The position numbers and the translations under genes are program-made. The notes below the pieces were generated by a model. The model did no database searches, was not told the origin of the DNA, and saw only the letters and a program-made list of their open reading frames with translations. Source: Cephalotus follicularis (taxonomy: Eukaryota > Streptophyta > Magnoliopsida > Oxalidales > Cephalotaceae). Taken from it: 64,000 nt of DNA. The stretch lies in the NCBI GenBank assembly GCA_001972305.1, contig BDDD01000572.1, forward strand, positions 399,912 through 463,911. Direction: 5' to 3'. Of the stretch, positions 1 through 64,000 are shown piece after piece. Each line of letters begins with the position of its first letter. The stretch's first letter is position 1.

Positions 1-12
1 AGGGGGATTCGG
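1..12. other. Probable stub of D1 copia LTR left of the LARD
   Basis: These bases do not match the sequence before the second LARD LTR, so they lie outside the LARD. They resemble the ...TTTCGG part of the related D2 copia LTR (near 50120 and 58770), which continues as the sequence found at 7356. I infer that they are host-element flank. The stretch is too short for certainty. Confidence 0.35.
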
Positions 13-453
13 TGTTCCAAGGAACTGGTAAGCGTTGCAGGAGCTGGTATTGAGAGACCCAGGTATGTGACATTTTACTGTGGTTTCATTTATGGTTATA
101 CTAACTTAACCATTTTGTATTGAGGTGTTTTGTGAGTTTGTATTTTAGCATTTAGATTCTGGGTAGACGAGGTTCCTCAGATCTTATGTGATGAATACAG
201 CTATTATGGCCATGTAAGATGCGTGTTCTAGCCAGGGAGTTAGTGCGATGTGCGTCCTGGCAGAGGCGTCAGTTTGATGTACATCCCCTACCGAGCAGTG
301 CATGGTAAGCTTTCCTTGTAGAGTTGTCCATGTTGGGCGTCCCTTGGTGAGCAGTGCATGTCAAGCATCTTCTTGAGCATTTACCAGTTGAAGTGCCTCC
401 TTGGTAGTGGCTGAGCGGTGATTTGCGGGCCCCTTGCACGAAACTAACGCTAC

Positions 454-629
454 GTGATCACCGATGAGGTAGCTCCTCAATCGATGTTCATATGGTGTAG
501 TGCTAAGCTCGTGATTGCCGACGGGGGTGGGCTTGCATAGCCCCTCGATCGATGTTCATGTAGTGAGGTGTGCCAAATGTGTGATTGTCGAGGAAGGAGT
601 ACTCACGTAGCCCTTCTATCGATGTTCAT
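454..629 (+). repeat. Three copies of a GTGATTGCCGACGAGG...GATGTTCAT module
   Basis: Copies lie at 454-491, 511-559 and 581-629. Each begins near GTGATTGCCGACGAGG and ends near CCTCGATCGATGTTCAT, with a variable middle. The same module occurs in the second LTR (5171-5347) and five times in the internal region. Its role is unknown. Confidence 0.75.
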
Positions 630-826
630 GCACTGCTCTGGAAGTGGGTAACTATATGCGTATATGAGGGATGTGTACAGTCCTGTAGCCCATGACCACG
701 TTGATGGATCTTAAACGGAGTTGTTATTTGTGATTGCAGAGGTGGTTCCGACTATAGAAGTGTGTGAGTATGATGTCGGATGTTGAGTAAAGCTCCTCGG
801 ATGTCTTATGGAGTAAAGCTTCCCGG

Positions 827-1339
827 GCATTGCTGGTGTGGTGGTCTCCTAGGGCATTGTTGGTGTGGTGGTCTCCCCGGGCATTGCTGGTGTGATGGCG
901 TTCTCAGGCATTGCTTGTGTGATGGTCTTCTCGGGCATTGCATTTGTGGTGGTCTTCTCGGGCATTTCTTGTGTGATTGTCTCCTCGGGCATTACTGGTG
1001 TGGTGGTCTCCTCGGGCATTGCTGGTGTGATGGTCTCCTCTGGCATTTCTGGTGTGGTGGTCTCCCCGAACATTGCTTGTGTGATGGTCTTCTCAGGCAT
1101 TGCTGGTTTGGTGGTTTCCCCGGGCATTGCTGGTGTGATGGTCTTCTCGGGCATTGCTGGTGTGATGGTCTCCTCGGGCATTGCTGGTGTGGTGGTCTCC
1201 CCGGGCATGTCTGGTGTGATGGTCTTCTCGGGCATTGCTTGTGTGATGGTCTTCTTGGGCATTGCTGGTGTAGTGGTCTCCTCGGGCATTGCTTGTGTGA
1301 TGGTCTCCTCGGGCATTGCTGGTGTGGTGGTCTCCCTGG
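827..1339 (+). repeat. 27-bp minisatellite, 19 units, in LARD 5' LTR
   Basis: Units start with GCATTGCTGGTGTG and recur every 27 bases without an indel, giving exactly 19 units. Many neighbouring units alternate between a GTGGTGGTC and a GTGATGGTC form, suggesting a 54-bp dimer. Because 27 is divisible by three and the units lack stops, long open frames of 9-residue repeats arise on both strands. I regard those frames as artefacts of the repeat and not as genes. Confidence 0.93.
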
Positions 1340-1578
1340 GCATCATTGGTCTGGTGCTGGGAGTGGGTTGGCATATGTGGATAGTTTGATATCCGTGGAT
1401 GGTCTGGTATTCTGTAGTGGGCAGGTGCGCATGGCTTCTCTGTGGGCAGGTAGTAGAATTGTTGTGGCATTCTACATCTTGCTATTGTGGATGATGCCTG
1501 AAGGTAGACATGCCAAACTTGTTGAACTACATCGTAGAGGTGCATACCCTTGAAGTGTCGAGCTCCTTGGCAGGCAAT

Positions 1579-1765
1579 GCTTGTTGTCTGGTACCTTGCA
1601 GAGGGTATGGTCTGGCTTGTTGTCCGACACCTTACAGAGGTCACGGTCAGTGCTTGTTGTCTGGTACCTTGCAGTTGTTGTGGTATGGCTTGTTGTCTGG
1701 CACCTTACAAAGGTTACGGTCAGAGCTTGTTGTCTGGTACCTTGCAGTACTTGTGGTCTGGCGTC
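1579..1765 (+). repeat. 36/37-bp tandem repeat, about 5 units
   Basis: Units starting GCTTGTTGTCTGGTACCTTG begin at 1579, 1615, 1652, 1688 and 1725. The spacing alternates 36, 37, 36, 37, so a 73-bp dimer is the probable higher-order unit. The counterpart in the other LTR is at 6374-6562. Confidence 0.85.
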
Positions 1766-1810
1766 TTGGTCTGACATGTTGCAGAGGTCATCGTCTGGCA
1801 TATTGTAGAG

Positions 1811-1948
1811 GTGCTCTCCTCGGGTCTAAGTGATACGGTGCGTGTTGGTGTCTTGGAAGACAATGTTAAGTGATCACGCATAGAACACATGGGTGCTCTC
1901 CTCGGGTCTAAGTGATACGGTGCGTGTTGGTGTGTTGGAAGACAGTGC
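1811..1948 (+). repeat. 82-bp direct duplication in LARD 5' LTR
   Basis: A segment beginning GTGCTCTCCTCGGGTCTAAG starts at 1811 and again at 1893. The second LTR has the same duplication at 6607 and 6687. The duplication therefore predates this insertion. Confidence 0.8.
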
Positions 1949-2572
1949 TGAGGATTTAATGAAACGATGAGTTGGGGTTCTCCACTCGCTGAAGTCCTCT
2001 GCTCCTTTTTACAATACATCCTTGGAGTGGTCCTCAGGTTTTGTTGAGTAGTGGCTTCTGGTTTGGCATAACTCCCTTGAATGAATGAAGTCTGGTGCGG
2101 CTTCTCTGCTATGTATGGCCTACGTGGCTATCCTTTCATTCTTAGTATTTGCTAAGCTATGTAACCCTGCATGTAATGAACTTCATACTAGTGGAACCTC
2201 ATGGATGATTGAGGAAGTGGATGCAGGCATTTTCTGTGCCGAATCACTATAAAAATGACTGTCTCATTCTACTATTTCCTTTATCCTGTATGTGTGAATG
2301 CATGAATGCTATGTCCAAGTTGTTGTAGGTCTGGTCCTCTACCGTGGAGGAAGAGGATAGGCAAGACCTTGGTGCGTGGCGCCAGTCCGTTGCAGTGGGT
2401 AGCTGAGGTGCAGGTGGACATCGAGTCCTCTGCTCTCGTGATGTGCTTGGAAAAAAAATGTAAAGGAGAAGATGAGAGAAGGAAATTTATGTGACCAGTT
2501 TGTGCCATGGGTTATGGTTAAAGTCATCCCATATTATTGTAACGGCTCGGGTTTCGGGATCGGGTCGTTACA

Positions 2573-4729
2573 AGTTTTGGTATCAGAGAGACCGGTTTAG
2601 TGATTCGTGTGGTTCTGAAATTCTTTGAGGTTGGGAGGAACTTTCAAGATTGGAAGTTGGTGATTCGTCTGAGTACGAGGAGTATGTGACAACACTGAGG
2701 TTGGGATTCTCTAATTTCTTGTATGGCAGATGGTATATTTGGAGGACATCAGTTTGTTTTGTCACTGGACTTAGGCCTGACAAGTAATCCAGAGTGTCAA
2801 GAACCTAGTAAGCTGAGAATCTGGTAAGTGGTAGTGGTTGCTAAGGATTAGTAAGTGGGAAAACTCCTTTTCCTAATGTGATTTTCTTATTTCTATCACT
2901 TGTTCTCTAAAAACTAACACATGTGCTGAGAATGTGTGGTGACAGTATCTATGCTATGTGGCTTGCTAAGTTTGAGCCCCCCTGGGTGAGGATGAGTTTG
3001 CGTTTGATCCGATGGCCATCTAACATTCCATTGGTCTATGATGTGATTGTTGAGTGGTACTGCCCCTTGGTTCCATACCCAGGTCTGCACCTTTCATCGG
3101 TCTATAACGAGTTGTTGCGTTGAGTGCAGACACGCAGGATCCGCTACTCTTGCCAACAAACCTTGTGGGCAACCCTTGCATGTGATTGCCAGTGAAGGTT
3201 TTTCTTGTGTAGCCCTTCTCTCGATGTTCACGATGCTTCTCTTGCATGTGATTGCCGGTGAAGGTGCGCTTGCGTAGCCCTTCTCTCGATATTCACAATG
3301 CTGCTCTTGTACATGATTATCGACGAGGGAGTGCTTGCATAGCCCCTCGATCAATGTTCATGGTATGGTTACGGATGCTGGATGCTGGTGGAACTGGATA
3401 TGCAAGGCTCTCATGGCCGAGGAGCAGTGGGCGTTCGGTCCCAATTCAATACAGCAGTGCCATTGTCTATGATGAACTGTTGGGTGTGACTGTGCCTGGG
3501 TTCCATACCCGGATATGCTCATTTCATTGGTATATGTTGGAATGATATGTGGGGGCAGCCGAGGATCCGCTACTTCTTTTGTCAGACCATGCTGAGTTCT
3601 CAGACATGGGGTTGCCGACCAAGGACGGGTTGAGCAGTGATGTGCCGACCTCCCAGTAGATGTCCTCATCATGATTGCCGACGAGGGCGGTGCCTGCAGG
3701 TCCCTCAGTCGATGTTCATTTTTTATGCATTGCCCCTCGGGGATGGGTCGTGCTTGTGAGCCGAGGACCTCCGATGGGACTTGCCAGTGGAGCTAGGTGA
3801 TTACCGACGAGGGCGGATCTCGGGCGGTGATACGCGGGCCCCTCGATCGATGTTCTCCTACACTATGCTAATGAGGGTGTACGGGCGCTGCGGTAGCTGG
3901 CCCCTCATCAATGCTGGTGATCTGTTTTAACTCTCAGGGGGAGGGTCGTGCCTGATCAGCTGGGAACCCCTGTGGAGCGATCATGGTATCCATGTGTTGA
4001 CATGAGTGTGGATGGTGCATGCCCTATAGCCATGACTTTTCCTCCAGCCCGGTGTACACGCCGTTGAGATGAGCTGATAGATTTTCGGCGGCAGATGCTT
4101 GTATGTGCCTGTGAGCCAAGGTTTTGGTATGATGTGTTGTTTTGCAGGTATTGCGGATGTGGCTCCACCAAGGTTGAGGATCTCAAGACATGGTCGACGT
4201 GGTTCCGGCTTATCTTGTTATCTTGCTGACGTGATGTTGGCACAACATATATTATGATCGATGGTCATTCCGGTCGGGCAGTGGTATCTGTTCATATATG
4301 TTGTTGTTGAATTTTCTAGCTAAACTCCTATGGTCTATGGACTTCTGGCACAACTCTTTTATCACTACTGATGGTTGTTCCAGCAGGCTGTATCTTATTT
4401 TTTGTATCAGTATGTTGCGGAGGATTGCTGTGGTTATGACTGCAAAGAAGCTCATCTATTTCTGAAGTGGTTCCCGTAGTCTTAAGCATCCTCTGATCCC
4501 CTTATACTGTGATTTTCCTGGGCAGCCTTATTTCCTCTGAAGATGAATATCTTGCTGAGCTGTGTCCTCGGATGGGTTGTCCTCGGACTTATGTTGGATA
4601 GCACCTCTGGACCTTGAGGAGTCCTCTGACTACGAACTATGGAGTCCTTGCTTGGGTGGGTTCGTCAGGCATTGTGAAGGTCTTACCGGGTAGCGTGATC
4701 TCTCCTCGGCTTCCATCACGGCAGGCGAG
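2573..4729 (+). other. Coding-free internal region of the LARD
   Basis: This 2.2-kb stretch lies between PBS and second LTR. Frames are short and show no zinc knuckle, DTG, YVDD or integrase signatures. It carries five copies of the same module as the LTRs (3182-3230, 3248-3296, 3313-3360, 3672-3719, 3797-3855); the first three form a tandem of about 65 bp. I see no clear PPT before 4730. Confidence 0.7.
2578..2589 (+). other. Primer binding site (initiator Met tRNA), LARD
   Basis: TGGTATCAGAGA starts five bases after the LTR end (CGTTACA, 2572). Its first 11 bases match the plant initiator-Met tRNA 3'-end complement used by most copia and many gypsy elements. This fixes the + orientation of the element. 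Confidence 0.85.
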
Positions 4730-5543
4730 CAAATCCAAGGAACTGGTAAGTGTTGCAGGAGCTGGTATTGAGAGACCCAGTTATGTGACATTTTACTGTG
4801 GTTTCGTTTATGGTTATACTAACTTAACCATTTTGTGTTGAGGTGTTTTGTGAGTTTGTTTTTTAGAATTTAGATTCTGGGTGGACGAGGTTCCTCATAT
4901 CTTATGTGATGAATATAGCTGTTATGGCCATGTAAGATGCGTGTTCTTGCCAGGGAGTTAGTTCGATGTGCGTCCTGGCAGAGTAGTCAGTTTGATGTAC
5001 ATCCCTACCGAGCAGTGCATGGTAAGCTTTCCTTGTAGAGTAGTCCACGTTGGGCGTCCCTTGGTGAGCAATGCATGTCAAGCTTCTTCTTGAGCATTTA
5101 CCAGTTGCAGTGCCCCCTCGGTAGTGGCTGAGCGGTGATTCGCGGGCGCCTTAGAAGAAACTAACGCTACGTGATTGCCGACGAGGTAGCTCCTCGATCA
5201 ATGTTCATATGGTGTAGTGATGAGCTCGTGATTGCCGATGGGGGTGGGCTTGCGTAGTCCCTCGATCGATGTTCATGTAGTGATATGCGCCAAACGTGTG
5301 ATTGTCAAGGAAGGAGTGCTCGCGTAGCCTTTCTATCGTTGTTCATGCCGGGCTTTGGAAGTGGGTATCTATATGCGTATATGAGGGATGTGTACAGTCA
5401 TGTAGCCCATGACCACGTTGATGGATCTTCAACGGAGTTGTTATTTGTGCTTGCCGAGGTGGTTCCGGCTATGGAAGTGTGTGAGTATGATGTCGGGTGT
5501 TGAGTAAAGCTCCCTGAATGTGTTGTGGAGTAAAGCTTCCTGG

Positions 5544-6056
5544 GCATTGCTGGTATGGTGGTCTTCTCGAGCATTGCTGGTGTGGTGGTCTCCCTGGGCA
5601 TTGCTGGTGTGATCGTCTTCTCGGGCATTGCTTGTGGGGTGGTCTTCTTGAGCATTTCTTGTGTGGTGGTCTTCTCGGGCATTGCTTGTGTGATGGTCTC
5701 CTCGGGCATTGCTGGTGTGGTTGTCTCCCCGGGCATTACTGGTGTGGTGGTCTCCTCGGGCATTGCTTGTGTGATGGTCTCCTTGGGCATTGCTGGTGTG
5801 GTGGTCTCCTCGTGCATTGTTGGTGTGATGGTCTTCTCGGGCATTGCTTGTGTGATGGTCTCCTCAGGCATTGGTGGTATGGTGGTCGCCCGGAGTATTG
5901 CTGGTGTGATGGTCTTCTCGGGCATTGCTTGTGTGGTGGTCTCCTCGGGCATTGCTTGTGTGATGGTCTCCTCGGGCATTGCTTGTGTGGTGGTCTCCTC
6001 GGGCATTGCTTGTGTGATGGTCTACTTGGGCATCGCTTGTGTGGTGGTCTGCTTGG
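5544..6056 (+). repeat. 27-bp minisatellite, 19 units, in LARD 3' LTR
   Basis: The period and unit number are the same as at 827-1339, again without indels. The individual units have diverged in sequence. Equal copy number in both LTRs argues against recent expansion. Confidence 0.93.
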
Positions 6057-6373
6057 GTGCTGACTGAGTGAAGTGGCTTCTCCGGTGTTTTGTTGAAGAT
6101 GCCTTCTCGGGCGTGAATCTCCTCGGGCTACCTGGTCTGGAGATGGGAGTGGGTTGGCATCTGTGGATGGTTTGATATCCGTGGATGGGCTGTTGTTCCG
6201 TGGATGGTCTGGTACTATGTAGTGGGCAGGTGTGCATGGCTTCTCTATGGGCAGGTAGTGGAATTGTTGTGGCATTCTATATCTTGCTGCTGTGGATGAT
6301 GCCTGAAGGTAGACATGCCAAACTACGTCGCAGGGGTGCGTACCCTTGAAGTGCCGAGCTCCTGGGCAGGCAG

Positions 6374-6562
6374 TGCTTGTGGTCTGGTACCTTTCAGAGG
6401 TTGTGGTCTGGCTTGTTCTCCGGCATGTTACAGAGGTCACGGTCAGTGCTTGTTGTCTGGTATCTTGCAGAGGTTGTGGTCTGGCTTGTTGTTCGGCACC
6501 TTACAGAGGTTGCGGTCAGAGCTTGTTGTCTGGTACCTTGTAGTACTTGTGGTCTGGCGTTG
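6374..6562 (+). repeat. 36/37-bp tandem repeat in LARD 3' LTR
   Basis: This is the counterpart of 1579-1765, with units around GCTTGTTGTCTGGTACCTTG and alternating spacing. Confidence 0.8.
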
Positions 6563-7355
6563 TGGTCTGACATGATGTGGAGGTCATCGTCTAGCATATT
6601 GCAGAGGTGCTCTCCTCGGGTCTAAGTGATACCGCGTGTTGGTGTCTTGGAAGACAATGTTAAGTGATCAGGCGTAGAACACGTGGGTGCTCTCCTCGGG
6701 TCTAAGTGATAAGGTTCGTGTTGGTGTTTTGGAAGGCAATGTTGTGGATTTAATGAAACGGTGAGTTGGGGTACTCCGCTCGTTGAAGTCCTCTGCTCCT
6801 TTTTATAATACATCCTTGGAGTGGTCCTCGAGTTTTGTTGAGTAGTGGCTTCTGGTTTGGCATAGCTCCCTTGAATGAATGAAGTCGGGTGCGGCTTCTC
6901 TGCTATGGCCTGCGTGGCTATCCTTTCATTCTCAGTATTTGCTAAGCTATGTAACCCTGCATGTAATGAACTTCATACTATTGAAACCTCATGGATGATT
7001 GAGGAAGGGGACGTAGGAATTTTCTGTGCCGAACCACTATAAAAATGATTGTCTCATTCTACTCTTTCCTTTATCATGTATGTGTGAATGCATGAATTCT
7101 ATGTCCAAGTTGTTGTAGGTCTGGTCCTCTGCCATGGAGGAAGAGGATAGGCAAGACCTTGGTACATGGCGTCAGTCCGCTGCAGTGGGTAGCCGAGGTG
7201 CAGGTGGACGTCCAGTCCTCTGCTCTCTTGATGTGCTTGGAAAAAAAATGTAAAGGAGAAGATGAGAGAAGGAAATTTATATGACCAGTTTGGGCCATGG
7301 GTAAAGTCATCCCAAATTCTTGTAACGGCTCGGGTTTCGGGATCAGGTTGTTACA

Positions 7356-8675
7356 CGGGTCCTACCTGATTTTGGAACAGGTTGATAGGTCTGGAGAAAT
7401 GTCATTTAGTGAGGAGATAGCATCTGAGACATGTTACTTCACAAAGAGTATTTTATTTGCTTGACATTTGTTCATGCATCACCATAATAAAACATTCTAC
7501 TCAAAGGGTTCAGTGTTGAAGAAGTAAACATATTGAGTGTTGTACAAGCAATCTAATGAGAGAGAGAGAGCATGGGGTAGCTAGGGTTTTGTGTAACCCT
7601 AGGCACATGGGCCGAACCCTTGGCTCTGGGAAAGCCTAGAATTCATCCGCCCCAAGTGTCCATACAATGTCCAAATTTAAATTTTAAAGTCACATGTTGT
7701 TGGAGTGTTTTACACTCAATGTCATGACACGAAGGTATGGGGACCTTCTCACAAGGCATGGTGACTTCTTACAAGTGTTTAGCTTTCTCTTTCATGTGGG
7801 ATGGGCAGTCTCTTCATGCATGAGGCACCGGGTTTGACCAAGCAAAAAGGGAGGAAAGAGACAAAAGTCTCACAAGGAAAAACACACTTAATTTGGAAAA
7901 TATCTAAGCACACTTTTCTCTCCTTTTTGCTCTTACCCGTTGGTAGCTATCTCTCCCCTCTTCTCTTCTCTTTTAGCCGTGAATTTTAAGTCCACATTAG
8001 AGGAATCTACAAGGCTTCAAGCCTTTGAAGATTAGAGCAACAATCAATCTCTTCTCACCCCAAAAGTCATTACAGGTGGAGGTCATTCACATAATGTGGA
8101 TAACCTTTACCTAGAGTGATTATTAGTCTAGGTTTATAAACACTTTTTAGCCTTCATCTTCATGCACTTTTGGCCGTGACTTTGGAGCATCTTTGGAGGA
8201 GTTTGGAGCTTGGATAAAGTGTAGAGGGAGCACCCAAGGAAGGAGTGAAAGGCCATCGATAATGGTTCCTACAACCTTTCTTCTTCCTTCTCTTCTTTGT
8301 GTTTTTTGCTAGGGTTTGGTATCCTAGCTGATCCTTTTGGTTTCCATGTAGGAATCCTTACAAACCCTAACGTTTTGCCCTTTTATGGTCACAGGTTGGT
8401 GGTTGTGGATTAGATTTTTTGGTGGGCAAACTCTAGTCCATTTTTTGTGTAGGGCTAGCTAGGGTTAGTGAAACCCCAGCTCAACCCGCAACCATTTTGT
8501 GCTTAGATTGTTATATGGTTCGATTGCATATCTTAATTAGTTGATCCTTGGACTAATTGGGATTGTTTTGGACATAGTGTTTAGGGCAATCCTTTGCTTT
8601 GGAGCTTATTGGATAAATTTTAAAATTAAACACCCTAATGCCCTCAATTGACCTAATCGGCTATTGAGCCTCACA
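7356..8675 (+). repeat. Remainder of the LTR of copia element D1
   Basis: The start, CGGGTCCTACCTGATTTTGG, resembles the interior of the D2 LTR (near 50130 and 58770). The end, CCTCACA, lies four bases before a perfect PBS. The upstream part of this LTR must lie left of the window, displaced by the LARD. The stretch contains no supported gene; frames such as 7801-7989 show no known motif. Confidence 0.7.
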
Positions 8676-8679
8676 AAAG

Positions 8680-8692
8680 TGGTATCAGAGCC
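8680..8692 (+). other. Primer binding site of copia element D1
   Basis: TGGTATCAGAGCC is an exact initiator-Met tRNA PBS, four bases after the LTR end CTCACA. Confidence 0.9.
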
Positions 8693-9987
8693 ACTAATTG
8701 AACATCAATTGGACCTAATTTTATTATCTGGTGGATTGGTTGATTGTGCAATGGGTTGGCCGAAACTTTAAGGAACCCTAACCCTAAGTGAAATTGAGAT
8801 TAAATCGATTGGTTTAGTCTAATTAAAATTTGTACGAACCAATTAGGTGAACTAATGTAATTGATTGTTAAATTGGAATGCTCGATAATCCGAGGATGTG
8901 TACTTTGGACGTTTAAGATGTAAGGGGCGTTCAAACATTCCTTGGTACTATTTAGGATCTCGAACAATGCCTTAAACAGTCAATGAATGGGTTTCTAAGT
9001 GACTGGAATTTTTGCTGGAAATTCTGATTATGTGCAAAAATTTTTGCATAGATTTTTTGCACTGTTGAGTGCAGATTTTCAGGCAGATTGCCTATGCTGA
9101 TGATTGGACTGGTTAATGAAAATCTGAGTGTGAGAATATAGTGCATAGTTTCTGGTAGCTTCTGCTAAGATTCTAGCAGTTTTCTGTACTCTTACTGACA
9201 GTTTCAAGCACAATTCCAGAAAGTTGACAGCGCGATTCCTGTAAGCTTTTCAATGCAGTTTCTGCGTTGGTTTTAGGCAGTTACTGGCATGAATACTGTA
9301 TGGACTGGATAGGCACAGACTAGTTAATTTGGACAGAAATTAATTACACTTATGCACATAGTTCACTGCATAATGCAATTTATTCCTTAAGAAAAATAAT
9401 ATTAGTGAGGAACTAATATTTAATTGCATTAATGTTTGACTTAATTAATTCTTATTGAGGGACCATAAAATTAATCTACTTGGGAACTAATATGAGGGTA
9501 ACTAGATTTTAATTTATCTAGTAGGAGTCACCTTTTAAATTTGGCTAGCTACTAAATCACAAACCGTCGCATATTAAAATTGTTTACGTGTTTATTCATT
9601 ATAATATATGAGATGTATTATTTTGAATTTCTTATGCATGCTGGTAGACTTGGGACTAGACCTATCTTTCGGTTTCTTTTGTGGATGTTCAAATTTGCTT
9701 TATTATACATTTGGTCTGTAATACGGCTGCCTGCGTGCACCATAATTTCTTATCCTCCATATTTATTTCTATATGTTAGAAATCTCTTCTCCCTCGCATT
9801 GTATTTCTTTTCTTTTATATATATTGGTTGTAAATTCAAGATGGAGAGCAATGGAGTAAGAAGAGGAGGATCAAGAAGATTGCAAGACCAAGTGAATGCC
9901 ATGTATGCATGGTATATAATGTAATAAAGTGGTTTAAATAGCTCACATAGAAGACCTAGTGATCACGTTTGGCTCACGTGATCAAAT
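8693..9987 (+). other. 5' leader of copia element D1, first part
   Basis: Bases 9637-9760 and 9890-9960 align with the D2 leader (51830-51960 and 52090-52160), including TCTTTTGTGGATG and AGACCAAGTGAA. Gag does not start until 35940 because element C is inserted at 9988. No gene is supported here. The 114-codon frame at 9580 overlaps the conserved leader and has no counterpart in D2. Confidence 0.75.
9983..9987 (+). repeat. Target-site duplication of element C (CAAAT)
   Basis: CAAAT precedes the C LTR end (TGAAAG) at 9988 and recurs at 35139-35143 just after the other LTR. Two extra bases (CA) separate the right copy from the TAACA end shared by both LTRs. Confidence 0.75.
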
Positions 9988-10265
9988 TGAAAGAAAAATA
10001 ATGGGTTCATGGCCATTTTAGGTGTTAGTTGTATAGGGTGTTCAACTTCAATTTTCATCAAAGCAGCCTGCAAGCCTATGAATATCCTATAATCCAACTA
10101 CATAAATGATCACAATCGTCCTAGGATCACTATGTCCAATAAAACAATAACTTGCATATAGAGAAGGTTAGAGATTATACCAAGCAACCAAAGTCCTTCC
10201 TTCAAGAATCCGATCTGAAACATCAAGCTTTAACTCAGAAACAAACCAGCCAGTCCATGTCCTAT
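9988..10265 (-). repeat. 3' LTR of element C, part 1
   Basis: It matches 23348-23670 and lacks about 55 bp present there (near 23485-23545). It starts TGAAAGAAAA on the + strand, the end of the LTR in element sense. It is interrupted after CCTAT by solo LTR G1. Confidence 0.88.
10261..10265 (+). repeat. TSD CCTAT of solo LTR G1
   Basis: CCTAT occurs at 10261-10265 and 13060-13064. The uninterrupted site survives in the sister LTR of element C near 23668, where CCTAT occurs once and runs directly into ATATCTAATCC. Confidence 0.93.
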
Positions 10266-11594
10266 TGTCACACCCCGATTTTCGGTTCCATAACATTAAG
10301 ACAAGCATATATGGTGATATCAGAATTAAACATAATATTCCAGCATTTCATTCAACAGTTCATTAAATAATATGCGGAAGTAGTCAATAAGCCGGAATAT
10401 AAAACACAAGTCGTCCGCACGCAGCCCATACTACGTGCAGGTAATTCAACATAATTATCCTTACATAAGGAAGTACGATAGCAACGGGGTATGAACAGTT
10501 CAATACAATACATCATAAGGAAATAATAACCTTAAAACAAAGGTAGAAGCTCTCCAAGCTTCAGCAGCAATCTTCAAACGTCTTCGCTTAATCTGAAATT
10601 GTAGGGGTTAGCCGTTGTCCTCACTTGGCTAAGTAGGAAGATAAATATGATAAGGAATATATGAATGCAACATGTACGACAGTTATATCAAAATAACATT
10701 TAAATGAGCCAATATATAAGCAATCATGCCGAGTGGCCATAAACAATCCATATGCAAGAATACCGCACAAGGGTACAATCAATTCATACAGTGGTTGGGT
10801 GACACCTGTTGCTAACTCCTAGCACCAACTGTGCACCACCTAACTATCACCTTCACTCCGAAGTTGACAGGTAGGTAACATTTACTACCGGCGTTGGCGG
10901 GTAGTTTAACAAATAAGATCTGCAATGCAGACAGTTTGGGTGATGCTCTGGCCAACTCCTGGCACCCAGAATCAAATCCGTAGACAGTGATATCCTCCAT
11001 CACTAAACTACGGCAGTAAGCATAGACAATCAATTCAATCAGTGCAATTCAATAATGACACTACATATATAAATAATATGCAATATGAAAGGGTTTTCTT
11101 TAGAAACATATACATTTCAGTGATCGTACATCTCATATGAGGAAACGATATCAGTACAGTAGTGATTTCCAGTTTGGGAAACAAAACAGTAGGTACCTCT
11201 CATGTAGGACGAAATACAGTAGTTATTTTTAGGTAAGAAGTGTTCATTTGAAAATGATGGGATAATATCATGTATTGTGCATATAGCACATAGTTGTTCC
11301 ACATTTGGAACATGAAAACAGTAGGTTTATAACAGTCATTGGTATATACTAATATGAGGTAGCATATACAGTAACAATAATTAAGGGCAGTAGTAATTCA
11401 AGGAATCACAAGGCAATAGCATTTCATAGTCATTCATATGCAACTTTCGCTAGAAGTGCGTACATTGTTAAATCTTGAAATGTAATTGTATATGAGGCCA
11501 GGATAGACTGTTCTAATCATCCATATGAAGGCCAAGTTAATTACATTCCAAATTGAGGCCTTAAAAGGACTTATATCAGTAATTTTACCCAGAA

Positions 11595-11707
11595 CAGTCG
11601 GTTGCCTTCAAGAATAGCCGACTGCCTTGGTTGAGTAGTCGACTGCTTTGCCTTGGCAGTCGACTGGATAGGTTGAGTAGTCGACTGCCATGAGGAGCAG
11701 TCGACTG
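11595..11707 (+). repeat. CAGTCGACTG palindrome cluster in G1
   Basis: About six copies of the 10-bp palindrome or one-to-three-base variants (for example CAGTCGGTTG, TAGTCGACTG) occur in 113 bases. The matching cluster in the G LTRs is at 25455-25568 and 32490-32583. Confidence 0.85.
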
Positions 11708-12757
11708 CTTCTGCCCAAAAAATGCAAGCAGTAGCAGTTTGCAATTTTCAATCTATAATACCAATCCAATCAAACATGCAATAATGCAGAAAAGTAAACA
11801 TACATGATATGCATGATCATATCTTCCATAACATATCGTTACCCCTACATCAATAGCTTATCCCAAGATCAATTGGAGTGATCTATCTCTTTGAGTTTCC
11901 AAAGCCATTCAACCAACAATCCTTCAATCCAGCAGGTTCAATCTATGTATGCATGTTTTTAGGGACACATGCATTAGCACCAGGAAGTTCAATAACCTTA
12001 AGACAACTATGATCTAACAGTAGTTACTCTCTAGATCATTAGCTTCATAACTATCCCCTTTTTACCACATATCTACGAACCTTGTCAATTATCTTTCTAT
12101 ACCAGGTTCTTTGATCTTGAACATGTGGACAGAAGGTATATGCATACTCAAGGAAATCAAGAAGCATATATTCAGTCATAAACAACAACTATAACCCTAT
12201 TCAAAGATTATAATCTTCATTTTACTTGAACCATATGCTACATTCCATATCAAGTCAATCTAGAAGTTTGCTAACCTTAACCATGTTAACAGAAGATCAA
12301 ACATCCTCCTAGATACCTTATCAACACATAACAGAGATTTCGGAGTTGGAACTTACCAGGAGAAGTCCAAGCTTCCAAGTTCCCCCCTTGAGCTCTAAAC
12401 CATCAACATGCAAGCTCCTTTAATTCTCCAGCAATTCTCCTCAATCTTTATTGTTTCTAACACTCACCCACAGCTCATGCACAGCTGATATAGGCTCAGG
12501 AATTCTTAAATTCGCCAGAGTCCTTTACTCTAACATTTTCTCCATTCTCTCTCTCACATGCCTTACTTCCTTCATTGTCATTTCTCACTTTTCTTTCTTT
12601 TGTTTCTGCAGGTACAGGTCTGAAATCTTACAGAGCACATGCAAGGGCTTTCCTTGCATGTCATGGCAGCTGGTGCATGCCCACGACACCTGTCCCCTTG
12701 CATGCCACACCCCTGTCCTGTCTCACACATGCACAGACACCTGATCTGCTGTAATTC

Positions 12758-12888
12758 CAGTCGACTGGATGCATTGGCCAGTCGACTGTCCACAACACGC
12801 ATCAGGCAGTTGACTGCTCCCCTGTGACAGTCGGCTGCCCCTTCATAAACCAGGCAGTCGACTTCCCCGCTGTGGTAGTAGGCTGTCA
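12758..12888 (+). repeat. Second CAGTCGACTG cluster in G1
   Basis: Five to six copies or variants lie near the element-sense start of the LTR. The counterparts are 26599-26677 and 33612-33692. Confidence 0.82.
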
Positions 12889-13064
12889 AGGGCTGTTTTT
12901 GGGTTTCTTAAGCTTGATTTTTACCAAATTGCATCTCCATTCATCCCAAGCAATTACCAATCACAAAATTATTATAATTGGACAAACACATTCAATTAAA
13001 ATGTATATTTATTTTAAATATGGAATCAATATACATTAATTTAATTTGCGGTTATTACACCTAT

Positions 13065-14804
13065 ATATCTAATCCTAGTCTAGGATGAATATAGGAAGTA
13101 TAGAGCTTTTTGAAGCAACACACCACCGATAGAAATCATGGAGCAGTGTTAAGGATTGTGGTATTCAGCTTTTCTCTCTTCTCACTGTTTGTTCTCCAAG
13201 AACAAACCAGATGGTTGTATCTCACTCTGCAAAAACGTCTAGGTTGTCCCACATTCTCATAGAACACATTCTCTCTTTCCTGTTTTTATCACCCAGTGTT
13301 TGATCCACAATAATAGGACCACCATAGAGCCAGCAATAAAAAAAAAACGTGTTAATGGATTTCATTCCCCGAATACAAATCCTGTTTCCCTTCTTTGGCG
13401 CCATGACAACGTATGTTTCCATTTCAAAAATGATGACTTACGGCATATCCATATTTTGTTGCATGACTCATGTAATGTCCAACCAAAACCTTGTTGTCTT
13501 TCAATAGCAGCCAATAAGAGGACAAAGATAGAGATAGAGAAATACAATCCAATTATGCTTTAATACCATAATCCTACTAATGTGTTATTTCAACTAATTA
13601 GTCACCTAACACATAAGACACCACAATATAACATGTGCCATCACACGTCATAATACTATACGATATATATATCCAATACAAATAATGGTGTGGTGGGACC
13701 TGAAAGTCCATACTAAAATCGGTAACAATGGTATGTTACTAAGACTCCTTGCACTTAAGTAAACTTCCCATAAATAGTCCCCGACTATTTTAAGACCTGA
13801 ACCTATGACCATCATATTCCAGGTGTGTAAATTAATCCCCGTTTCATTTCAACACATTACGTCTGCTTCCGATACATTCGATACTTTACTCTAACAATAG
13901 TTACCGTGTACTATAATCCCTCATGATCCTCGACTCCGATCATAGCCTAGGGTAAGGATACGTGTCAACCATAGATTTTTCGGTATTTATAAATCTGTAA
14001 TTACCATCATGAATATCGACAAGAATTTCTGGAAACCCTAGGTTCCAGCTCGTCATAACCTGGCCAGGGATTTCAAATCCCACAATGAATATATATACTA
14101 TAGTGCCAATCACTCTCACATCAAGTGTGACGATTCCTTGTTGTGAACTCACTTACATTCACATAAATCCTGCAAGACCCAAAAGCTGCAAATCTGCGAG
14201 CCCCGTGAAATAACTGTGTAGGTGTAGGCAGTCTCTATGCAATGTAGAGTAGCCACTCAGGTCTAAGGATCAGACAAGTCCATCCAAGAACTTGCTAGAC
14301 TCGTAGAGCCTATACACTACTGTCTCAGATGGGAAACTCTACTGACATGGGATATGTGACAATCCAAATAGAATTCCCATGGTGGGTCAAGTTCAGTGTA
14401 CATGCTCCCAGCACGCACCCCGTATTAGCTTTAGGGTCCTACCCAAATGGTAATGAAATAATCCACACTCCCATTCGCGAGAGCAATCATAATACGGCAA
14501 GTCTATCCGGTTCACTAATGCCCAAAATAAGTGAATCTTTGACTTGGAACAGTTTAGTCACAGGGAATAAGGAAGTTGGTCTCATGGCCCCCAGCTCGAC
14601 AACCAACCCTTTGATGTGACAGGACACCATATATGTAAACAAGTAATATGCTTCAATTATGTGATAAAACATTTATAGAGAATGCCATTAATAAAATGTA
14701 ATTTGCACAAGAGAACATGAAATGAATAAGAATGTATATAATATGAGTAAAGTACAAGTACATCCGGCCACCTTATGGCTTGACGAGTCATACTCTCTCT
14801 AACA
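13065..14804 (-). repeat. 3' LTR of element C, part 2
   Basis: It resumes at TATCTAATCCTAG and matches 23670-24128 plus 33848-35136. It ends CTCTCTCTAACA at 14804, which is TGTTAGAGAGAG in element sense. No gene is supported; short frames such as 13300 and 14329 recur as diverged copies in the other LTR but show no domain. Confidence 0.88.
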
Positions 14805-14825
14805 ATCTTCCATTTGGCCCTCAAG
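14805..14825 (-). other. Polypurine tract of element C
   Basis: On the minus strand this reads as a purine-rich run ending GGAAGAT directly before TGTTAGAG of the 3' LTR. This is the usual copia junction for plus-strand priming. Confidence 0.8.
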
Positions 14826-14849
14826 CCATGAAGCCCTATAGTTCAAGCC

Positions 14850-15526
14850 CATCATAATATGATGACTCTCGAATACATTACTACACAGAGCTTGGTCAGT
14901 GTGTCTGCTATGTTTGCCTCCAAGGCAACCCTCTTTAAAACTATGTCTCCTCTGTCAACGATCTCTTGGATCAAGTGATAACGCTGCTGGATATGTTTGG
15001 ACCGCTTGTGAGACCTGAGCTCCTTGACTTGTGCAACAGCTCCATTATTGTCATAGTAAAGCACTACAAGACAACTAATGGTTGGAACCACTCCAAGTTC
15101 TGCCATGAACTTCGCATCCAAACACCATTCTCTGCAGCATCGGCGACTACTATATACTCTGCTTCCATATTGGAGTCTGTCGTAGACTCCTGTTTTGAGC
15201 TTCTCCAACTCACAGCACCGCCATTCAGGATATAGACATATCATGACACTTATTTGTGATCATCTGGATCACTATTGAAACTAGAGTCGGTGTATCCCTC
15301 CAATTTCAACTCACTATCTCCTCCGTATATCAAGAAAGAATCCTGAGTTCGTCTAAGGTACTTAAGGATCCCTTTGACCACTTCCCAGTGTTTCAATTCG
15401 GGATAAGACTAAAATCAACTTTCCATACCCAATGCATGTGCGACATCAAGCCTGTTACACAGCATGGCATACATGATCGATCCTACAACCAAAGCATAAG
15501 GCATCCAACTGATGAGTGTCCTTTCC
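14850..15526 (-). pseudogene. Element C pol: RNase H (decayed)
   Basis: The minus-strand frame at 14852-15244 reads like the copia RNase H end. It contains LYYDNNGAVAQ, with the Asp of the catalytic set, then KHIQQRYHLIQE, then ANIADTLTK in place of the usual VADPLTK. The match continues upstream through 15526 in other frames, so at least one frameshift separates it from the reverse transcriptase. RNase H would degrade the RNA template during reverse transcription. It is followed by the PPT and 3' LTR. The frame is closed upstream and is not functional as it stands. Confidence 0.85.
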
Positions 15527-16742
15527 TCAGATGTCTACGAGGACATCTTCTTGGAAAGTTGAATTCCTTGGCCTATTGGAAATAAGCCTTATTTGGAATT
15601 CTCCATACTGAACCATTTCAACACCTTGCTGATGTACTAGCTTTGGGAAGCCAAGCAACCTTCTAGATCTATCCTTGTAGATCATTATACCCAGTATGTA
15701 GGAGGCTTCTCCCAAATCCTTCATGGAGAAGTTCTTGGCAAGCCGTAATTTCACGGACTGCAACATCCCTACATTATTCCCAATGAGTAGGATGTCATCC
15801 ACGTATAGTACCAAGAAAGTGATACAGGAGTCATCCTGTTTTTGGTAGACATAAGGCTTGTCTACATTTTTAATATAACCAAAAGACTTGATAGCCTCAT
15901 CAAAACGTATGTTCCAGCTCCTAGACGCTCGCTTTAGGCCATAAATTGACCTTTGAAGCTTGCACACCATGTGCAAAGATTCGGTGGATGTAAACCCCTC
16001 AGGTTGGGACATATAAATGTCCTCTTCAAGATGTCCATTCAAGAACGCAGTCTTGACATCCATTTGTCATATCTCATAATCATAATGACCGACAACAGCA
16101 AGCAAAATCCGAATTGATTTGAGCATCGCAACTGGTGAGAAAGTTTTGATGCAATCAACACTATGTCTCTGTTTATACCCTTTCGCTACCAATTGCGCTT
16201 TGTATGTCTCAAACTTTCCATCTGCGCCAATCTTCTTCTCGAAGATCCATTTGCAACCAATAGGCACTATGCCCTTGGGAGCTTCGACCAAGTTCCAAAC
16301 TCGGTTGGCGTACATGGAATCCAACTCGAATTTCATGGCTTCTAACCGTGCCTCGGATTCAGTGCAATGCACTGCTTCCTGATAGCTGGCAGGCTCATCA
16401 TCCTCAATGATGTTGGGTTCATGAGTACCTTCGACGAGAAAACCATATCTCTCGGGCACTGTTGAAACCATGCCAAATCTCTTCAATGAAGGAGTGCCTG
16501 AATGAGATCCAATCTCATGCTAGGATTTTACTCTAGCGTGTTTCTAGAGGTTCCAACCTATAATTTCTTTCCGCTCTGTGGTGTTTCTCCAGATGGAAAC
16601 TCCTCAAGTTCCACTTTTCTCCCACTGCTTCCTGTGAGTAGGAATTCCTTCTCCAGGATAACTGCAGTACGCGAAACAAAAACCTTTTGTTCGTTGGGAT
16701 GGTAGAAATAATATCCCATTGTTTCTTTGGGATACCCCACAA
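15527..16742 (-). pseudogene. Element C pol: copia reverse transcriptase with one internal stop
   Basis: Two minus-strand frames, 16067-16486 and 15527-16063, meet in the same reading frame at one stop codon (16064-16066). The stop lies within the copia block ...YEI-QMDVKTAFLNG, where the family usually has Trp. Seen in order are the palm start (CKWIFEKK, KAQLVAKGY), QMDVKTAFLNG with its catalytic Asp, the intact active site LYVDDILLIG near 15800, and KDLGEASYILGI. Bases 16533-16742 in another frame hold the linker with GYPKETMGYYFY. The domain looks well preserved apart from the stop and the flanking frameshifts. It would copy element RNA into DNA in cytoplasmic particles. Confidence 0.9.
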
Positions 16743-16767
16743 ACAGGCACCGATTAGATCGTGCCTC

Positions 16768-17698
16768 CTACTTACTAGGCTCTAACATTCTAACGTAAGC
16801 GGGACAACCCAAAACCTTTAAATATTTTAGGCTAGGTTTCCTCCCTGTCCATACCTGGTATGGAGTGGAGGGAACGAATTTTGAAGGAATCTGGTTAAGG
16901 ACATATGCAACTGTTTCCAGGGCATTACCGCAAAAGGAGGAAGGGAGATCTGCAAAAGACATCCTGGACCGGACCATATTCATCATGGCCCAATTCCTCC
17001 GTTTTGACACACCATTATGCTGTGGTGTTCCTGGAGGTGTCCACTGTGAGAGAACCCCATTATCTCTAAGATAATCGTGGAATTTAGCCGACAGGTATTC
17101 GCTGCCTCGTTCCGACCGAAGTGTTTTAATGGGCTTACCTATTTGCTTCTTTACTTCATTTCTAACTTCCTTGAACCTCTCAAAAGAATATGATTTGTGT
17201 CTCATCAGAAACACATACTCATACCGTGATAAATCATCGATAAAAGTAGTGAAGTAAAGATATCCTCCTCGCGCATTGACTGACATTGGTCCACAGACGT
17301 CTGTGTGGATCCACCACCCTCTCTCCTTGACCGGGGAAGGGAGATTTGGTCAATTTTCCAATTAGGCAAGATTCACATGTTGGAAATGACTCCAAGTCAT
17401 GGATGTCTAAAAGACCATCCTTAACCAACTTTGACATCCTTGCCTCACTAGGATGACCCAATCCGCAATGCCAAGTAGAGGATTGATTAATTTCATTATT
17501 CTCTCTTTGTGTTTTAGCTCCTTGCTCAATTGACAATGCCATATTGTGATCAGTGTTTACAATATAAATCCCATTATCAATGCACCTAGCACATATAAAA
17601 ATTTTGTCACTAGACAAAAGAGAACAACCATTATCATTAAAATTAAGCTCCAAGCCCAATTTATAAAGGTACGAAACACTAACAATGTTCCGAATCAA
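16768..17698 (-). pseudogene. Element C pol: GAG-pre-integrase and integrase, catalytic residues lost
   Basis: The frame at 17234-17698 carries the HHCC zinc-binding pattern (WHCGLGHPSEAR followed by CESCLIGK). The core is in the frame at 16768-17286, so a frameshift lies near 17290. The core reads FIDDLSRYEYVFLMRHKS. The second DDE position reads RSERGSEYL where the family has an Asp at the E of SER. The third reads NGVSKRRN where the family has Glu at the K. With two of three catalytic acids replaced, strand transfer should be abolished even without the frameshift. A C-terminal IWTGKxP-like motif (VWTGRKPSLKYLKVLGC) is also present. Confidence 0.88.
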
Positions 17699-17773
17699 GT
17701 TCTCAAAAAAATATCAGGGATTTAAACTGATTATAAAACCACTTGGAAAATGTAAATCATAAACACCTGCAAC

Positions 17774-18543
17774 TCAAGTGATGAACCTTGATCCATCACA
17801 TAGTCGCAGGTCCACTACTTCTTCAGCTCTAAGTTGCCTTGTGTTTCTTAGACCCTGCAAGGAATTGCAAATATTAGTCCCACAACCAGTGTCCAACACC
17901 CAAGTAGAACTAATATTGGAAGCTACATGAAGCTCAATCATGTAGGTACCTGAACCAGAGGCACAAGCAATGCGAACTAGGAACTCCTTGAAGTCCTTTT
18001 TCCAATGGCCTGGCTTTTCACAGAAGAAGCAAGCCTTCTTCCTTTTAAGCCATTTGATCCTACTCTTAGCAGCATCCTCTTGACCAAGCGGCCTCTCCAT
18101 TGGGGTCTTACCCTTGGAACTTGATCCTTTGGATTTACCCCTCTTAGAGGTCGTTCCGTAAAATGGGAGAGGCTTTACAGATGAGTTCAACCCATGAAGG
18201 TCAAAATCTACCTCATCAGTCCTAGACTGTGTGCCATACAACTCCTTGAGTTATGTAAGCATGGCACGTAAGGTCTGTAAATGCTCACATTGCCTTTTCA
18301 ATTCTGGAATCATGCCTTCAATCGCTAGGTAACGTGCTCATTCTTTATCAAACAACCACTTGGTCCCTAAAGCCTTGTGGTCCTCAGACAGGTTGGTACC
18401 TAGTACCGGGAGATTCTCAATTATAACATGAGAAATATTTAAGCTTCTTAAAATAAGGAGCATATTTTGCTACCAATTGAGGAAATTTGGCCCATCCAGT
18501 TTATTAGTCTCAAGGACTCTATCAATAGCGGCGCTGACAGACA
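17774..18543 (-). pseudogene. Element C gag and protease (decayed)
   Basis: On the minus strand gag starts near 18543 (MSVSA, with the DGPNFLNWQ motif) and runs toward 17774. One interruption is a stop just before LKELYGTQ (near 18256). The zinc knuckle reads CFFCEKPGHWKKDF, with Phe instead of the fourth ligand Cys, so nucleic-acid binding is probably impaired. The aspartic protease motif VLDTGCGTNI is intact downstream. Gag would form the particle and the protease would cleave the polyprotein. The PR frame runs on toward the GAG-pre-integrase segment at 17698. Confidence 0.85.
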
Positions 18544-19359
18544 TGTTTGCAAAGTATACACAACTTAAAGGAAACAATATAGGTTATTAGCAAATATCCC
18601 ATTTTCATGTTACTACATTAACACTTGGTCTTTAGTGTTTATGGTTCCTCCCACTACTCTAATCGTATCCCACAACTCCATGTGGAATTCGGGAGATCCA
18701 ACTCCTACTGGGGATTGGAATCTACTCAGCATATTATGGCCTCTGCTTTAGAATGACAACCCATAATACCCAAGATAGGTAGGCTCGCCTACCAATTTAC
18801 ACAGCTCGGGATCCAATCCCACCCACGCTTGTGTAAGATCCAATCATAGATTCGGCCTACCAGCTCAATATGATCTCAGTTTTAGCATGACAAACCATTA
18901 GAGCTAGCATTAGTCAATTCCCACACTTCTCAAAGAACTACGCACATTTTGACACCCACACGTTTACGTGTCCAAGTGCCAAATCTATGCTATTTCCTTA
19001 CAGTGCCCAACATTGACATTGACATGGCATCTGACAAATTGTAGACCTCATATTTAGCATGACCACCCACAATCTTCCCATGCCATTCAATGAGAACTAT
19101 GGAGGCCATGTGGGGTCACATCCTTGTGTCCCTAGTGTTACGACTGATTATTTAAAATCCTGGAGGAATTTAGGTCTCACATTTTAATTAGCCGATCCAT
19201 TAATTAATTCATTGGTTTCATTATCCAAATTCAATTAATTACGGCTTATATGCATAGTGGTGTTTGGACCATCCACCTTATGCACCCTATGTCCAACATA
19301 AAATAAAATTGTTAGGCTAGGGACAATTCTATAGTGATTCACACGAGCCAATGTGATCA
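18544..19359 (-). other. Leader of element C, gag-proximal part
   Basis: This non-coding leader lies between gag and the H insertion. Its layout resembles the D1 and D2 leaders, with CCCAC(T)ACT, TGTGGAATTCGGGAGATCC and similar blocks in reverse complement. No gene is seen. The segment ends at the CTTGG duplicated by H. Confidence 0.65.
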
Positions 19360-19364
19360 CTTGG
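19360..19364 (+). repeat. TSD CTTGG of solo LTR H
   Basis: CTTGG occurs at 19360-19364 and again at 22516-22520. Joining the flanks restores a leader that lines up with the D2 leader near 52165-52180 in reverse complement. Confidence 0.9.
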
Positions 19365-20084
19365 TGTATCACCCCCGATTCAGAACCGGGATCACTCCCG
19401 ATTCGGGATAGGTGTGTCACACAAAACAAACTTACAGATTCATATGGAAACATCTTAATCTTTATTCAATTCATCAATACATGGTGGTTCTAAAATCTGA
19501 ACTACATATATAATCCTCAACATAAATTCCAAGATCAAAATATTGTTCATAACACTGGTCAACATAAGATCATAAAACGACTATTCAATTGACAGAATTA
19601 AACTTCTAAGTGATTAAATCAACTTAAACTCCAAGTTCCATACCTAACCATAACATTACTAAAAGAAACCAAATCCTAAAATGTCCTCAAGCCAAAGGTG
19701 TTTCGCTCATCACACTTTCCCCCGATGTTCCTGAATACCTGCCGCATGGAAAACAAAAACGCGGCTGAGCAAACCTCAGTATGGATGTAGAATAATAATA
19801 ATACAATTTACCAAACAAAACTGGTTACGAAGCAGAACAATTTATGAAACAAAACAATATACGAATCTTTTATGAATACAGTACGAAATAAAACAGTTTT
19901 CGAAGCAAAACTGATTTCAGAACAAAACAGTTTATGGAACAAAACACTTCGAAACAAAACAGTACGAAACAAAACAGTAAAAATAAACTTAAGTCATAAA
20001 TCTTATGCAAAAATCAGTTTAAACATTCTTTGTAAATTACCACATAAATTTTCGTATAAAATCAAATCCATACTCTTTAAACCA

Positions 20085-20190
20085 TAAAGTTCCGTTCCAT
20101 TCAAAACATAAAGTTCCGTAATTTTCAAAACATAAAGTTCCATACTTTTCAAAACATAAAGTTCCATACTTTTCAAAACATACAGTTCCA
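20085..20190 (+). repeat. 31-bp tandem repeat in LTR H
   Basis: Units containing CATAAAGTTCC followed by TTTTCAAAA recur about four times. They give a pseudo-coding frame of LKSMELYV-type repeats on the minus strand, which I do not call a gene. Confidence 0.75.
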
Positions 20191-21460
20191 TACTGAGTAT
20201 CATAACATGTCACATATCAGATCACATATATGCAAGGGATTCGCGACGTCCACATGCTAGATAGAAATGACGTGTATGGCACTACACAATCAATTCTCAT
20301 AACATATCACAAATTTCTAGGGTCGATCCATACGCCTCTATCAGAAATAACGGATCCATAATCCTCCACAAAGGATATCACAAACATAGAGAGACGTCAT
20401 TGACTAATCACACCGCCATGGAAAGTGTCATGCCTCCGTGCCAAAGGACATTCCTATGGTACGCCCATAGGTGGGTACAAAAACTCAGTATATCACCATT
20501 TAAAAATATTGATTTCAAAATCAATTCAAATATATATATATATATATATGGTAATCTGAACATATCTAAAATCGTTATCAAACGATAAGACATTCACATT
20601 TGCACATATTTTCATTTTCGGAAATCAACTCATTTTAAATTTTACAATAAAAGAGATGATCATATAAAATTTTGAAAATCAAATCCTAACTAAATTTATA
20701 AAGTCAGAAATATTTAACACTGTTCATAAAATATTAAAGTTGACTTTATTCCAAAACATATCAAAAATTCAAAGGATAGCAGAATTCATAAAACCGAAGG
20801 AATGTCAAAGAACGAAAAATCCGTACTAAAAGCAAAATCAAAATCATTTCAATAAAAACCGAAGGAAAAGTCCAGGAACGAAGAATAATTTCGTACTAAA
20901 AGCAAAACTGATTTCATTTAAACAAAACCGAAGAAGAAGTCCAAAAATGAAGAATAATTCCGTACGTTATTCATTAAAAATATAGATGTGGTTTCTTCTA
21001 ATAAAATCAGGAAAATAACCGAGAAAATCCGCATTTTATTCACTAAAAGCAAAACAACATTTATTTCAATAAAATCACAATGGGAGAATAAAAAACGAAA
21101 TAACTGTACGTTATTCACAAAACAAACCAATTTCTAATATAACCAAATGATGAAAATCAAGGAACAAAAATTCGTACTTCCTTTACTAAAACAACACAGA
21201 ATTTATTTCAATAAAATCGATCGAATGAGATATCAAGGAAAGAATAATCCATACAATATCCATTAAAAATAAAAATTAATTTATTTCAATAAAATCAGAT
21301 GTCCAAGAAGAGAATTATCCGTACCTTAGCCGCTCGAATCTAAACAATCCCAAAACGAATCAAAATCACACTACTGAATCACCTTAACCTCCACCGCAGG
21401 TTTAATCGAAACCTAGACAAATCAATCCAATCATTGTCACAACCCAAAAGACACTAGAAC

Positions 21461-22370
21461 AAAGCGTCGACGTTCTCGACAAAAGCGTCGATGCTAAAGA
21501 CATGGCGTTGACGTCTAAAGACAAGGCGTCGACGGAAGCGCTGAACAAAGCGTCGACCAAAAACATTACAATACACAACGAAAGCGTCAACGGAAGGTAT
21601 AACAATATACAAAGAAAGCGTCGACGCTTACACAATAACACACAGACAAAGCATCAACTGTTAGGGTATAAGCATCGACAAGAATGAAAAACAATCGACG
21701 CTCAAGACATGCAAAACAATAAACAGTTGCAATATTGTTAATCATGCATCTATAAAACAGTTGTATGTAGGTTATAAAACACGACTCTGATGTTGAGAAT
21801 ACCAGATTAATATTTCAAATGTATAAACATATAGCTTTTCAGGTTACATGAGGCAATAACAATTATTAAAACATATTCTCAAAATTTAAAACAGTTTTCT
21901 AGTATTGCATTTCTAAGGCAGTTTTCATGAATAAATCAACAAGGTTTTGAACAAATAGCAGTAATAATGAAAACTAAAACCTATGTTCAGAATATACCTT
22001 CAGATGATGCCAAGAACGATGAAAAACAGTGCAAGAAAATGGCTACTTCAGTTTTGTAAAGAAAACGTGCAGGTGATGCAGTTTTTAAAACAATTGAAAA
22101 CGTGTAAGTTAAATGCCAAAAACGTGTTGTTTAAAAGACCTTCCTTTCATGCAAAACGCGTCCAATACAAAAGGTAAAGCGGATAAATGATTTTTGTAAA
22201 GAATCCTCCTTTCCAAAACTAAGCCACCGTCCAAAACAATTCAGGAAGATGACTAAAGCGTCGGCGGTTAATCGAAGGCGTCAGTGCTTAAGCCTTTATA
22301 ACTAAAGCGTCGACGTTAATGGTATAGGCGCCGGCGCTTTACCTATGTGTCAAAGCGTCGATGCTTTTGA
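21461..22370 (+). repeat. GCGTCGACGC palindrome arrays in LTR H
   Basis: Clusters at 21461-21700 and 22251-22370 hold repeated AAGCGTCGACGCTT-like sequences, with variants such as GCGTCGATGC, GCGTTGACG and GGCGCCGGCGC. The stretch between them is AT-rich LTR sequence. Confidence 0.85.
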
Positions 22371-22520
22371 CCCCCAAGAACGTAAAAAGAAAGAAAAGAA
22401 ATAAAAAGAGTTTTGAAAAACAATTTTTTAAACGGTCCAAGGAACATAACATATAACATCCTACAAAACATAACATACAACATTAAACATATAGGTAATG
22501 GAACGGGATATTACACTTGG

Positions 22521-23331
22521 TCTCCTTGGTGAACTATTTAATTCTACCTTATTACATAATGCACCAGGCATTCATGGCCTTCATTTGGTCTGACAAATTC
22601 CCTGACCTTCCTCTTTAACCTCCATATGATTCTCCTCCAATGCTTACAAACTTTTAATAAAATAACATTTAAATTTAAAGAAGAGAACACAAATATAGGG
22701 AGAAGGTAATCCTATCCTAGAGAGGAATTAAAAATAAGGAATTATGGTGCACGTAGGCAACCTTATGACAAACCAAATAAAATTTAATAAAGCAAAATAA
22801 ACATCCACAAAAGAAGCCAAAAACTAAGTCAAGTCTCATGGCCTACCATCATGCATAAGACATCCAAAAAATATATCGAATATAAATTTTGAATAAACAC
22901 ACAACAAATTTAATTTTCGATGCCTAATCGAATAAAATGTGGCATAATACAATATAACTCCCATTAGATTAATTAAAATCCAGTATCCACAGGGATTAAA
23001 TATCGATAGTTCCAAACTGATATTAGTCTTGTCGAAAGCGGGGATGCTTTATCATAAGCGTCGGCGGATACTAGCTACGCGTCAGTGCGTGCGTCGATGC
23101 TTTGCGTCACCTTCTGCGCTTTAAACAAAGCATCGTAGTTTAAACCGATGCTTAAGGTTTCCGCCAACGCTTAACTTCAAACCGTCAATGTTTAACGTCT
23201 AACTGTCGACGGTTTACTTGAAACTGCGATGGTTAGACAGAACAGAACGACACCATGTCAAATACAACAACAAAAACAACCCAAAACAACCATCAAAAAC
23301 AAGAAACAAAGTCTATCTGGGCTTGACTAGT
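22521..23331 (-). other. Leader of element C, PBS-proximal part, with GTCGAC-type array
   Basis: The first 100 bases match the D1 and D2 leaders in reverse complement (TTCATTTGGTCTGAC; compare 52090-52140). A cluster of GCGTCGATGC/AACCGTCGACGG-like motifs lies at 23035-23230, next to the PBS. No gene is seen. Confidence 0.75.
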
Positions 23332-23345
23332 AGGCTCTGATAGCA
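23332..23345 (-). other. Primer binding site of element C
   Basis: On the minus strand this reads TGCTATCAGAGCCT, the initiator-Met PBS with one mismatch (C for G at the third base). It lies two bases from the LTR end CTTTCA. Confidence 0.85.
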
Positions 23346-23347
23346 GT

Positions 23348-24128
23348 TGAAAGAAAAGTAATAGGTTCATGGCCATTTTAGCTGTATAGGGTGTTCAAAT
23401 TTAATTTTCATCAAAGCAGGCTGCAAGCCTATGAACATCCTATAATCCAATTCCGTAAATGATCACAACCATCCTAGGATCGCTAACCAATTGTCGAATT
23501 AAACAAAACATCAACAAACATGCTTTACAAGTCATTGCTATGTCCAACAAAACAATAACTTGCATATAGAGAAGGTTAGAGATTATACCAAGCAACCAAA
23601 GTCCTTCCATCAAGAATCAGATCCAAAACTTCAAGCTGTAACTCAGGGACAAACAAGCCAGTCCAAGTCCTATATATCTAATCCTAGTGTAGGATGAATA
23701 TAGGAAGTATATAGCTTTTTGAAGTAACACACCACCTATAGAAATTATGGAGTAGTGTTAAGGATTGTGGTATTGGGCTTTTCTCTCTTCTCACTGTTTG
23801 TTCTCCAAGAACAAACCAGATGGCTCTATCTCTCTTTGGAAAAACATCCAGATTCTCCCACATTCTAATAGAACACATTCTCTCTTTCCTATTTTTATCA
23901 CCCAGTGTTTGATCCACAACACCATAAACCCAGCAATCAAGAAAACGTGTCAATGGATTTCATTCCCTAAATACAAATTCGGTTTCCCTTCCTTGGTGCC
24001 ATGACAACGTATGTTTCCAGTTCCAAAATGAATGACATATGGTGTATCCATATTCTATTACATGACTCACATAATGTCCAACAAAAAACGTGTTGTCTTT
24101 CAGCAACATCCAATAAGAGGAGAGAGAT
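23348..24128 (-). repeat. 5' LTR of element C, part 1
   Basis: It matches 9988-10265 joined to 13065-13520. It carries the empty site of solo LTR G1 near 23668. It is interrupted at GAGAT (24124-24128) by chromovirus G. Confidence 0.9.
24124..24128 (+). repeat. TSD GAGAT of chromovirus G
   Basis: GAGAT directly precedes TGTCACACC at 24129 and directly follows TTATTACA at 33842 (33843-33847). Joining the flanks restores the LTR sequence seen uninterrupted near 13520. Confidence 0.93.
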
Positions 24129-26827
24129 TGTCACACCCCGTCGTTCGGTTCCAATTAAGGACACAAGCATATATGGTGATATCAGAAAATAAAATAAAAT
24201 ATTCCAGCATTCCATTCAACAATTCAAATAATATAAGCGGAAGATTCAAGAAGCCGGAATATAAAATACAAGTCATCCGCACGCAGCCCATACTACGTGT
24301 AGGCACAATCCAACAACATCCTTATGCATAAGGAAAGTACAACGGTAACGGGGTATGAACCATTCATTACAAATACAGTACATCATAAAAATAACAACCT
24401 TAAGATAGAAAGAAACTCTCCAAAAGCTTCAGCAGCGCCCTCCAACATCTTCGCTTAATCTGAAATTGTAGGGGTTAGCCGTTGTCCTCACTTGGCTAAG
24501 TAGGAAGATAATGCATGCTAAGGAATATATGAATGCAACATGTATGACACATTTAAGTATTCCAATATATAAGCAAACATGCCAAGTGGCCATAGACAAT
24601 ACAATGCAAGAATATCGCACAAGGGTACAATCAATTCATACAGTGGTTTGGGTGTCACATGTCGCTAACTCCTAGCACCAACTGTGCACCACCTAACTAT
24701 CAACCTACACTCTGAAGATGATAGATAAGGTAACATTTACTACCGGCATTAGCGGGCAGTTTAACAATCAAGATCTGCGTTGCAGACAGTTTGGGTGGAT
24801 ACTCTAGCCAACTCCTGGCACATAGGACCACCTCCGTAGCCAATGATGTCTCTTATCACTCGACTAACAGGAATAACATAGACAATCAATTCAATCAATT
24901 CTGTTCAATAATAATATTACATATATTTAAAATATGTAATATAAAAGTTGTTTTCTTTAGAAACATTTAACAATTCATTGGTCGTACATCTCATAGGAGG
25001 AAAACGATATCAGTACAGTAGTGGTTCCCAGTTGGAGAACAAAACAGTAGGTACCTCTCATAGGAGGACAATCAGTAGTTCTTTTAACAATAAGCTTTCA
25101 TTTGAAAATGATAGTTGATATCATAAATGGTGCATATATCACTTAGTTGGTTCGATCATTGAAATATAAATGGTAGTGGTGTTAAATAACACCAAAACAG
25201 TATATACTAATATAACAGTAGCATATACAGCAACAATAGTAAAAGGCAGTAGCAATTCAAGGAATATAGTAAGGTAATTAGTATACCATAGTCATTCATG
25301 TGCCACTCTCACAAGGAGTGCATACATGTTTAGTTTCTGTAATGTAGTTGTATATAAGGCCAGGATTGATTGTTCTAATCATCCGTATAGAGGCCAAGTT
25401 AATTACATTTAAATTTAGGCCCAAACAGGACCTGTATAAGAATTTCAACCCAGGACAGTTGGTTGTTCTCAAGAACAGTCGGCTGTTTTGGTTGAGTAGT
25501 CGACTGTTTTCTCTTAACAGTCGACTGGATAGGTAGAGGAGTCGACTGTCATGAAGAACAGTCGACTGCTTTGCCCAGAAAATGCAGGCAGTAGCAGTTT
25601 ATGTGTTTCAAAGTCCAATTACTCACTTAAAAAACACATGCAATCAAACAGAAATTAAACATACATGATATGCATAATATATCTTCCAAGAACATGTCAT
25701 TACCCCTACCTCAATTGCTATCCCAAGATCAATTGGGTTTGATCTCTCTCTTTGAGTTTCCAAGGCTTTTTACCAACAAATCTTCCAATCTCAGCAGGAA
25801 TGATCTATACAATGCATGTTCGAAGGTTCAGTCATTTTGTTCAGTAGGTTTAACTAATTATCCAGCTACAATTGTTGTTCTAACAGTGGTTCATCAATAA
25901 TTCATTAAGTCTCAAAACTATCCTTTTACAACTTCTCTATGAACCTTGTGTCAAATCTATTTCAATCCCAGATTCATTGACCTTAAACGTGTGGACAGAA
26001 GATGGATATATATACGTAAGGGGAATCAGTATACATAATCTTGACAACTAACAACAACTATAATCCGAATTAGATTTATCAATAATTCCCTAAGCTTCAC
26101 ATCCATATTTCTTAACCCCTTTCATTACCATTTCTAACTTTTAGCATTATGGAAAGAAGACAGGTAAGCCATATGTGCTAAAGTTAATCTACAACTTCAA
26201 CCATAATCACAGATTGGAAGCTTACCAGGAATCAAGGCTTCAACTCCTTCTTTGAGCTCTAATCCTTGAACATGCAAGCTCCAATAATTCTCCAGCAAGC
26301 TCTCCTCTATCCTCAGTGTTTTCTAACACACAGTCAGCTCATGGACAGCTGATATAAAGCTCAGTTCGTGTCATTACTTTCCTTCCACATTTCCTCCTTC
26401 TCTCTCTCACATGTTCACTTCTTTCTCACTTTTCTCTTTTTCCACTTCTGTTTTGCAGGTTGCAGTTCTACAGAGAACATGCAAGCACTCCTTTTTTGCC
26501 TGCTCTGGAAACTGGTGACTTCGCAGAACACCTGTCCAGCATGCCTTGCCTCTGCCCTGTCTCAATTGCATGCGCAGACACCTGTTCTGTACCATTCTAG
26601 TCGACTGTCTTTAACAGGCAGTCGACTGTCACACCCCGCATCAGCCAGTCTACTATTCCCCTATGACAGTCGGCTGTCGATGGCTACTTTTGGTTATTTT
26701 AGGTTCATTTGCTTAATTTAAATTAACAACCACAATTCCGTATAATAATTGGACATTAAATTAAAGTAAGTGCTTATTTTATTCATCAAGAGTACAATAT
26801 ACACAGAATGAATTTGCGGTTATTACA
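24129..26827 (-). repeat. 3' LTR of chromovirus G
   Basis: The 2.7-kb LTR runs from TGTCACACCCCG to GCGGTTATTACA on the + strand. CAGTCGACTG clusters lie at 25455-25568 and 26599-26677. A 117-codon + strand frame (26368-26721) recurs in the other LTR (33383-33736) but is antisense to the element, low-complexity at its start and without a known domain. Confidence 0.93.
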
Positions 26828-26843
26828 TTCCCCCCTCCTTAAA
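26828..26843 (-). other. Polypurine tract of chromovirus G
   Basis: On the minus strand AAGGAGGGGGGAA lies immediately upstream of the 3' LTR start TGTAATAACCGC. Confidence 0.92.
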
Positions 26844-26868
26844 GAAAATTCGTCCTCGAATTTAGCCC

Positions 26869-28371
26869 TTACATTCTGAACAAGTGGGGAAATGTCTCCA
26901 TTATTTTGTCCTCACGATCCCACGTAGCTTCCCCTGCTCCGTGAAAACGCCACAGTACTTTTACCATAGGAATGGTCTTGTTCCTTAGTACCTTTTCCAT
27001 TCGATCCACTATCCTCGTCGGCCTATCCTCATAAGTCAATCTAGGGCTGATGAATCCAGGGTCGTAGCTCAATATGTGAGATGGGTCAGGCACGTATTTT
27101 CGTAGCATGGAAACATGAAATACATTATGCACATCTGACAAACTAGGCGGCAGGGCAATTTGATATGCTACCTCCCCCACTCTCTCCAGTATCTCGTAAG
27201 GTCCAATATACCTTGGGGCCAACTTCCCCTTGAGGCCAAAACGGTGTATCACTTTCGAAGGTGAGATCTTCAGGAAGACATGATCCCCCTTCTTGAATTC
27301 TAGCTTCCTTCTCTTGCTATCGGCATAACTCTTCTGCCGACTTTGTGCAGCTAGATGTCTCTTCTTGATTATTTCCACTTTATCAGTGGTCTCTTGTACC
27401 AAGTCCAGTCCCAGCACTTGTCTCTGACCTACCTCGTCCCAGCAAATAGGTGATCTGCACTTTCTCCCATATAAAGCTTCATTGGGAGCCATTCCAATGC
27501 TGGTGTGAAAACTGTTGTAGTAGGAGAACTCAATCAGAGCCAGAAGATCCTCCCAACTCCCAGCAAAATCAATCATGCAAGCCCGTAACATATCCTCCAG
27601 AGTCTGAATAGTACGCTCGGACTGCCCGTCAGTCTGTGGGTGGAATGCAGTGCTAAAGTTCAAGGTTATTCCCATCGCTATTTAGAACTTCTTCCAGAAC
27701 CTTGAAGTAAATCTAGCATCTCGGTCGCAGACAATACTGACCGGCACCCCATGCAATCTCACTATCTCCCGGATATACAATCGAGCAAGCTTCTCGATAG
27801 AATACGTCATGTTCATCGGAAGGAAGTGAGCAGACTTAGTAAGTCTGTCCACTACTACCCACACTGCCTCATGCTGATTTCGTGACCTCGGTAATCCTGA
27901 CACGAAGTCCATGGTCACATGCTCCCATTTCCATTCAACCACTGGTAACGATTATAGCAGTCCCTCCGGTTTCTGATGTTCAGCCTTCACACTCTGGCAA
28001 GTCAAACATCTCGCTACATATTCAGCAATCTCCCGTTTCATACCACTCCGCCAGTAGTTCTTTTTCAGGTCGTGCCACATCTTGGAACTTCCAGGGTGAA
28101 CACTGTATTTGGACTTGTGAGCTTGTTGCAGTAGCTCATTATTGATGCTCTCATCATTCGGAACACATATCCTCCCTCGGAACCTCAATATGCCATTAGT
28201 ATGAATGGAGAACTCAGAATCAGTGTCTAGGTTCTCACAAATACTCCACAATTTAGAATCACCATACTGAGCAGTCAGAATACGCTCCAGAAGTTTCGGT
28301 TGTGCTCTCAGACTTGCCACAATAACTCCACGAGAAACCATGAACGGAATCCATCTCTGAAATTCCTCCAA
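26869..28371 (-). pseudogene. Chromovirus G pol: integrase with C-terminal chromodomain-like segment
   Basis: Three minus-strand frames, 27952-28371, 27682-27942 and 26869-27675, join in order. They are separated by stops near 27949 and 27679, each of which could come from a single C-to-T change in a Gln codon. The first ends with CLTCQSVKAEHQKPEGLL, the second half of the HHCC zinc finger. The core has MDFVSGLP, then [15 protein letters not shown], then HPQTDGQSERTIQTLEDMLR, so the DDE positions appear present. The C-terminal part has the GPF/Y-like block (RYIGPYEIL), then VDRMEKVLRNKTIPMVKVLW and WDREDKI, a chromodomain-like segment typical of Del/Tekay. That domain is thought to guide insertion to heterochromatin. 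Confidence 0.9.
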
Positions 28372-28380
28372 TAGCTTCCA

Positions 28381-29365
28381 CTATGAAACCATTGCTCCAG
28401 CAATCATTGCCTTGCGACTCAGTGCATCAGCCACTACATTCGCCTTTCCAGGGTGGTATTGAATGTTGCAGTTGTAGTCATTAAAGAATTCCACCCATCG
28501 CCTCTGTATCATGTTGAGCTCCTTCTGGGAAAACAAATACTTCAAACTCTTATGGTCAGTAAAGATCTCAAACTGAGCACCATAGAGGTAGTGCCTCCAT
28601 TTCTGCAAAGCAAACACTATGGCTGCCAACTCAAGATCGTGTACGGGATAATTTTCCTCGTACGGCTTTAACTTCCTTGACGCGTATGCAATCACCCTGC
28701 CATGTTGCATAAGTACGCATCAAAATCCTTTCCCAGAAGCATCAGTGTAGACAGTGAAACCCTCATTTCCATCCGGTAATGCCAATACTGGAGCCGAAAT
28801 CAACTGACTCTTCAACTCTTGGAAACTTTCCTCATAGGAATCATCCCACACAAAACTTGATTCCTTCTGAGTCAACTGTGTCAGTGGTGTAGCAAGCTTC
28901 GAAAATCCCTTGATGAACCTTCGATAATAGCCAGCCAATCCCAAGAAACTACGGACCTCTGTAACATTCCTCGGTTGGGGCCAATCAACAATACTCTCTA
29001 TCTTCGAAGGATCCACTGACAATCCTTCACTTGACACAATGTGACCTAGGAAAGTCACATGATCCAGCCAAAATCCGCACTTGCTGAATTTGGCATATAA
29101 CTGTTCCTACCGTAGTGTCTGTAATACAATTCTCAAATGTTGCATGTGTTCCTCAATGCTCTTCGAATAAATCAGGATGTCATCTACGAATATAATGACA
29201 AACTGGTCAAGATAAGGTTGGAACACTTTGTTCATCAGACACATAAAGGCTGCAGGAGCATTGGTCAAACCAAACGGTAGTATAAAAAATTCGTAATGCC
29301 CATATCTAGTTCAAAATGCGGTTTTCTCCACATCACCCTCTCTGATCCTCCACTGATGATAACCT
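28381..29365 (-). pseudogene. Chromovirus G pol: reverse transcriptase end and RNase H
   Basis: This continues the RT of the next segment in element sense. The active site reads [12 protein letters not shown] (near 29170-29200) and is intact. Stops interrupt the stretch near 29310 and 29110. The frame 28720-29058 gives [16 protein letters not shown] and the connection domain to [11 protein letters not shown]. The frame 28381-28710 continues the RNase H with [32 protein letters not shown] and [11 protein letters not shown], so the four acidic residues are present. A stop (28717-28719) separates the two RNase H parts. Confidence 0.9.
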
Positions 29366-29369
29366 GTTC

Positions 29370-30257
29370 TTAGGTCAAGTTGGAGAATATAGTTGAGCCT
29401 TGCAATTGGTTGAACAACTCCTCAATATGTGGCAGAGGATACTTGTTCTTCACCATTACTTGATTTAGTAGCCTGTAGTCAATGCATAACCGCATCGATC
29501 CATCCCTCTTTTTCACAAATAGAACCGGTGCTCCCCACGGCGATACACTCGGTCTGATAAAGCCCTTGTCAAGGTAATCCTGCAGTTGGATCTTCAACTC
29601 CTTCAGTTTAGCAGGAGCCATTCGGTACGGTGCCCTGGATATAGGAGCAGTCCCAGGCAACAGCTCAATACTGAACTCTATATCCCTCTTCGGTGGTAAC
29701 GAAGTGAGTTCATCTGGAAATACATCAGGAAATTCACATACAACAGGAATTTGTTCAATACTGGGCGTACCTTTCATATGATCAACCACATACGCCAAAT
29801 AGCCTTCGCATCCTTGCTTGAGATACTTCTGTGCTCGAGTATATGAAATGATCAGAGCAGAAACATTCTTCTCTCCGATAAACTTGTACTCAGTCCCATC
29901 TTGAAGATAAAAAGTCATCATCTTGTTGTAGCATTCCACACAAGCATGAGGAGCATATAGCCAGTCCATCCCCAAGATTACATCAAACTCCCGGATAGGT
30001 AACACTATCAAGTCAGCAGATAACTGGATCCCCGCTACCATGATCTTACAATCTTTCATAACAGTGTCAGATAGAAGACAAGTACCCGCAGGAGTACTCA
30101 CCTCCAATACATAAGTTAATCTAGATGTAAAACCATGCAAATTACGAGCAAATTCAGATGCAATGAATGAATGCGTCACACCAGGGTCAATCAATACATG
30201 AGCTAGTATGCCAAATATATAAATAGTACCTCCCATAACAGTAGTAGATTCTGGCAC
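29370..30257 (-). pseudogene. Chromovirus G protease and N-terminal reverse transcriptase
   Basis: A 295-codon minus-strand frame. Residues about 8-120 are a retropepsin-like domain whose active site reads [12 protein letters not shown]. The family has D-S-G, so Ser is replaced by Pro, which should damage catalysis. The flap-side motif [10 protein letters not shown] is present. From about residue 190 the RT begins ([20 protein letters not shown], then [20 protein letters not shown], then CIDYRLLNQ, then [13 protein letters not shown]). The frame ends near SNLT, after which RT continues in 28381-29365. Confidence 0.9.
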
Positions 30258-30359
30258 ATCATCTTTAGATAAGGTCTAGACCCTACCTTTCACAATCCCT
30301 TTCCCTGTGTCCTTTCACGGTTGAGCAGCCACAACACTGCCACTAGCATCCGCACTACC

Positions 30360-31426
30360 ATTTTTGCCACGTGCTTGATCCCTCATCATCAGACAATTAT
30401 TCAGCATGTGGTCCTGTGAACCACATCTCAAGCATCTCCCCATCTTTTTCCAGCACTCGGTCTCATCATGATTCGGACGATCGCAAAAAGCACATCCACC
30501 TGTATTCTGTTGGCTGTTTCGGCTAGGGGTTCTTGATCGTGAGTTTCTGCGTCGAGAACCTCCTTTACCTCTGTTGTCAGACTTTGTTGACCTAGCAGGA
30601 TTATTACTCCCCTACCCCTGTGACTGTGCAGCCCTTGGTTTATTAGTATGAGACCTCTCTGCTCTCCATTCATCCGCATCTGCCTCCAGAATCTTCGCTC
30701 TCTCAGTAACATCTACAAAAGAGGTCAGCTGTAACATCAACAGTTTAGACCTGATGTCCGGTCGAAGGCCTTTTAGAAACCTTTGGATCATCCGTGATTC
30801 ACCCTCCACAAGATAAGGTGTATGTCTTGCCAGTTCCACAAATCTGATCTGGTACTGAGCTACCGTCATATCCCCTTGACGTAACTCCATCAGTTCAGTC
30901 TCCCTCCGGTCACGTTCTATTTGTGGCACATAAGCTGCAAGGAACTCAGACTGAAATCTGTCCCAAGTCCTGTCAAATCCACGAGATTCCCATTTTGCTT
31001 CGATCCTTTCCCACCAGTAAGTAGCCTCGCCCCATAAGCGGTACACTCCAGGGCAGCAAATATCTTCTCCAAGTCTCTAATCCATTGTTCGGCTACAGAA
31101 GCATTTAGCTCACCATTGAATGTCGGAGGATTCTGTCTCATGAATCACTCCAGATCTCGGCCAAATCCACCGGTATGGCAAGCTTCTGGAGCCTGATGAT
31201 AGGTCCGGTTCGCCTCGTACATTTGCCGAATCTGTTCCATGTTCGCCGCATTAGCTTGCATCTGTTGTTGAAAGAGGTCAGCCATGCGGTCAAAGTGACA
31301 CCTCTCATCATGCGCTGGAGGTATATTCACTCCTTCGTTGACTGCCGGGTCATTTCCAGGTACCGGCGGTGCATTGACTCCTTCGTCGGCTCTACGCCTT
31401 CCTCTTCTTCCTCTCCGCAGGTCCAT
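30360..31426 (-). pseudogene. Chromovirus G gag with two zinc knuckles
   Basis: Gag probably starts at Met 31426 (MDLRRGRRGRRRADEG, basic); an upstream in-frame Met at 31471 is less likely. A stop at 31142-31144 sits before FMRQNPPTFNGELN, where the family usually has Arg. A frameshift near 31040 leads into the frame 30612-31046 (YWWERIEAKWESRG, FQSEFLAAYVP), the core retrotransposon gag domain. Near 30387-30496 another frame gives CAFCDRPNHDETEC and CLRCGSQDHMLNNC, two intact CX2CX4HX4C knuckles. Two knuckles rather than one is worth noting. Gag would assemble the particle and bind RNA. Confidence 0.88.
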
Positions 31427-31514
31427 TTGGTTTCCTATATGGAATGACATAATCATTAGGAAACAATCCACTCAATTTCTGAGAAACTTATCCCAGCTAG
31501 GATATATGGAATAT

Positions 31515-31526
31515 GCTCTGATACCA
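31515..31526 (-). other. Primer binding site of chromovirus G
   Basis: On the minus strand this reads TGGTATCAGAGC, a perfect initiator-Met tRNA PBS, four bases after the LTR end GTGTGACA. Confidence 0.93.
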
Positions 31527-31530
31527 TGCT

Positions 31531-33842
31531 TGTCACACCCCATCGTTCGGTTCCAATTAAGGACACAAGCATATATGGTGATATCAAAAAATAATATATA
31601 ATATTCCAGCATTCCATTCAACAATTCAAAGAATATAAGCGGAAGCATTCAAGAAGCCGGAATATAAAATACAAGTCATCCGCACGCAGCCCATACTACG
31701 TGAGGCACAATCCAACAATATCCTTATGCATAAGGAAAGTACAACGATAACGGGGTATGAACCGTTCATTACAAATACAGTACATCATAAAAATAACATC
31801 CTTAAGATAGAAAGAAGCTCTCCAAAAGCTTCAGCAGCGCCCTCCAACGTCTTCGCTTAATTTGAAATTGTAGGGGTTAGCCGTTGTCGTCACTTGGCTA
31901 AGTAGGAAGATAATGCATGCTAAGGAATATATGAATGCAACATGTATGACATTTTATATTAAAATAACATTTAAGTATTCCAATATATAAGCAACCATGC
32001 CAAGTGGCCATAGACAATACAATGCAAGAATACCGCACAAGGGTACAATCAATTCATACAGTGGTTTGGGTGTCACATGTCGCTAGGTACCTCTCATAGG
32101 AGGAAAATCAGTAGTTCTTTTAACAATAAGCTTTCATTTGAAAATGATAGTTGATATCATAAATGGTGCATGTAGCACTTAGTTGTTTCGATCATTGAAA
32201 TATAAATGGAAGTGGTGTTAAATAACACCAAAACAGTATATACTAATATAACAGTAGCATAAACAGCAACAATAGTAAAAGGCAGTAGCAATTCAAGGAA
32301 TTTAGTAAGGTAAATAGTATACCATAGTCATTCATGTGCCACTCTCACAAGGAGTGCATACATGTTTAGTTTCTGTAATGTAGTTGTATATAAGGCCAGG
32401 ATTGATTGTTCTAATCATCCGTATAGAGGCCAAGTTAATTACATTTAAATTTAGGCCCAAACAGGACCTGTATCAGAATTTTAACCCAGGACAGTCGGCT
32501 GTTCTCAAGAACGGTCGGCTGTTTTGGTTGAGTAGTCGACTGTTTTCTCTTAAGAGTCGACTGTCATGAAGAACAGTCGACTGCTTTGCCCAGAAAATGC
32601 AGGCAGTAGCAATTTATGTGTTTCAAAGTCCAATTACTCACTTAAACAACACATGCAATCAAACAGAAATTAAACATACATGATATGCATAATATATCTT
32701 CCAAGAACATGTCATTACCCCTACCTCAATTGCTATCCCAAGATCAATTGGGTTTGATCTCTCTCTTTGAATTTCCAAGGCTTTTTACAAACAAATCTTC
32801 CAATCTCAACAAGAATGATCTATACAATGCATGTTCGAAGGTTCAGTCAGTTTGTTCAGTAGGTTTAACTAATTATCCAGCTACAATTGTTGTTCTAACA
32901 GTGGTTCATCAATAATTCATTAAGTCTCAAAACTATCCTTTAACAACTTCTCTATGAACCTTGTGTCAAATCTATTTCAATCCCAGAGTCATTGACCTTA
33001 AACGTGTGGACAGAAGATGGATATATATATGTAAGGGGAATCAGTATACATAATCTTGACAACTAACAACAACTATAATCCGAATTAGAATTATAAAAAA
33101 TTCCCTAAGCTTCACATCCATATTTATTAACCCCTTTCATTACCATTTCTAACTTTTAGCATTATGGAAAGAAGACAGGTAAGCCATATGTGCTAAAGTT
33201 AATCTACAACTTCAACCATAATCACAGATTGGAAGCTTACCAGGAATCAAGGCTTCAACTCCTTCTTTGAGCTCTAATCCTTGAACATGCAATCTCCAAC
33301 AATTCTCCAGCAAGCTCTCCTCTATCCTCAGTGTTTTCTAACACACAGTCAGCTCATGGACAGCTGATATAAAGCTCAGTTCGTGTCATTACTTTCCTTC
33401 CACATTTCCTCCTTTTCTCTCACACATGTTCACTTCTTTCTCACTTTTCTCTTCTTCCATTTCTGTTTTGCAGGTTGCAGGTCTGCAGAGAACATGCAAG
33501 CACTCCTTTTTTGCATGCTCTGGGAGCTGGTGACTTCACATAACACCTGTCTAGCATGCCTTGCCTCTGCCCTCTCTCACTTACATGCGCAGACACCTAA
33601 TTTGTACCATTCCAGTCGACTGTCTTCAACAGGCAGTCGACTGTCACACCCCGCATCAGCCAGTCGACTTTTCCCCTGTGACAGTCGGCTGTCGATGGCT
33701 GCTTTTGGTTATTTTAGGTTCATTTGCTTAATTTAAATTAACAACCACAATTCCGTATAATAATTGGACATTAAATTCAAGTAAGTGCATATTTTATTCA
33801 TCAATAGTACAATATACACAGAATGAATTTGCGGTTATTACA
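31531..33842 (-). repeat. 5' LTR of chromovirus G, shortened by deletions
   Basis: It matches 24129-26827 but is about 390 bases shorter. The main gap joins GTCGCTA directly to GGTACCTCTC at about 32085, skipping the equivalent of about 24667-25050. A second gap of about 23 bases removes part of the palindrome cluster near 32560. Remaining clusters lie at 32490-32583 and 33612-33692. Confidence 0.92.
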
Positions 33843-33847
33843 GAGAT

Positions 33848-35138
33848 AGAGATAGAGAATTATAATCCAATTATGCTTTAATACCATAATCCTACTAATG
33901 TGTTATGTCAACAAATTAGTCACCTAACACATTATTACATCGCAATATAACATGTTCCATCACACGTTATAATACTATATGATATATATCCCATACATAT
34001 CATCGTCAAGTAGGACCTGAAAACCTGGAATAAAATCGGTAACGAATATGGTATGTTACTATGATGCCCTGCACTTAAGTAAACTTACCATAAATAGTCC
34101 CCGACTATTTTAAGGCCCTGAAACTACGACCACCATATTCCAGGTGTGTAAATTAATTCCTGATTAATTTTCACAAATTATGTCTGCTTTTGACACATAA
34201 GATACTTTATTCGTACAACAGTTTCCGTGTACTATAATCCCTCCTCATCCTCGGCTTCGATCATGACCTAGGTAAGCATACGTGTCAACCATACATTTTC
34301 TGGTATCTATAAATCTGTAATTACCATCAAGACTATCGACAAGCCATTCCATAGTCTCGAGGTTCCAACTCGTCATAACCTGGCCAGGTATTTCAAAGTC
34401 CACAATGAATACAGATACTATAGAGCCAATCACCCTAACATCAGGTGTGACGATTCCTTGTTGTGAACTCACTTACATTCACATAAATCCTGCAAGACCC
34501 AAAAGCTACCTATTTGCCAGTCCCGCGAAAGAATTGGGTAGGGCAGAAATCAAAGTCAGGCAATCTCTATGCAATGTAGAGTAACCGCTCATGTCTATGG
34601 ATTAGACAAGTCCATCAAAGAGCTTGCTAGACTTGTAAAGCCTATACACCACTGTCTAAGATGGGAAACTCTACTGACACAGGATATGTGACCATTCAAT
34701 TAGAATTCACATGGTGGGTCAAGTTCAGTGTACATGCTCCTAGCACGCACCCCGTATTAGCTTTAGGGTCCTACCAAAGTGGCAATGAGATACTCCACTC
34801 TCCCATTCGCGAGAGCAAGCATAATACGGCAAGTCTATCAGGTTCACTAATGCCTGAAATAAGTGAACCTCTGACTTGGAACAGTTTAGTCACAGGGAAT
34901 AAGGAAGTCGCTCTCTTAGCCCCCGGCTCGACAACCAATCATTTGATGTGACAGGGCACCATATTTGTAAGCAAGTAATATGCTTCAATTTTTTGATAAA
35001 ACATATATAGAGAATGCCATTAATAAAATGTAATTTGCACAAGGTAACATGAAATGGATAAGACTGTTTATAATATGAGCAGAGTACAAGTACATCCAGT
35101 CACTTTATGGCTTGACAGGTCCCACTCTCTCTAACACA
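33848..35138 (-). repeat. 5' LTR of element C, part 2
   Basis: It continues after chromovirus G and matches 13525-14804 with scattered differences. The end shared with the left LTR is CTCTCTAACA (35136), followed by CA and then the CAAAT duplication. No gene is supported. Confidence 0.88.
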
Positions 35139-35939
35139 CAAATTATTTAAGTCCCAAATCAGGCCATTTTTAGGTTGCATAAGATGGATGCTTTCTTTTT
35201 GGAAACAACCAAACACGTCTAAGCACGCTAAGTCGTCTCAAATGGATTGGAAGATAAAATCAATCTTCTAACGGCATGGTTAATTTGAAAATATGATGAC
35301 ACCCAAATTCCTCAAATTTCACAATAATAAGTCCATAAGCAGTGGGGCACCAAGGTGTGTCTCATAGTTGGGCTTCCACGATCTACGTTGAAAGATGTGG
35401 GCATATTGGGGATGGCACTGTGATAGCAGAGGTCCCCCGTATGACCATTATTGTTCAATTTCAGTGTGTAGGCACTGGAAGGAAATTGCTTTGTTTTGGC
35501 ATCGAGACATGGACATGTGTGGAAGTTTCAAAGTGAGTCAATTTCTTTGAGGATTGTGGGTCTTGACTTATACCGGCTGCTTATGGTTTGCACAATGACA
35601 ATTGGGACCATACTGAACTGGGAGGCCAAATGTTGTATCGGATATTACATTTCAAGGGCGGGGCCCTAATGTAAATTGACCTAATGGTCTACCTATCTGG
35701 GTATTATGGCTTGTACGCTGACACGTGAGGCTATACTATTCTATATAGATTCCGATCCCCACTAGGATGGGGGTGCTTCTCGAATTCCACATGGAGGTGT
35801 TGGATACGATTATAATAGTGGGAGGAGCCATAACTACTAAAGACCAAGAGTTAATGGTAATAACTCAATGGAATGATTTGATAATGATTCTCTCTTTGTC
35901 TCCTCTTATAGGTTGCTAAATTTATATATACTCTAAAAA
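35139..35939 (+). other. Leader of copia element D1, second part
   Basis: It resumes D1 after element C. Bases 35170-35930 line up with the D2 leader at 52230-52985, including GGTTGCATAAGATGGATG, TAAGTCCATAAGC and GATTCCGATCCCCACTAGGA. This leader is unusually long for copia. No gene is supported; the 64-codon frame at 35342 lies in conserved leader. Confidence 0.8.
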
Positions 35940-36143
35940 ATGTCTGTAAGCACCGGCATAGCAAAATTTTTGGAAACAAAAAAGGTTGATGGTCCAAATT
36001 TTTTGGATTGGCAACACAATTTGCGCCTAGTTCTCACGATCATGAAGCTCTCTCATGTCATGACTGAGAACGCCCTGCTATCGGGAGCTAACCCATCCGA
36101 AGAGCATAAGGCCAAGGTGGCCATATGGTATGATGAGGATGAG
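35940..36143 (+). pseudogene. Copia element D1 gag, truncated after about 68 codons
   Basis: The frame starts MSVSTGIAKFLETKKVDGPN and contains FLDWQHNLRLVLTIMKLSHV, the N-terminal copia gag block also found in element C (MSVSA..., DGPNFLNWQ). The Met at 35940 follows the conserved leader and matches the gag start of C. After 36143 the open frame continues only into the inserted Athila LTR. The rest of D1 gag-pol is not found in the window. Confidence 0.85.
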
Positions 36144-37356
36144 TGTTCGATGTCATTGAACCGATTCAAAATTTCCCTAATCTAACAATTAGCACAATGG
36201 AAAGTAGGGATCATTCCCATGAAGAGCTGCAATGACATGCAATATAAATGAACTTAGCGTGCACTTAAACGGAAATAACGGACACTATATTAATTTTACC
36301 TAAGCGAACAATGCAAATGGAGTAACTTTAAAAGAGAATCGATTTGAATTAGACTACGTTAATGAGAAATTGAAAAATTCAGATCAAATATTTAATGCAA
36401 TATGGCAATATAAATAGGAAATTGATATGAAAAAATAGTCCCTTCGATGTGAGAATCCCCCATGTATATATATATATATATGCTCAAGTTCATGGCACAA
36501 ATTTTGGTTTAATATATCATCATAGAAAAAAATGATTTAGCCTAGATACACCCTATCCTGTCAAACCTTGATACTCTCAAAAGGTTGATTGGTTAAAGGA
36601 TGTCTTTGGTGCAATCACATTGAAAGATTAAGGATCATTGCATGATGTAAATGAAATAGAGCTACCAGCACTAAAACATCAAGACATATTTTATATCATT
36701 AAAATTCCTTCTCATCAATGTTCTACATACATTAACAAGAGAAAAGTGTCTTAGACTCATGCCATTAAATTTGAAAACCAAACATTGAGATATGTAAAAT
36801 ACATGGTTTCATCTACATCCAGGGATTAAGATACTTAGCCGATCAATGATGGTGGCAGTGATCTTCTTCAGATAGTTTTTTCATCCAGCTAGCCGCCTCC
36901 TCGTTTCTTTTTCATCCTTTTCTTTTTATAATCCAATCCTCCCCAAAAACGGAAAAAAGAAAAAAAAAATCTAGCCTACTACAATCTAAATCAAAATTGT
37001 AAAAACTTTCCAATTCTTTTGCTTGATATGTCGTAAGCATCGACGCATTCACTTGGGCGTCAACTTTTTCACTTCGGCGTCGACGCTTATTTGTTTGAGT
37101 TGTTGAAAAAACTTGAGTGTGCATCGACGCTTTGAAGTGTTGAGAGTTGTGGCGTTGACGCTAAGATGGAACCCGTCAACGCTCTGGGATTTGAGCGTCG
37201 ACGCTTCTAGTGACCTTGGTGTCGATTCTAATGTGTTAGCGTCAACGCTTTGGCTGTGAAAATAGGTAAATTATGCAAAAATTCAACCATTTCTCAAGTT
37301 TTACTCCTTTTGCTTTCAATTTGTGCCAAATTGAATTATGTTTCTGCATTCTGATC
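36144..37356 (-). mobile_element. Athila-type LTR fragment F, reversed
   Basis: It begins TGTTCGATGTCATTG, the reverse complement of the end of the Athila LTR at 46573. It matches that LTR in reverse order (TCTAACAATTAGCACAATGG; CACCCTATCCTGTCAAACC; ...CTGCATTCTGATC). The last 100-300 bases of the LTR, its element-sense start, are missing where SIRE-like element S begins. No internal Athila sequence is attached. Confidence 0.85.
37036..37250 (+). repeat. GCGTCGACGC palindrome array in LTR F
   Basis: About nine copies or variants occur (GCATCGACGC, GGCGTCGACGCTT, GCGTCAACGC). The corresponding array in the full Athila LTR is at 45267-45690. Confidence 0.85.
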
Positions 37357-38130
37357 TGTTGGCCTTTGCCACCCCGATTAAATGTTTTCCACATGTTATT
37401 TTGATGATTAACAAACGTAATTTACTTGTATGCATAATTCCTTAAGTTATAAATGCAATTACTCACTTAATCTTATGTCCAAAGTTGTGCCAAGGATGTT
37501 TATGCAGGTACAGGCAATTCCAGCCGACTGGAGGGCAATTTCAGTCGACTGCCAAGGCTAAGAGTCGACTCCCAAATGTTGCAAGTTGACTGCATCTTCA
37601 ACCTAAAACCCAAAATCTGCAGAAACAACATACCAGCCAACTGTCAGGAAATTACAGTCGACTGCCAGGCAATTCCAGTCGGCTGCCAGGGCTTCCAGCT
37701 GACTGCCTTGAATTGTGCAAAATCTGGCAGTAGGTTTTGTAACTTCAATTTTAGCCTCACCAGCCGACTGAAGCAAGAGAACAGTCGACTGCCAAGGGGT
37801 CCAGCCGACTGCCTACAGCATCCAGCCGACTGCCTACAGCATCCAGCCGACTGCCTACTCCCAACGGCTATATTCAAATAAACGCGCCATCAATCCAGCC
37901 AGCTGCCATCCAAATCCAGCCGACTGGATTTGTATCAGACAGTTAAAAATAGATCCGTTGGAGGCTTAAATTTTTAAGGAAATTTGGGGCTCTTACATGG
38001 TTGATCAAGCATTCAAGTGCCATACAATCTCAAGTTATCTCAAGCTCAATACTAATCATTCACACAATCAAAAGAGAACAAATCCAAAGCAATCACCTAC
38101 ACATTACAAAGCCTTGTTCTTTACATTCAG
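37357..38130 (+). repeat. 5' LTR of element S, truncated at the deletion joint
   Basis: It starts TGTTGGCC and matches 40584-41061 over the first 480 bases. It carries about 15 CAGYCGACTG-type motifs at 37521-37927. The right edge is estimated from where RNase H similarity begins (CCAQVLWLKQQL), since no PBS follows. Confidence 0.8.
37521..37927 (+). repeat. CAGTCGACTG/CAGCCGACTG array in S 5' LTR
   Basis: About 15 copies occur, from CAGCCGACTGG at 37521 to 37927. The strict palindrome CAGTCGACTG alternates with the CAGCCGACTG form. A 20-bp sub-repeat (CAGCCGACTGCCTACAGCAT) occurs in tandem near 37800-37855. Confidence 0.9.
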
Positions 38131-38434
38131 TTGTTGTGCTCAAGTCTTGTGGCTTAAGCAACAACTTTGCGATTTCGGAATTAGCATTAGTAATGTATGT
38201 ATTAAATGTGATAACACTAGTGCTATCAATTTAAGTAAAAACCTCGTTCAACACTCTAAGTCTAAGCACATTGAGATTAGACATCACTTTCTTAGAGATC
38301 ATGTTGAAAAGGGTGACAGTTTTCTTGAATATATTGACACATTAAATCAAGTTGCAGATATTTTGACTAAGCCGCTGGACAACGAGCGTTTCTGCACCTT
38401 GCGGAGGGAGCTAGGTATGCAAAATCCTTCCTAA
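38131..38434 (+). pseudogene. Element S pol remnant: C-terminal RNase H
   Basis: In frame +, residues AQVLWLKQQLCDFGISI, then KCDNTSAINLSKN (catalytic Asp), then KHIEIRHHFLRDHVEKGD and VADILTKPLD give the end of a SIRE-type copia polyprotein, finishing GMQNPS at a stop. The frame is open upstream to 37997 only because it runs into LTR sequence. Everything N-terminal of this piece is deleted. It is cleanly preserved, which fits a recent deletion. Confidence 0.88.
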
Positions 38435-38662
38435 CCCTTTTATTTGTAAAATTGTGGTGCTTTGTTCAATTTTTTGCTTGAATTGATTAAATTGTTTGAA
38501 AAATGCTTTCAAAAATCATGTTGCATATAAACAATTGAGTCTTCAAACTCAATAACATATATTAGCTCACTTGCCTAGGTTGCTATTAGTCCATAATAGT
38601 ATACCAAAGGTTTACACATTCAATTGGATGGCAATTTTCTGCATTTCTCATTCTGCAGAAAA

Positions 38663-38743
38663 CAGCCGACTGGTTTGCTTACCAGTCGACTGCATTGCTA
38701 TCCAGTCGACTGGCATAAGTGGCCAGTCGACTGGAAAGTCGAC
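38663..38743 (+). promoter_or_regulatory. Internal CAGTCGACTG cluster upstream of the 378-codon ORF
   Basis: Five copies or variants (CAGCCGACTGG, CAGTCGACTGC, CAGTCGACTGG twice, AAGTCGACAG) lie in 81 bases between RNase H and the ORF, about 100 bases before its ATG. The motif matches the LTR array of the same element. A promoter or leader role for the ORF is inference. Confidence 0.6.
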
Positions 38744-38847
38744 AGACAGGGTTAAAACCCTCGATTTTTTCTGTCTTTCTCACATTCTTTCTATTTCAAA
38801 AACGCCCAAACACATTTCTCTCTCAAATCCGACCTGCAAACTGAGCT

Positions 38848-39984
38848 ATGGGACCAAAAAGAGGAAGAGCTTCCACTTCAAGGCTGCCAAGAGGATCTCA
38901 AATGGAGATTGACTACAACAATGAACTTTTTCTCTCCAAGGAGAAAGAGTTGAGGTATAATTCCTACTTTAGTTCAGTCAAGCTACATTGTGAGAAATGG
39001 TTAAGTAGGGAAGTGTTAGTGAGTAATCTTGCTGTGGTAATCACTTGGTTAGAAGCTATGGGTTGGTTAGAATACATTTGCTCATCACACATGATATACC
39101 CTAGACTAGTTAAGATGTTCTACACAAATTTGGAACCCTCAACTACTTGCATTGCCAAATCATATGTTTTAGGCACTCCTATCACTATCACTCCCGACCT
39201 AGTTGCTGAAATATTAGAAATTCCCAATGAGGGAATTACTAATTTTCATGACATTAGTAGAACGGAGGCCCTAGGAATTTGCCTAGAACAACCCAATGTC
39301 AATCCGCTTATGAATGTGACTAGTGGTCATTTGCCAATTACCTCTAGGATCATTCTACTCCTTGTTACAAACTCGTTTCTTCCTAAAGAAGGTTCACACA
39401 CACTACCCTCCGAGCGCGATCTTAAATTCGTCGCTTGTGTCAAAAATGGAACCCATATTAACCTACCATATTTCATTGTCAACCACATTTTATCTAGGCC
39501 AAATCACACACCTTATCCTATGCTTATTAGTAGGATCCTTTCTTTTGTCCTTACTTCACTAAACATAGACTTTCCAGATGATGAGCAAAATGTCAAACCT
39601 ACCCATAGGCAATTAGTGAACAAGGCAGGCCTTAGACATTGTGGGATTGTATTTGAGGATGGTGAGTGGGTCAAGATGAGAGGAAGAGCTAGAGAGCCGG
39701 TTAGAGAGCAAGAAAATGTGGGAGGTGGAGATGATGATGATGATGAGGAGGACGATCCTCAACAGTTTGAGGTGCGTCCAAATGTTGGTTCTAGCAGTGG
39801 TAGCAGCAGCAGGCCTACTCTTGATGCACTTATGGCCAGAATGGATATTGCCCAAGCGGATATGGAGTTTGTCAAAACTGAAATGCGGCAGTTTCGTGAG
39901 GGGCAAGAAAACATTCTCAAGGGACAAGCTGACATCCTCCAGTACCTTCAAAATGCTTTCCCACAGCACCCTCCTCCATCTTGA
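38848..39984 (+). CDS. 378-aa ORF in the extra-ORF position of a SIRE-type element
   Basis: An uninterrupted 378-codon frame lies between RNase H and the PPT, where SIRE elements carry an additional (often called env-like) ORF. The start MGPKRGRASTSRLPRGSQ is basic. Residues about 35-235 resemble the family annotated as putative plant transposon protein (Pfam Transposase_32, by recall): conserved-looking blocks are WLEAMGWLEYI, YPRLVKMFYTNL and ITPDLVAEILEIP. A basic patch (KMRGRAREPVREQE) and an acidic run (DDDDDEEDD) follow near residues 275-302. Residues about 325-372 are heptad-rich and likely a coiled coil. I see no signal peptide or membrane segment, so an envelope role is not supported. 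Function is unknown. The intact frame contrasts with every other gene in the window. Confidence 0.75.
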   Translation: MGPKRGRASTSRLPRGSQMEIDYNNELFLSKEKELRYNSYFSSVKLHCEKWLSREVLVSNLAVVITWLEAMGWLEYICSSHMIYPRLVKMFYTNLEPSTTCIAKSYVLGTPITITPDLVAEILEIPNEGITNFHDISRTEALGICLEQPNVNPLMNVTSGHLPITSRIILLLVTNSFLPKEGSHTLPSERDLKFVACVKNGTHINLPYFIVNHILSRPNHTPYPMLISRILSFVLTSLNIDFPDDEQNVKPTHRQLVNKAGLRHCGIVFEDGEWVKMRGRAREPVREQENVGGGDDDDDEEDDPQQFEVRPNVGSSSGSSSRPTLDALMARMDIAQADMEFVKTEMRQFREGQENILKGQADILQYLQNAFPQHPPPS

Positions 39985-40569
39985 GCTTACATATTTGCAT
40001 CATCATGTTTTTTCTCTTTGTATTTTCGAACTTGAAGTTTGTAATGTTTCTTGATGTTTTAAACTATGTTACAAGACAATGTGGTTTATGTAATTGAAGC
40101 TTTAATGTATTCTATGCTTTGATCTTAAATGTTTGGATTATGTGAGAATGGCTTATGAATGCAAGAGTATTTCACATTAGTACTTTGCTTCGTTTTCTTG
40201 TGCTTACTCTCTTATTGCATTGTATTTTAGTGATAAAATTGTATAGGAATGCATAACTTGAGGGGGAGCTCCTCAATCCGTGCTATGGTTGAGGGGGAGC
40301 TTCCACTTCTCTTTTTTGTTGTTTGACAAAAAGGGGGAGAGAATGCATTGCACATTGCATTGAGTTTAAGTTGCATAAATAATGCTTATATGGGGTATAT
40401 ATTGAAAATGTTGCATTTTGATGAAATGGCTGTAATCTTGCTTTAAGCAAGTGCACTTTGCTATGTAAACTGCATTAGATATGCCTTCATTGGCAAATTT
40501 GGACTTTGAAACAAAAATGGGTAAAATTTGACAAGTTTTATGCAAAATATGCATGTTTTGTCAATCATC
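39985..40569 (+). other. 3' untranslated part of element S with purine-rich runs
   Basis: It holds GAGGGGGAGCTCCTC near 40261, GAGGGGGAGCTTCC near 40291 and a second PPT-like run AAAAAGGGGGAGAG at 40328-40341. Repeated GGGGGAG blocks before the 3' LTR are usual in SIRE elements. No gene is seen. Confidence 0.75.
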
Positions 40570-40583
40570 AAAAAGGGGGAGAT
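40570..40583 (+). other. Polypurine tract of element S
   Basis: AAAAAGGGGGAGAT lies directly before TGTTGGCC at 40584, the classic copia PPT-LTR junction. Confidence 0.93.
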
Positions 40584-41061
40584 TGTTGGCCTTTGCCACC
40601 CCGATTAAATGTTTTCCACATGTTATTTTGATGATTAACAAACGTAATTTACTTGTATGCATAATTCCTTCAGTTATAAATGCATTTACTCACTTAATCT
40701 TGTGTCCAAAGTTGTGCCAAGGATGTTTATGCAGGTACAGGCAATTCCAGCCGACTGGAGGGCAATTTTAGTCGACTGCCAAGGCTAAGAGTCGACTCCC
40801 AAATGTTGCAAGTCGACTGCATCTTCAACCTAAAACCCAAAATCTGCAGAAACAGCATACCAGCCCACTGCCAGGAAATTACAGTCGACTGCCAGGCAAT
40901 TCCAGTCGACTGCCAGGGCTTCCAGCCGACTGACTTGAATTGTGCAAAATCTGGCAGTAGGTTTTGTAACTTCAATTTTAGCCTCACCAGCCGACTGAAG
41001 CAAGAGAACAGTCGACTGCCAAGGGGTCCAGCCGACTGCCTACAGCATCCAGCCGACTGCC
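40584..41061 (+). repeat. 3' LTR of element S, truncated
   Basis: It matches 37357-37840 closely and then stops in the palindrome array (40748-41061) where a (TA)n tract begins. The remaining 300 or so bases of the LTR are not found to the right. Confidence 0.88.
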
Positions 41062-41082
41062 TATATATATATATATATATAT
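41062..41082 (+). repeat. (TA)n microsatellite left of block J
   Basis: About ten TA units join the truncated S LTR to block J. A similar tract closes J at 44651. Confidence 0.9.
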
Positions 41083-42224
41083 TTGAAAAAAAAGCACCCG
41101 GCACTTTATAGAAGCGCTAGGCGCACTAAGAAGAAACAAAGGGAGGGAGAGAGTGAGAGAGAGGGAGCACGGGAGAGAGAGAACCAGAAAGGGAGAGAGA
41201 TGCCATAGAAGATGATGGCCAAGGCGCCAGATCAGGAAAGTGAGCGGCACGACCTCACCCACGGTAAGTTCCTCTTTATCTTCTTTCTTTTCTCTTTCCT
41301 TCTTCCCCGGCGTCAAGCCTCTGTGCGCATCGACCGTGCATTTTCACCGCCGTTAGAATCGTGGATGGAGCAGGTATTCCTCTAAAAGGCTAGCTCTGCC
41401 CATTTTGACCACTGTTGAGGCGCCATTCGGTCAGAATCGGCCAGATTTGAGCTGCCGAGTTGACTCAGTGAACCCAACTCGCTGCCGCCTATGACTGAGC
41501 GTTTAGCGCTGAGTCACGGCGAGTCTCGATCGCCAATGGACTGATTGAAGGATTTTAAGGTTGGTTATGGCATTTTTGAGTGTTGACCAGAACTGTTGAA
41601 GTCCGGAAAGTTGACTTAGTGAGTCGAACTCACTGCCTGCCATGATAGCACGTTTCACGGTGAGTCACGGTGGTTCCTTGGCAGATATGAATTGATTGGC
41701 CAAATTGGAGCTTGTTTACGGCGTGGCTGGAATTTCGATGTGTTGATCAGAATTTGGTCGGAACTCCGGTGACGACATTGTGTAATTACTGCCTTTGTGT
41801 AGATTGTAAAGGAATGTGATGATTATTGCAGTGATACAAAGAGAGAGTATTTTGTTGACACAAGATAGAGTTGTGCTCGTAACGCCGGTATGGGACGGTA
41901 GTATACGAATGGTAGATCACTAGAGTAGGTTATGCTAATTACATTGCATTCGTGCATTCTAAATGGTTATATGGATTGATATGTGTATGAATTGTAATTA
42001 TATGAATGCATGATTGTACATATATATATATACATACGAGTATACACAGGGATGTGGATATTGCATATGGTATAAGGTTTAGATGTTGAATTGAGGGGAG
42101 ATGTGTTCTTGCCTTCACTCAATTCACAGGCTATGGGATGAATCTTAAAGGGCTTTGAACTGTTTTAGATATTGTTTTCACCGAATTGCGAACTGTTTTG
42201 CAAAATGATATTTCTTCCAAAACC

Positions 42225-42365
42225 GTCGATGCTTTCTTCTTAACTATAGACACTTTTATGTGTTAAACCAAACAGTCGACGCCTTATGCTTTCAAACAAA
42301 CCATTGAGGCTTTATACTTATGGTTTTTAAAACTATCGACGCCTAGGGCTAAACATCGACGCTTA
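42225..42365 (+). repeat. GTCGACGC-type motif cluster in block J
   Basis: The cluster includes ACCGTCGATGC, CAGTCGACGCC, ACTATCGACGCC and ACATCGACGCTTAG. The motif is the same as in LTR H and the Athila LTRs. Confidence 0.75.
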
Positions 42366-42576
42366 GTGCCCTGTTTTAGTTAAACTCAACTGTTTTATAT
42401 GGTTTTGATCTGAAATGGATTTCTATACAAATGGATTTCATAGGAAGCCTCCCTAAGGCCTTGTAGCTTATGAAAATCCTCTTGTGACATTTTTTACACT
42501 ATGGATCACCCTGCAAAAGGAATCTTTAAAGGAAGTTTCATAAAAAGGGCATTTTATACAAATAGTTTTCAAAAAT

Positions 42577-42724
42577 GGTTAGGATAGTTCCATTGGGATA
42601 TCTGGACACGGATATCTTATTTGGACTTCCTTTCCATTATTTTATGGATTTCAAATGGTTAGGATAGCTCCATTGGGACATCTGGACGCGGATTCTCCCA
42701 TTTGGACTTCCTTTCCATTCTTTA
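42577..42724 (+). repeat. 80-bp tandem duplication in block J
   Basis: Units starting GGTTAGGATAG begin at 42577 and 42657, both containing CATTGGGA and TTGGACTTCCTTTCCATT. Confidence 0.85.
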
Positions 42725-43032
42725 TAACTTCAATAGGGACCAATCAAATGATATATGAAACTGATTACAAAATGGATTATGGAAATGAAAATGGCCATTG
42801 AATATGAAAAATGATTTATGACTACGAAATTGATCTTATCTGATTTGACGGATGTGGATCCATGAGATCCTTTACAAACTTGTCCCTATCATTTAAAAGC
42901 ATACATGATTTTCAGTCACAAGTATGGGATGGATTATTGATTGTATTGTATGAGACCTAAATGAGATAACCCATTCATGATCCTCACCTCCGTCATGAAG
43001 GTCATGAATGCTAGACCACATTATCTAGTATC

Positions 43033-43120
43033 AAATACACTACGTGGACCCCACTCATTGGGAGGCCCCAAATACACTACATGGACCCCACTCATTGGGA
43101 GGCCCGAAATACACTACGAT
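43033..43120 (+). repeat. 37-bp tandem repeat in block J
   Basis: AAATACACTAC units begin at 43033, 43070 and 43107, sharing TGGACCCCACTCATTGGGAG. Confidence 0.88.
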
Positions 43121-44650
43121 ATGAACGACATGGTCAGTGTTATCTCATTCCTCACTCCTCCAAGACACCAAAAGTGCGTCGAGGGTGGGATGGACCTTAT
43201 GGATTGATTGTCCCTATGATTGATATGGATTGTTATATGGATTGTCTGTAGGCCTATGGCCTTGACGTGATTAGGACTAGCTAAATATACCCTGCTTAGG
43301 GATGACTGGTATATTTAAGCTGTCCACGATTGCCATTTATACACATGACATCACATGGCATATTGATACACATATATATATATTGTTCACCACATGACTT
43401 ATGATTCCACTGGATGCATGCATAGCACCTTACTCCCTGTGGCATGCATGGCATATCTTTATATTGTTGCATGCATGGTATATAGTATAGTCGTTTACCA
43501 TACGGGCAGTATGGTTACGAATCGTGTGGTTATGGAGCGAGTACGATATGGTTTCGGATCATATCGTTATGGATCGTAATGGTCCGGATTGTGATGGTGT
43601 ATGGATATTGATTGTGAGTGTAGCTAGAGAGCCTAGCGTTAGAGAAGGTCCATCTTCTCTTCCCTGTTCTACTTACGAATGCTACTCTAGTCTGCTAGTG
43701 GAATAAGGACCTCTGCCTAGAACGTCAAGAGCGTCTAGTCTGTTACCTCAGTAAGGAATGCCGAGAAGAACTTGTATATGCTTTTGAAGGACTTTGGAAT
43801 GATATGGACGCCGAATGACAATGGAATTGTGTTGGAATCGTATGGATAAGGTTAGTGAACGGTGCCAACGGGAATGACATGTTTCTAAATGCTAGTTTTC
43901 ATAGCATGGTTTATATCGATTATCGTGCATATATATCTCATATTGTACATACATCTCATATGGCATACTTATCTGCTACACTCCTATATGTACCTTGCAT
44001 ACGTGTACCCTACACAACCTTCAGGTTGCTGACCCATTGCATTGTATTGTAATGTAATGGGTCAGGTTTAGGTCCAGGTGACGCGCAGCAGTGACCAGCC
44101 AGGTTAAATCGCAGGGTAAGGATTTACATCTCCTCCAACCTACTTTGTGTAAATATGATTTTGTAAAAGGACAGATAGTGGAATATGGATGTATTTATTG
44201 TTATTGTATAAGAGACAAATCTAAAGATGAAATAGAAATATGTTTTATATTCAGCTATTGACCTGCCGGCTTGTGGCAGTGCTTGATTTATATGTGTGTT
44301 GATGTAAAGGATATAGATGGGTCCACCCATTTTAATAAACCGTTGATTCCTCCTACGGGAGTGTGGTTGTTGAGGGCTGATCCAAAGATATAAAATGTGT
44401 TTTTCTTTACAGGGAGTTTAGTCTGACAAATGAATACTTCATGCTGAAATTTTGGGAGATTTCAAGAGTTAGTTTTTATATGGAGTTATTATTCTACTGT
44501 TGTATTATGACTTTGATTTAAATTTTTATAAATTTGAAATAGCACTTTTGGAATATGACTGATAAATGATATGAATGGATTGATCGAATGGAAGGTATCT
44601 CACGCGTCAGATTGTGGGGGTTCGCCTTCGCGGTTCGGGGCGTGACGAAA

Positions 44651-45062
44651 TTATATATATATATATATATATTTGTATGCAAGAACATCAATTCCTTGTC
44701 TTCCTCCTTACTAAGATTTATGAATTCTTGAAAACACACAAGATGGTCTTTATTCATTCTTTTTATTTATTTTTCGGATACACTCCTACCTTGAGATGTA
44801 TTCCTTTTGTTTTCCTAGAAAACAAGATTTTTATTATTTCTCCTATGGGGTTTTTGTTATTTCTGAATACATCAACATTTATTCTTACTTTCAAAATCAA
44901 AATGAACATTGGTACTAAACCCTCTATACTTAAATGACATTGACCGAAATGGCATGCAAGAAAAGAAATAACATTGACAATGAAAAAAAATTAAAATAAC
45001 ATAAAATAGACCGAGAAACATGATACCTAAAATGGAGAATGGTAGAAACATCGATCTGCACG
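44651..45062. other. (TA)n tract and unassigned 390-bp spacer
   Basis: A (TA)n tract (44651-44672) closes block J. Bases 44673-45062 are AT-rich, match nothing else in the window that I can see, and hold a 107-codon frame (44614-44937) that starts inside J and has no recognisable motif. This spacer could be older host DNA or a piece of another element. Confidence 0.5.
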
Positions 45063-46573
45063 TGTTGAGCATAAAAATGTATTCTTTTTAATGAGTTAAA
45101 TATTGTATTTGTTATGCTTAGAACATATTACTTTGGTTGTGTTTGATTGACTTTCAGGTTAGAGGCCAAAAAGATCAAAATGCAGAAACACGAGTCAAAT
45201 TGGCACAATTTGAGAGCAAGGAGATCAAAGATTGAAGAGTTGACAAAATTCTATCAAAAATAGAGCAAAGCGTTGATGCTTAGACTTTAAGCATCGACTC
45301 CTAATTCTTAAGCCCTGACAGTTTCAAAGAAAGCATCGACGCTTTGCACTTCGGTTGGAAAAAGTTTACAGTCTTATGATTTTCATCAACACCAATCCTT
45401 TTGGCGTCAACGTGCTGGGAATTTAATGTTTAGGCGTCAATGTGCTGGGAATTTAATGTTTAGGCGTCAATGCCAGGATCAAGACGTCAACTACAAAAGT
45501 ACACAAATTGGTCAGCAGCTTAAACGTTAGCGTGCAATGAGGAAGATGTCAACGCGAAGTTAAGCGTCGATGACTTGCTTGTAAGCGTCGATGCTTAACA
45601 CCTAAGTCAGCTAAAGAACACAACTTATACGTCGACGCTTAGTGCATTCAACATATCAAAGCGTCAATGCAAAACGCCAAGCCGTCAATGCCAAAGACTC
45701 AAGCTTCAACTCTTTCGACGTATAAGGCTACAGAATTGGAAAGTTTATAGAGTTTGATTCAGATTGTAATAGGTTAGATTTTTTTTTGTAGGGAATTGGA
45801 GTATAAAAAGAAAACAACGAAAAAGAGAAAGGTGTGAAGTCAAGTGAAGGAAGGCGGCTGCTGGATGAAAAATTATTTGAAGAAGATTGCTACCACCATC
45901 ATCATGATTGGCTGAGTATCTTAATCCCTGGATGTTGATGAACCCATGTATTTTATATATCTCAAGGTCTGGTTTTCAGGTTTAATGGCATGTGTGTAAG
46001 ACACTCTTCTCTTGTTAATGTATGTGGAACAATAATGAGAAGGAATTTTAATGATATAAAATCTGTTTTGATGTTTTAGTGCTTGTAACTCTAATTCATT
46101 TACATCATGCAATGATTCTTAATTTTTCTATGTGCTTGCACCAAAGACATTCTTTAACCAATCAACCTTTCAAGAGTATCAAGGTTTTACAGGATAGGGT
46201 GTATCTAGGCTAAATCATTTTTTTTTTGTGTTGTTACATTAAACCAGAATTTATGCCATGAACTTGAGAATATATATATACATGGGGGATTCTAACATCT
46301 AAGGGGTTGTTTTCTCATATAAATTTCCTATTTATTTTGTTATATTGCATTAGATATTTAATCTGAATTGTTCAGTTTCTCATTAAAGTTGTTTAATTCA
46401 AACCAATTCTCTTTTAAAGTTAATTCATTTAGTGTTCGTTATTTCTGTTTAAGTGCATACTAAGTTTATTTATATTGCATATCATTACAGCTCTTTGTAG
46501 GAACGATCCTGACTTTCCATTGTGCTAATTGTTAGATTAGGGTAATTTTGAAGCGGTTCAACAACATCGAACA
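45063..46573 (+). repeat. 5' LTR of Athila element E
   Basis: It starts TGTTGAGCATAAAAATG, the counterpart of TGTTTAGCATAAAAATG in LTR K read in reverse. It ends ATCGAACA, six bases before the PBS. Length is about 1.5 kb. It carries a long GCGTCGACGC-type array (45267-45690). LTR F is a reversed partial copy of the same family. Confidence 0.85.
45267..45690 (+). repeat. GCGTCGACGC palindrome array in Athila LTR
   Basis: About 18 copies or variants (GCGTTGATGC, GCATCGACGC, GCGTCAATGC, ACGTCGACGC) are spread over 420 bases. One stretch near 45405-45470 contains a 31-bp tandem duplication with GTGCTGGGAATTTAATG. Confidence 0.88.
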
Positions 46574-46579
46574 AAATTT

Positions 46580-46597
46580 TGGCGCCATTGCCGGGGA
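46580..46597 (+). other. Primer binding site of Athila element E
   Basis: TGGCGCCATTGCCGGGGA matches the Athila-type PBS (usually attributed to tRNA-Asp) with one difference, A for G. It lies six bases after the LTR end. Confidence 0.9.
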
Positions 46598-46800
46598 GCT
46601 AAATGAATGTCATAGAAGCTTAGGTGCATGCTAGGTCGTCGATCATTAAATTCCAAAGTAGTTACCTATGTCCTAGAGATTGAACGAACTCTGGCTGGCA
46701 TTGAGCGAACAACAGAACGGATGATAATAATGACGCACCCCAAGACAGCCCTTAAGTGAACACTTTACTCCAGGTGCATATACAACTGCCTCATGTATTA

Positions 46801-48476
46801 CGATGCCTGCTATCCAAGCAGCTCAATATGAGATCAAGTCTAGTATTATACAGATGTTACCATCCTTTTATGGAATTTCCATAGAGGAAGCATATAAGCA
46901 TTTGGATGAATTCTTTGAGATTTGTTCCATAAAATTCAGAACTTGTCTGAGGGTGCCCTTAAGCTGAACTTGTTTACATTCTCATTAAGGGACAAAGCTA
47001 AACAATGGCTCCATTCCTTGGATTCTGTGATTATGACCACATGGGCACAATTAAAACATGAGTTCCTTAAGAAATATTTTACCATAGGTCAGACAAACCA
47101 GATAAGGCGAGCTCTCACTAGCTTCTCACAGTAAGATGGTGAGCAGTTCCATGAGTCATGGGAATGATTAAAGGACCTCATCAGAAAATGCCCCTATCAT
47201 GTCGTAACTAAATGGCAGTTAGTCCAATGCTTCTATGATGGATTGACCGCTCAAAATAGACAGATGGTGGATGCTTCTTGTGGAGGAGCATTTATGCACA
47301 AAAGTGAGGACGAGGCCTAAAAATTGTTTAAGTCCCTCTACGAGAACTCTCTGCATCATTTATCATCCAGAGTAGAGTCCTCTACAACGAGTACTCAGAA
47401 GAAAGGAGGTATATACGAGGTTAGCCAAATTGAGACCATCAAGGCCTAGGTGGACATCCTATCCTAGAAATTAGATAAAGTGCTAACTATAGGGACGCTT
47501 CCTACGTAATCTACTCATACTTCTATTGCACAAAAGGCCTGTGCCTTATGTGCTTGCCAGACACATTATATGAGTGATTACATGTTTACTGTGCAATATC
47601 TGGAATTGATTCAAGAACAAGAACAAGCAGTGCAAGGATTCCCTAGACCGGGGAATGATCCGTTCTCCAACACGTATAACCCGGGATGGAGGAATCACCC
47701 CAACTTCAGATGGAAGTAGCCCAATACCAGCCACAATCCCCCTTATAGGCAAAATAATCCCCTTCCCTATTAGAATGCCTACAAGGATGTGCAACAATAT
47801 ACTCTTCCACCACCTCAAGCACCCATGGAAACTGAGGATAAAATGGATAAGGTACTATTTACTTTGGATGGGATTAACAAGAATAGCAAAAAATATGATC
47901 AGATCCTTCACTCCCATACCCAATCCATCTCCAAATTGGAAACTCAAATAGGACAGCTAGCTGATATCATCAAGAAGAGAAAAGAAGGCCACCTACCCAG
48001 TCAAGTGGTAGGCAATCCTAAAAATTATTCTGGACATCATGCCCACTTAAAACAAGCCCAAGAAATTACTACTTTGAGAAGTGGTCGGGTAATCGGAGAA
48101 CCGCAAGTAACTGTTCCAAATCCTGATCTGATTAATGATAAGAGTCCTGAGGAGAGAGTGTCCTCAGAGAGTGGTGGGAAAGAGACCCTTAGCAAATCTA
48201 ACCGGAACACATGGGGAAGGAAAAGGACATTACTCTTGTCGCACCTAAAGCACCTTTTCTTGAGTGTTTGCGATCTCCATCTTTTGTTCCTCCGTTTGGT
48301 AAAAAGGTGGGAAGGATGGAAGAAATGATGGAACAATTTAAGCAGGTTCAAATCAACCATGATCTCCTGGATGCGATACGGCAAGTACCAGCATATGCCA
48401 AGTTCTTAAAGGACTTATGCACCACGAAGCGGAAGCTGAAAACTCACGTTTCAAAAACTATCCATTTAACAGAGTA
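46801..48476 (+). pseudogene. Athila element E gag (decayed)
   Basis: Gag is recognisable in pieces on the + strand. These are PAIQAAQYEIKSSIIQML near 46805, then EEAYKHLDEFFEICSIK, then LFTFSLRDKAKQWLHSLD in the frame 46922-47134 with a frameshift between them. Further pieces are LKHEFLKKYFTIGQTNQIR and a long tail to 48476. A knuckle-like motif near 47547 reads CALCACQTHYMSDY, with Tyr where the last Cys is expected. Bases 47789-48328 and 48211-48477 continue the C-terminal part in two frames (SKLETQIGQLADIIKKR; AYAKFLKDLCTTKRKL). Several stops and shifts make it non-functional. No start codon can be defended. Confidence 0.82.
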
Positions 48477-48477
48477 G

Positions 48478-48927
48478 GTGAGCGCAGTGCTTTCTAACAA
48501 GCTCCCACCTAAACTAAAAGACCCTAGAGCTCATCTGATATCCTGTAAGATCAGAAATTTACATATAGAGAGAGCACTTCTGGATTTATGGTCCAGCGTT
48601 AATATCCTTCCCAGCACAATTTATGACCATTTTGGGTTTGGAGAATTAAAACCCACTAAGGTGACTCTTCAACTTGCCGATAGATCTCTAAAAATTCCTA
48701 AGGGATTCATTGAGGACCTTTTAGTGAAAGTAGACGAGCTCTATTTTCCAGTGGATTTCCTGCTGCTCGATATGGAAACTCCTACGAATGGGAAGCAGCA
48801 ATCGATTATCTTAGGTCGTCCTTTCTTAGCCACAACAAATGCTTGCATAAACTGTCGATCTGGAGGCATGGACGTATCTTTTGGTAATGAGAAGTTGAGA
48901 CTAAAACTCTTCAATGTAGCCCTATGA
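48478..48927 (+). pseudogene. Athila element E protease domain
   Basis: A 149-codon frame follows the gag tail after one stop (TAG at 48475-48477). The active-site block reads ALLDLWSSVNILPSTIY; Athila enzymes have D-L-G, so Gly is replaced by Trp. The flap and the second conserved block (IILGRPFLATTNACINC) are present. The missing Gly should prevent activity. The frame stops at 48927, before RT, and 81 bases later D2 is inserted. Confidence 0.85.
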
Positions 48928-49003
48928 CCTCAGGGTGAGGAGGATTGTTTTTCCATAGATATGATAGATTAGGTGGTAGCCGAATGTGCACCTGAGACAC
49001 TTG

Positions 49004-49008
49004 CAAGT
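49004..49008 (+). repeat. TSD of copia element D2 (CAAGT / CAAAT)
   Basis: CAAGT precedes the LTR start TGTTAG at 49009, and CAAAT follows the second LTR at 60189-60193. There is one mismatch. Confidence 0.75.
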
Positions 49009-51545
49009 TGTTAGATTAGAATTTCTCTGCAAGCCACGAGAAGGCTGCACACATATGTGGTTGACATATGACACACTCTTCAATCATACATTCTTAGTTC
49101 CATTTATGTTTTATTGTGCATTTTACGTAAAAGATTGGCATATGGCTATATGTATTATCCCACACCGTCTCTACGAATCAGTTGATCACCATGTCAACAG
49201 AATACACATATAGCACCCTGTCCGGAAAGTGGTGGATCTCATGCCTGAGAGGTTATGAAAACGAGATCTTTACTCCCTTGTGACAAAAGTTCCAAGTCAT
49301 AGGTTCACTATCTCAGGGCAATTGATGAACCACAAAGACTTGTCGTGCTATGCTTGCTCCGAATGGTCAAGAAGGATGGATCATCTCATTGCCATTTGGG
49401 TTTTACCCTAAAGCTGATGCAGGGTACGTGCAGAGGCACGACACTGAACTGACCCACTATAGGTTATCTATTTGGAGAGTCAACACCTCTGTCAATAGAG
49501 TTCCTATAGTCGTTGTAGTGCTTATTCATAGGTGACTAGTAGATTACATGTGATTTACGTTGTATCGTTAGACCTGAGCGGCTGGCATAGATTGTGTAGT
49601 AACTGCTTGACTTTGAATTCTGCCTTCCCCAGCACTAGCCACGTGCTAGCAAAAGGGTTGTCTTTGGACCTTGTGTGAGCTGCATTGAGATGTATGGACG
49701 AGATCGCAAGATGGGATCGTCACACCCGTGTTGAGGGTTATAGGCTCTATAACATATGTGACCGTTGAAGAATTAAAGTCCCAGTCGGGCACTGGGAGAT
49801 TGGGAACAAGAGGTTTCCATGGATATCTCCCATAGTCTTAGTGCGTTCATAGAATTATAGTTATCACTGTTTTACCTAGGGGTGACATTTATCCAAACCC
49901 TAGTCCACGGACAGAGCCATGATGATGACAGATACGTGGCATGCCAACCGATGACAGTGATAAAGTACTGGGGAACCGGTTAACGAATGATAAACGTGGT
50001 ACTTTTTTGTCTACGAATCCGGGGGGTGATTGTAGATCACACCAGGACTATCAGCTTGATAGTCGTACCATAACTTAGGGATGTTCTAGGAAATTTATCA
50101 TCGTATCGGAAATCCACCGGGCTTTCGGGTCCCGCCTGATTATTGGAAAAGTGACGCATGCTGCACACATGCTCGCTTGGTGGTAAATCTAGTTTTTAAA
50201 CCAGTATATATTATTTTGACATTAGTGATTTGTTTTTAGTTCCACTAATAGTCATCTTAATATATTAAGAGATTTTACAACCGGGGGCGTGATTTAATTA
50301 AATGTGAGAGACATTAAATTAAATCATTATAGAGATTTAATTATTAATTGAAAGAGATTTTTTAATTAAATAAAAATGAGAGAAAATAATTAAAATTGCA
50401 AGAGATTTTAAATGATGATATAAGGAGATTTTTTTAAATGGCATAAATGGTCACACAAAATGCACGGATGCATTTTGTGCGAGGGAGAGACACGCTTTGG
50501 CGTGTCAAGCACGCTCAGCGTGTTCTGCGCGTGAGAGGGGAGCGTTGGCCGGAAGAGAAGACTGGCGCTTCGCGCCGGTTGTCCAGGATGGAGCGGCCGT
50601 TCACCCACAGTATGCTTCTTCCACCCTCTGTCCTGTTTTCTCCCTCTTTCTCCCTGTTTCTCTCTAGTAGTAGAATCGCGTTTCTGCCACCGCCGCTCTC
50701 TCTCGCCGTCTCTTCCACCACCGTTGATCATAGTGGGTGGAGCCAATCCATGGCTCTATCCATTTTGGTCTGTGTTTTGCGTTTTTCGGTCGTTTTGGCC
50801 GGTGTTTGTGCATGGTGAGTCAACTGGGCAAGTTGACGCATTGGGCTGCTGTGACTTGGCGTTCCGCGCCGAGTCACAGCGAGTCAGTGGCCTAGGTGTG
50901 TCAGGCTAGTGGCGATGAGCTGTTTGGTGGCTTGGCGGCCGCTGACGATGAACGGCGAGTCAACCCCGTGACTCGCTGCCAGCCATTCTCAACATTTGAG
51001 GCCGAGTCTCGCCCATCGGTGCGTTCGTCGTGGTGTTTGCATCCCCATATGTCAAGGCCGGTCAGACGGGCCGACCGAGACTCACTGAGTCCGAACTCAG
51101 TGAGTCACCGCCTCTGGCCGCCGTGTTTCTGCGCGGTTCCGGGCGAGTCTACTCCAGTTTCGGGTTGACAAATCTTTTTCGAGTCCGTTGGTGTCAAGTT
51201 CGGACCATACGTGGACTGTCCGAAAACTGGCGGTGTTACCGGTGACTGACATTTGCTACTACAAGCGTGTAGCGGCAAAGTGCTGGAGCCTCCAACGTTG
51301 GTATGATTGCTTCACTCTTACTTTTATTGTTACCGACGTGTGCTCGGTTTATCTTTATGTGCATGCTTGTTCTTATTTTTTTAGTTCGATTGTTAATTAA
51401 ACGGAGACCCTAGGCTTTTCTATTTGGTACTAAGATGTAAGTGTGGACCATGACTTTCAGTCTTGGTGTTTTTGAAAAATTAAAGTTATACACACTTGCG
51501 CCCTAGGACCAAATCGACCGGGAACCCTTGCCAGGTTTCCAACCA
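49009..51545 (+). repeat. 5' LTR of copia element D2
   Basis: It starts TGTTAGATTAG and ends TTTCCAACC(A) just before the PBS. The right half (50440-51300) is GC-rich with many GAGTCA/TGACTC motifs and includes a perfect hairpin at 51079-51106. Frames here (for example 50447-50818) recur in the other LTR with differences and are not supported as genes. Confidence 0.93.
51079..51106. promoter_or_regulatory. Perfect 12-bp-arm hairpin, D2 5' LTR
   Basis: GACTCACTGAGT, a 4-base loop CCGA, then ACTCAGTGAGTC form a perfect inverted repeat. It is identical at 59724-59751 in the other LTR, although the surrounding bases differ. It contains several GAGTC/GACTC cores. Confidence 0.85.
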
Positions 51546-51546
51546 G

Positions 51547-51557
51547 TGGTATCAGAG
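51547..51557 (+). other. Primer binding site of copia element D2
   Basis: TGGTATCAGAG follows the LTR end after one or two bases and matches initiator-Met tRNA. Confidence 0.92.
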
Positions 51558-52999
51558 CGATCCATTTTAATTTCAATTGGACTTTAACTTATGTTTTGGT
51601 GGCTATTTTGGAATAATTAAAGTACCTGAAATTATGGTTTAATTCCCTTCCCATGGTTGTTTTATAAAATAATTTTTTTTTCCGGGAAACTAGGTTTTAA
51701 ATAATCTAGTGGGAGGTGTATTGGAGTGTCGGCGGACTTCTGAAATTATTTCGATTGGCCATCGGAAATTGAAATTACGTGTGTTTATTTAAAGTCTATA
51801 GTGGATGTAGATTTTAAATGTCTGATGCATGATGGCTGGTTATGGGACTGGACCTAGCTTTTGATTTCTTTTGTGGATGGTTTAATTTGCTTTGTTAACT
51901 TGTGCTTTTATTTGGTCTGTAATTTGATTGCCTGCGAGCACCATTGATACCTTATTTGTATTATTCTCTCTCTCCCTCCAATTTTGTATTATGTTCTTTA
52001 TTTTTAAATGTATTTTGAGAAATTTATTTTTGTAAACAAAGAACAGAAGAATAACAAAGGAGCTTGTAGAGGAAGATGAAGGAAGTTAAAAGACCAAGTG
52101 AAGGCCATGTATGCGTGGTGCATTTTGTAATAAAGTAGTTTTAAATAGTTCACCTAGGAGATCAAGTGGTCACATTGGCATGTGTGATCACTAATAGATT
52201 TAGTCCCTGGCCATGCCACATTTATTTCTATGTGGGAAATAGGTTGCATGAGATGGATGTTTTCTTTTTGCAAACAATCCAAACACGTCAAGAAGGCTAA
52301 GCCGCTCAATTGGATTGGAAGATAAAATCAATCTGAATAACGGCATGGTAATATATAAAATTTGATGAGACCAAATTCCTCCAACATGTGAAATAATAAG
52401 TCCATAAGCGGTGGGACATAAGGTTGTCCCGTCGTTGGCCTTCCACAGTTTTTGTTGAATGGTGTGGACATATTTGGGATAGCACTGCCAAAGCAGAGGT
52501 CCCCTGTATGACCATTTCTATTCAATTTCAGTGTGAGATGCACTGGAAGGAAATAATCATGTTTTGGCACTCTGACAGGCCAAAGCGTGTGGGTGTCAAA
52601 ACGGGTCCATTTCTTTGAGGATTGTGGGTTTGGACTTATACCGGGGTCATACTATTGGCACACCAAAGCTGTGGATTGTATGGGCTGGGAGGCCGCAAGT
52701 TGTATCGGATCTTACATTTTGGGTAAGACACCCTAATGTAAATATGGTGCTTTAAGACTAACTATTCGCTATTGTGGTTTGTCATGCTAAAGCTGAGATC
52801 ATGATAGGGCGGGATAGATTCCGATCCCCACTAGGAGGCAAGAGGCTTCTCAAGTTCCACATTGGAGGTGTGGAATACGATTACAATAGTGGGAGAAGCC
52901 ATAATTACAAAAGACCAAGGATTATGGTAATAACATAAATGGAATGATCTGTTAATATTCTCTTTCTTTTTCCTCATATAGGTTGCAAGTTTTCACATA
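51558..52999 (+). other. Leader of copia element D2
   Basis: About 1.4 kb of non-coding leader aligns with the D1 leader (9637-9960 plus 35170-35930) and, in reverse complement, with the C leader. This three-way match gives the uninterrupted reference for the C insertion in D1 and the H insertion in C. Confidence 0.82.
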
Positions 53000-53594
53000 C
53001 TTGATTATATACTCAAATTGGCAAACAGCACAAACCAACTTCAAACACATTTAAACACTCCAAAACTTGAACATCCGTATTTTACTGAATGGAAACGCGT
53101 TTAGCGTAACATTCTCATGAGCATGACAGTCGCTCATGTCATGACTGAGATAACCCTGAGCTAGTGAACGATGTATCCGACCATCACACGGCCAGTTGGG
53201 CTTAATGGTGGAACGAAGATTATCGAGCTTGTACCCTATCAATTGTTGTCATGTTGCCACAATTTCGCATGATCGGGTTATGGACTCACAAACCTTGTGT
53301 GTCATGCTTACACAACTCGAGGAGTTGTATGGCACCCAGTCGAGGACTATAAAGGTGGATTGTGACCAAGAGAGGTCATGATCGTCTGTGATGTCTCGAT
53401 TTCCTACTTGAATAATCTGAAGGGGAGATAGATCAAGTGAATCTAAGTTCCAATGGTGAAACCCCAAGGAAGAGGCTGTTAGTGCAAAGGGATTCCATTC
53501 TAGAAAAATGATCAAAAGTTTTATATGGAGTTTGCCTACTTCCATTGTGGGAAGCTAAGGCAATTGGAAGTGTTCACTGTTAAAAAGAATATGA
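53000..53594 (+). pseudogene. Copia element D2 gag (decayed)
   Basis: Pieces recognisable in different frames are EWKR...SMTVAHVMTEI (like KLSHVMTEN in D1), then MLTQLEELYGTQSRTIKVD, which matches YGTQSRTDEVD in C. Near 53520 is a knuckle-like stretch (YFHCGKLRQLEVFTVKKN). Stops and shifts are frequent. The frame is cut at 53594 by LTR K. Confidence 0.75.
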
Positions 53595-54737
53595 TGTTTT
53601 AAAATTTATAGCCGCAAGTGCACGGATCATGCAGTAACGGGTCGAACACAAGGAAACGTAAACTAGTTGTAATTTATCCAACCTAGGCGAAGTATACCAA
53701 TTTTAAGATAAACTATCAAAAACTACTCCTAATTATGCAATGTAAAATAAATAAACAAAACAAGAAATTAAAACTTCGATAATTAAAAGCGTTGAATTCA
53801 AAATACTAAGAAATAAAGCATGCAATGAATAAAAGTAAAGAGAATATATAATAAAGAAACGGTTTTAGGGTATAGAAACTCACCGTAGATTGTATTGAAC
53901 AATTCCATTGAGTTGAACGATCATACCATGATAAACAACGAGAGCTAGGTCAATAACAATCTAGGCTTGTTCTTCCCTAAAACCTTGAAAAGTTTAGCTA
54001 CTAAACATTGTGAAATAAAACTAAATTGATAGAGAGAAAATTAGGGTTCTACAGCCTCTACACTACTCTACATACCTATTCTGCCGAAATAATATTGTTT
54101 ATATACTACAAAGTTGATCAAAAACGGAATAAAAGTAATCATAGTTACAAAATATGGCAAAAATCTGAACTTTCTATTTCTGCTGCAGAGAAAGACGACG
54201 ACTTCTTTTGAAAGGCGTCGACTACTTTGTGTAAAAATCGCGACTTGCTGAGATGCGAGTGAAAAGCGTCGACTTCTTCTATGAATGACGTCGACTTCTT
54301 TTGGTCTAAAGTTACAGGTCAATTTTGTTCAAAGACATCGATGTGTTGTGTGAAATACATCGATCTTCATGAAAGGCGTCGACGTGTTTTTAAAAAGACG
54401 TCGACTTCTTTTTCATAGCTCTTTGAAGATTGTTGCATTTTCCAGAAAAGACGTCGACTTCTTCCTAAAGACGTCGATGCGATTGTTAAAAACCCAGAAA
54501 AGACATCGACTTGAATGAAAGTCATCGACGCTTTTGCCCTGTTTTCTGCAGAATTTAGCAATTCTTCAATCTCTACTCTTTTAAACTCCAATTTGAACAA
54601 CTTTGGGTAGTATTCTTGCACTTTGGTCATTTAACACTCGTACCTGAAAATCCATATAACACAACCAAAGTAGTCTATTCCAAGCATAAAAATATCACAA
54701 ATAACACATTAAAAACAACACATTTTTATGCTAAACA
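53595..54737 (-). mobile_element. Athila/Tat-like LTR K inside D2
   Basis: On the minus strand it starts TGTTTAGCATAAAAATGTG and ends AAATTTTAAAACA, 1.1 kb. The start matches the Athila E LTR, and the GCCGCAAGTGCACGGATC block near its end is common in Athila-like LTRs. It carries a GCGTCGACTTCTT-type array (54192-54535). No clear TSD or internal sequence is present, so it is a solo LTR or an LTR fragment of a related subfamily. Confidence 0.75.
54192..54535 (+). repeat. GCGTCGACTTC array in LTR K
   Basis: About 14 copies of GACGTCGACTTCTT, GGCGTCGACTACTT or ACATCGAT-like variants occur in 340 bases. The array is the counterpart of those in LTRs E and F but half of the palindrome is replaced by CTTCTT. 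Confidence 0.85.
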
Positions 54738-55875
54738 GGAAGTGATATAATCTGTACCTATAGTCCGAAGCAGGAAATACCTTATGGTTAGGTACTTTCA
54801 TGTTTTATCTAGTTTACAATGTAAGTTCAATTTGAGTAGTTTGCTCAGATTATGAGACTAACATTTGTAACTCTTTGAAGGTTGCTGAGAGATGCTAGAC
54901 AGCTGAGAGAGCTGACAAAGCTATGGACTGGCGCCATGGTGATGCATCGAGGATTCACACCTATGTAATTGGCGTTTATGAATTGTATATTTTTGTAAAT
55001 GGTTATGTAATAATGATTTGATCTCTATATATAAAGAACATTGTATGGAATTTTGTTTCTATGTGATATATGTATAAGATGAGCTAGAAGCTCAAATTTT
55101 TGGTATAAATTCTTAGTCTTATACATTTCAATGTTCTAGTTAGTGNAACACAATGGTTAAGGATAGTCTATAGGACATCCAGGACGTGTAGTCCTCTCCA
55201 ACGTGTGCACCATGTGTGATTGGTGTGATGACCAAATCTCCCTTCTCCGTGTGAGGAGATAGGATGGTGGACATATTAGGTTAAGTCCACACCGACGGTA
55301 GTGAACCAATATCGGTTAATGCAAATGGAGATTTTCACTACTTCAATACCATCATCGGTGTTTTATCACGATTTTGGATAAGTGTTTCAAGAGGAAAACA
55401 AGTCTAAAATCCTATGAAAGAGTCATGGATTTATGACTAGAAGTAGATAATGGTAAGGTCCATTATGTCTTTTATACATCTTCCAAATCTTTTTCTAGGT
55501 AATGCACTGCAGTTGGCAGAGCATATCCTAATCCAGATTCCTTTGAAATCCGTTCCCTCCGATATTGAGAGGATATCATATGATCATGGAGATCATACAT
55601 GGAGGAAACCTAGCCTAAACCGTTTGAGGGTTAAGGCTGTCCAGTTTATATAAGAAGGCGAAAACCTTCTAAGCTGGAGGCACGATTGAGACATTGCCGG
55701 TTTGTGGAATATTCTAAGATGTGCTTAGGATATTACTTCTACGATCCATGCGAACAAATATGGTTTTGTTTTGCGTACTGCAAAATTCCTAGAGAAGGAA
55801 TACCTGATTGCAGGAAGCAGTGGGAGTTAGGTGAAACAAAGAGAGTTTCCACCAGGTATAAACCCATAGGATGAT
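54738..55875 (+). pseudogene. Copia element D2 protease/integrase region (heavily decayed)
   Basis: From 54738 to about 55190 I see no motif. Near 55215-55245 a frame gives a CAPC...MTKSPF block like the CESCLIGK...SPF of element C (second half of the integrase zinc finger). Bases 55450-55653 give MVRSIMSFIHLPNLFLGNAL and then LIQIPLKSVPS and TWRKPSLNRLRV, matching the C integrase core end. Bases 55686-55874 give CLGYYFYDPCEQIWFCFA, the integrase-RT linker. The catalytic core itself is unrecognisable. Confidence 0.75.
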
Positions 55876-56219
55876 AAGGAACTAGAAGTTTATTCTTCTA
55901 AAGACATAATTGGGAAATGATCCCAATCTGAGATAGAGTCTCGGTAAGGCACTCCTCTAGCGAGGAGATCAGGCAAAGGTTTTTGACAACGCTTGATAAA
56001 TAAGGTTTTCCCTTTAAGGCACTGACAAACCTAACGTCAGCGAGATGACGAGCCTGTCAGCTACAATGAAGCAGTGAAGAGCCTGATTCCAGAACATGAT
56101 AACAGATCATGAAATCTGAAAACGACTCCATATACGCCTACCAAGTGAGGGACTTGGTATACGCACCCGAAGGCTTAAAATCCTTTCAGGTGCAAGTAAA
56201 TCTTCAAGAGGATGATTGA

Positions 56220-57150
56220 CATTAATGGTAAAGGTTGAAACCTTTTTAAAGCGCAATTGGTCATGAAAGGATATACACTAAGACAAGAGGTCTGTATACT
56301 GAAAACTTTCTGACCAGTTACAATGCTTTAGTCCATTCGGATTATGCTCGCTATTGCCGCTCATTGTGATAATGAGCTATGACAAATGGATGTCAAGACA
56401 GTCTGCAAGAGTGACTATCTTGAAAAGGACATCTTTATGTCCCAAACCCGAGGGGTTTACATCCGAGGACCATTTGCACAAGCGGTGCAAGATCCAAAGG
56501 TCTATGACCTTAAGCAAGCATCCCGTAGCTGAAATATCCATTTTAATTTTATCAAAGATATGGATAAACCTAATGTCTACCGGAAACAGGATAACCCAGA
56601 AATCACTTTCTTGGCGCTGCATGAAGAAGACATACTACACATAGAGAATGATGTATGTATGTTGAAGTACAGTTAAGCAAGAACTTCTCCACAAAAGATT
56701 TGGGAGAGGCTTTCTACGTTTTAGAGAATGAAGATCTAAAGAGTAGATCGAGTAGATTGCTTAGACTTTCCCAAAGCCATTACATCAGCCGATTGCTGAA
56801 ATGGTATGGAACGAATTCCAGATATGGCTTACTGCCAATTAGCCAAGGAATTCACCTTTCCAAGAGTATGTCTTCTAAGACTTATGAGAAGAGGACACGC
56901 ATGAATAGACAACCTTATGCTTCGACAATAGGCTCCATCATGTATACCATACTTTGTACTAGGTCTGATGTCGATATGCCTAAGGGTTTGGCTAGTCGAT
57001 TTCAGTCCAACCCCTATAAGAGAAATAGGGACATAGTCAAGAGGATATAATGCCTGTGAAAGACTCAGGATTATTTCTTGACATATGGAGAATATAGTAA
57101 ATTGAGATGTAAGAGTTGGGTTAACTCTAGTTTCAATTGTCATCTGGATG
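56220..57150 (+). pseudogene. Copia element D2 reverse transcriptase with destroyed active site
   Basis: Pieces in several frames follow the copia RT: MDVKT near 56388, DLKQASRS near 56508, then a block near 56612-56650 reading LALHEEDILHIENDV. The family has YVDD there (element C: LYVDDILLIGNNV), so the catalytic motif is HEED and polymerase activity is lost. The frame 56655-57050 continues with VQLSKNFSTKDLGEAFYVL, SQSHYISRLLKWYG and GSIMYTILCTRSDVDM. Many stops are present. Confidence 0.88.
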
Positions 57151-57624
57151 ATCACAAATTCATTTCAGGATATGTGTTGATCCTGAATGGAAGTGCTGTG
57201 TGAGTGGGAGGAGTTTGTGACAGTCGAGGACTGTAGACTTCACCCGAGAATAAAAGTATGTTGCAACCTGTGATACCAGTTATGGTAGCCGGTTTGGCTG
57301 CGTATGTTCATTGTGGAACTTTATGAGGTTCCTTCCATCATTGTCCAGTTGTACAGCATAGGGATGACGATGGGGCTTTGCACAAAACTTGGAACTCGGG
57401 TCTCATTACCGCCCAAACATATACAGCAACGGTATCATTTGATCATGGAGATCATAGATGAATATAACCTCTCGAGAGAGATGTTATTAAGGAAATAAAG
57501 GATACATCATGAGAGTAGATGTCACCATAGAGAGAGTCGCGCGAGAAGCGAACTTAACAGACCCACTGACCACGGCCATGAGCAGTGCTAGAGTGCGATA
57601 TGCTTAGGCTAGAGGTCTTCGCGG
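57151..57624 (+). pseudogene. Copia element D2 RNase H (decayed)
   Basis: Remnants such as MVAGLAAY, then KHIQQRYHLIMEIIDE in the frame 57304-57498, match the RNase H end of element C (KHIQQRYHLIQEIVDR). The catalytic Asp blocks are split across frames. It is followed by the PPT and 3' LTR. Confidence 0.8.
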
Positions 57625-57645
57625 CTGGAGGGCCAAGTAGGAGAT
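57625..57645 (+). other. Polypurine tract of copia element D2
   Basis: Purine-rich GGAGGGCCAAGTAGGAGAT runs into the LTR start TGTTAG at 57646, the standard copia junction. Confidence 0.85.
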
Positions 57646-60188
57646 TGTTAGCTTAGGGTGTCCCTGCAAGCCACGAGAAGGCTGCAGACATATGTTGTTG
57701 ACATATGACACACTCTTCAATCGTACATTATTAGTTCCATTCATGTTTTATTATGTATTTTACGTAAAATATTGGCATCTGGCTATATGTATTATCCCAT
57801 ACCATCTCTACGGATCAGTTGATCACCATGTCAACAGAATACACATATAGCGCCCTGTCCTTAAAGGGTTGGATCTCGTGCCTGAGAGGTTATGAGAACG
57901 AGATCCTTACTCACTTGTGACAAAAGTTCCAAGTCATAGGTTCACTCTCTTAGGGAAATTGATGAACCACAAAGACTTGCCGTGTTATGCTTGCTCCGAA
58001 TGGTAAAGGAGGATGGATCATCTCATTGCCATTTGGGTTTTACCCTAAAGCTGATGCGGGGTGCGTGCAGAGGCACGACACTAAACTGACCCACTATAGG
58101 TTATCTATTTGGAGAGTCAACACCTCTGTCATTAGAGTTCCTATTTTCGCGGTAGTGCTTAGTCAAAGGTGACTAGTAGATCACATGTGATTTACGTTGT
58201 ATTGTTAGACCTGAGCGGCTGGCATACATTGTGTAGTAACTGCTTGGCTTTAGTTTCCGCCTTCCCCAGCACTAGCCACGGGCTGGCAAAGGGGTTGTCT
58301 TTGGGCCTTGTGGGAGCTGCATTGAGATGTATGGACGAGTTCTCAAGATGGGATCGTCACACCCGTGTTGAGGGTTATAGGCTCTATAACATCTGTGGCC
58401 GTTGAAGACATAAAGTCCCGGCCGGGCACTGGGAGATTGGGAAAAAGAGGTTTCCAGGGATATCTCCCATAGTCTCAGTGCGTTCATAGAATTATAGTTA
58501 TCGCGGTTTTACCTAGGGGTGGCATTTATCCAAACCCTAGTCCACAGTCAGAGCCAATATGACGAAGGATACGTGGCACGCAAACCAATGGCAGTGATAA
58601 ATTACTGGGGAACCGGTTAATGAATGATAGACGTGGTACTTTTTGGTCTACGAATCCGAGGGCGGGGGTGATTGTAGATCACACCGGGGCTATTAGCTGG
58701 ATAGTCGTACCAGAACTTAGGGATGTTCTGGGAAATTTATCATCGTATCGGAAATCCACCGGGCTTTCGGGTCCCGCCTGATTATTGGAAAAGTGACGCA
58801 TGCTGCCCACATGCTCGCTTGGTGGTAAATCTAGTTTTTAAACTAGAATATATTATTTTGACATTAGTGATTTGTTTTTTGTTCCACTAATGGTCATCTT
58901 AATATATCAAGAGATTTTAAAACCGAGGGCATGATTTAATTTAAATGTGAGAGACATTAAATTAAATCATTATAGAGATTTAATTATTAATTGAAAGAGA
59001 TTTTTTAATTAAATAAAAATGAGAGAAAATCATTAAAATTGTAAGAGATTTTAAATGATGATATAAGGAGATTTTTTAAAATGGCATAAATGGTCACACA
59101 AAATGCACGGATGCATTTTGTGCGAGGGAGAGACACGTTTCGGCGTGTCAAACACGATCAGCGTGTTCTGCGCGCGAGAGGCCTGCGGAGGCCGGAAGAG
59201 AAGACCGGCGCTTTGCGCCGGTGGTCCAAGATGGAGCGGTCGTTCACCCACGGTATGCCTCTTCCACCCTTTCTCTCGTTTTCTCCCTCTTTCTCCCTGT
59301 TTCTCTCTTGCGGTAGAATCGCGTTTCTGCCGCCGCCGCTTGCTCCCGGCATCTCTTCCACCGCCGTTGATCATAGTGGGTAGAGCCAAACCATGGCTCT
59401 ATCAATTTTGGTCTTTGTTTTGAATTTTCTGGTCGTTTTTGCCGGTGTTTGTGCGTGGTGAGTCAACTAGGTGAGTTGACAAGTCAGGCTACTGTGACTG
59501 GGCTTTCTGCGTCGAGTCACAGCGAGTCTGTGGCCTGGGTGTGTTGGGCCGGTGGCGCTGAGCCGTTTGGTGTCTTGGCGGCCGCTGACGACGAACGTCA
59601 AGTTAACCCCGTGACTCGCTGCCGGCCTGTCTCAGTGTTTGAGGCCGAGTCTCAGGCATCGGTGCGTTCGTCATGGTGTTTGCGTCCTCATATGTCAAGG
59701 CCGGTCAATGATAGGTTGACCGAGACTCACTGAGTCCGAACTCAGTGAGTCGCCACCTCTGGCCGCGGTGTTCCGGCGACGTTCCGGGCGAGTCTCCTCC
59801 AATTTCGGGTTGAGCAATCTTTTTCGAGTCCGTTGGTGTCAAGTTTGGACCATACGTGGACTGTCTGAAAATCGACGGTGTTACCGGTGACCAGCATTTT
59901 CTACTGCAGGCGTGTAGCGGTAAAGTGGTGGAGCCTCCAACGTTGGTATGATTGCTTCACTCTTACTTTTATTGTTACCGACGTGTGTTCGGTTTATCTT
60001 TATATGCATGCTTGTTCTTGTTTTTTAGTTCGATTGTTAATTAAACGGAGATCCTAGGGTTTTCTATTTGGTACTAAGATGTAAGTGTGGACCATGACTT
60101 TCAGTCTTGGTGTTTTTGAAAAATTTAAGTTATACACACTTGCGTCCTAGGACCAAATTGACCGGGAACCCTTGCCAGGTTTCCAACA
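57646..60188 (+). repeat. 3' LTR of copia element D2
   Basis: It starts TGTTAGCTTAGGG and ends TTTCCAACA, followed by CAAAT. It matches 49009-51545 throughout, including the hairpin at 59724-59751. Frames such as 59090-59383 are shared with the other LTR but differ in sequence and length, and have no domain. Confidence 0.93.
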
Positions 60189-60193
60189 CAAAT

Positions 60194-61480
60194 AACTCTC
60201 TGTAGTAATATTTGAGCATCTTTGGTGACAATTGTGATACAGACACTGTTGAGATTAATGCCCTGTTGGATTTTCACCTATTCAAATCTTCCCCTGTGGA
60301 CATATAAATTTGAGCCATTACCTCCTCCGGTAAAGTCACCCCCACTGAATTCCATAGAATCTCACCATGTCTTAGACAGAAAGTCCTTACCTGACTATTT
60401 GAAGTATGCTTACTTGGGGCCGAATGAAACACTCCCTATCATTATTGCATCCAGCTTGACTACTGATTAGGAAGACAAGGTATTGGCAGTTATAAATTAT
60501 CACAATGAAGCCATTGGGTGGGCAGTGGCAGATTTGAACGGCATAAGCCCATCTATCTGTATGCATCGGATTTCTGTGAATATGGTACCAAACAATTTAG
60601 GGACGAAGAACGAGGATTAAATCCAAATATGTGCGAAGTTGTCAAGAATGAGATTGTGAAGTGGTTAGATGCTGGCATTATTTACTCCATCTCTGACAGC
60701 AAGTGGGTTAGTCCCACTCAGGTAGTGCCAAAGAAGTCAGGCATTACTGTAGTTGAGAATGAAAAAGGTTACAAGATCCCCACTCGTACAACGACTGGTT
60801 GGCGAGTATGTATTGATTATAGAAAACTTAAATCTATCACTTGCAAGGATCACTTTCCACTTCCATTCATTAATCAGATCCTTAAGAAGCTGTCCAGCAA
60901 TAGCTACTTTAGATTTTTAGATGGCTACTCTGGATATAACCAAGTGAGTGTGTGTCCAGAGGGCCAAGAGAAAACCAAATTTACATGCCCTGATGGCATA
61001 TTATGGCACATTTGCTTTCTGACGGAAGCCCTTGGGATTATGTAACGCCCCTGCCACTTTCCAGTGTTGCATGCTCGCTATATTTTCTGATAAGGTAGGG
61101 GAGTTCCTTGAGGTTTTTATGGATGATTTCTCTATCTTTCGAGCATCCTTTGATGATGGCCTCCTTAAGCTGGAAAAGGTTCTCAAGCGTTGTAAGGAGA
61201 AAAATCTAGTTCAGAGTTGGTAGAAGAGCTATTTATGGTTCAAGAAGGCATTATGCTTGGACACAGTGTCTCCTCCCGTGGGATTGAGGTTGATAGAGCA
61301 AAAGTTGAATTAATCCAGAAACTCCATCCTCCTTCTTCTGTTCAACAAGTCAGATCTTTTCTTGGCGATGCCAGATTTTATAGGCAATTCATTAAAGACT
61401 TTAGTACAATCTCTAGACCTCTTTGCAACCTACTTGTCAAGAACATACCATTTGTCTTTGATGATGCCAACCTCTAGTCT
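60194..61480 (+). pseudogene. Athila element E reverse transcriptase
   Basis: The pre-RT linker reads ESHHVLDRKSLPDYLKYAYL (60222-60470), as in Athila. RT follows in 60518-61045, with WVSPTQVVPKKSGITVV, then WRVCIDYRKLKSI, then HFPLPFINQILKKL and FLDGYSGYNQVSV. A shift near 61030 leads to the frame 61032-61223 (MGLCNAPATFQCCMLAIF) and the active site VFMDDFSIF, which is intact. The next frame 61217-61477 has GHSVSSRGIEVDRAKVELI and VRSFLGDARFYRQFIKDFS. At least two frameshifts break it. The segment is the continuation of the protease interrupted by D2. Confidence 0.9.
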
Positions 61481-61999
61481 TTTCAGACCTTGAAAGATTC
61501 ATTGTCAACTGCACCTATTATCCAGCCCCCGGATTGGTTGCTACCTTTTGAAATTATGTGCGATGCATGGGATTATGCAATCAGTGTTATTTAGGACAGA
61601 AGTAGACAAGAAACCGGTTGTCATTTACTATGCTAGTAAGACTTTTTCAGAGGCTTAATCTAAATACACCACAACTGAAAAAGAATTGTTAGCAGCAGTG
61701 TTTTCTCCAGAAAAGTTTCGGTCATATCTCCTAGGATCCAAGGTTGTGGTGTACACGGATCATTATGCTATTAAGCACCTCCTTCCAAAAAAGGACACAA
61801 AACCTAGACTTATTTGATGGATTCTGCTATTACAGGAATTTGACTTAGAAATCCATGATAAGAAAGGTTCTAAGAATGTCCTAGCTGACCATCTGTCCAG
61901 AATCCTAGTTGAGTTTCCCCCATCCACGGATTTAGTCAGAGATTCATTCCATGATGAACATCTTTTTGTAGTCTCCCATATGCCTTCTCCATCGTATGC
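61481..61999 (+). pseudogene. Athila element E RNase H (decayed)
   Basis: No long frame remains. Reading through stops gives [20 protein letters not shown] near 61677-61735, [13 protein letters not shown] near 61747-61785 and LADHLSRI near 61880-61905, the Glu, Asp and Asp blocks of a gypsy RNase H. Stop codons interrupt several places. Confidence 0.75.
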
Positions 62000-63223
62000 G
62001 AATATAGTGAATTACTTGGCTATTGGGAAGCTTCCCGATGGCTGGGGTAAGTAGGGAAAAGACAGGTTTTTTGCTCAGCTTAAGTTCTACATATGGGAGG
62101 ATCCTAAATTATTTTGATACTTTCCAGATCAGATTATCCGTTGTTGCGTTCCTGAGAGTGAGTTCCATAATATTCTTACTTTTGTCCACTATCTTGCTTG
62201 TGGAGGGCATTTTAGTGGGAAGAAAATAGATGCAAAGTCTTGCAAATAGGTTTCCATTGGCCTACATTATTTAAAGACGCCTTTTGCCGCACCTGTGTTA
62301 ACTGCCAAAAAGTAGGAAATATGTCTCGTAGAGACATGATGCCCCTTAGCCCTATTATAGTTGTGGAGATATTCGATGTTTGGGGTATGCACTTTATGAG
62401 ACCTTTTGCTTTGTCTTTTGGTTATGAGTATATTTTATTTGCTTTGGATTAGGTGTCCAAATGGTTATAAGCTCAGGCCACTAGAACCAATGATCATAAG
62501 GTAGTGATTAAATTCATGCAGAGTCATATTTTCAGCCGTTTGGTTTTCCTAGAGCAATTATCAGTGATGGTAGTTCACATTTTAAACACTGGAATATAGG
62601 CGCACTCTTAAAGAAATACTCGATAATGCATAGTATTGCCACTCCATATCATCCACAGACTAGTGGGCAAGTAGAGGTGTCCAATAGGGAGCTTAAGAGA
62701 ATACTGGAAAAAAACTATTAGACGAGATAGGAAAGATTGGTCGTTAAGACTATATGACGCTTTGTGGGCCTATCGGACAGCATGTAAGACTCCCATTGGC
62801 ATGTCACCATACCGCCTTGTTTTTGGCAAAGCTTGCCATTTGCCTATTGAGTTGGAACACCGTGCGCTATGGGCTTTAAGGCAATTCAATTTTGACAAGA
62901 AGACAACATGTTCTAGCCATGAGCTCGTAGAGTGGCGTAACAGCGCATATCAGAGTGCACAGATTTACAAGGCTAGGACCAAGGACTTTCATGATAAGTA
63001 TATTGTCAGGAAATCCTTTGAACCTAACCAGAAGGTTTGGCTATTTAACTCTAAGTTACACATGCTTCCAGGTAAACTTCGATCCCGTTGGGATGGCACT
63101 TTCGTAGTTACTGAAATATTCCTTAATGGTACTATGACCCTCAAGCACTCGACCAATCGATCCACATTTGAGGTCAAAGGGCAACGTCTGAAACCATATG
63201 TTGATGGAATTACTGATGGATAG
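62000..63223 (+). pseudogene. Athila element E integrase
   Basis: The zinc-finger end reads FCRTCVNCQKVGNMSRRDMM (frame 62240-62452), followed by EIFDVWGMHFMRPF, where Athila has the first core Asp in FDVWG-D; here that position is His in GMHF. The middle of the core (62455-62760) is broken by stops, with [21 protein letters not shown] codons near 62651-62700. The frame 62762-63223 is open for 153 codons: [59 protein letters not shown] and [14 protein letters not shown]. This is the conserved Athila integrase C-terminus. Confidence 0.9.
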
Positions 63224-64000
63224 ATCATTGAGCCTGCTGACTTGATTGATCCTGTCTACACTCCTCTGTGATATCCACACCTACTGCGCCTAACTAAAGA
63301 CGTAAAAGCCTAGCACTTAGTGGGAGGCAACCCACTGTTTACTTATGTACCTTATTTCCTTTATGTTTTTATTTTTCATTGTTTTTGTAGTTGATAGTTA
63401 TTTTTAGAGTTTCTGGCTGCATCAGTAAAAGAGGCCATGGACCTGCATAAGCCTCTTTATTTCGAGCCTCCGTGATCATATCCGGTAAACCCTACCCCAT
63501 TGTTCTTTTATTTATTTGTATTTTTTCGTCTATTTTTGCTCATTTATTGTTATTTCGATACTTGTGTTTCAGTGCATTGAGGATAATGCAAAGTTTAAGT
63601 ATAGGGGGGGTTTAGTACTAAAGTTCATTGTAATTTTGAAAGCAGGAATAAATGTGGATATACTTAAAAATAATAGAAAACCCCATAGGAGAAATAATAA
63701 AAATTTTGTTTTCAAGGAAAAGAAAAAGAATACATCGCAAGGTAGGAGTTTGTACGAAAATTTAAAAAAAATGAATGATTAAAAAGGCCAATCTTGTGTG
63801 TGTTCAAAAGTTTCATAAATCTTAGTGAGGAGTTAGGCCAAGGAATTAATGTTCTTGCATAAAAATAAATAAAAATAATAATAAGTATTGTACCTCTTTG
63901 AATTCTGCCTTGGTCTGTAGCCTATTTGATTCGAGTAATTAAGCCTTAGGGTTGTTTCACACCTAATTCCTTAAAGCCAACTGGTTGGAGAGTAACTGGT
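63224..64000 (+). other. Post-pol region of Athila element E
   Basis: It contains GTGGGAGGCAACCCACTG near 63320 and a GAGGATAATGCAAAG...GGGGGGG run near 63578-63610, both seen after integrase in Athila elements. The G-run resembles an internal PPT. No extra-ORF start is convincing: the frame at 63516-63782 has no recognised domain. The element continues beyond the window. Confidence 0.7.

What the first reader, a model, noticed from the sequence alone, without database searches (positions are those of the whole stretch)
11595..54535. Arrays of GTCGAC-core palindromes recur in unrelated retrotransposon families of both superfamilies
Two 10-bp palindromes sharing the core GTCGAC occur as dispersed arrays. 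CAGTCGACTG is in chromovirus G LTRs (11595-11707, 12758-12888, 25455-25568, 26599-26677, 32490-32583, 33612-33692) and in copia S (37521-37927, 38663-38743, 40748-41061). GCGTCGACGC is in LTR H (21461-21700, 22251-22370), the copia C leader (23035-23230), Athila LTRs F, E and K (37036-37250, 45267-45690, 54192-54535) and block J (42225-42365). Spacing is irregular and the families are otherwise unrelated, which argues against simple tandem duplication or shared descent. Convergent gain of a binding site for a host factor, or exchange between LTRs, would fit.
Basis: partly seen in the sequence, partly recalled or inferred. Interest (0 to 1): 0.8.

Follow-up and report, generated by a model that had tools for sequence, protein, structure and literature searches.

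The report
Helix-phased palindrome arrays shared by retrotransposons
Several unrelated families of plant jumping genes carry rows of the same short DNA word, often kept about two turns of the double helix apart, which suggests that they share one docking system for a DNA-binding protein.

Summary
The palindromes are real and strongly non-random. CAGTCGACTG occurs 19 times in the window against 0.01 expected and 197,377 times in the 1.58-Gb host genome against 939 for the reversed word. In a 200-kb sample the two named words rank first among all 1024 10-bp palindromes. The second word shows this pitch only between neighbours. In family G, sites are conserved between diverged LTR copies while spacers drift, and decay neutrally after insertion. 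Carriers include Ty3/gypsy and Ty1/copia elements. One, S, shows Sirevirus hallmarks, with arrays where published Sirevirus repeated motifs sit. So the kind is known (Bousios 2010). New here are its spread into gypsy families, three flavours on one GTCGAC core, helical phasing and co-orientation. I read the arrays as cooperative binding sites for a host transcription factor driving LTR promoters. The factor is unidentified; CBF/DREB proteins are only a lead. The off-phase genome count and the genome count of the second word did not complete.

The parts
11595..11707 (-). Gypsy G1 LTR fragment, array 2 (downstream of a TATA-like box read by eye): 6 sites, gaps 20,21,21,21,20
   Evidence: alignment
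12758..12864 (-). Gypsy G1 LTR fragment, array 1 (upstream of the TATA-like box): 5 sites, gaps 21,28,21,27
21464..21704 (.). B-flavour array in element H: 7 sites within 2 mismatches (21464-21627), 9 core words to 21704; gaps 21,20,21,24,34,34,54,20
22258..22364 (.). Second B-flavour array of H: 4 sites, gaps 49,21,27
23035..23230 (.). C-copia leader with scattered B-like words; weak, not called as an array
24127..26827 (-). 3' LTR of gypsy element G, read from similarity to its 5' LTR (31530-33842) and the PBS at 31515
   Evidence: 24128-24667 94% and 25048-26827 96% identical to 31530-33842; 24668-25047 has no counterpart there
25476..25568 (-). G 3' LTR array 2: 5 sites, gaps 21,21,21,20
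26598..26676 (-). G 3' LTR array 1: 4 sites, gaps 21,27,21
26872..31076 (-). G coding fragments: gag (PF03732), protease (PF08284), integrase C-terminal SH3_Tf2-1 (PF24626): Ty3/gypsy
31515..31526 (-). G primer binding site TGGTATCAGAGC, next to the 5' LTR 31530-33842
32492..32583 (-). G 5' LTR array 2: 5 sites, gaps 20,21,21,20
33613..33691 (-). G 5' LTR array 1: 4 sites, gaps 21,27,21
37037..37248 (-). B-flavour array in LTR F: 7 sites, gaps 40,44,31,21,22,44
37521..37926 (+). S (Sirevirus) 5' LTR array: 14 sites in runs of 20-21 bp
37970..38431 (+). End of the S pol frame (RNase H end read by eye, no Pfam hit); the relative L017 has RVT_2 upstream
38663..38745 (+). S array between pol and the extra ORF (the 'before ENV' position of Sirevirus repeated motifs): 5 sites, gaps 20,20,21,12
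38845..39981 (+). S extra ORF (env position), Pfam PF20167
40261..40581 (+). Four copies of the Sirevirus polypurine tract AGGGGGAG (40261, 40292, 40332, 40574); the last abuts the 3' LTR
40748..41059 (+). S 3' LTR array: 12 sites
42223..42362 (.). Block J, weak B-flavour array: 3 sites (gaps 50, 80)
45220..45711 (+). B-flavour array zone in LTR E (9 sites, 45270-45670), between segments alignable to F on both sides
46580..46590 (+). TGGCGCC-type primer binding site after LTR E (one mismatch to the word searched; recalled as tRNA-Asp type, Athila/Tat-like)
54194..54534 (-). Third-flavour array in LTR K (about AAGACGTCGACTTCTT), inside a copia element; strand inferred from the match to E

Best explanation
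The arrays are cis-regulatory: rows of binding sites for a sequence-specific nuclear protein, most likely a host transcription factor, that drives transcription from the LTR promoter and, in S, probably from an internal promoter before the extra ORF. Sites two helical turns apart and in the same orientation put neighbouring protein molecules on one face of the DNA, so that they bind cooperatively. Arrays arise by local tandem duplication of a roughly 21-bp unit. Spacer letters then drift while site and pitch are kept by selection in the replicating lineage, and everything decays neutrally once a copy is inserted. Unrelated gypsy and copia families have come to use the same GTCGAC core, with three flavours of flanking letters. 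Shown: enrichment, pitch of the first word, conservation in G, orientation bias, distribution. Inferred: protein binding, cooperativity, transcriptional role, host origin of the factor, independent recruitment. The factor is unknown; the variants seen (GTCGAC, GCCGAC, ATCGAC) fall within RYCGAC, a catalogued CBF (CRT/DRE) site, which is a lead only; ATCGAC can also arise by CpG decay.
For: Enrichment. Pitch: A pair distances fit a period of 10.35 bp, R 0.658 over 327 pairs (jitter maximum 0.185), and 10.40 bp, R 0.603, for the 232 distances above 30 bp (jitter maximum 0.177); 36 of 53 adjacent gaps of 11-60 bp in the sample and 29 of 35 in the window are 20-21; 34 of 49 on contig C1; 34,367 exact genome pairs at 20-21 bp, 125 for the reversed control. 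Conservation in G at about 30% divergence: sites 91/100, spacers 65/92, rest 854/1217; CpG kept 8/9 in sites and 2/8 elsewhere; G1 to G2 9 of 11 sites kept against 2.9 expected, reached in 3 of 20,000 runs; G1 to G3 9 of 10 against 2.4, reached in none. Between the two LTRs of one element sites are not favoured (84/90 against 68/70 spacers). Orientation: variant CCGA 41 and TCGG 3 in the sense strand of G+S, 5 of 24 arrays left unassigned; 43 of 45 concordant within 11 arrays. Position: S arrays in the LTR and between pol and the extra ORF, as in published Sireviruses. Arrays are CpG-rich: CpG o/e 1.19 against 0.59 for the window. GTCGAC and RYCGAC are listed as CBF sites.
Against: No binding, expression or methylation data exist here. 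In A, 9 of 123 gaps are 27-28 bp, off the helical face, and in the range 18.5-23 bp the best single period is 21.6 bp (R 0.466), not 20.7. The B/K flavours phase weakly (R 0.237 at 20.5 bp; best fit over 8-30 bp is 25.8 bp), and beyond 30 bp not above the jitter null (0.151 against 0.164). Array 2 of G lies downstream of the TATA-like box, unusual for an enhancer. AP2 factors bind as monomers (recalled) and would not need the CAG...CTG symmetry. Aligning arrays favours site-on-site matches: with site letters masked, 7 of 10 G1 sites fell in exact register with G2 and site identity was 0.73 against 0.72 in spacers. The CpG contrast seen in G is unclear in S (for example 7/10 in sites against 3/6 elsewhere). 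L013/L023 show the opposite variant direction if the neighbouring genes own the arrays. Variant counts include both LTRs of one element and duplicated units.
Confidence: 0.65

Rival explanations
1. Neutral tandem duplication: the arrays are minisatellite-like by-products of slippage with a 20-21-bp unit and have no function.
For: Spacers within an array are more alike than chance (0.43 against 0.29); exact tandem copies at 37800-37858; L022 repeats a two-spacer unit.
Against: In G, sites are conserved while spacers and the rest of the LTR diverge, with CpGs kept in sites and mostly lost elsewhere; the same word occurs in G and S with unrelated spacers (0.293, shuffled level); two flavours are the top palindromes of the sample.
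Confidence: 0.1
2. Selection acts on RNA: array transcripts fold into hairpins, as proposed for small-RNA-targeted palindromes of maize Sireviruses, or the sites have an RNA packaging role.
For: The S array folds better than shuffles as sense RNA (z -3.4) and as antisense RNA (z -5.2); maize Sirevirus palindromes are small-RNA hotspots (passages). The sense change to CCGA is a tolerated wobble in antisense RNA.
Against: Palindrome arrays fold by construction. The common sense-strand change in G and S (U to C) breaks a sense RNA pair, and L013/L023 show the opposite change. A pitch of whole helical turns has no obvious reason in RNA.
Confidence: 0.12
3. An element-encoded protein, acting in trans like VANC of Arabidopsis VANDAL elements, binds the arrays and removes silencing for several families.
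For: VANC sites also form fast-changing tandem arrays; flavours change within one LTR lineage (E/F against K); S has an extra ORF of unknown role.
Against: No candidate DNA-binding protein was found in the frames scanned; no extra gene shared by G and S was seen there; VANC21 motifs are non-palindromic and described in one orientation.
Confidence: 0.12
4. All arrays descend from one segment exchanged between LTR families by recombination or template switching.
For: Same word and same pitch in G, S and L013/L023; spacers of G and L013/L023 are slightly more alike than shuffled (0.332 against 0.288).
Against: Spacers of G and S, and of S and L013/L023, are at the shuffled level; in three masked cross-family pairs 0 of 34 sites fell in register. 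An old transfer whose spacers have drifted is not excluded.
Confidence: 0.2

Closest known systems
Sirevirus repeated motif (RM) boxes (Bousios et al. 2010, PMC2829016; section 9 and passages read)
   Same: Multi-copy palindromes in the LTR and before the extra ORF, forming CpG islands. The Vitis RM is CGGTCGACCG with the same GTCGAC core. S has the AGGGGGAG tracts and the pol/array/ORF order described there.
   Different: Here the word is also in Ty3/gypsy LTRs. The paper calls the RM Sirevirus-specific and absent from classic copia, with a CGG-CCG signature in all but one. In the passages I read it reports no regular spacing or orientation.
Maize Sirevirus LTR palindromes and small RNAs (Bousios 2016, not held; passages of PMC5311732 and PMC10760457 that cite it)
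   Same: Fast-evolving palindrome clusters in the cis-region. The copia motif was also the most abundant one in Helitron structured regions.
   Different: Different word (CACCGGACNNNGTCCGGTG); discussed as RNA structure and small-RNA targets.
VANDAL/VANC target motifs (PMC5735166, abstract and passages)
   Different: DNA transposons with their own binding protein; same-orientation YAGTATTAY motif; 'palindrom' does not occur in the main text.
CRT/DRE sites of CBF/DREB factors (GTCGAC preferred by HvCBF2, and RYCGAC; table rows in a passage of PMC4222965; search listing)
   Same: Core word and several of the variants.
   Different: Known as single sites in gene promoters; no 10-bp dyad or 21-bp pitch known to me (recalled).

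Membership tests
Sirevirus (element S) | Multiple AGGGGGAG polypurine tracts before the 3' LTR, the last abutting it | tested here: met
   Exact copies at 40261, 40292, 40332, 40574, LTR start following; one exact copy in L017 at 4323
Sirevirus (element S) | Ty1/copia pol with an extra ORF after it | tested here: met
   L017: RVT_2 in a 433-aa frame, then a 444-aa ORF with PF20167; the window copy lacks most of pol
Sirevirus (element S) | RT/RNase H phylogeny within Sirevirus | not tested
   No tree was built
Sirevirus RM boxes | At least eight palindrome copies, with copies before the extra ORF | tested here: met
   S: 14 sites in the 5' LTR, 5 before the extra ORF, 12 in the 3' LTR
Sirevirus RM boxes | Copies confined to the upper half of the LTR, upstream of the TATA box | tested here: inconclusive
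   The S LTR 3' end was not delimited; in L017 a TATA-like word by eye follows the array
Sirevirus RM boxes | CGG-CCG core signature | tested here: not met
   CAGTCGACTG lacks it (profile); in the paper Tnd-1 also lacks it
Sirevirus RM boxes | Confined to Sireviruses | tested here: not met
   Arrays in the LTRs of G, with gypsy gag, protease and integrase, and near gypsy pol in L014 and L023
Ty3/gypsy (element G) | Gypsy-type gag, protease and integrase; iMet-type PBS | tested here: met
   PF03732, PF08284, PF24626; PBS at 31515
Chromovirus (element G) | Chromodomain after integrase | tested here: inconclusive
   No chromodomain hit in 26872-27681 at E 0.01 or better; SH3_Tf2-1 present
CRT/DRE site (CBF/DREB) | Bound by a CBF/DREB protein | not testable with these tools
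   Word match only

The most novel reading that the evidence does not exclude
In this plant many LTR retrotransposon lineages, gypsy and copia alike, have independently converged on one host DNA-binding protein that assembles head to tail along helix-phased GTCGAC sites, so that the roughly two hundred thousand CAGTCGACTG sites of the genome form one shared enhancer code for its retrotransposons; related flavours mark co-evolving paralogues of that protein.
Probability: 0.25. Interest if true: 0.87.

Novelty: new variant of a known kind. Interest (0 to 1): 0.65.

Why it matters
Unrelated plant retrotransposons are usually thought to evolve their promoters separately. A shared, phased site used by gypsy and copia families of one host would show which host factor they exploit and give a direct handle on how they escape silencing. 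The site, pitch and orientation rules are precise enough to test in one gel-shift or reporter experiment. They also extend the 2010 Sirevirus repeated motifs, whose function that paper left open, to other superfamilies.

Tried and rejected
Considered and set aside: chance; neutral minisatellite; one recent transferred segment; symmetric homodimer (strand bias of the variant). An exact 21-nt small-RNA register is not excluded by the pitch alone: 10.35 bp fits best, but 10.5 nearly as well (R 0.632).

Led nowhere: viral contigs hold no phased pair (with genomes near the window possibly left out there); a companion word TCTGCAGA near arrays (8 near against 0.7 expected) is confounded by related copies; of 29 papers holding the motif word, the 20 listed have no title on retrotransposons. 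Searches for GTCGAC + palindromic + LTR retrotransposon (0 papers), Sirevirus + palindrome + LTR (13 papers, 3 opened in part), palindromic repeats in LTRs (15 of 39 listed), shared motif in gypsy and copia (1 paper, on Drosophila), Cephalotus + retrotransposon (8 of 9 listed) and LTR retrotransposon + helical turn (9 papers) showed no such report in titles or abstract starts. Doubly changed form CAGCCGGCTG: I first read as showing none; the recount gives 1 beside 92, 29 and 20 of the other three T/C forms, about 4 expected, too few to judge; the genome count did not complete. An earlier count said 83 spacings; the right total is 82.
Full report
What was checked. The window holds 19 exact CAGTCGACTG (0.01 expected by dinucleotide shuffles), 3 exact GCGTCGACGC and 50 GTCGAC (5.2 expected). 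Among palindromes in the window, GTCGAC, AGTCGACT and CAGTCGACTG rank first by z at 6, 8 and 10 bp. The host genome (G000, 1,577,397,061 bases) holds 197,377 exact CAGTCGACTG against 939 of the reversed control word. In 20 stretches of 10 kb (L009-L028, contigs C10 to C200 in steps of ten, 12,954 N), placed before looking, the two most over-represented of all 1024 10-bp palindromes are GCGTCGACGC (11 against 0.01) and CAGTCGACTG (35 against 0.07). The second word was never counted genome-wide (tool busy).

Host. The 120 listed matches (of 231) to the extra ORF of the S relative L017 are all named Cephalotus follicularis, identity up to 93%; the window's own S ORF matches those 120 at up to 79%. 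The host is probably this pitcher plant (Oxalidales), but the assembly itself is unnamed.

Spacing. For CAGTCGACTG (up to 1 mismatch) 36 of 53 adjacent gaps of 11-60 bp in the sample and 29 of 35 in the window are 20-21 bp, with pair-distance peaks in the sample at 20-21, 41-42, 61-63, 82-83, 102-104 and 123-125. Among the first 100 exact sites on contig C1, 34 of 49 gaps of 11-60 bp are 20-21. Core words with A-type flanks fit 10.35 bp with R 0.658 over 327 pairs (jitter null up to 0.185), and 10.40 bp with R 0.603 over the 232 distances above 30 bp (null up to 0.177); in the range 18.5-23 bp the best single period is 21.6 bp, R 0.466. So the DNA turn is the clearer unit, and two turns the commonest step. 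Genome-wide 34,367 exact pairs lie at 20-21 bp (125 for the reversed control pattern). The off-phase control did not complete. Core words with other flanks (B and K flavours) share the first peak, 40 of 152 adjacent gaps of 12-130 bp at 20-21 bp, but phase weakly: R 0.237 at 20.5 bp, with 25.8 bp the best fit over 8-30 bp, and nothing above the null beyond 30 bp. Against the simple picture, 9 of 123 A gaps are 27-28 bp.

Sites and flavours. The A profile is ten letters, CAG[T/C]CG[A/G]CTG, with little information outside. The B profile is about sixteen, WARGCGTCGACGCYTW. A third flavour, about AAGACGTCGACTTCTT, fills LTR K, and close forms fill stretches of L015 and the linker of L017. In 264 kb I called 44 arrays of three or more sites (24 A, 20 B; 15 in the window, 29 in the sample), falling into 9 flank clusters; single linkage merges some nested elements. 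A looser core-word rule finds 41 clusters against 5 for reversed words. Arrays have CpG o/e 1.19 against 0.59 for the window.

Carriers. G has gypsy gag, protease and integrase fragments and a PBS at 31515. S shows four AGGGGGAG tracts, the last at the 3' LTR. Its relative L017 has RVT_2, then an array, then a 444-aa ORF (PF20167), then one tract and the LTR array; that ORF frame, read stop to stop, begins just before the array. Gypsy genes also lie near A arrays in L013, L014 and L023, and copia genes near B arrays in L012, L015, L020 and L025; nearness is not proof of ownership. Two LTR pairs of the window (16-2572 with 4734-7355, and 49008-51543 with 57645-60187) carry no array, so it is not universal.

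Selection. Between G1 and G2 (about 30% diverged) sites are 91/100 identical, spacers 65/92, rest 854/1217; CpG is kept in 8/9 site cases and 2/8 elsewhere. Of 11 G1 sites 9 are sites in G2 (2.9 expected neutrally, 3 of 20,000 runs reach 9), and of 10 comparable with G3 9 are (2.4 expected, none of 20,000). Between the two LTRs of one G element sites fare no better than spacers (84/90 against 68/70), nor in S (115/120 against 88/90). Diverged S copies and L013/L023 show the same trend (sites 0.82-0.93, spacers 0.33-0.67), but their alignments can be drawn site onto site, and in S the CpG contrast is unclear. With site letters masked, 7 of 10 G1 sites still fall exactly on G2 sites (0 of 34 in three cross-family controls), while site identity drops to 0.73, level with spacers (0.72); I put this down to small shifts of the masked blocks, which I did not measure. 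Spacer identity is 0.43 within arrays, 0.299 between arrays and 0.288 shuffled; by family G-S 0.293, S-L013/L023 0.289, G-L013/L023 0.332.

Orientation. The variant with one T changed to C is CCGA in the sense strand 41 times and TCGG 3 times in the 19 of 24 A arrays that could be assigned to G or S; the 5 unassigned arrays hold 5 CCGA, 8 TCGG and 1 CCGG in plus-strand reading. Within the 11 arrays with two or more such variants 43 of 45 agree. L013 and L023 match each other in opposite orientation; relative to the gag-protease frames beside them their variant runs opposite to G and S, ownership assumed. Shared descent by duplication, and counting both LTRs of an element, inflate these numbers. 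A symmetric dimer would not predict the bias; head-to-tail binding would.

Array turnover. LTRs E and F align on both sides of the array (84% over 57 bp, 81% over 915 columns), yet the arrays between, 492 and 272 bp, do not; E aligns with K over 218 columns (73%), and K carries another flavour.

Mechanism. These facts fit rows of protein-binding sites under selection for site, pitch and direction, acting on the DNA. The LTR position, and in S the position before the extra ORF, point to transcription. Bousios et al. 2010 (section 9 and passages) describe Sirevirus repeated motifs at these two positions, with a Vitis motif CGGTCGACCG, and suggest stress factors without test. The CBF/DREB lead rests on word match only. 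RNA folding neither supports nor excludes an RNA role.

Verdict. A known kind, Sirevirus repeated motifs, in a new and wider form. What I did not find reported, in the listings and the passages read, is the spread into gypsy elements, the helical pitch and the co-orientation.

Noticed in passing
window 824-1343 and 5536-6057: 27-bp minisatellites inside a duplicated 2.6-kb segment (16-2572 and 4734-7355, 87% identical) with a near-PBS at 2578: probably LTRs of an element without GTCGAC arrays.
   Followed up: partly
L017:3690-3990: A third-flavour array lies in the linker between the extra ORF and the 3' LTR of an S-type Sirevirus; none was called in the same stretch of the window S copy.
   Followed up: partly
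window 37616, 38652, 40843, 54545; L017:2184, 3993, 4477: The palindrome TCTGCAGA recurs near array edges (8 near arrays against 0.7 expected); related copies confound the count, and some stretches without arrays hold it too.
   Followed up: partly
window 38845-39981; L017:2161-3492: Pfam PF20167, named a putative plant transposon protein, sits in the env position of a Sirevirus; the 120 listed of 231 relatives are all from Cephalotus.
   Followed up: partly
L026:1050-1363: A repeat with alternating GCCGACCGCTT and GTCGGCAAATC words, different from the arrays described.
   Followed up: no
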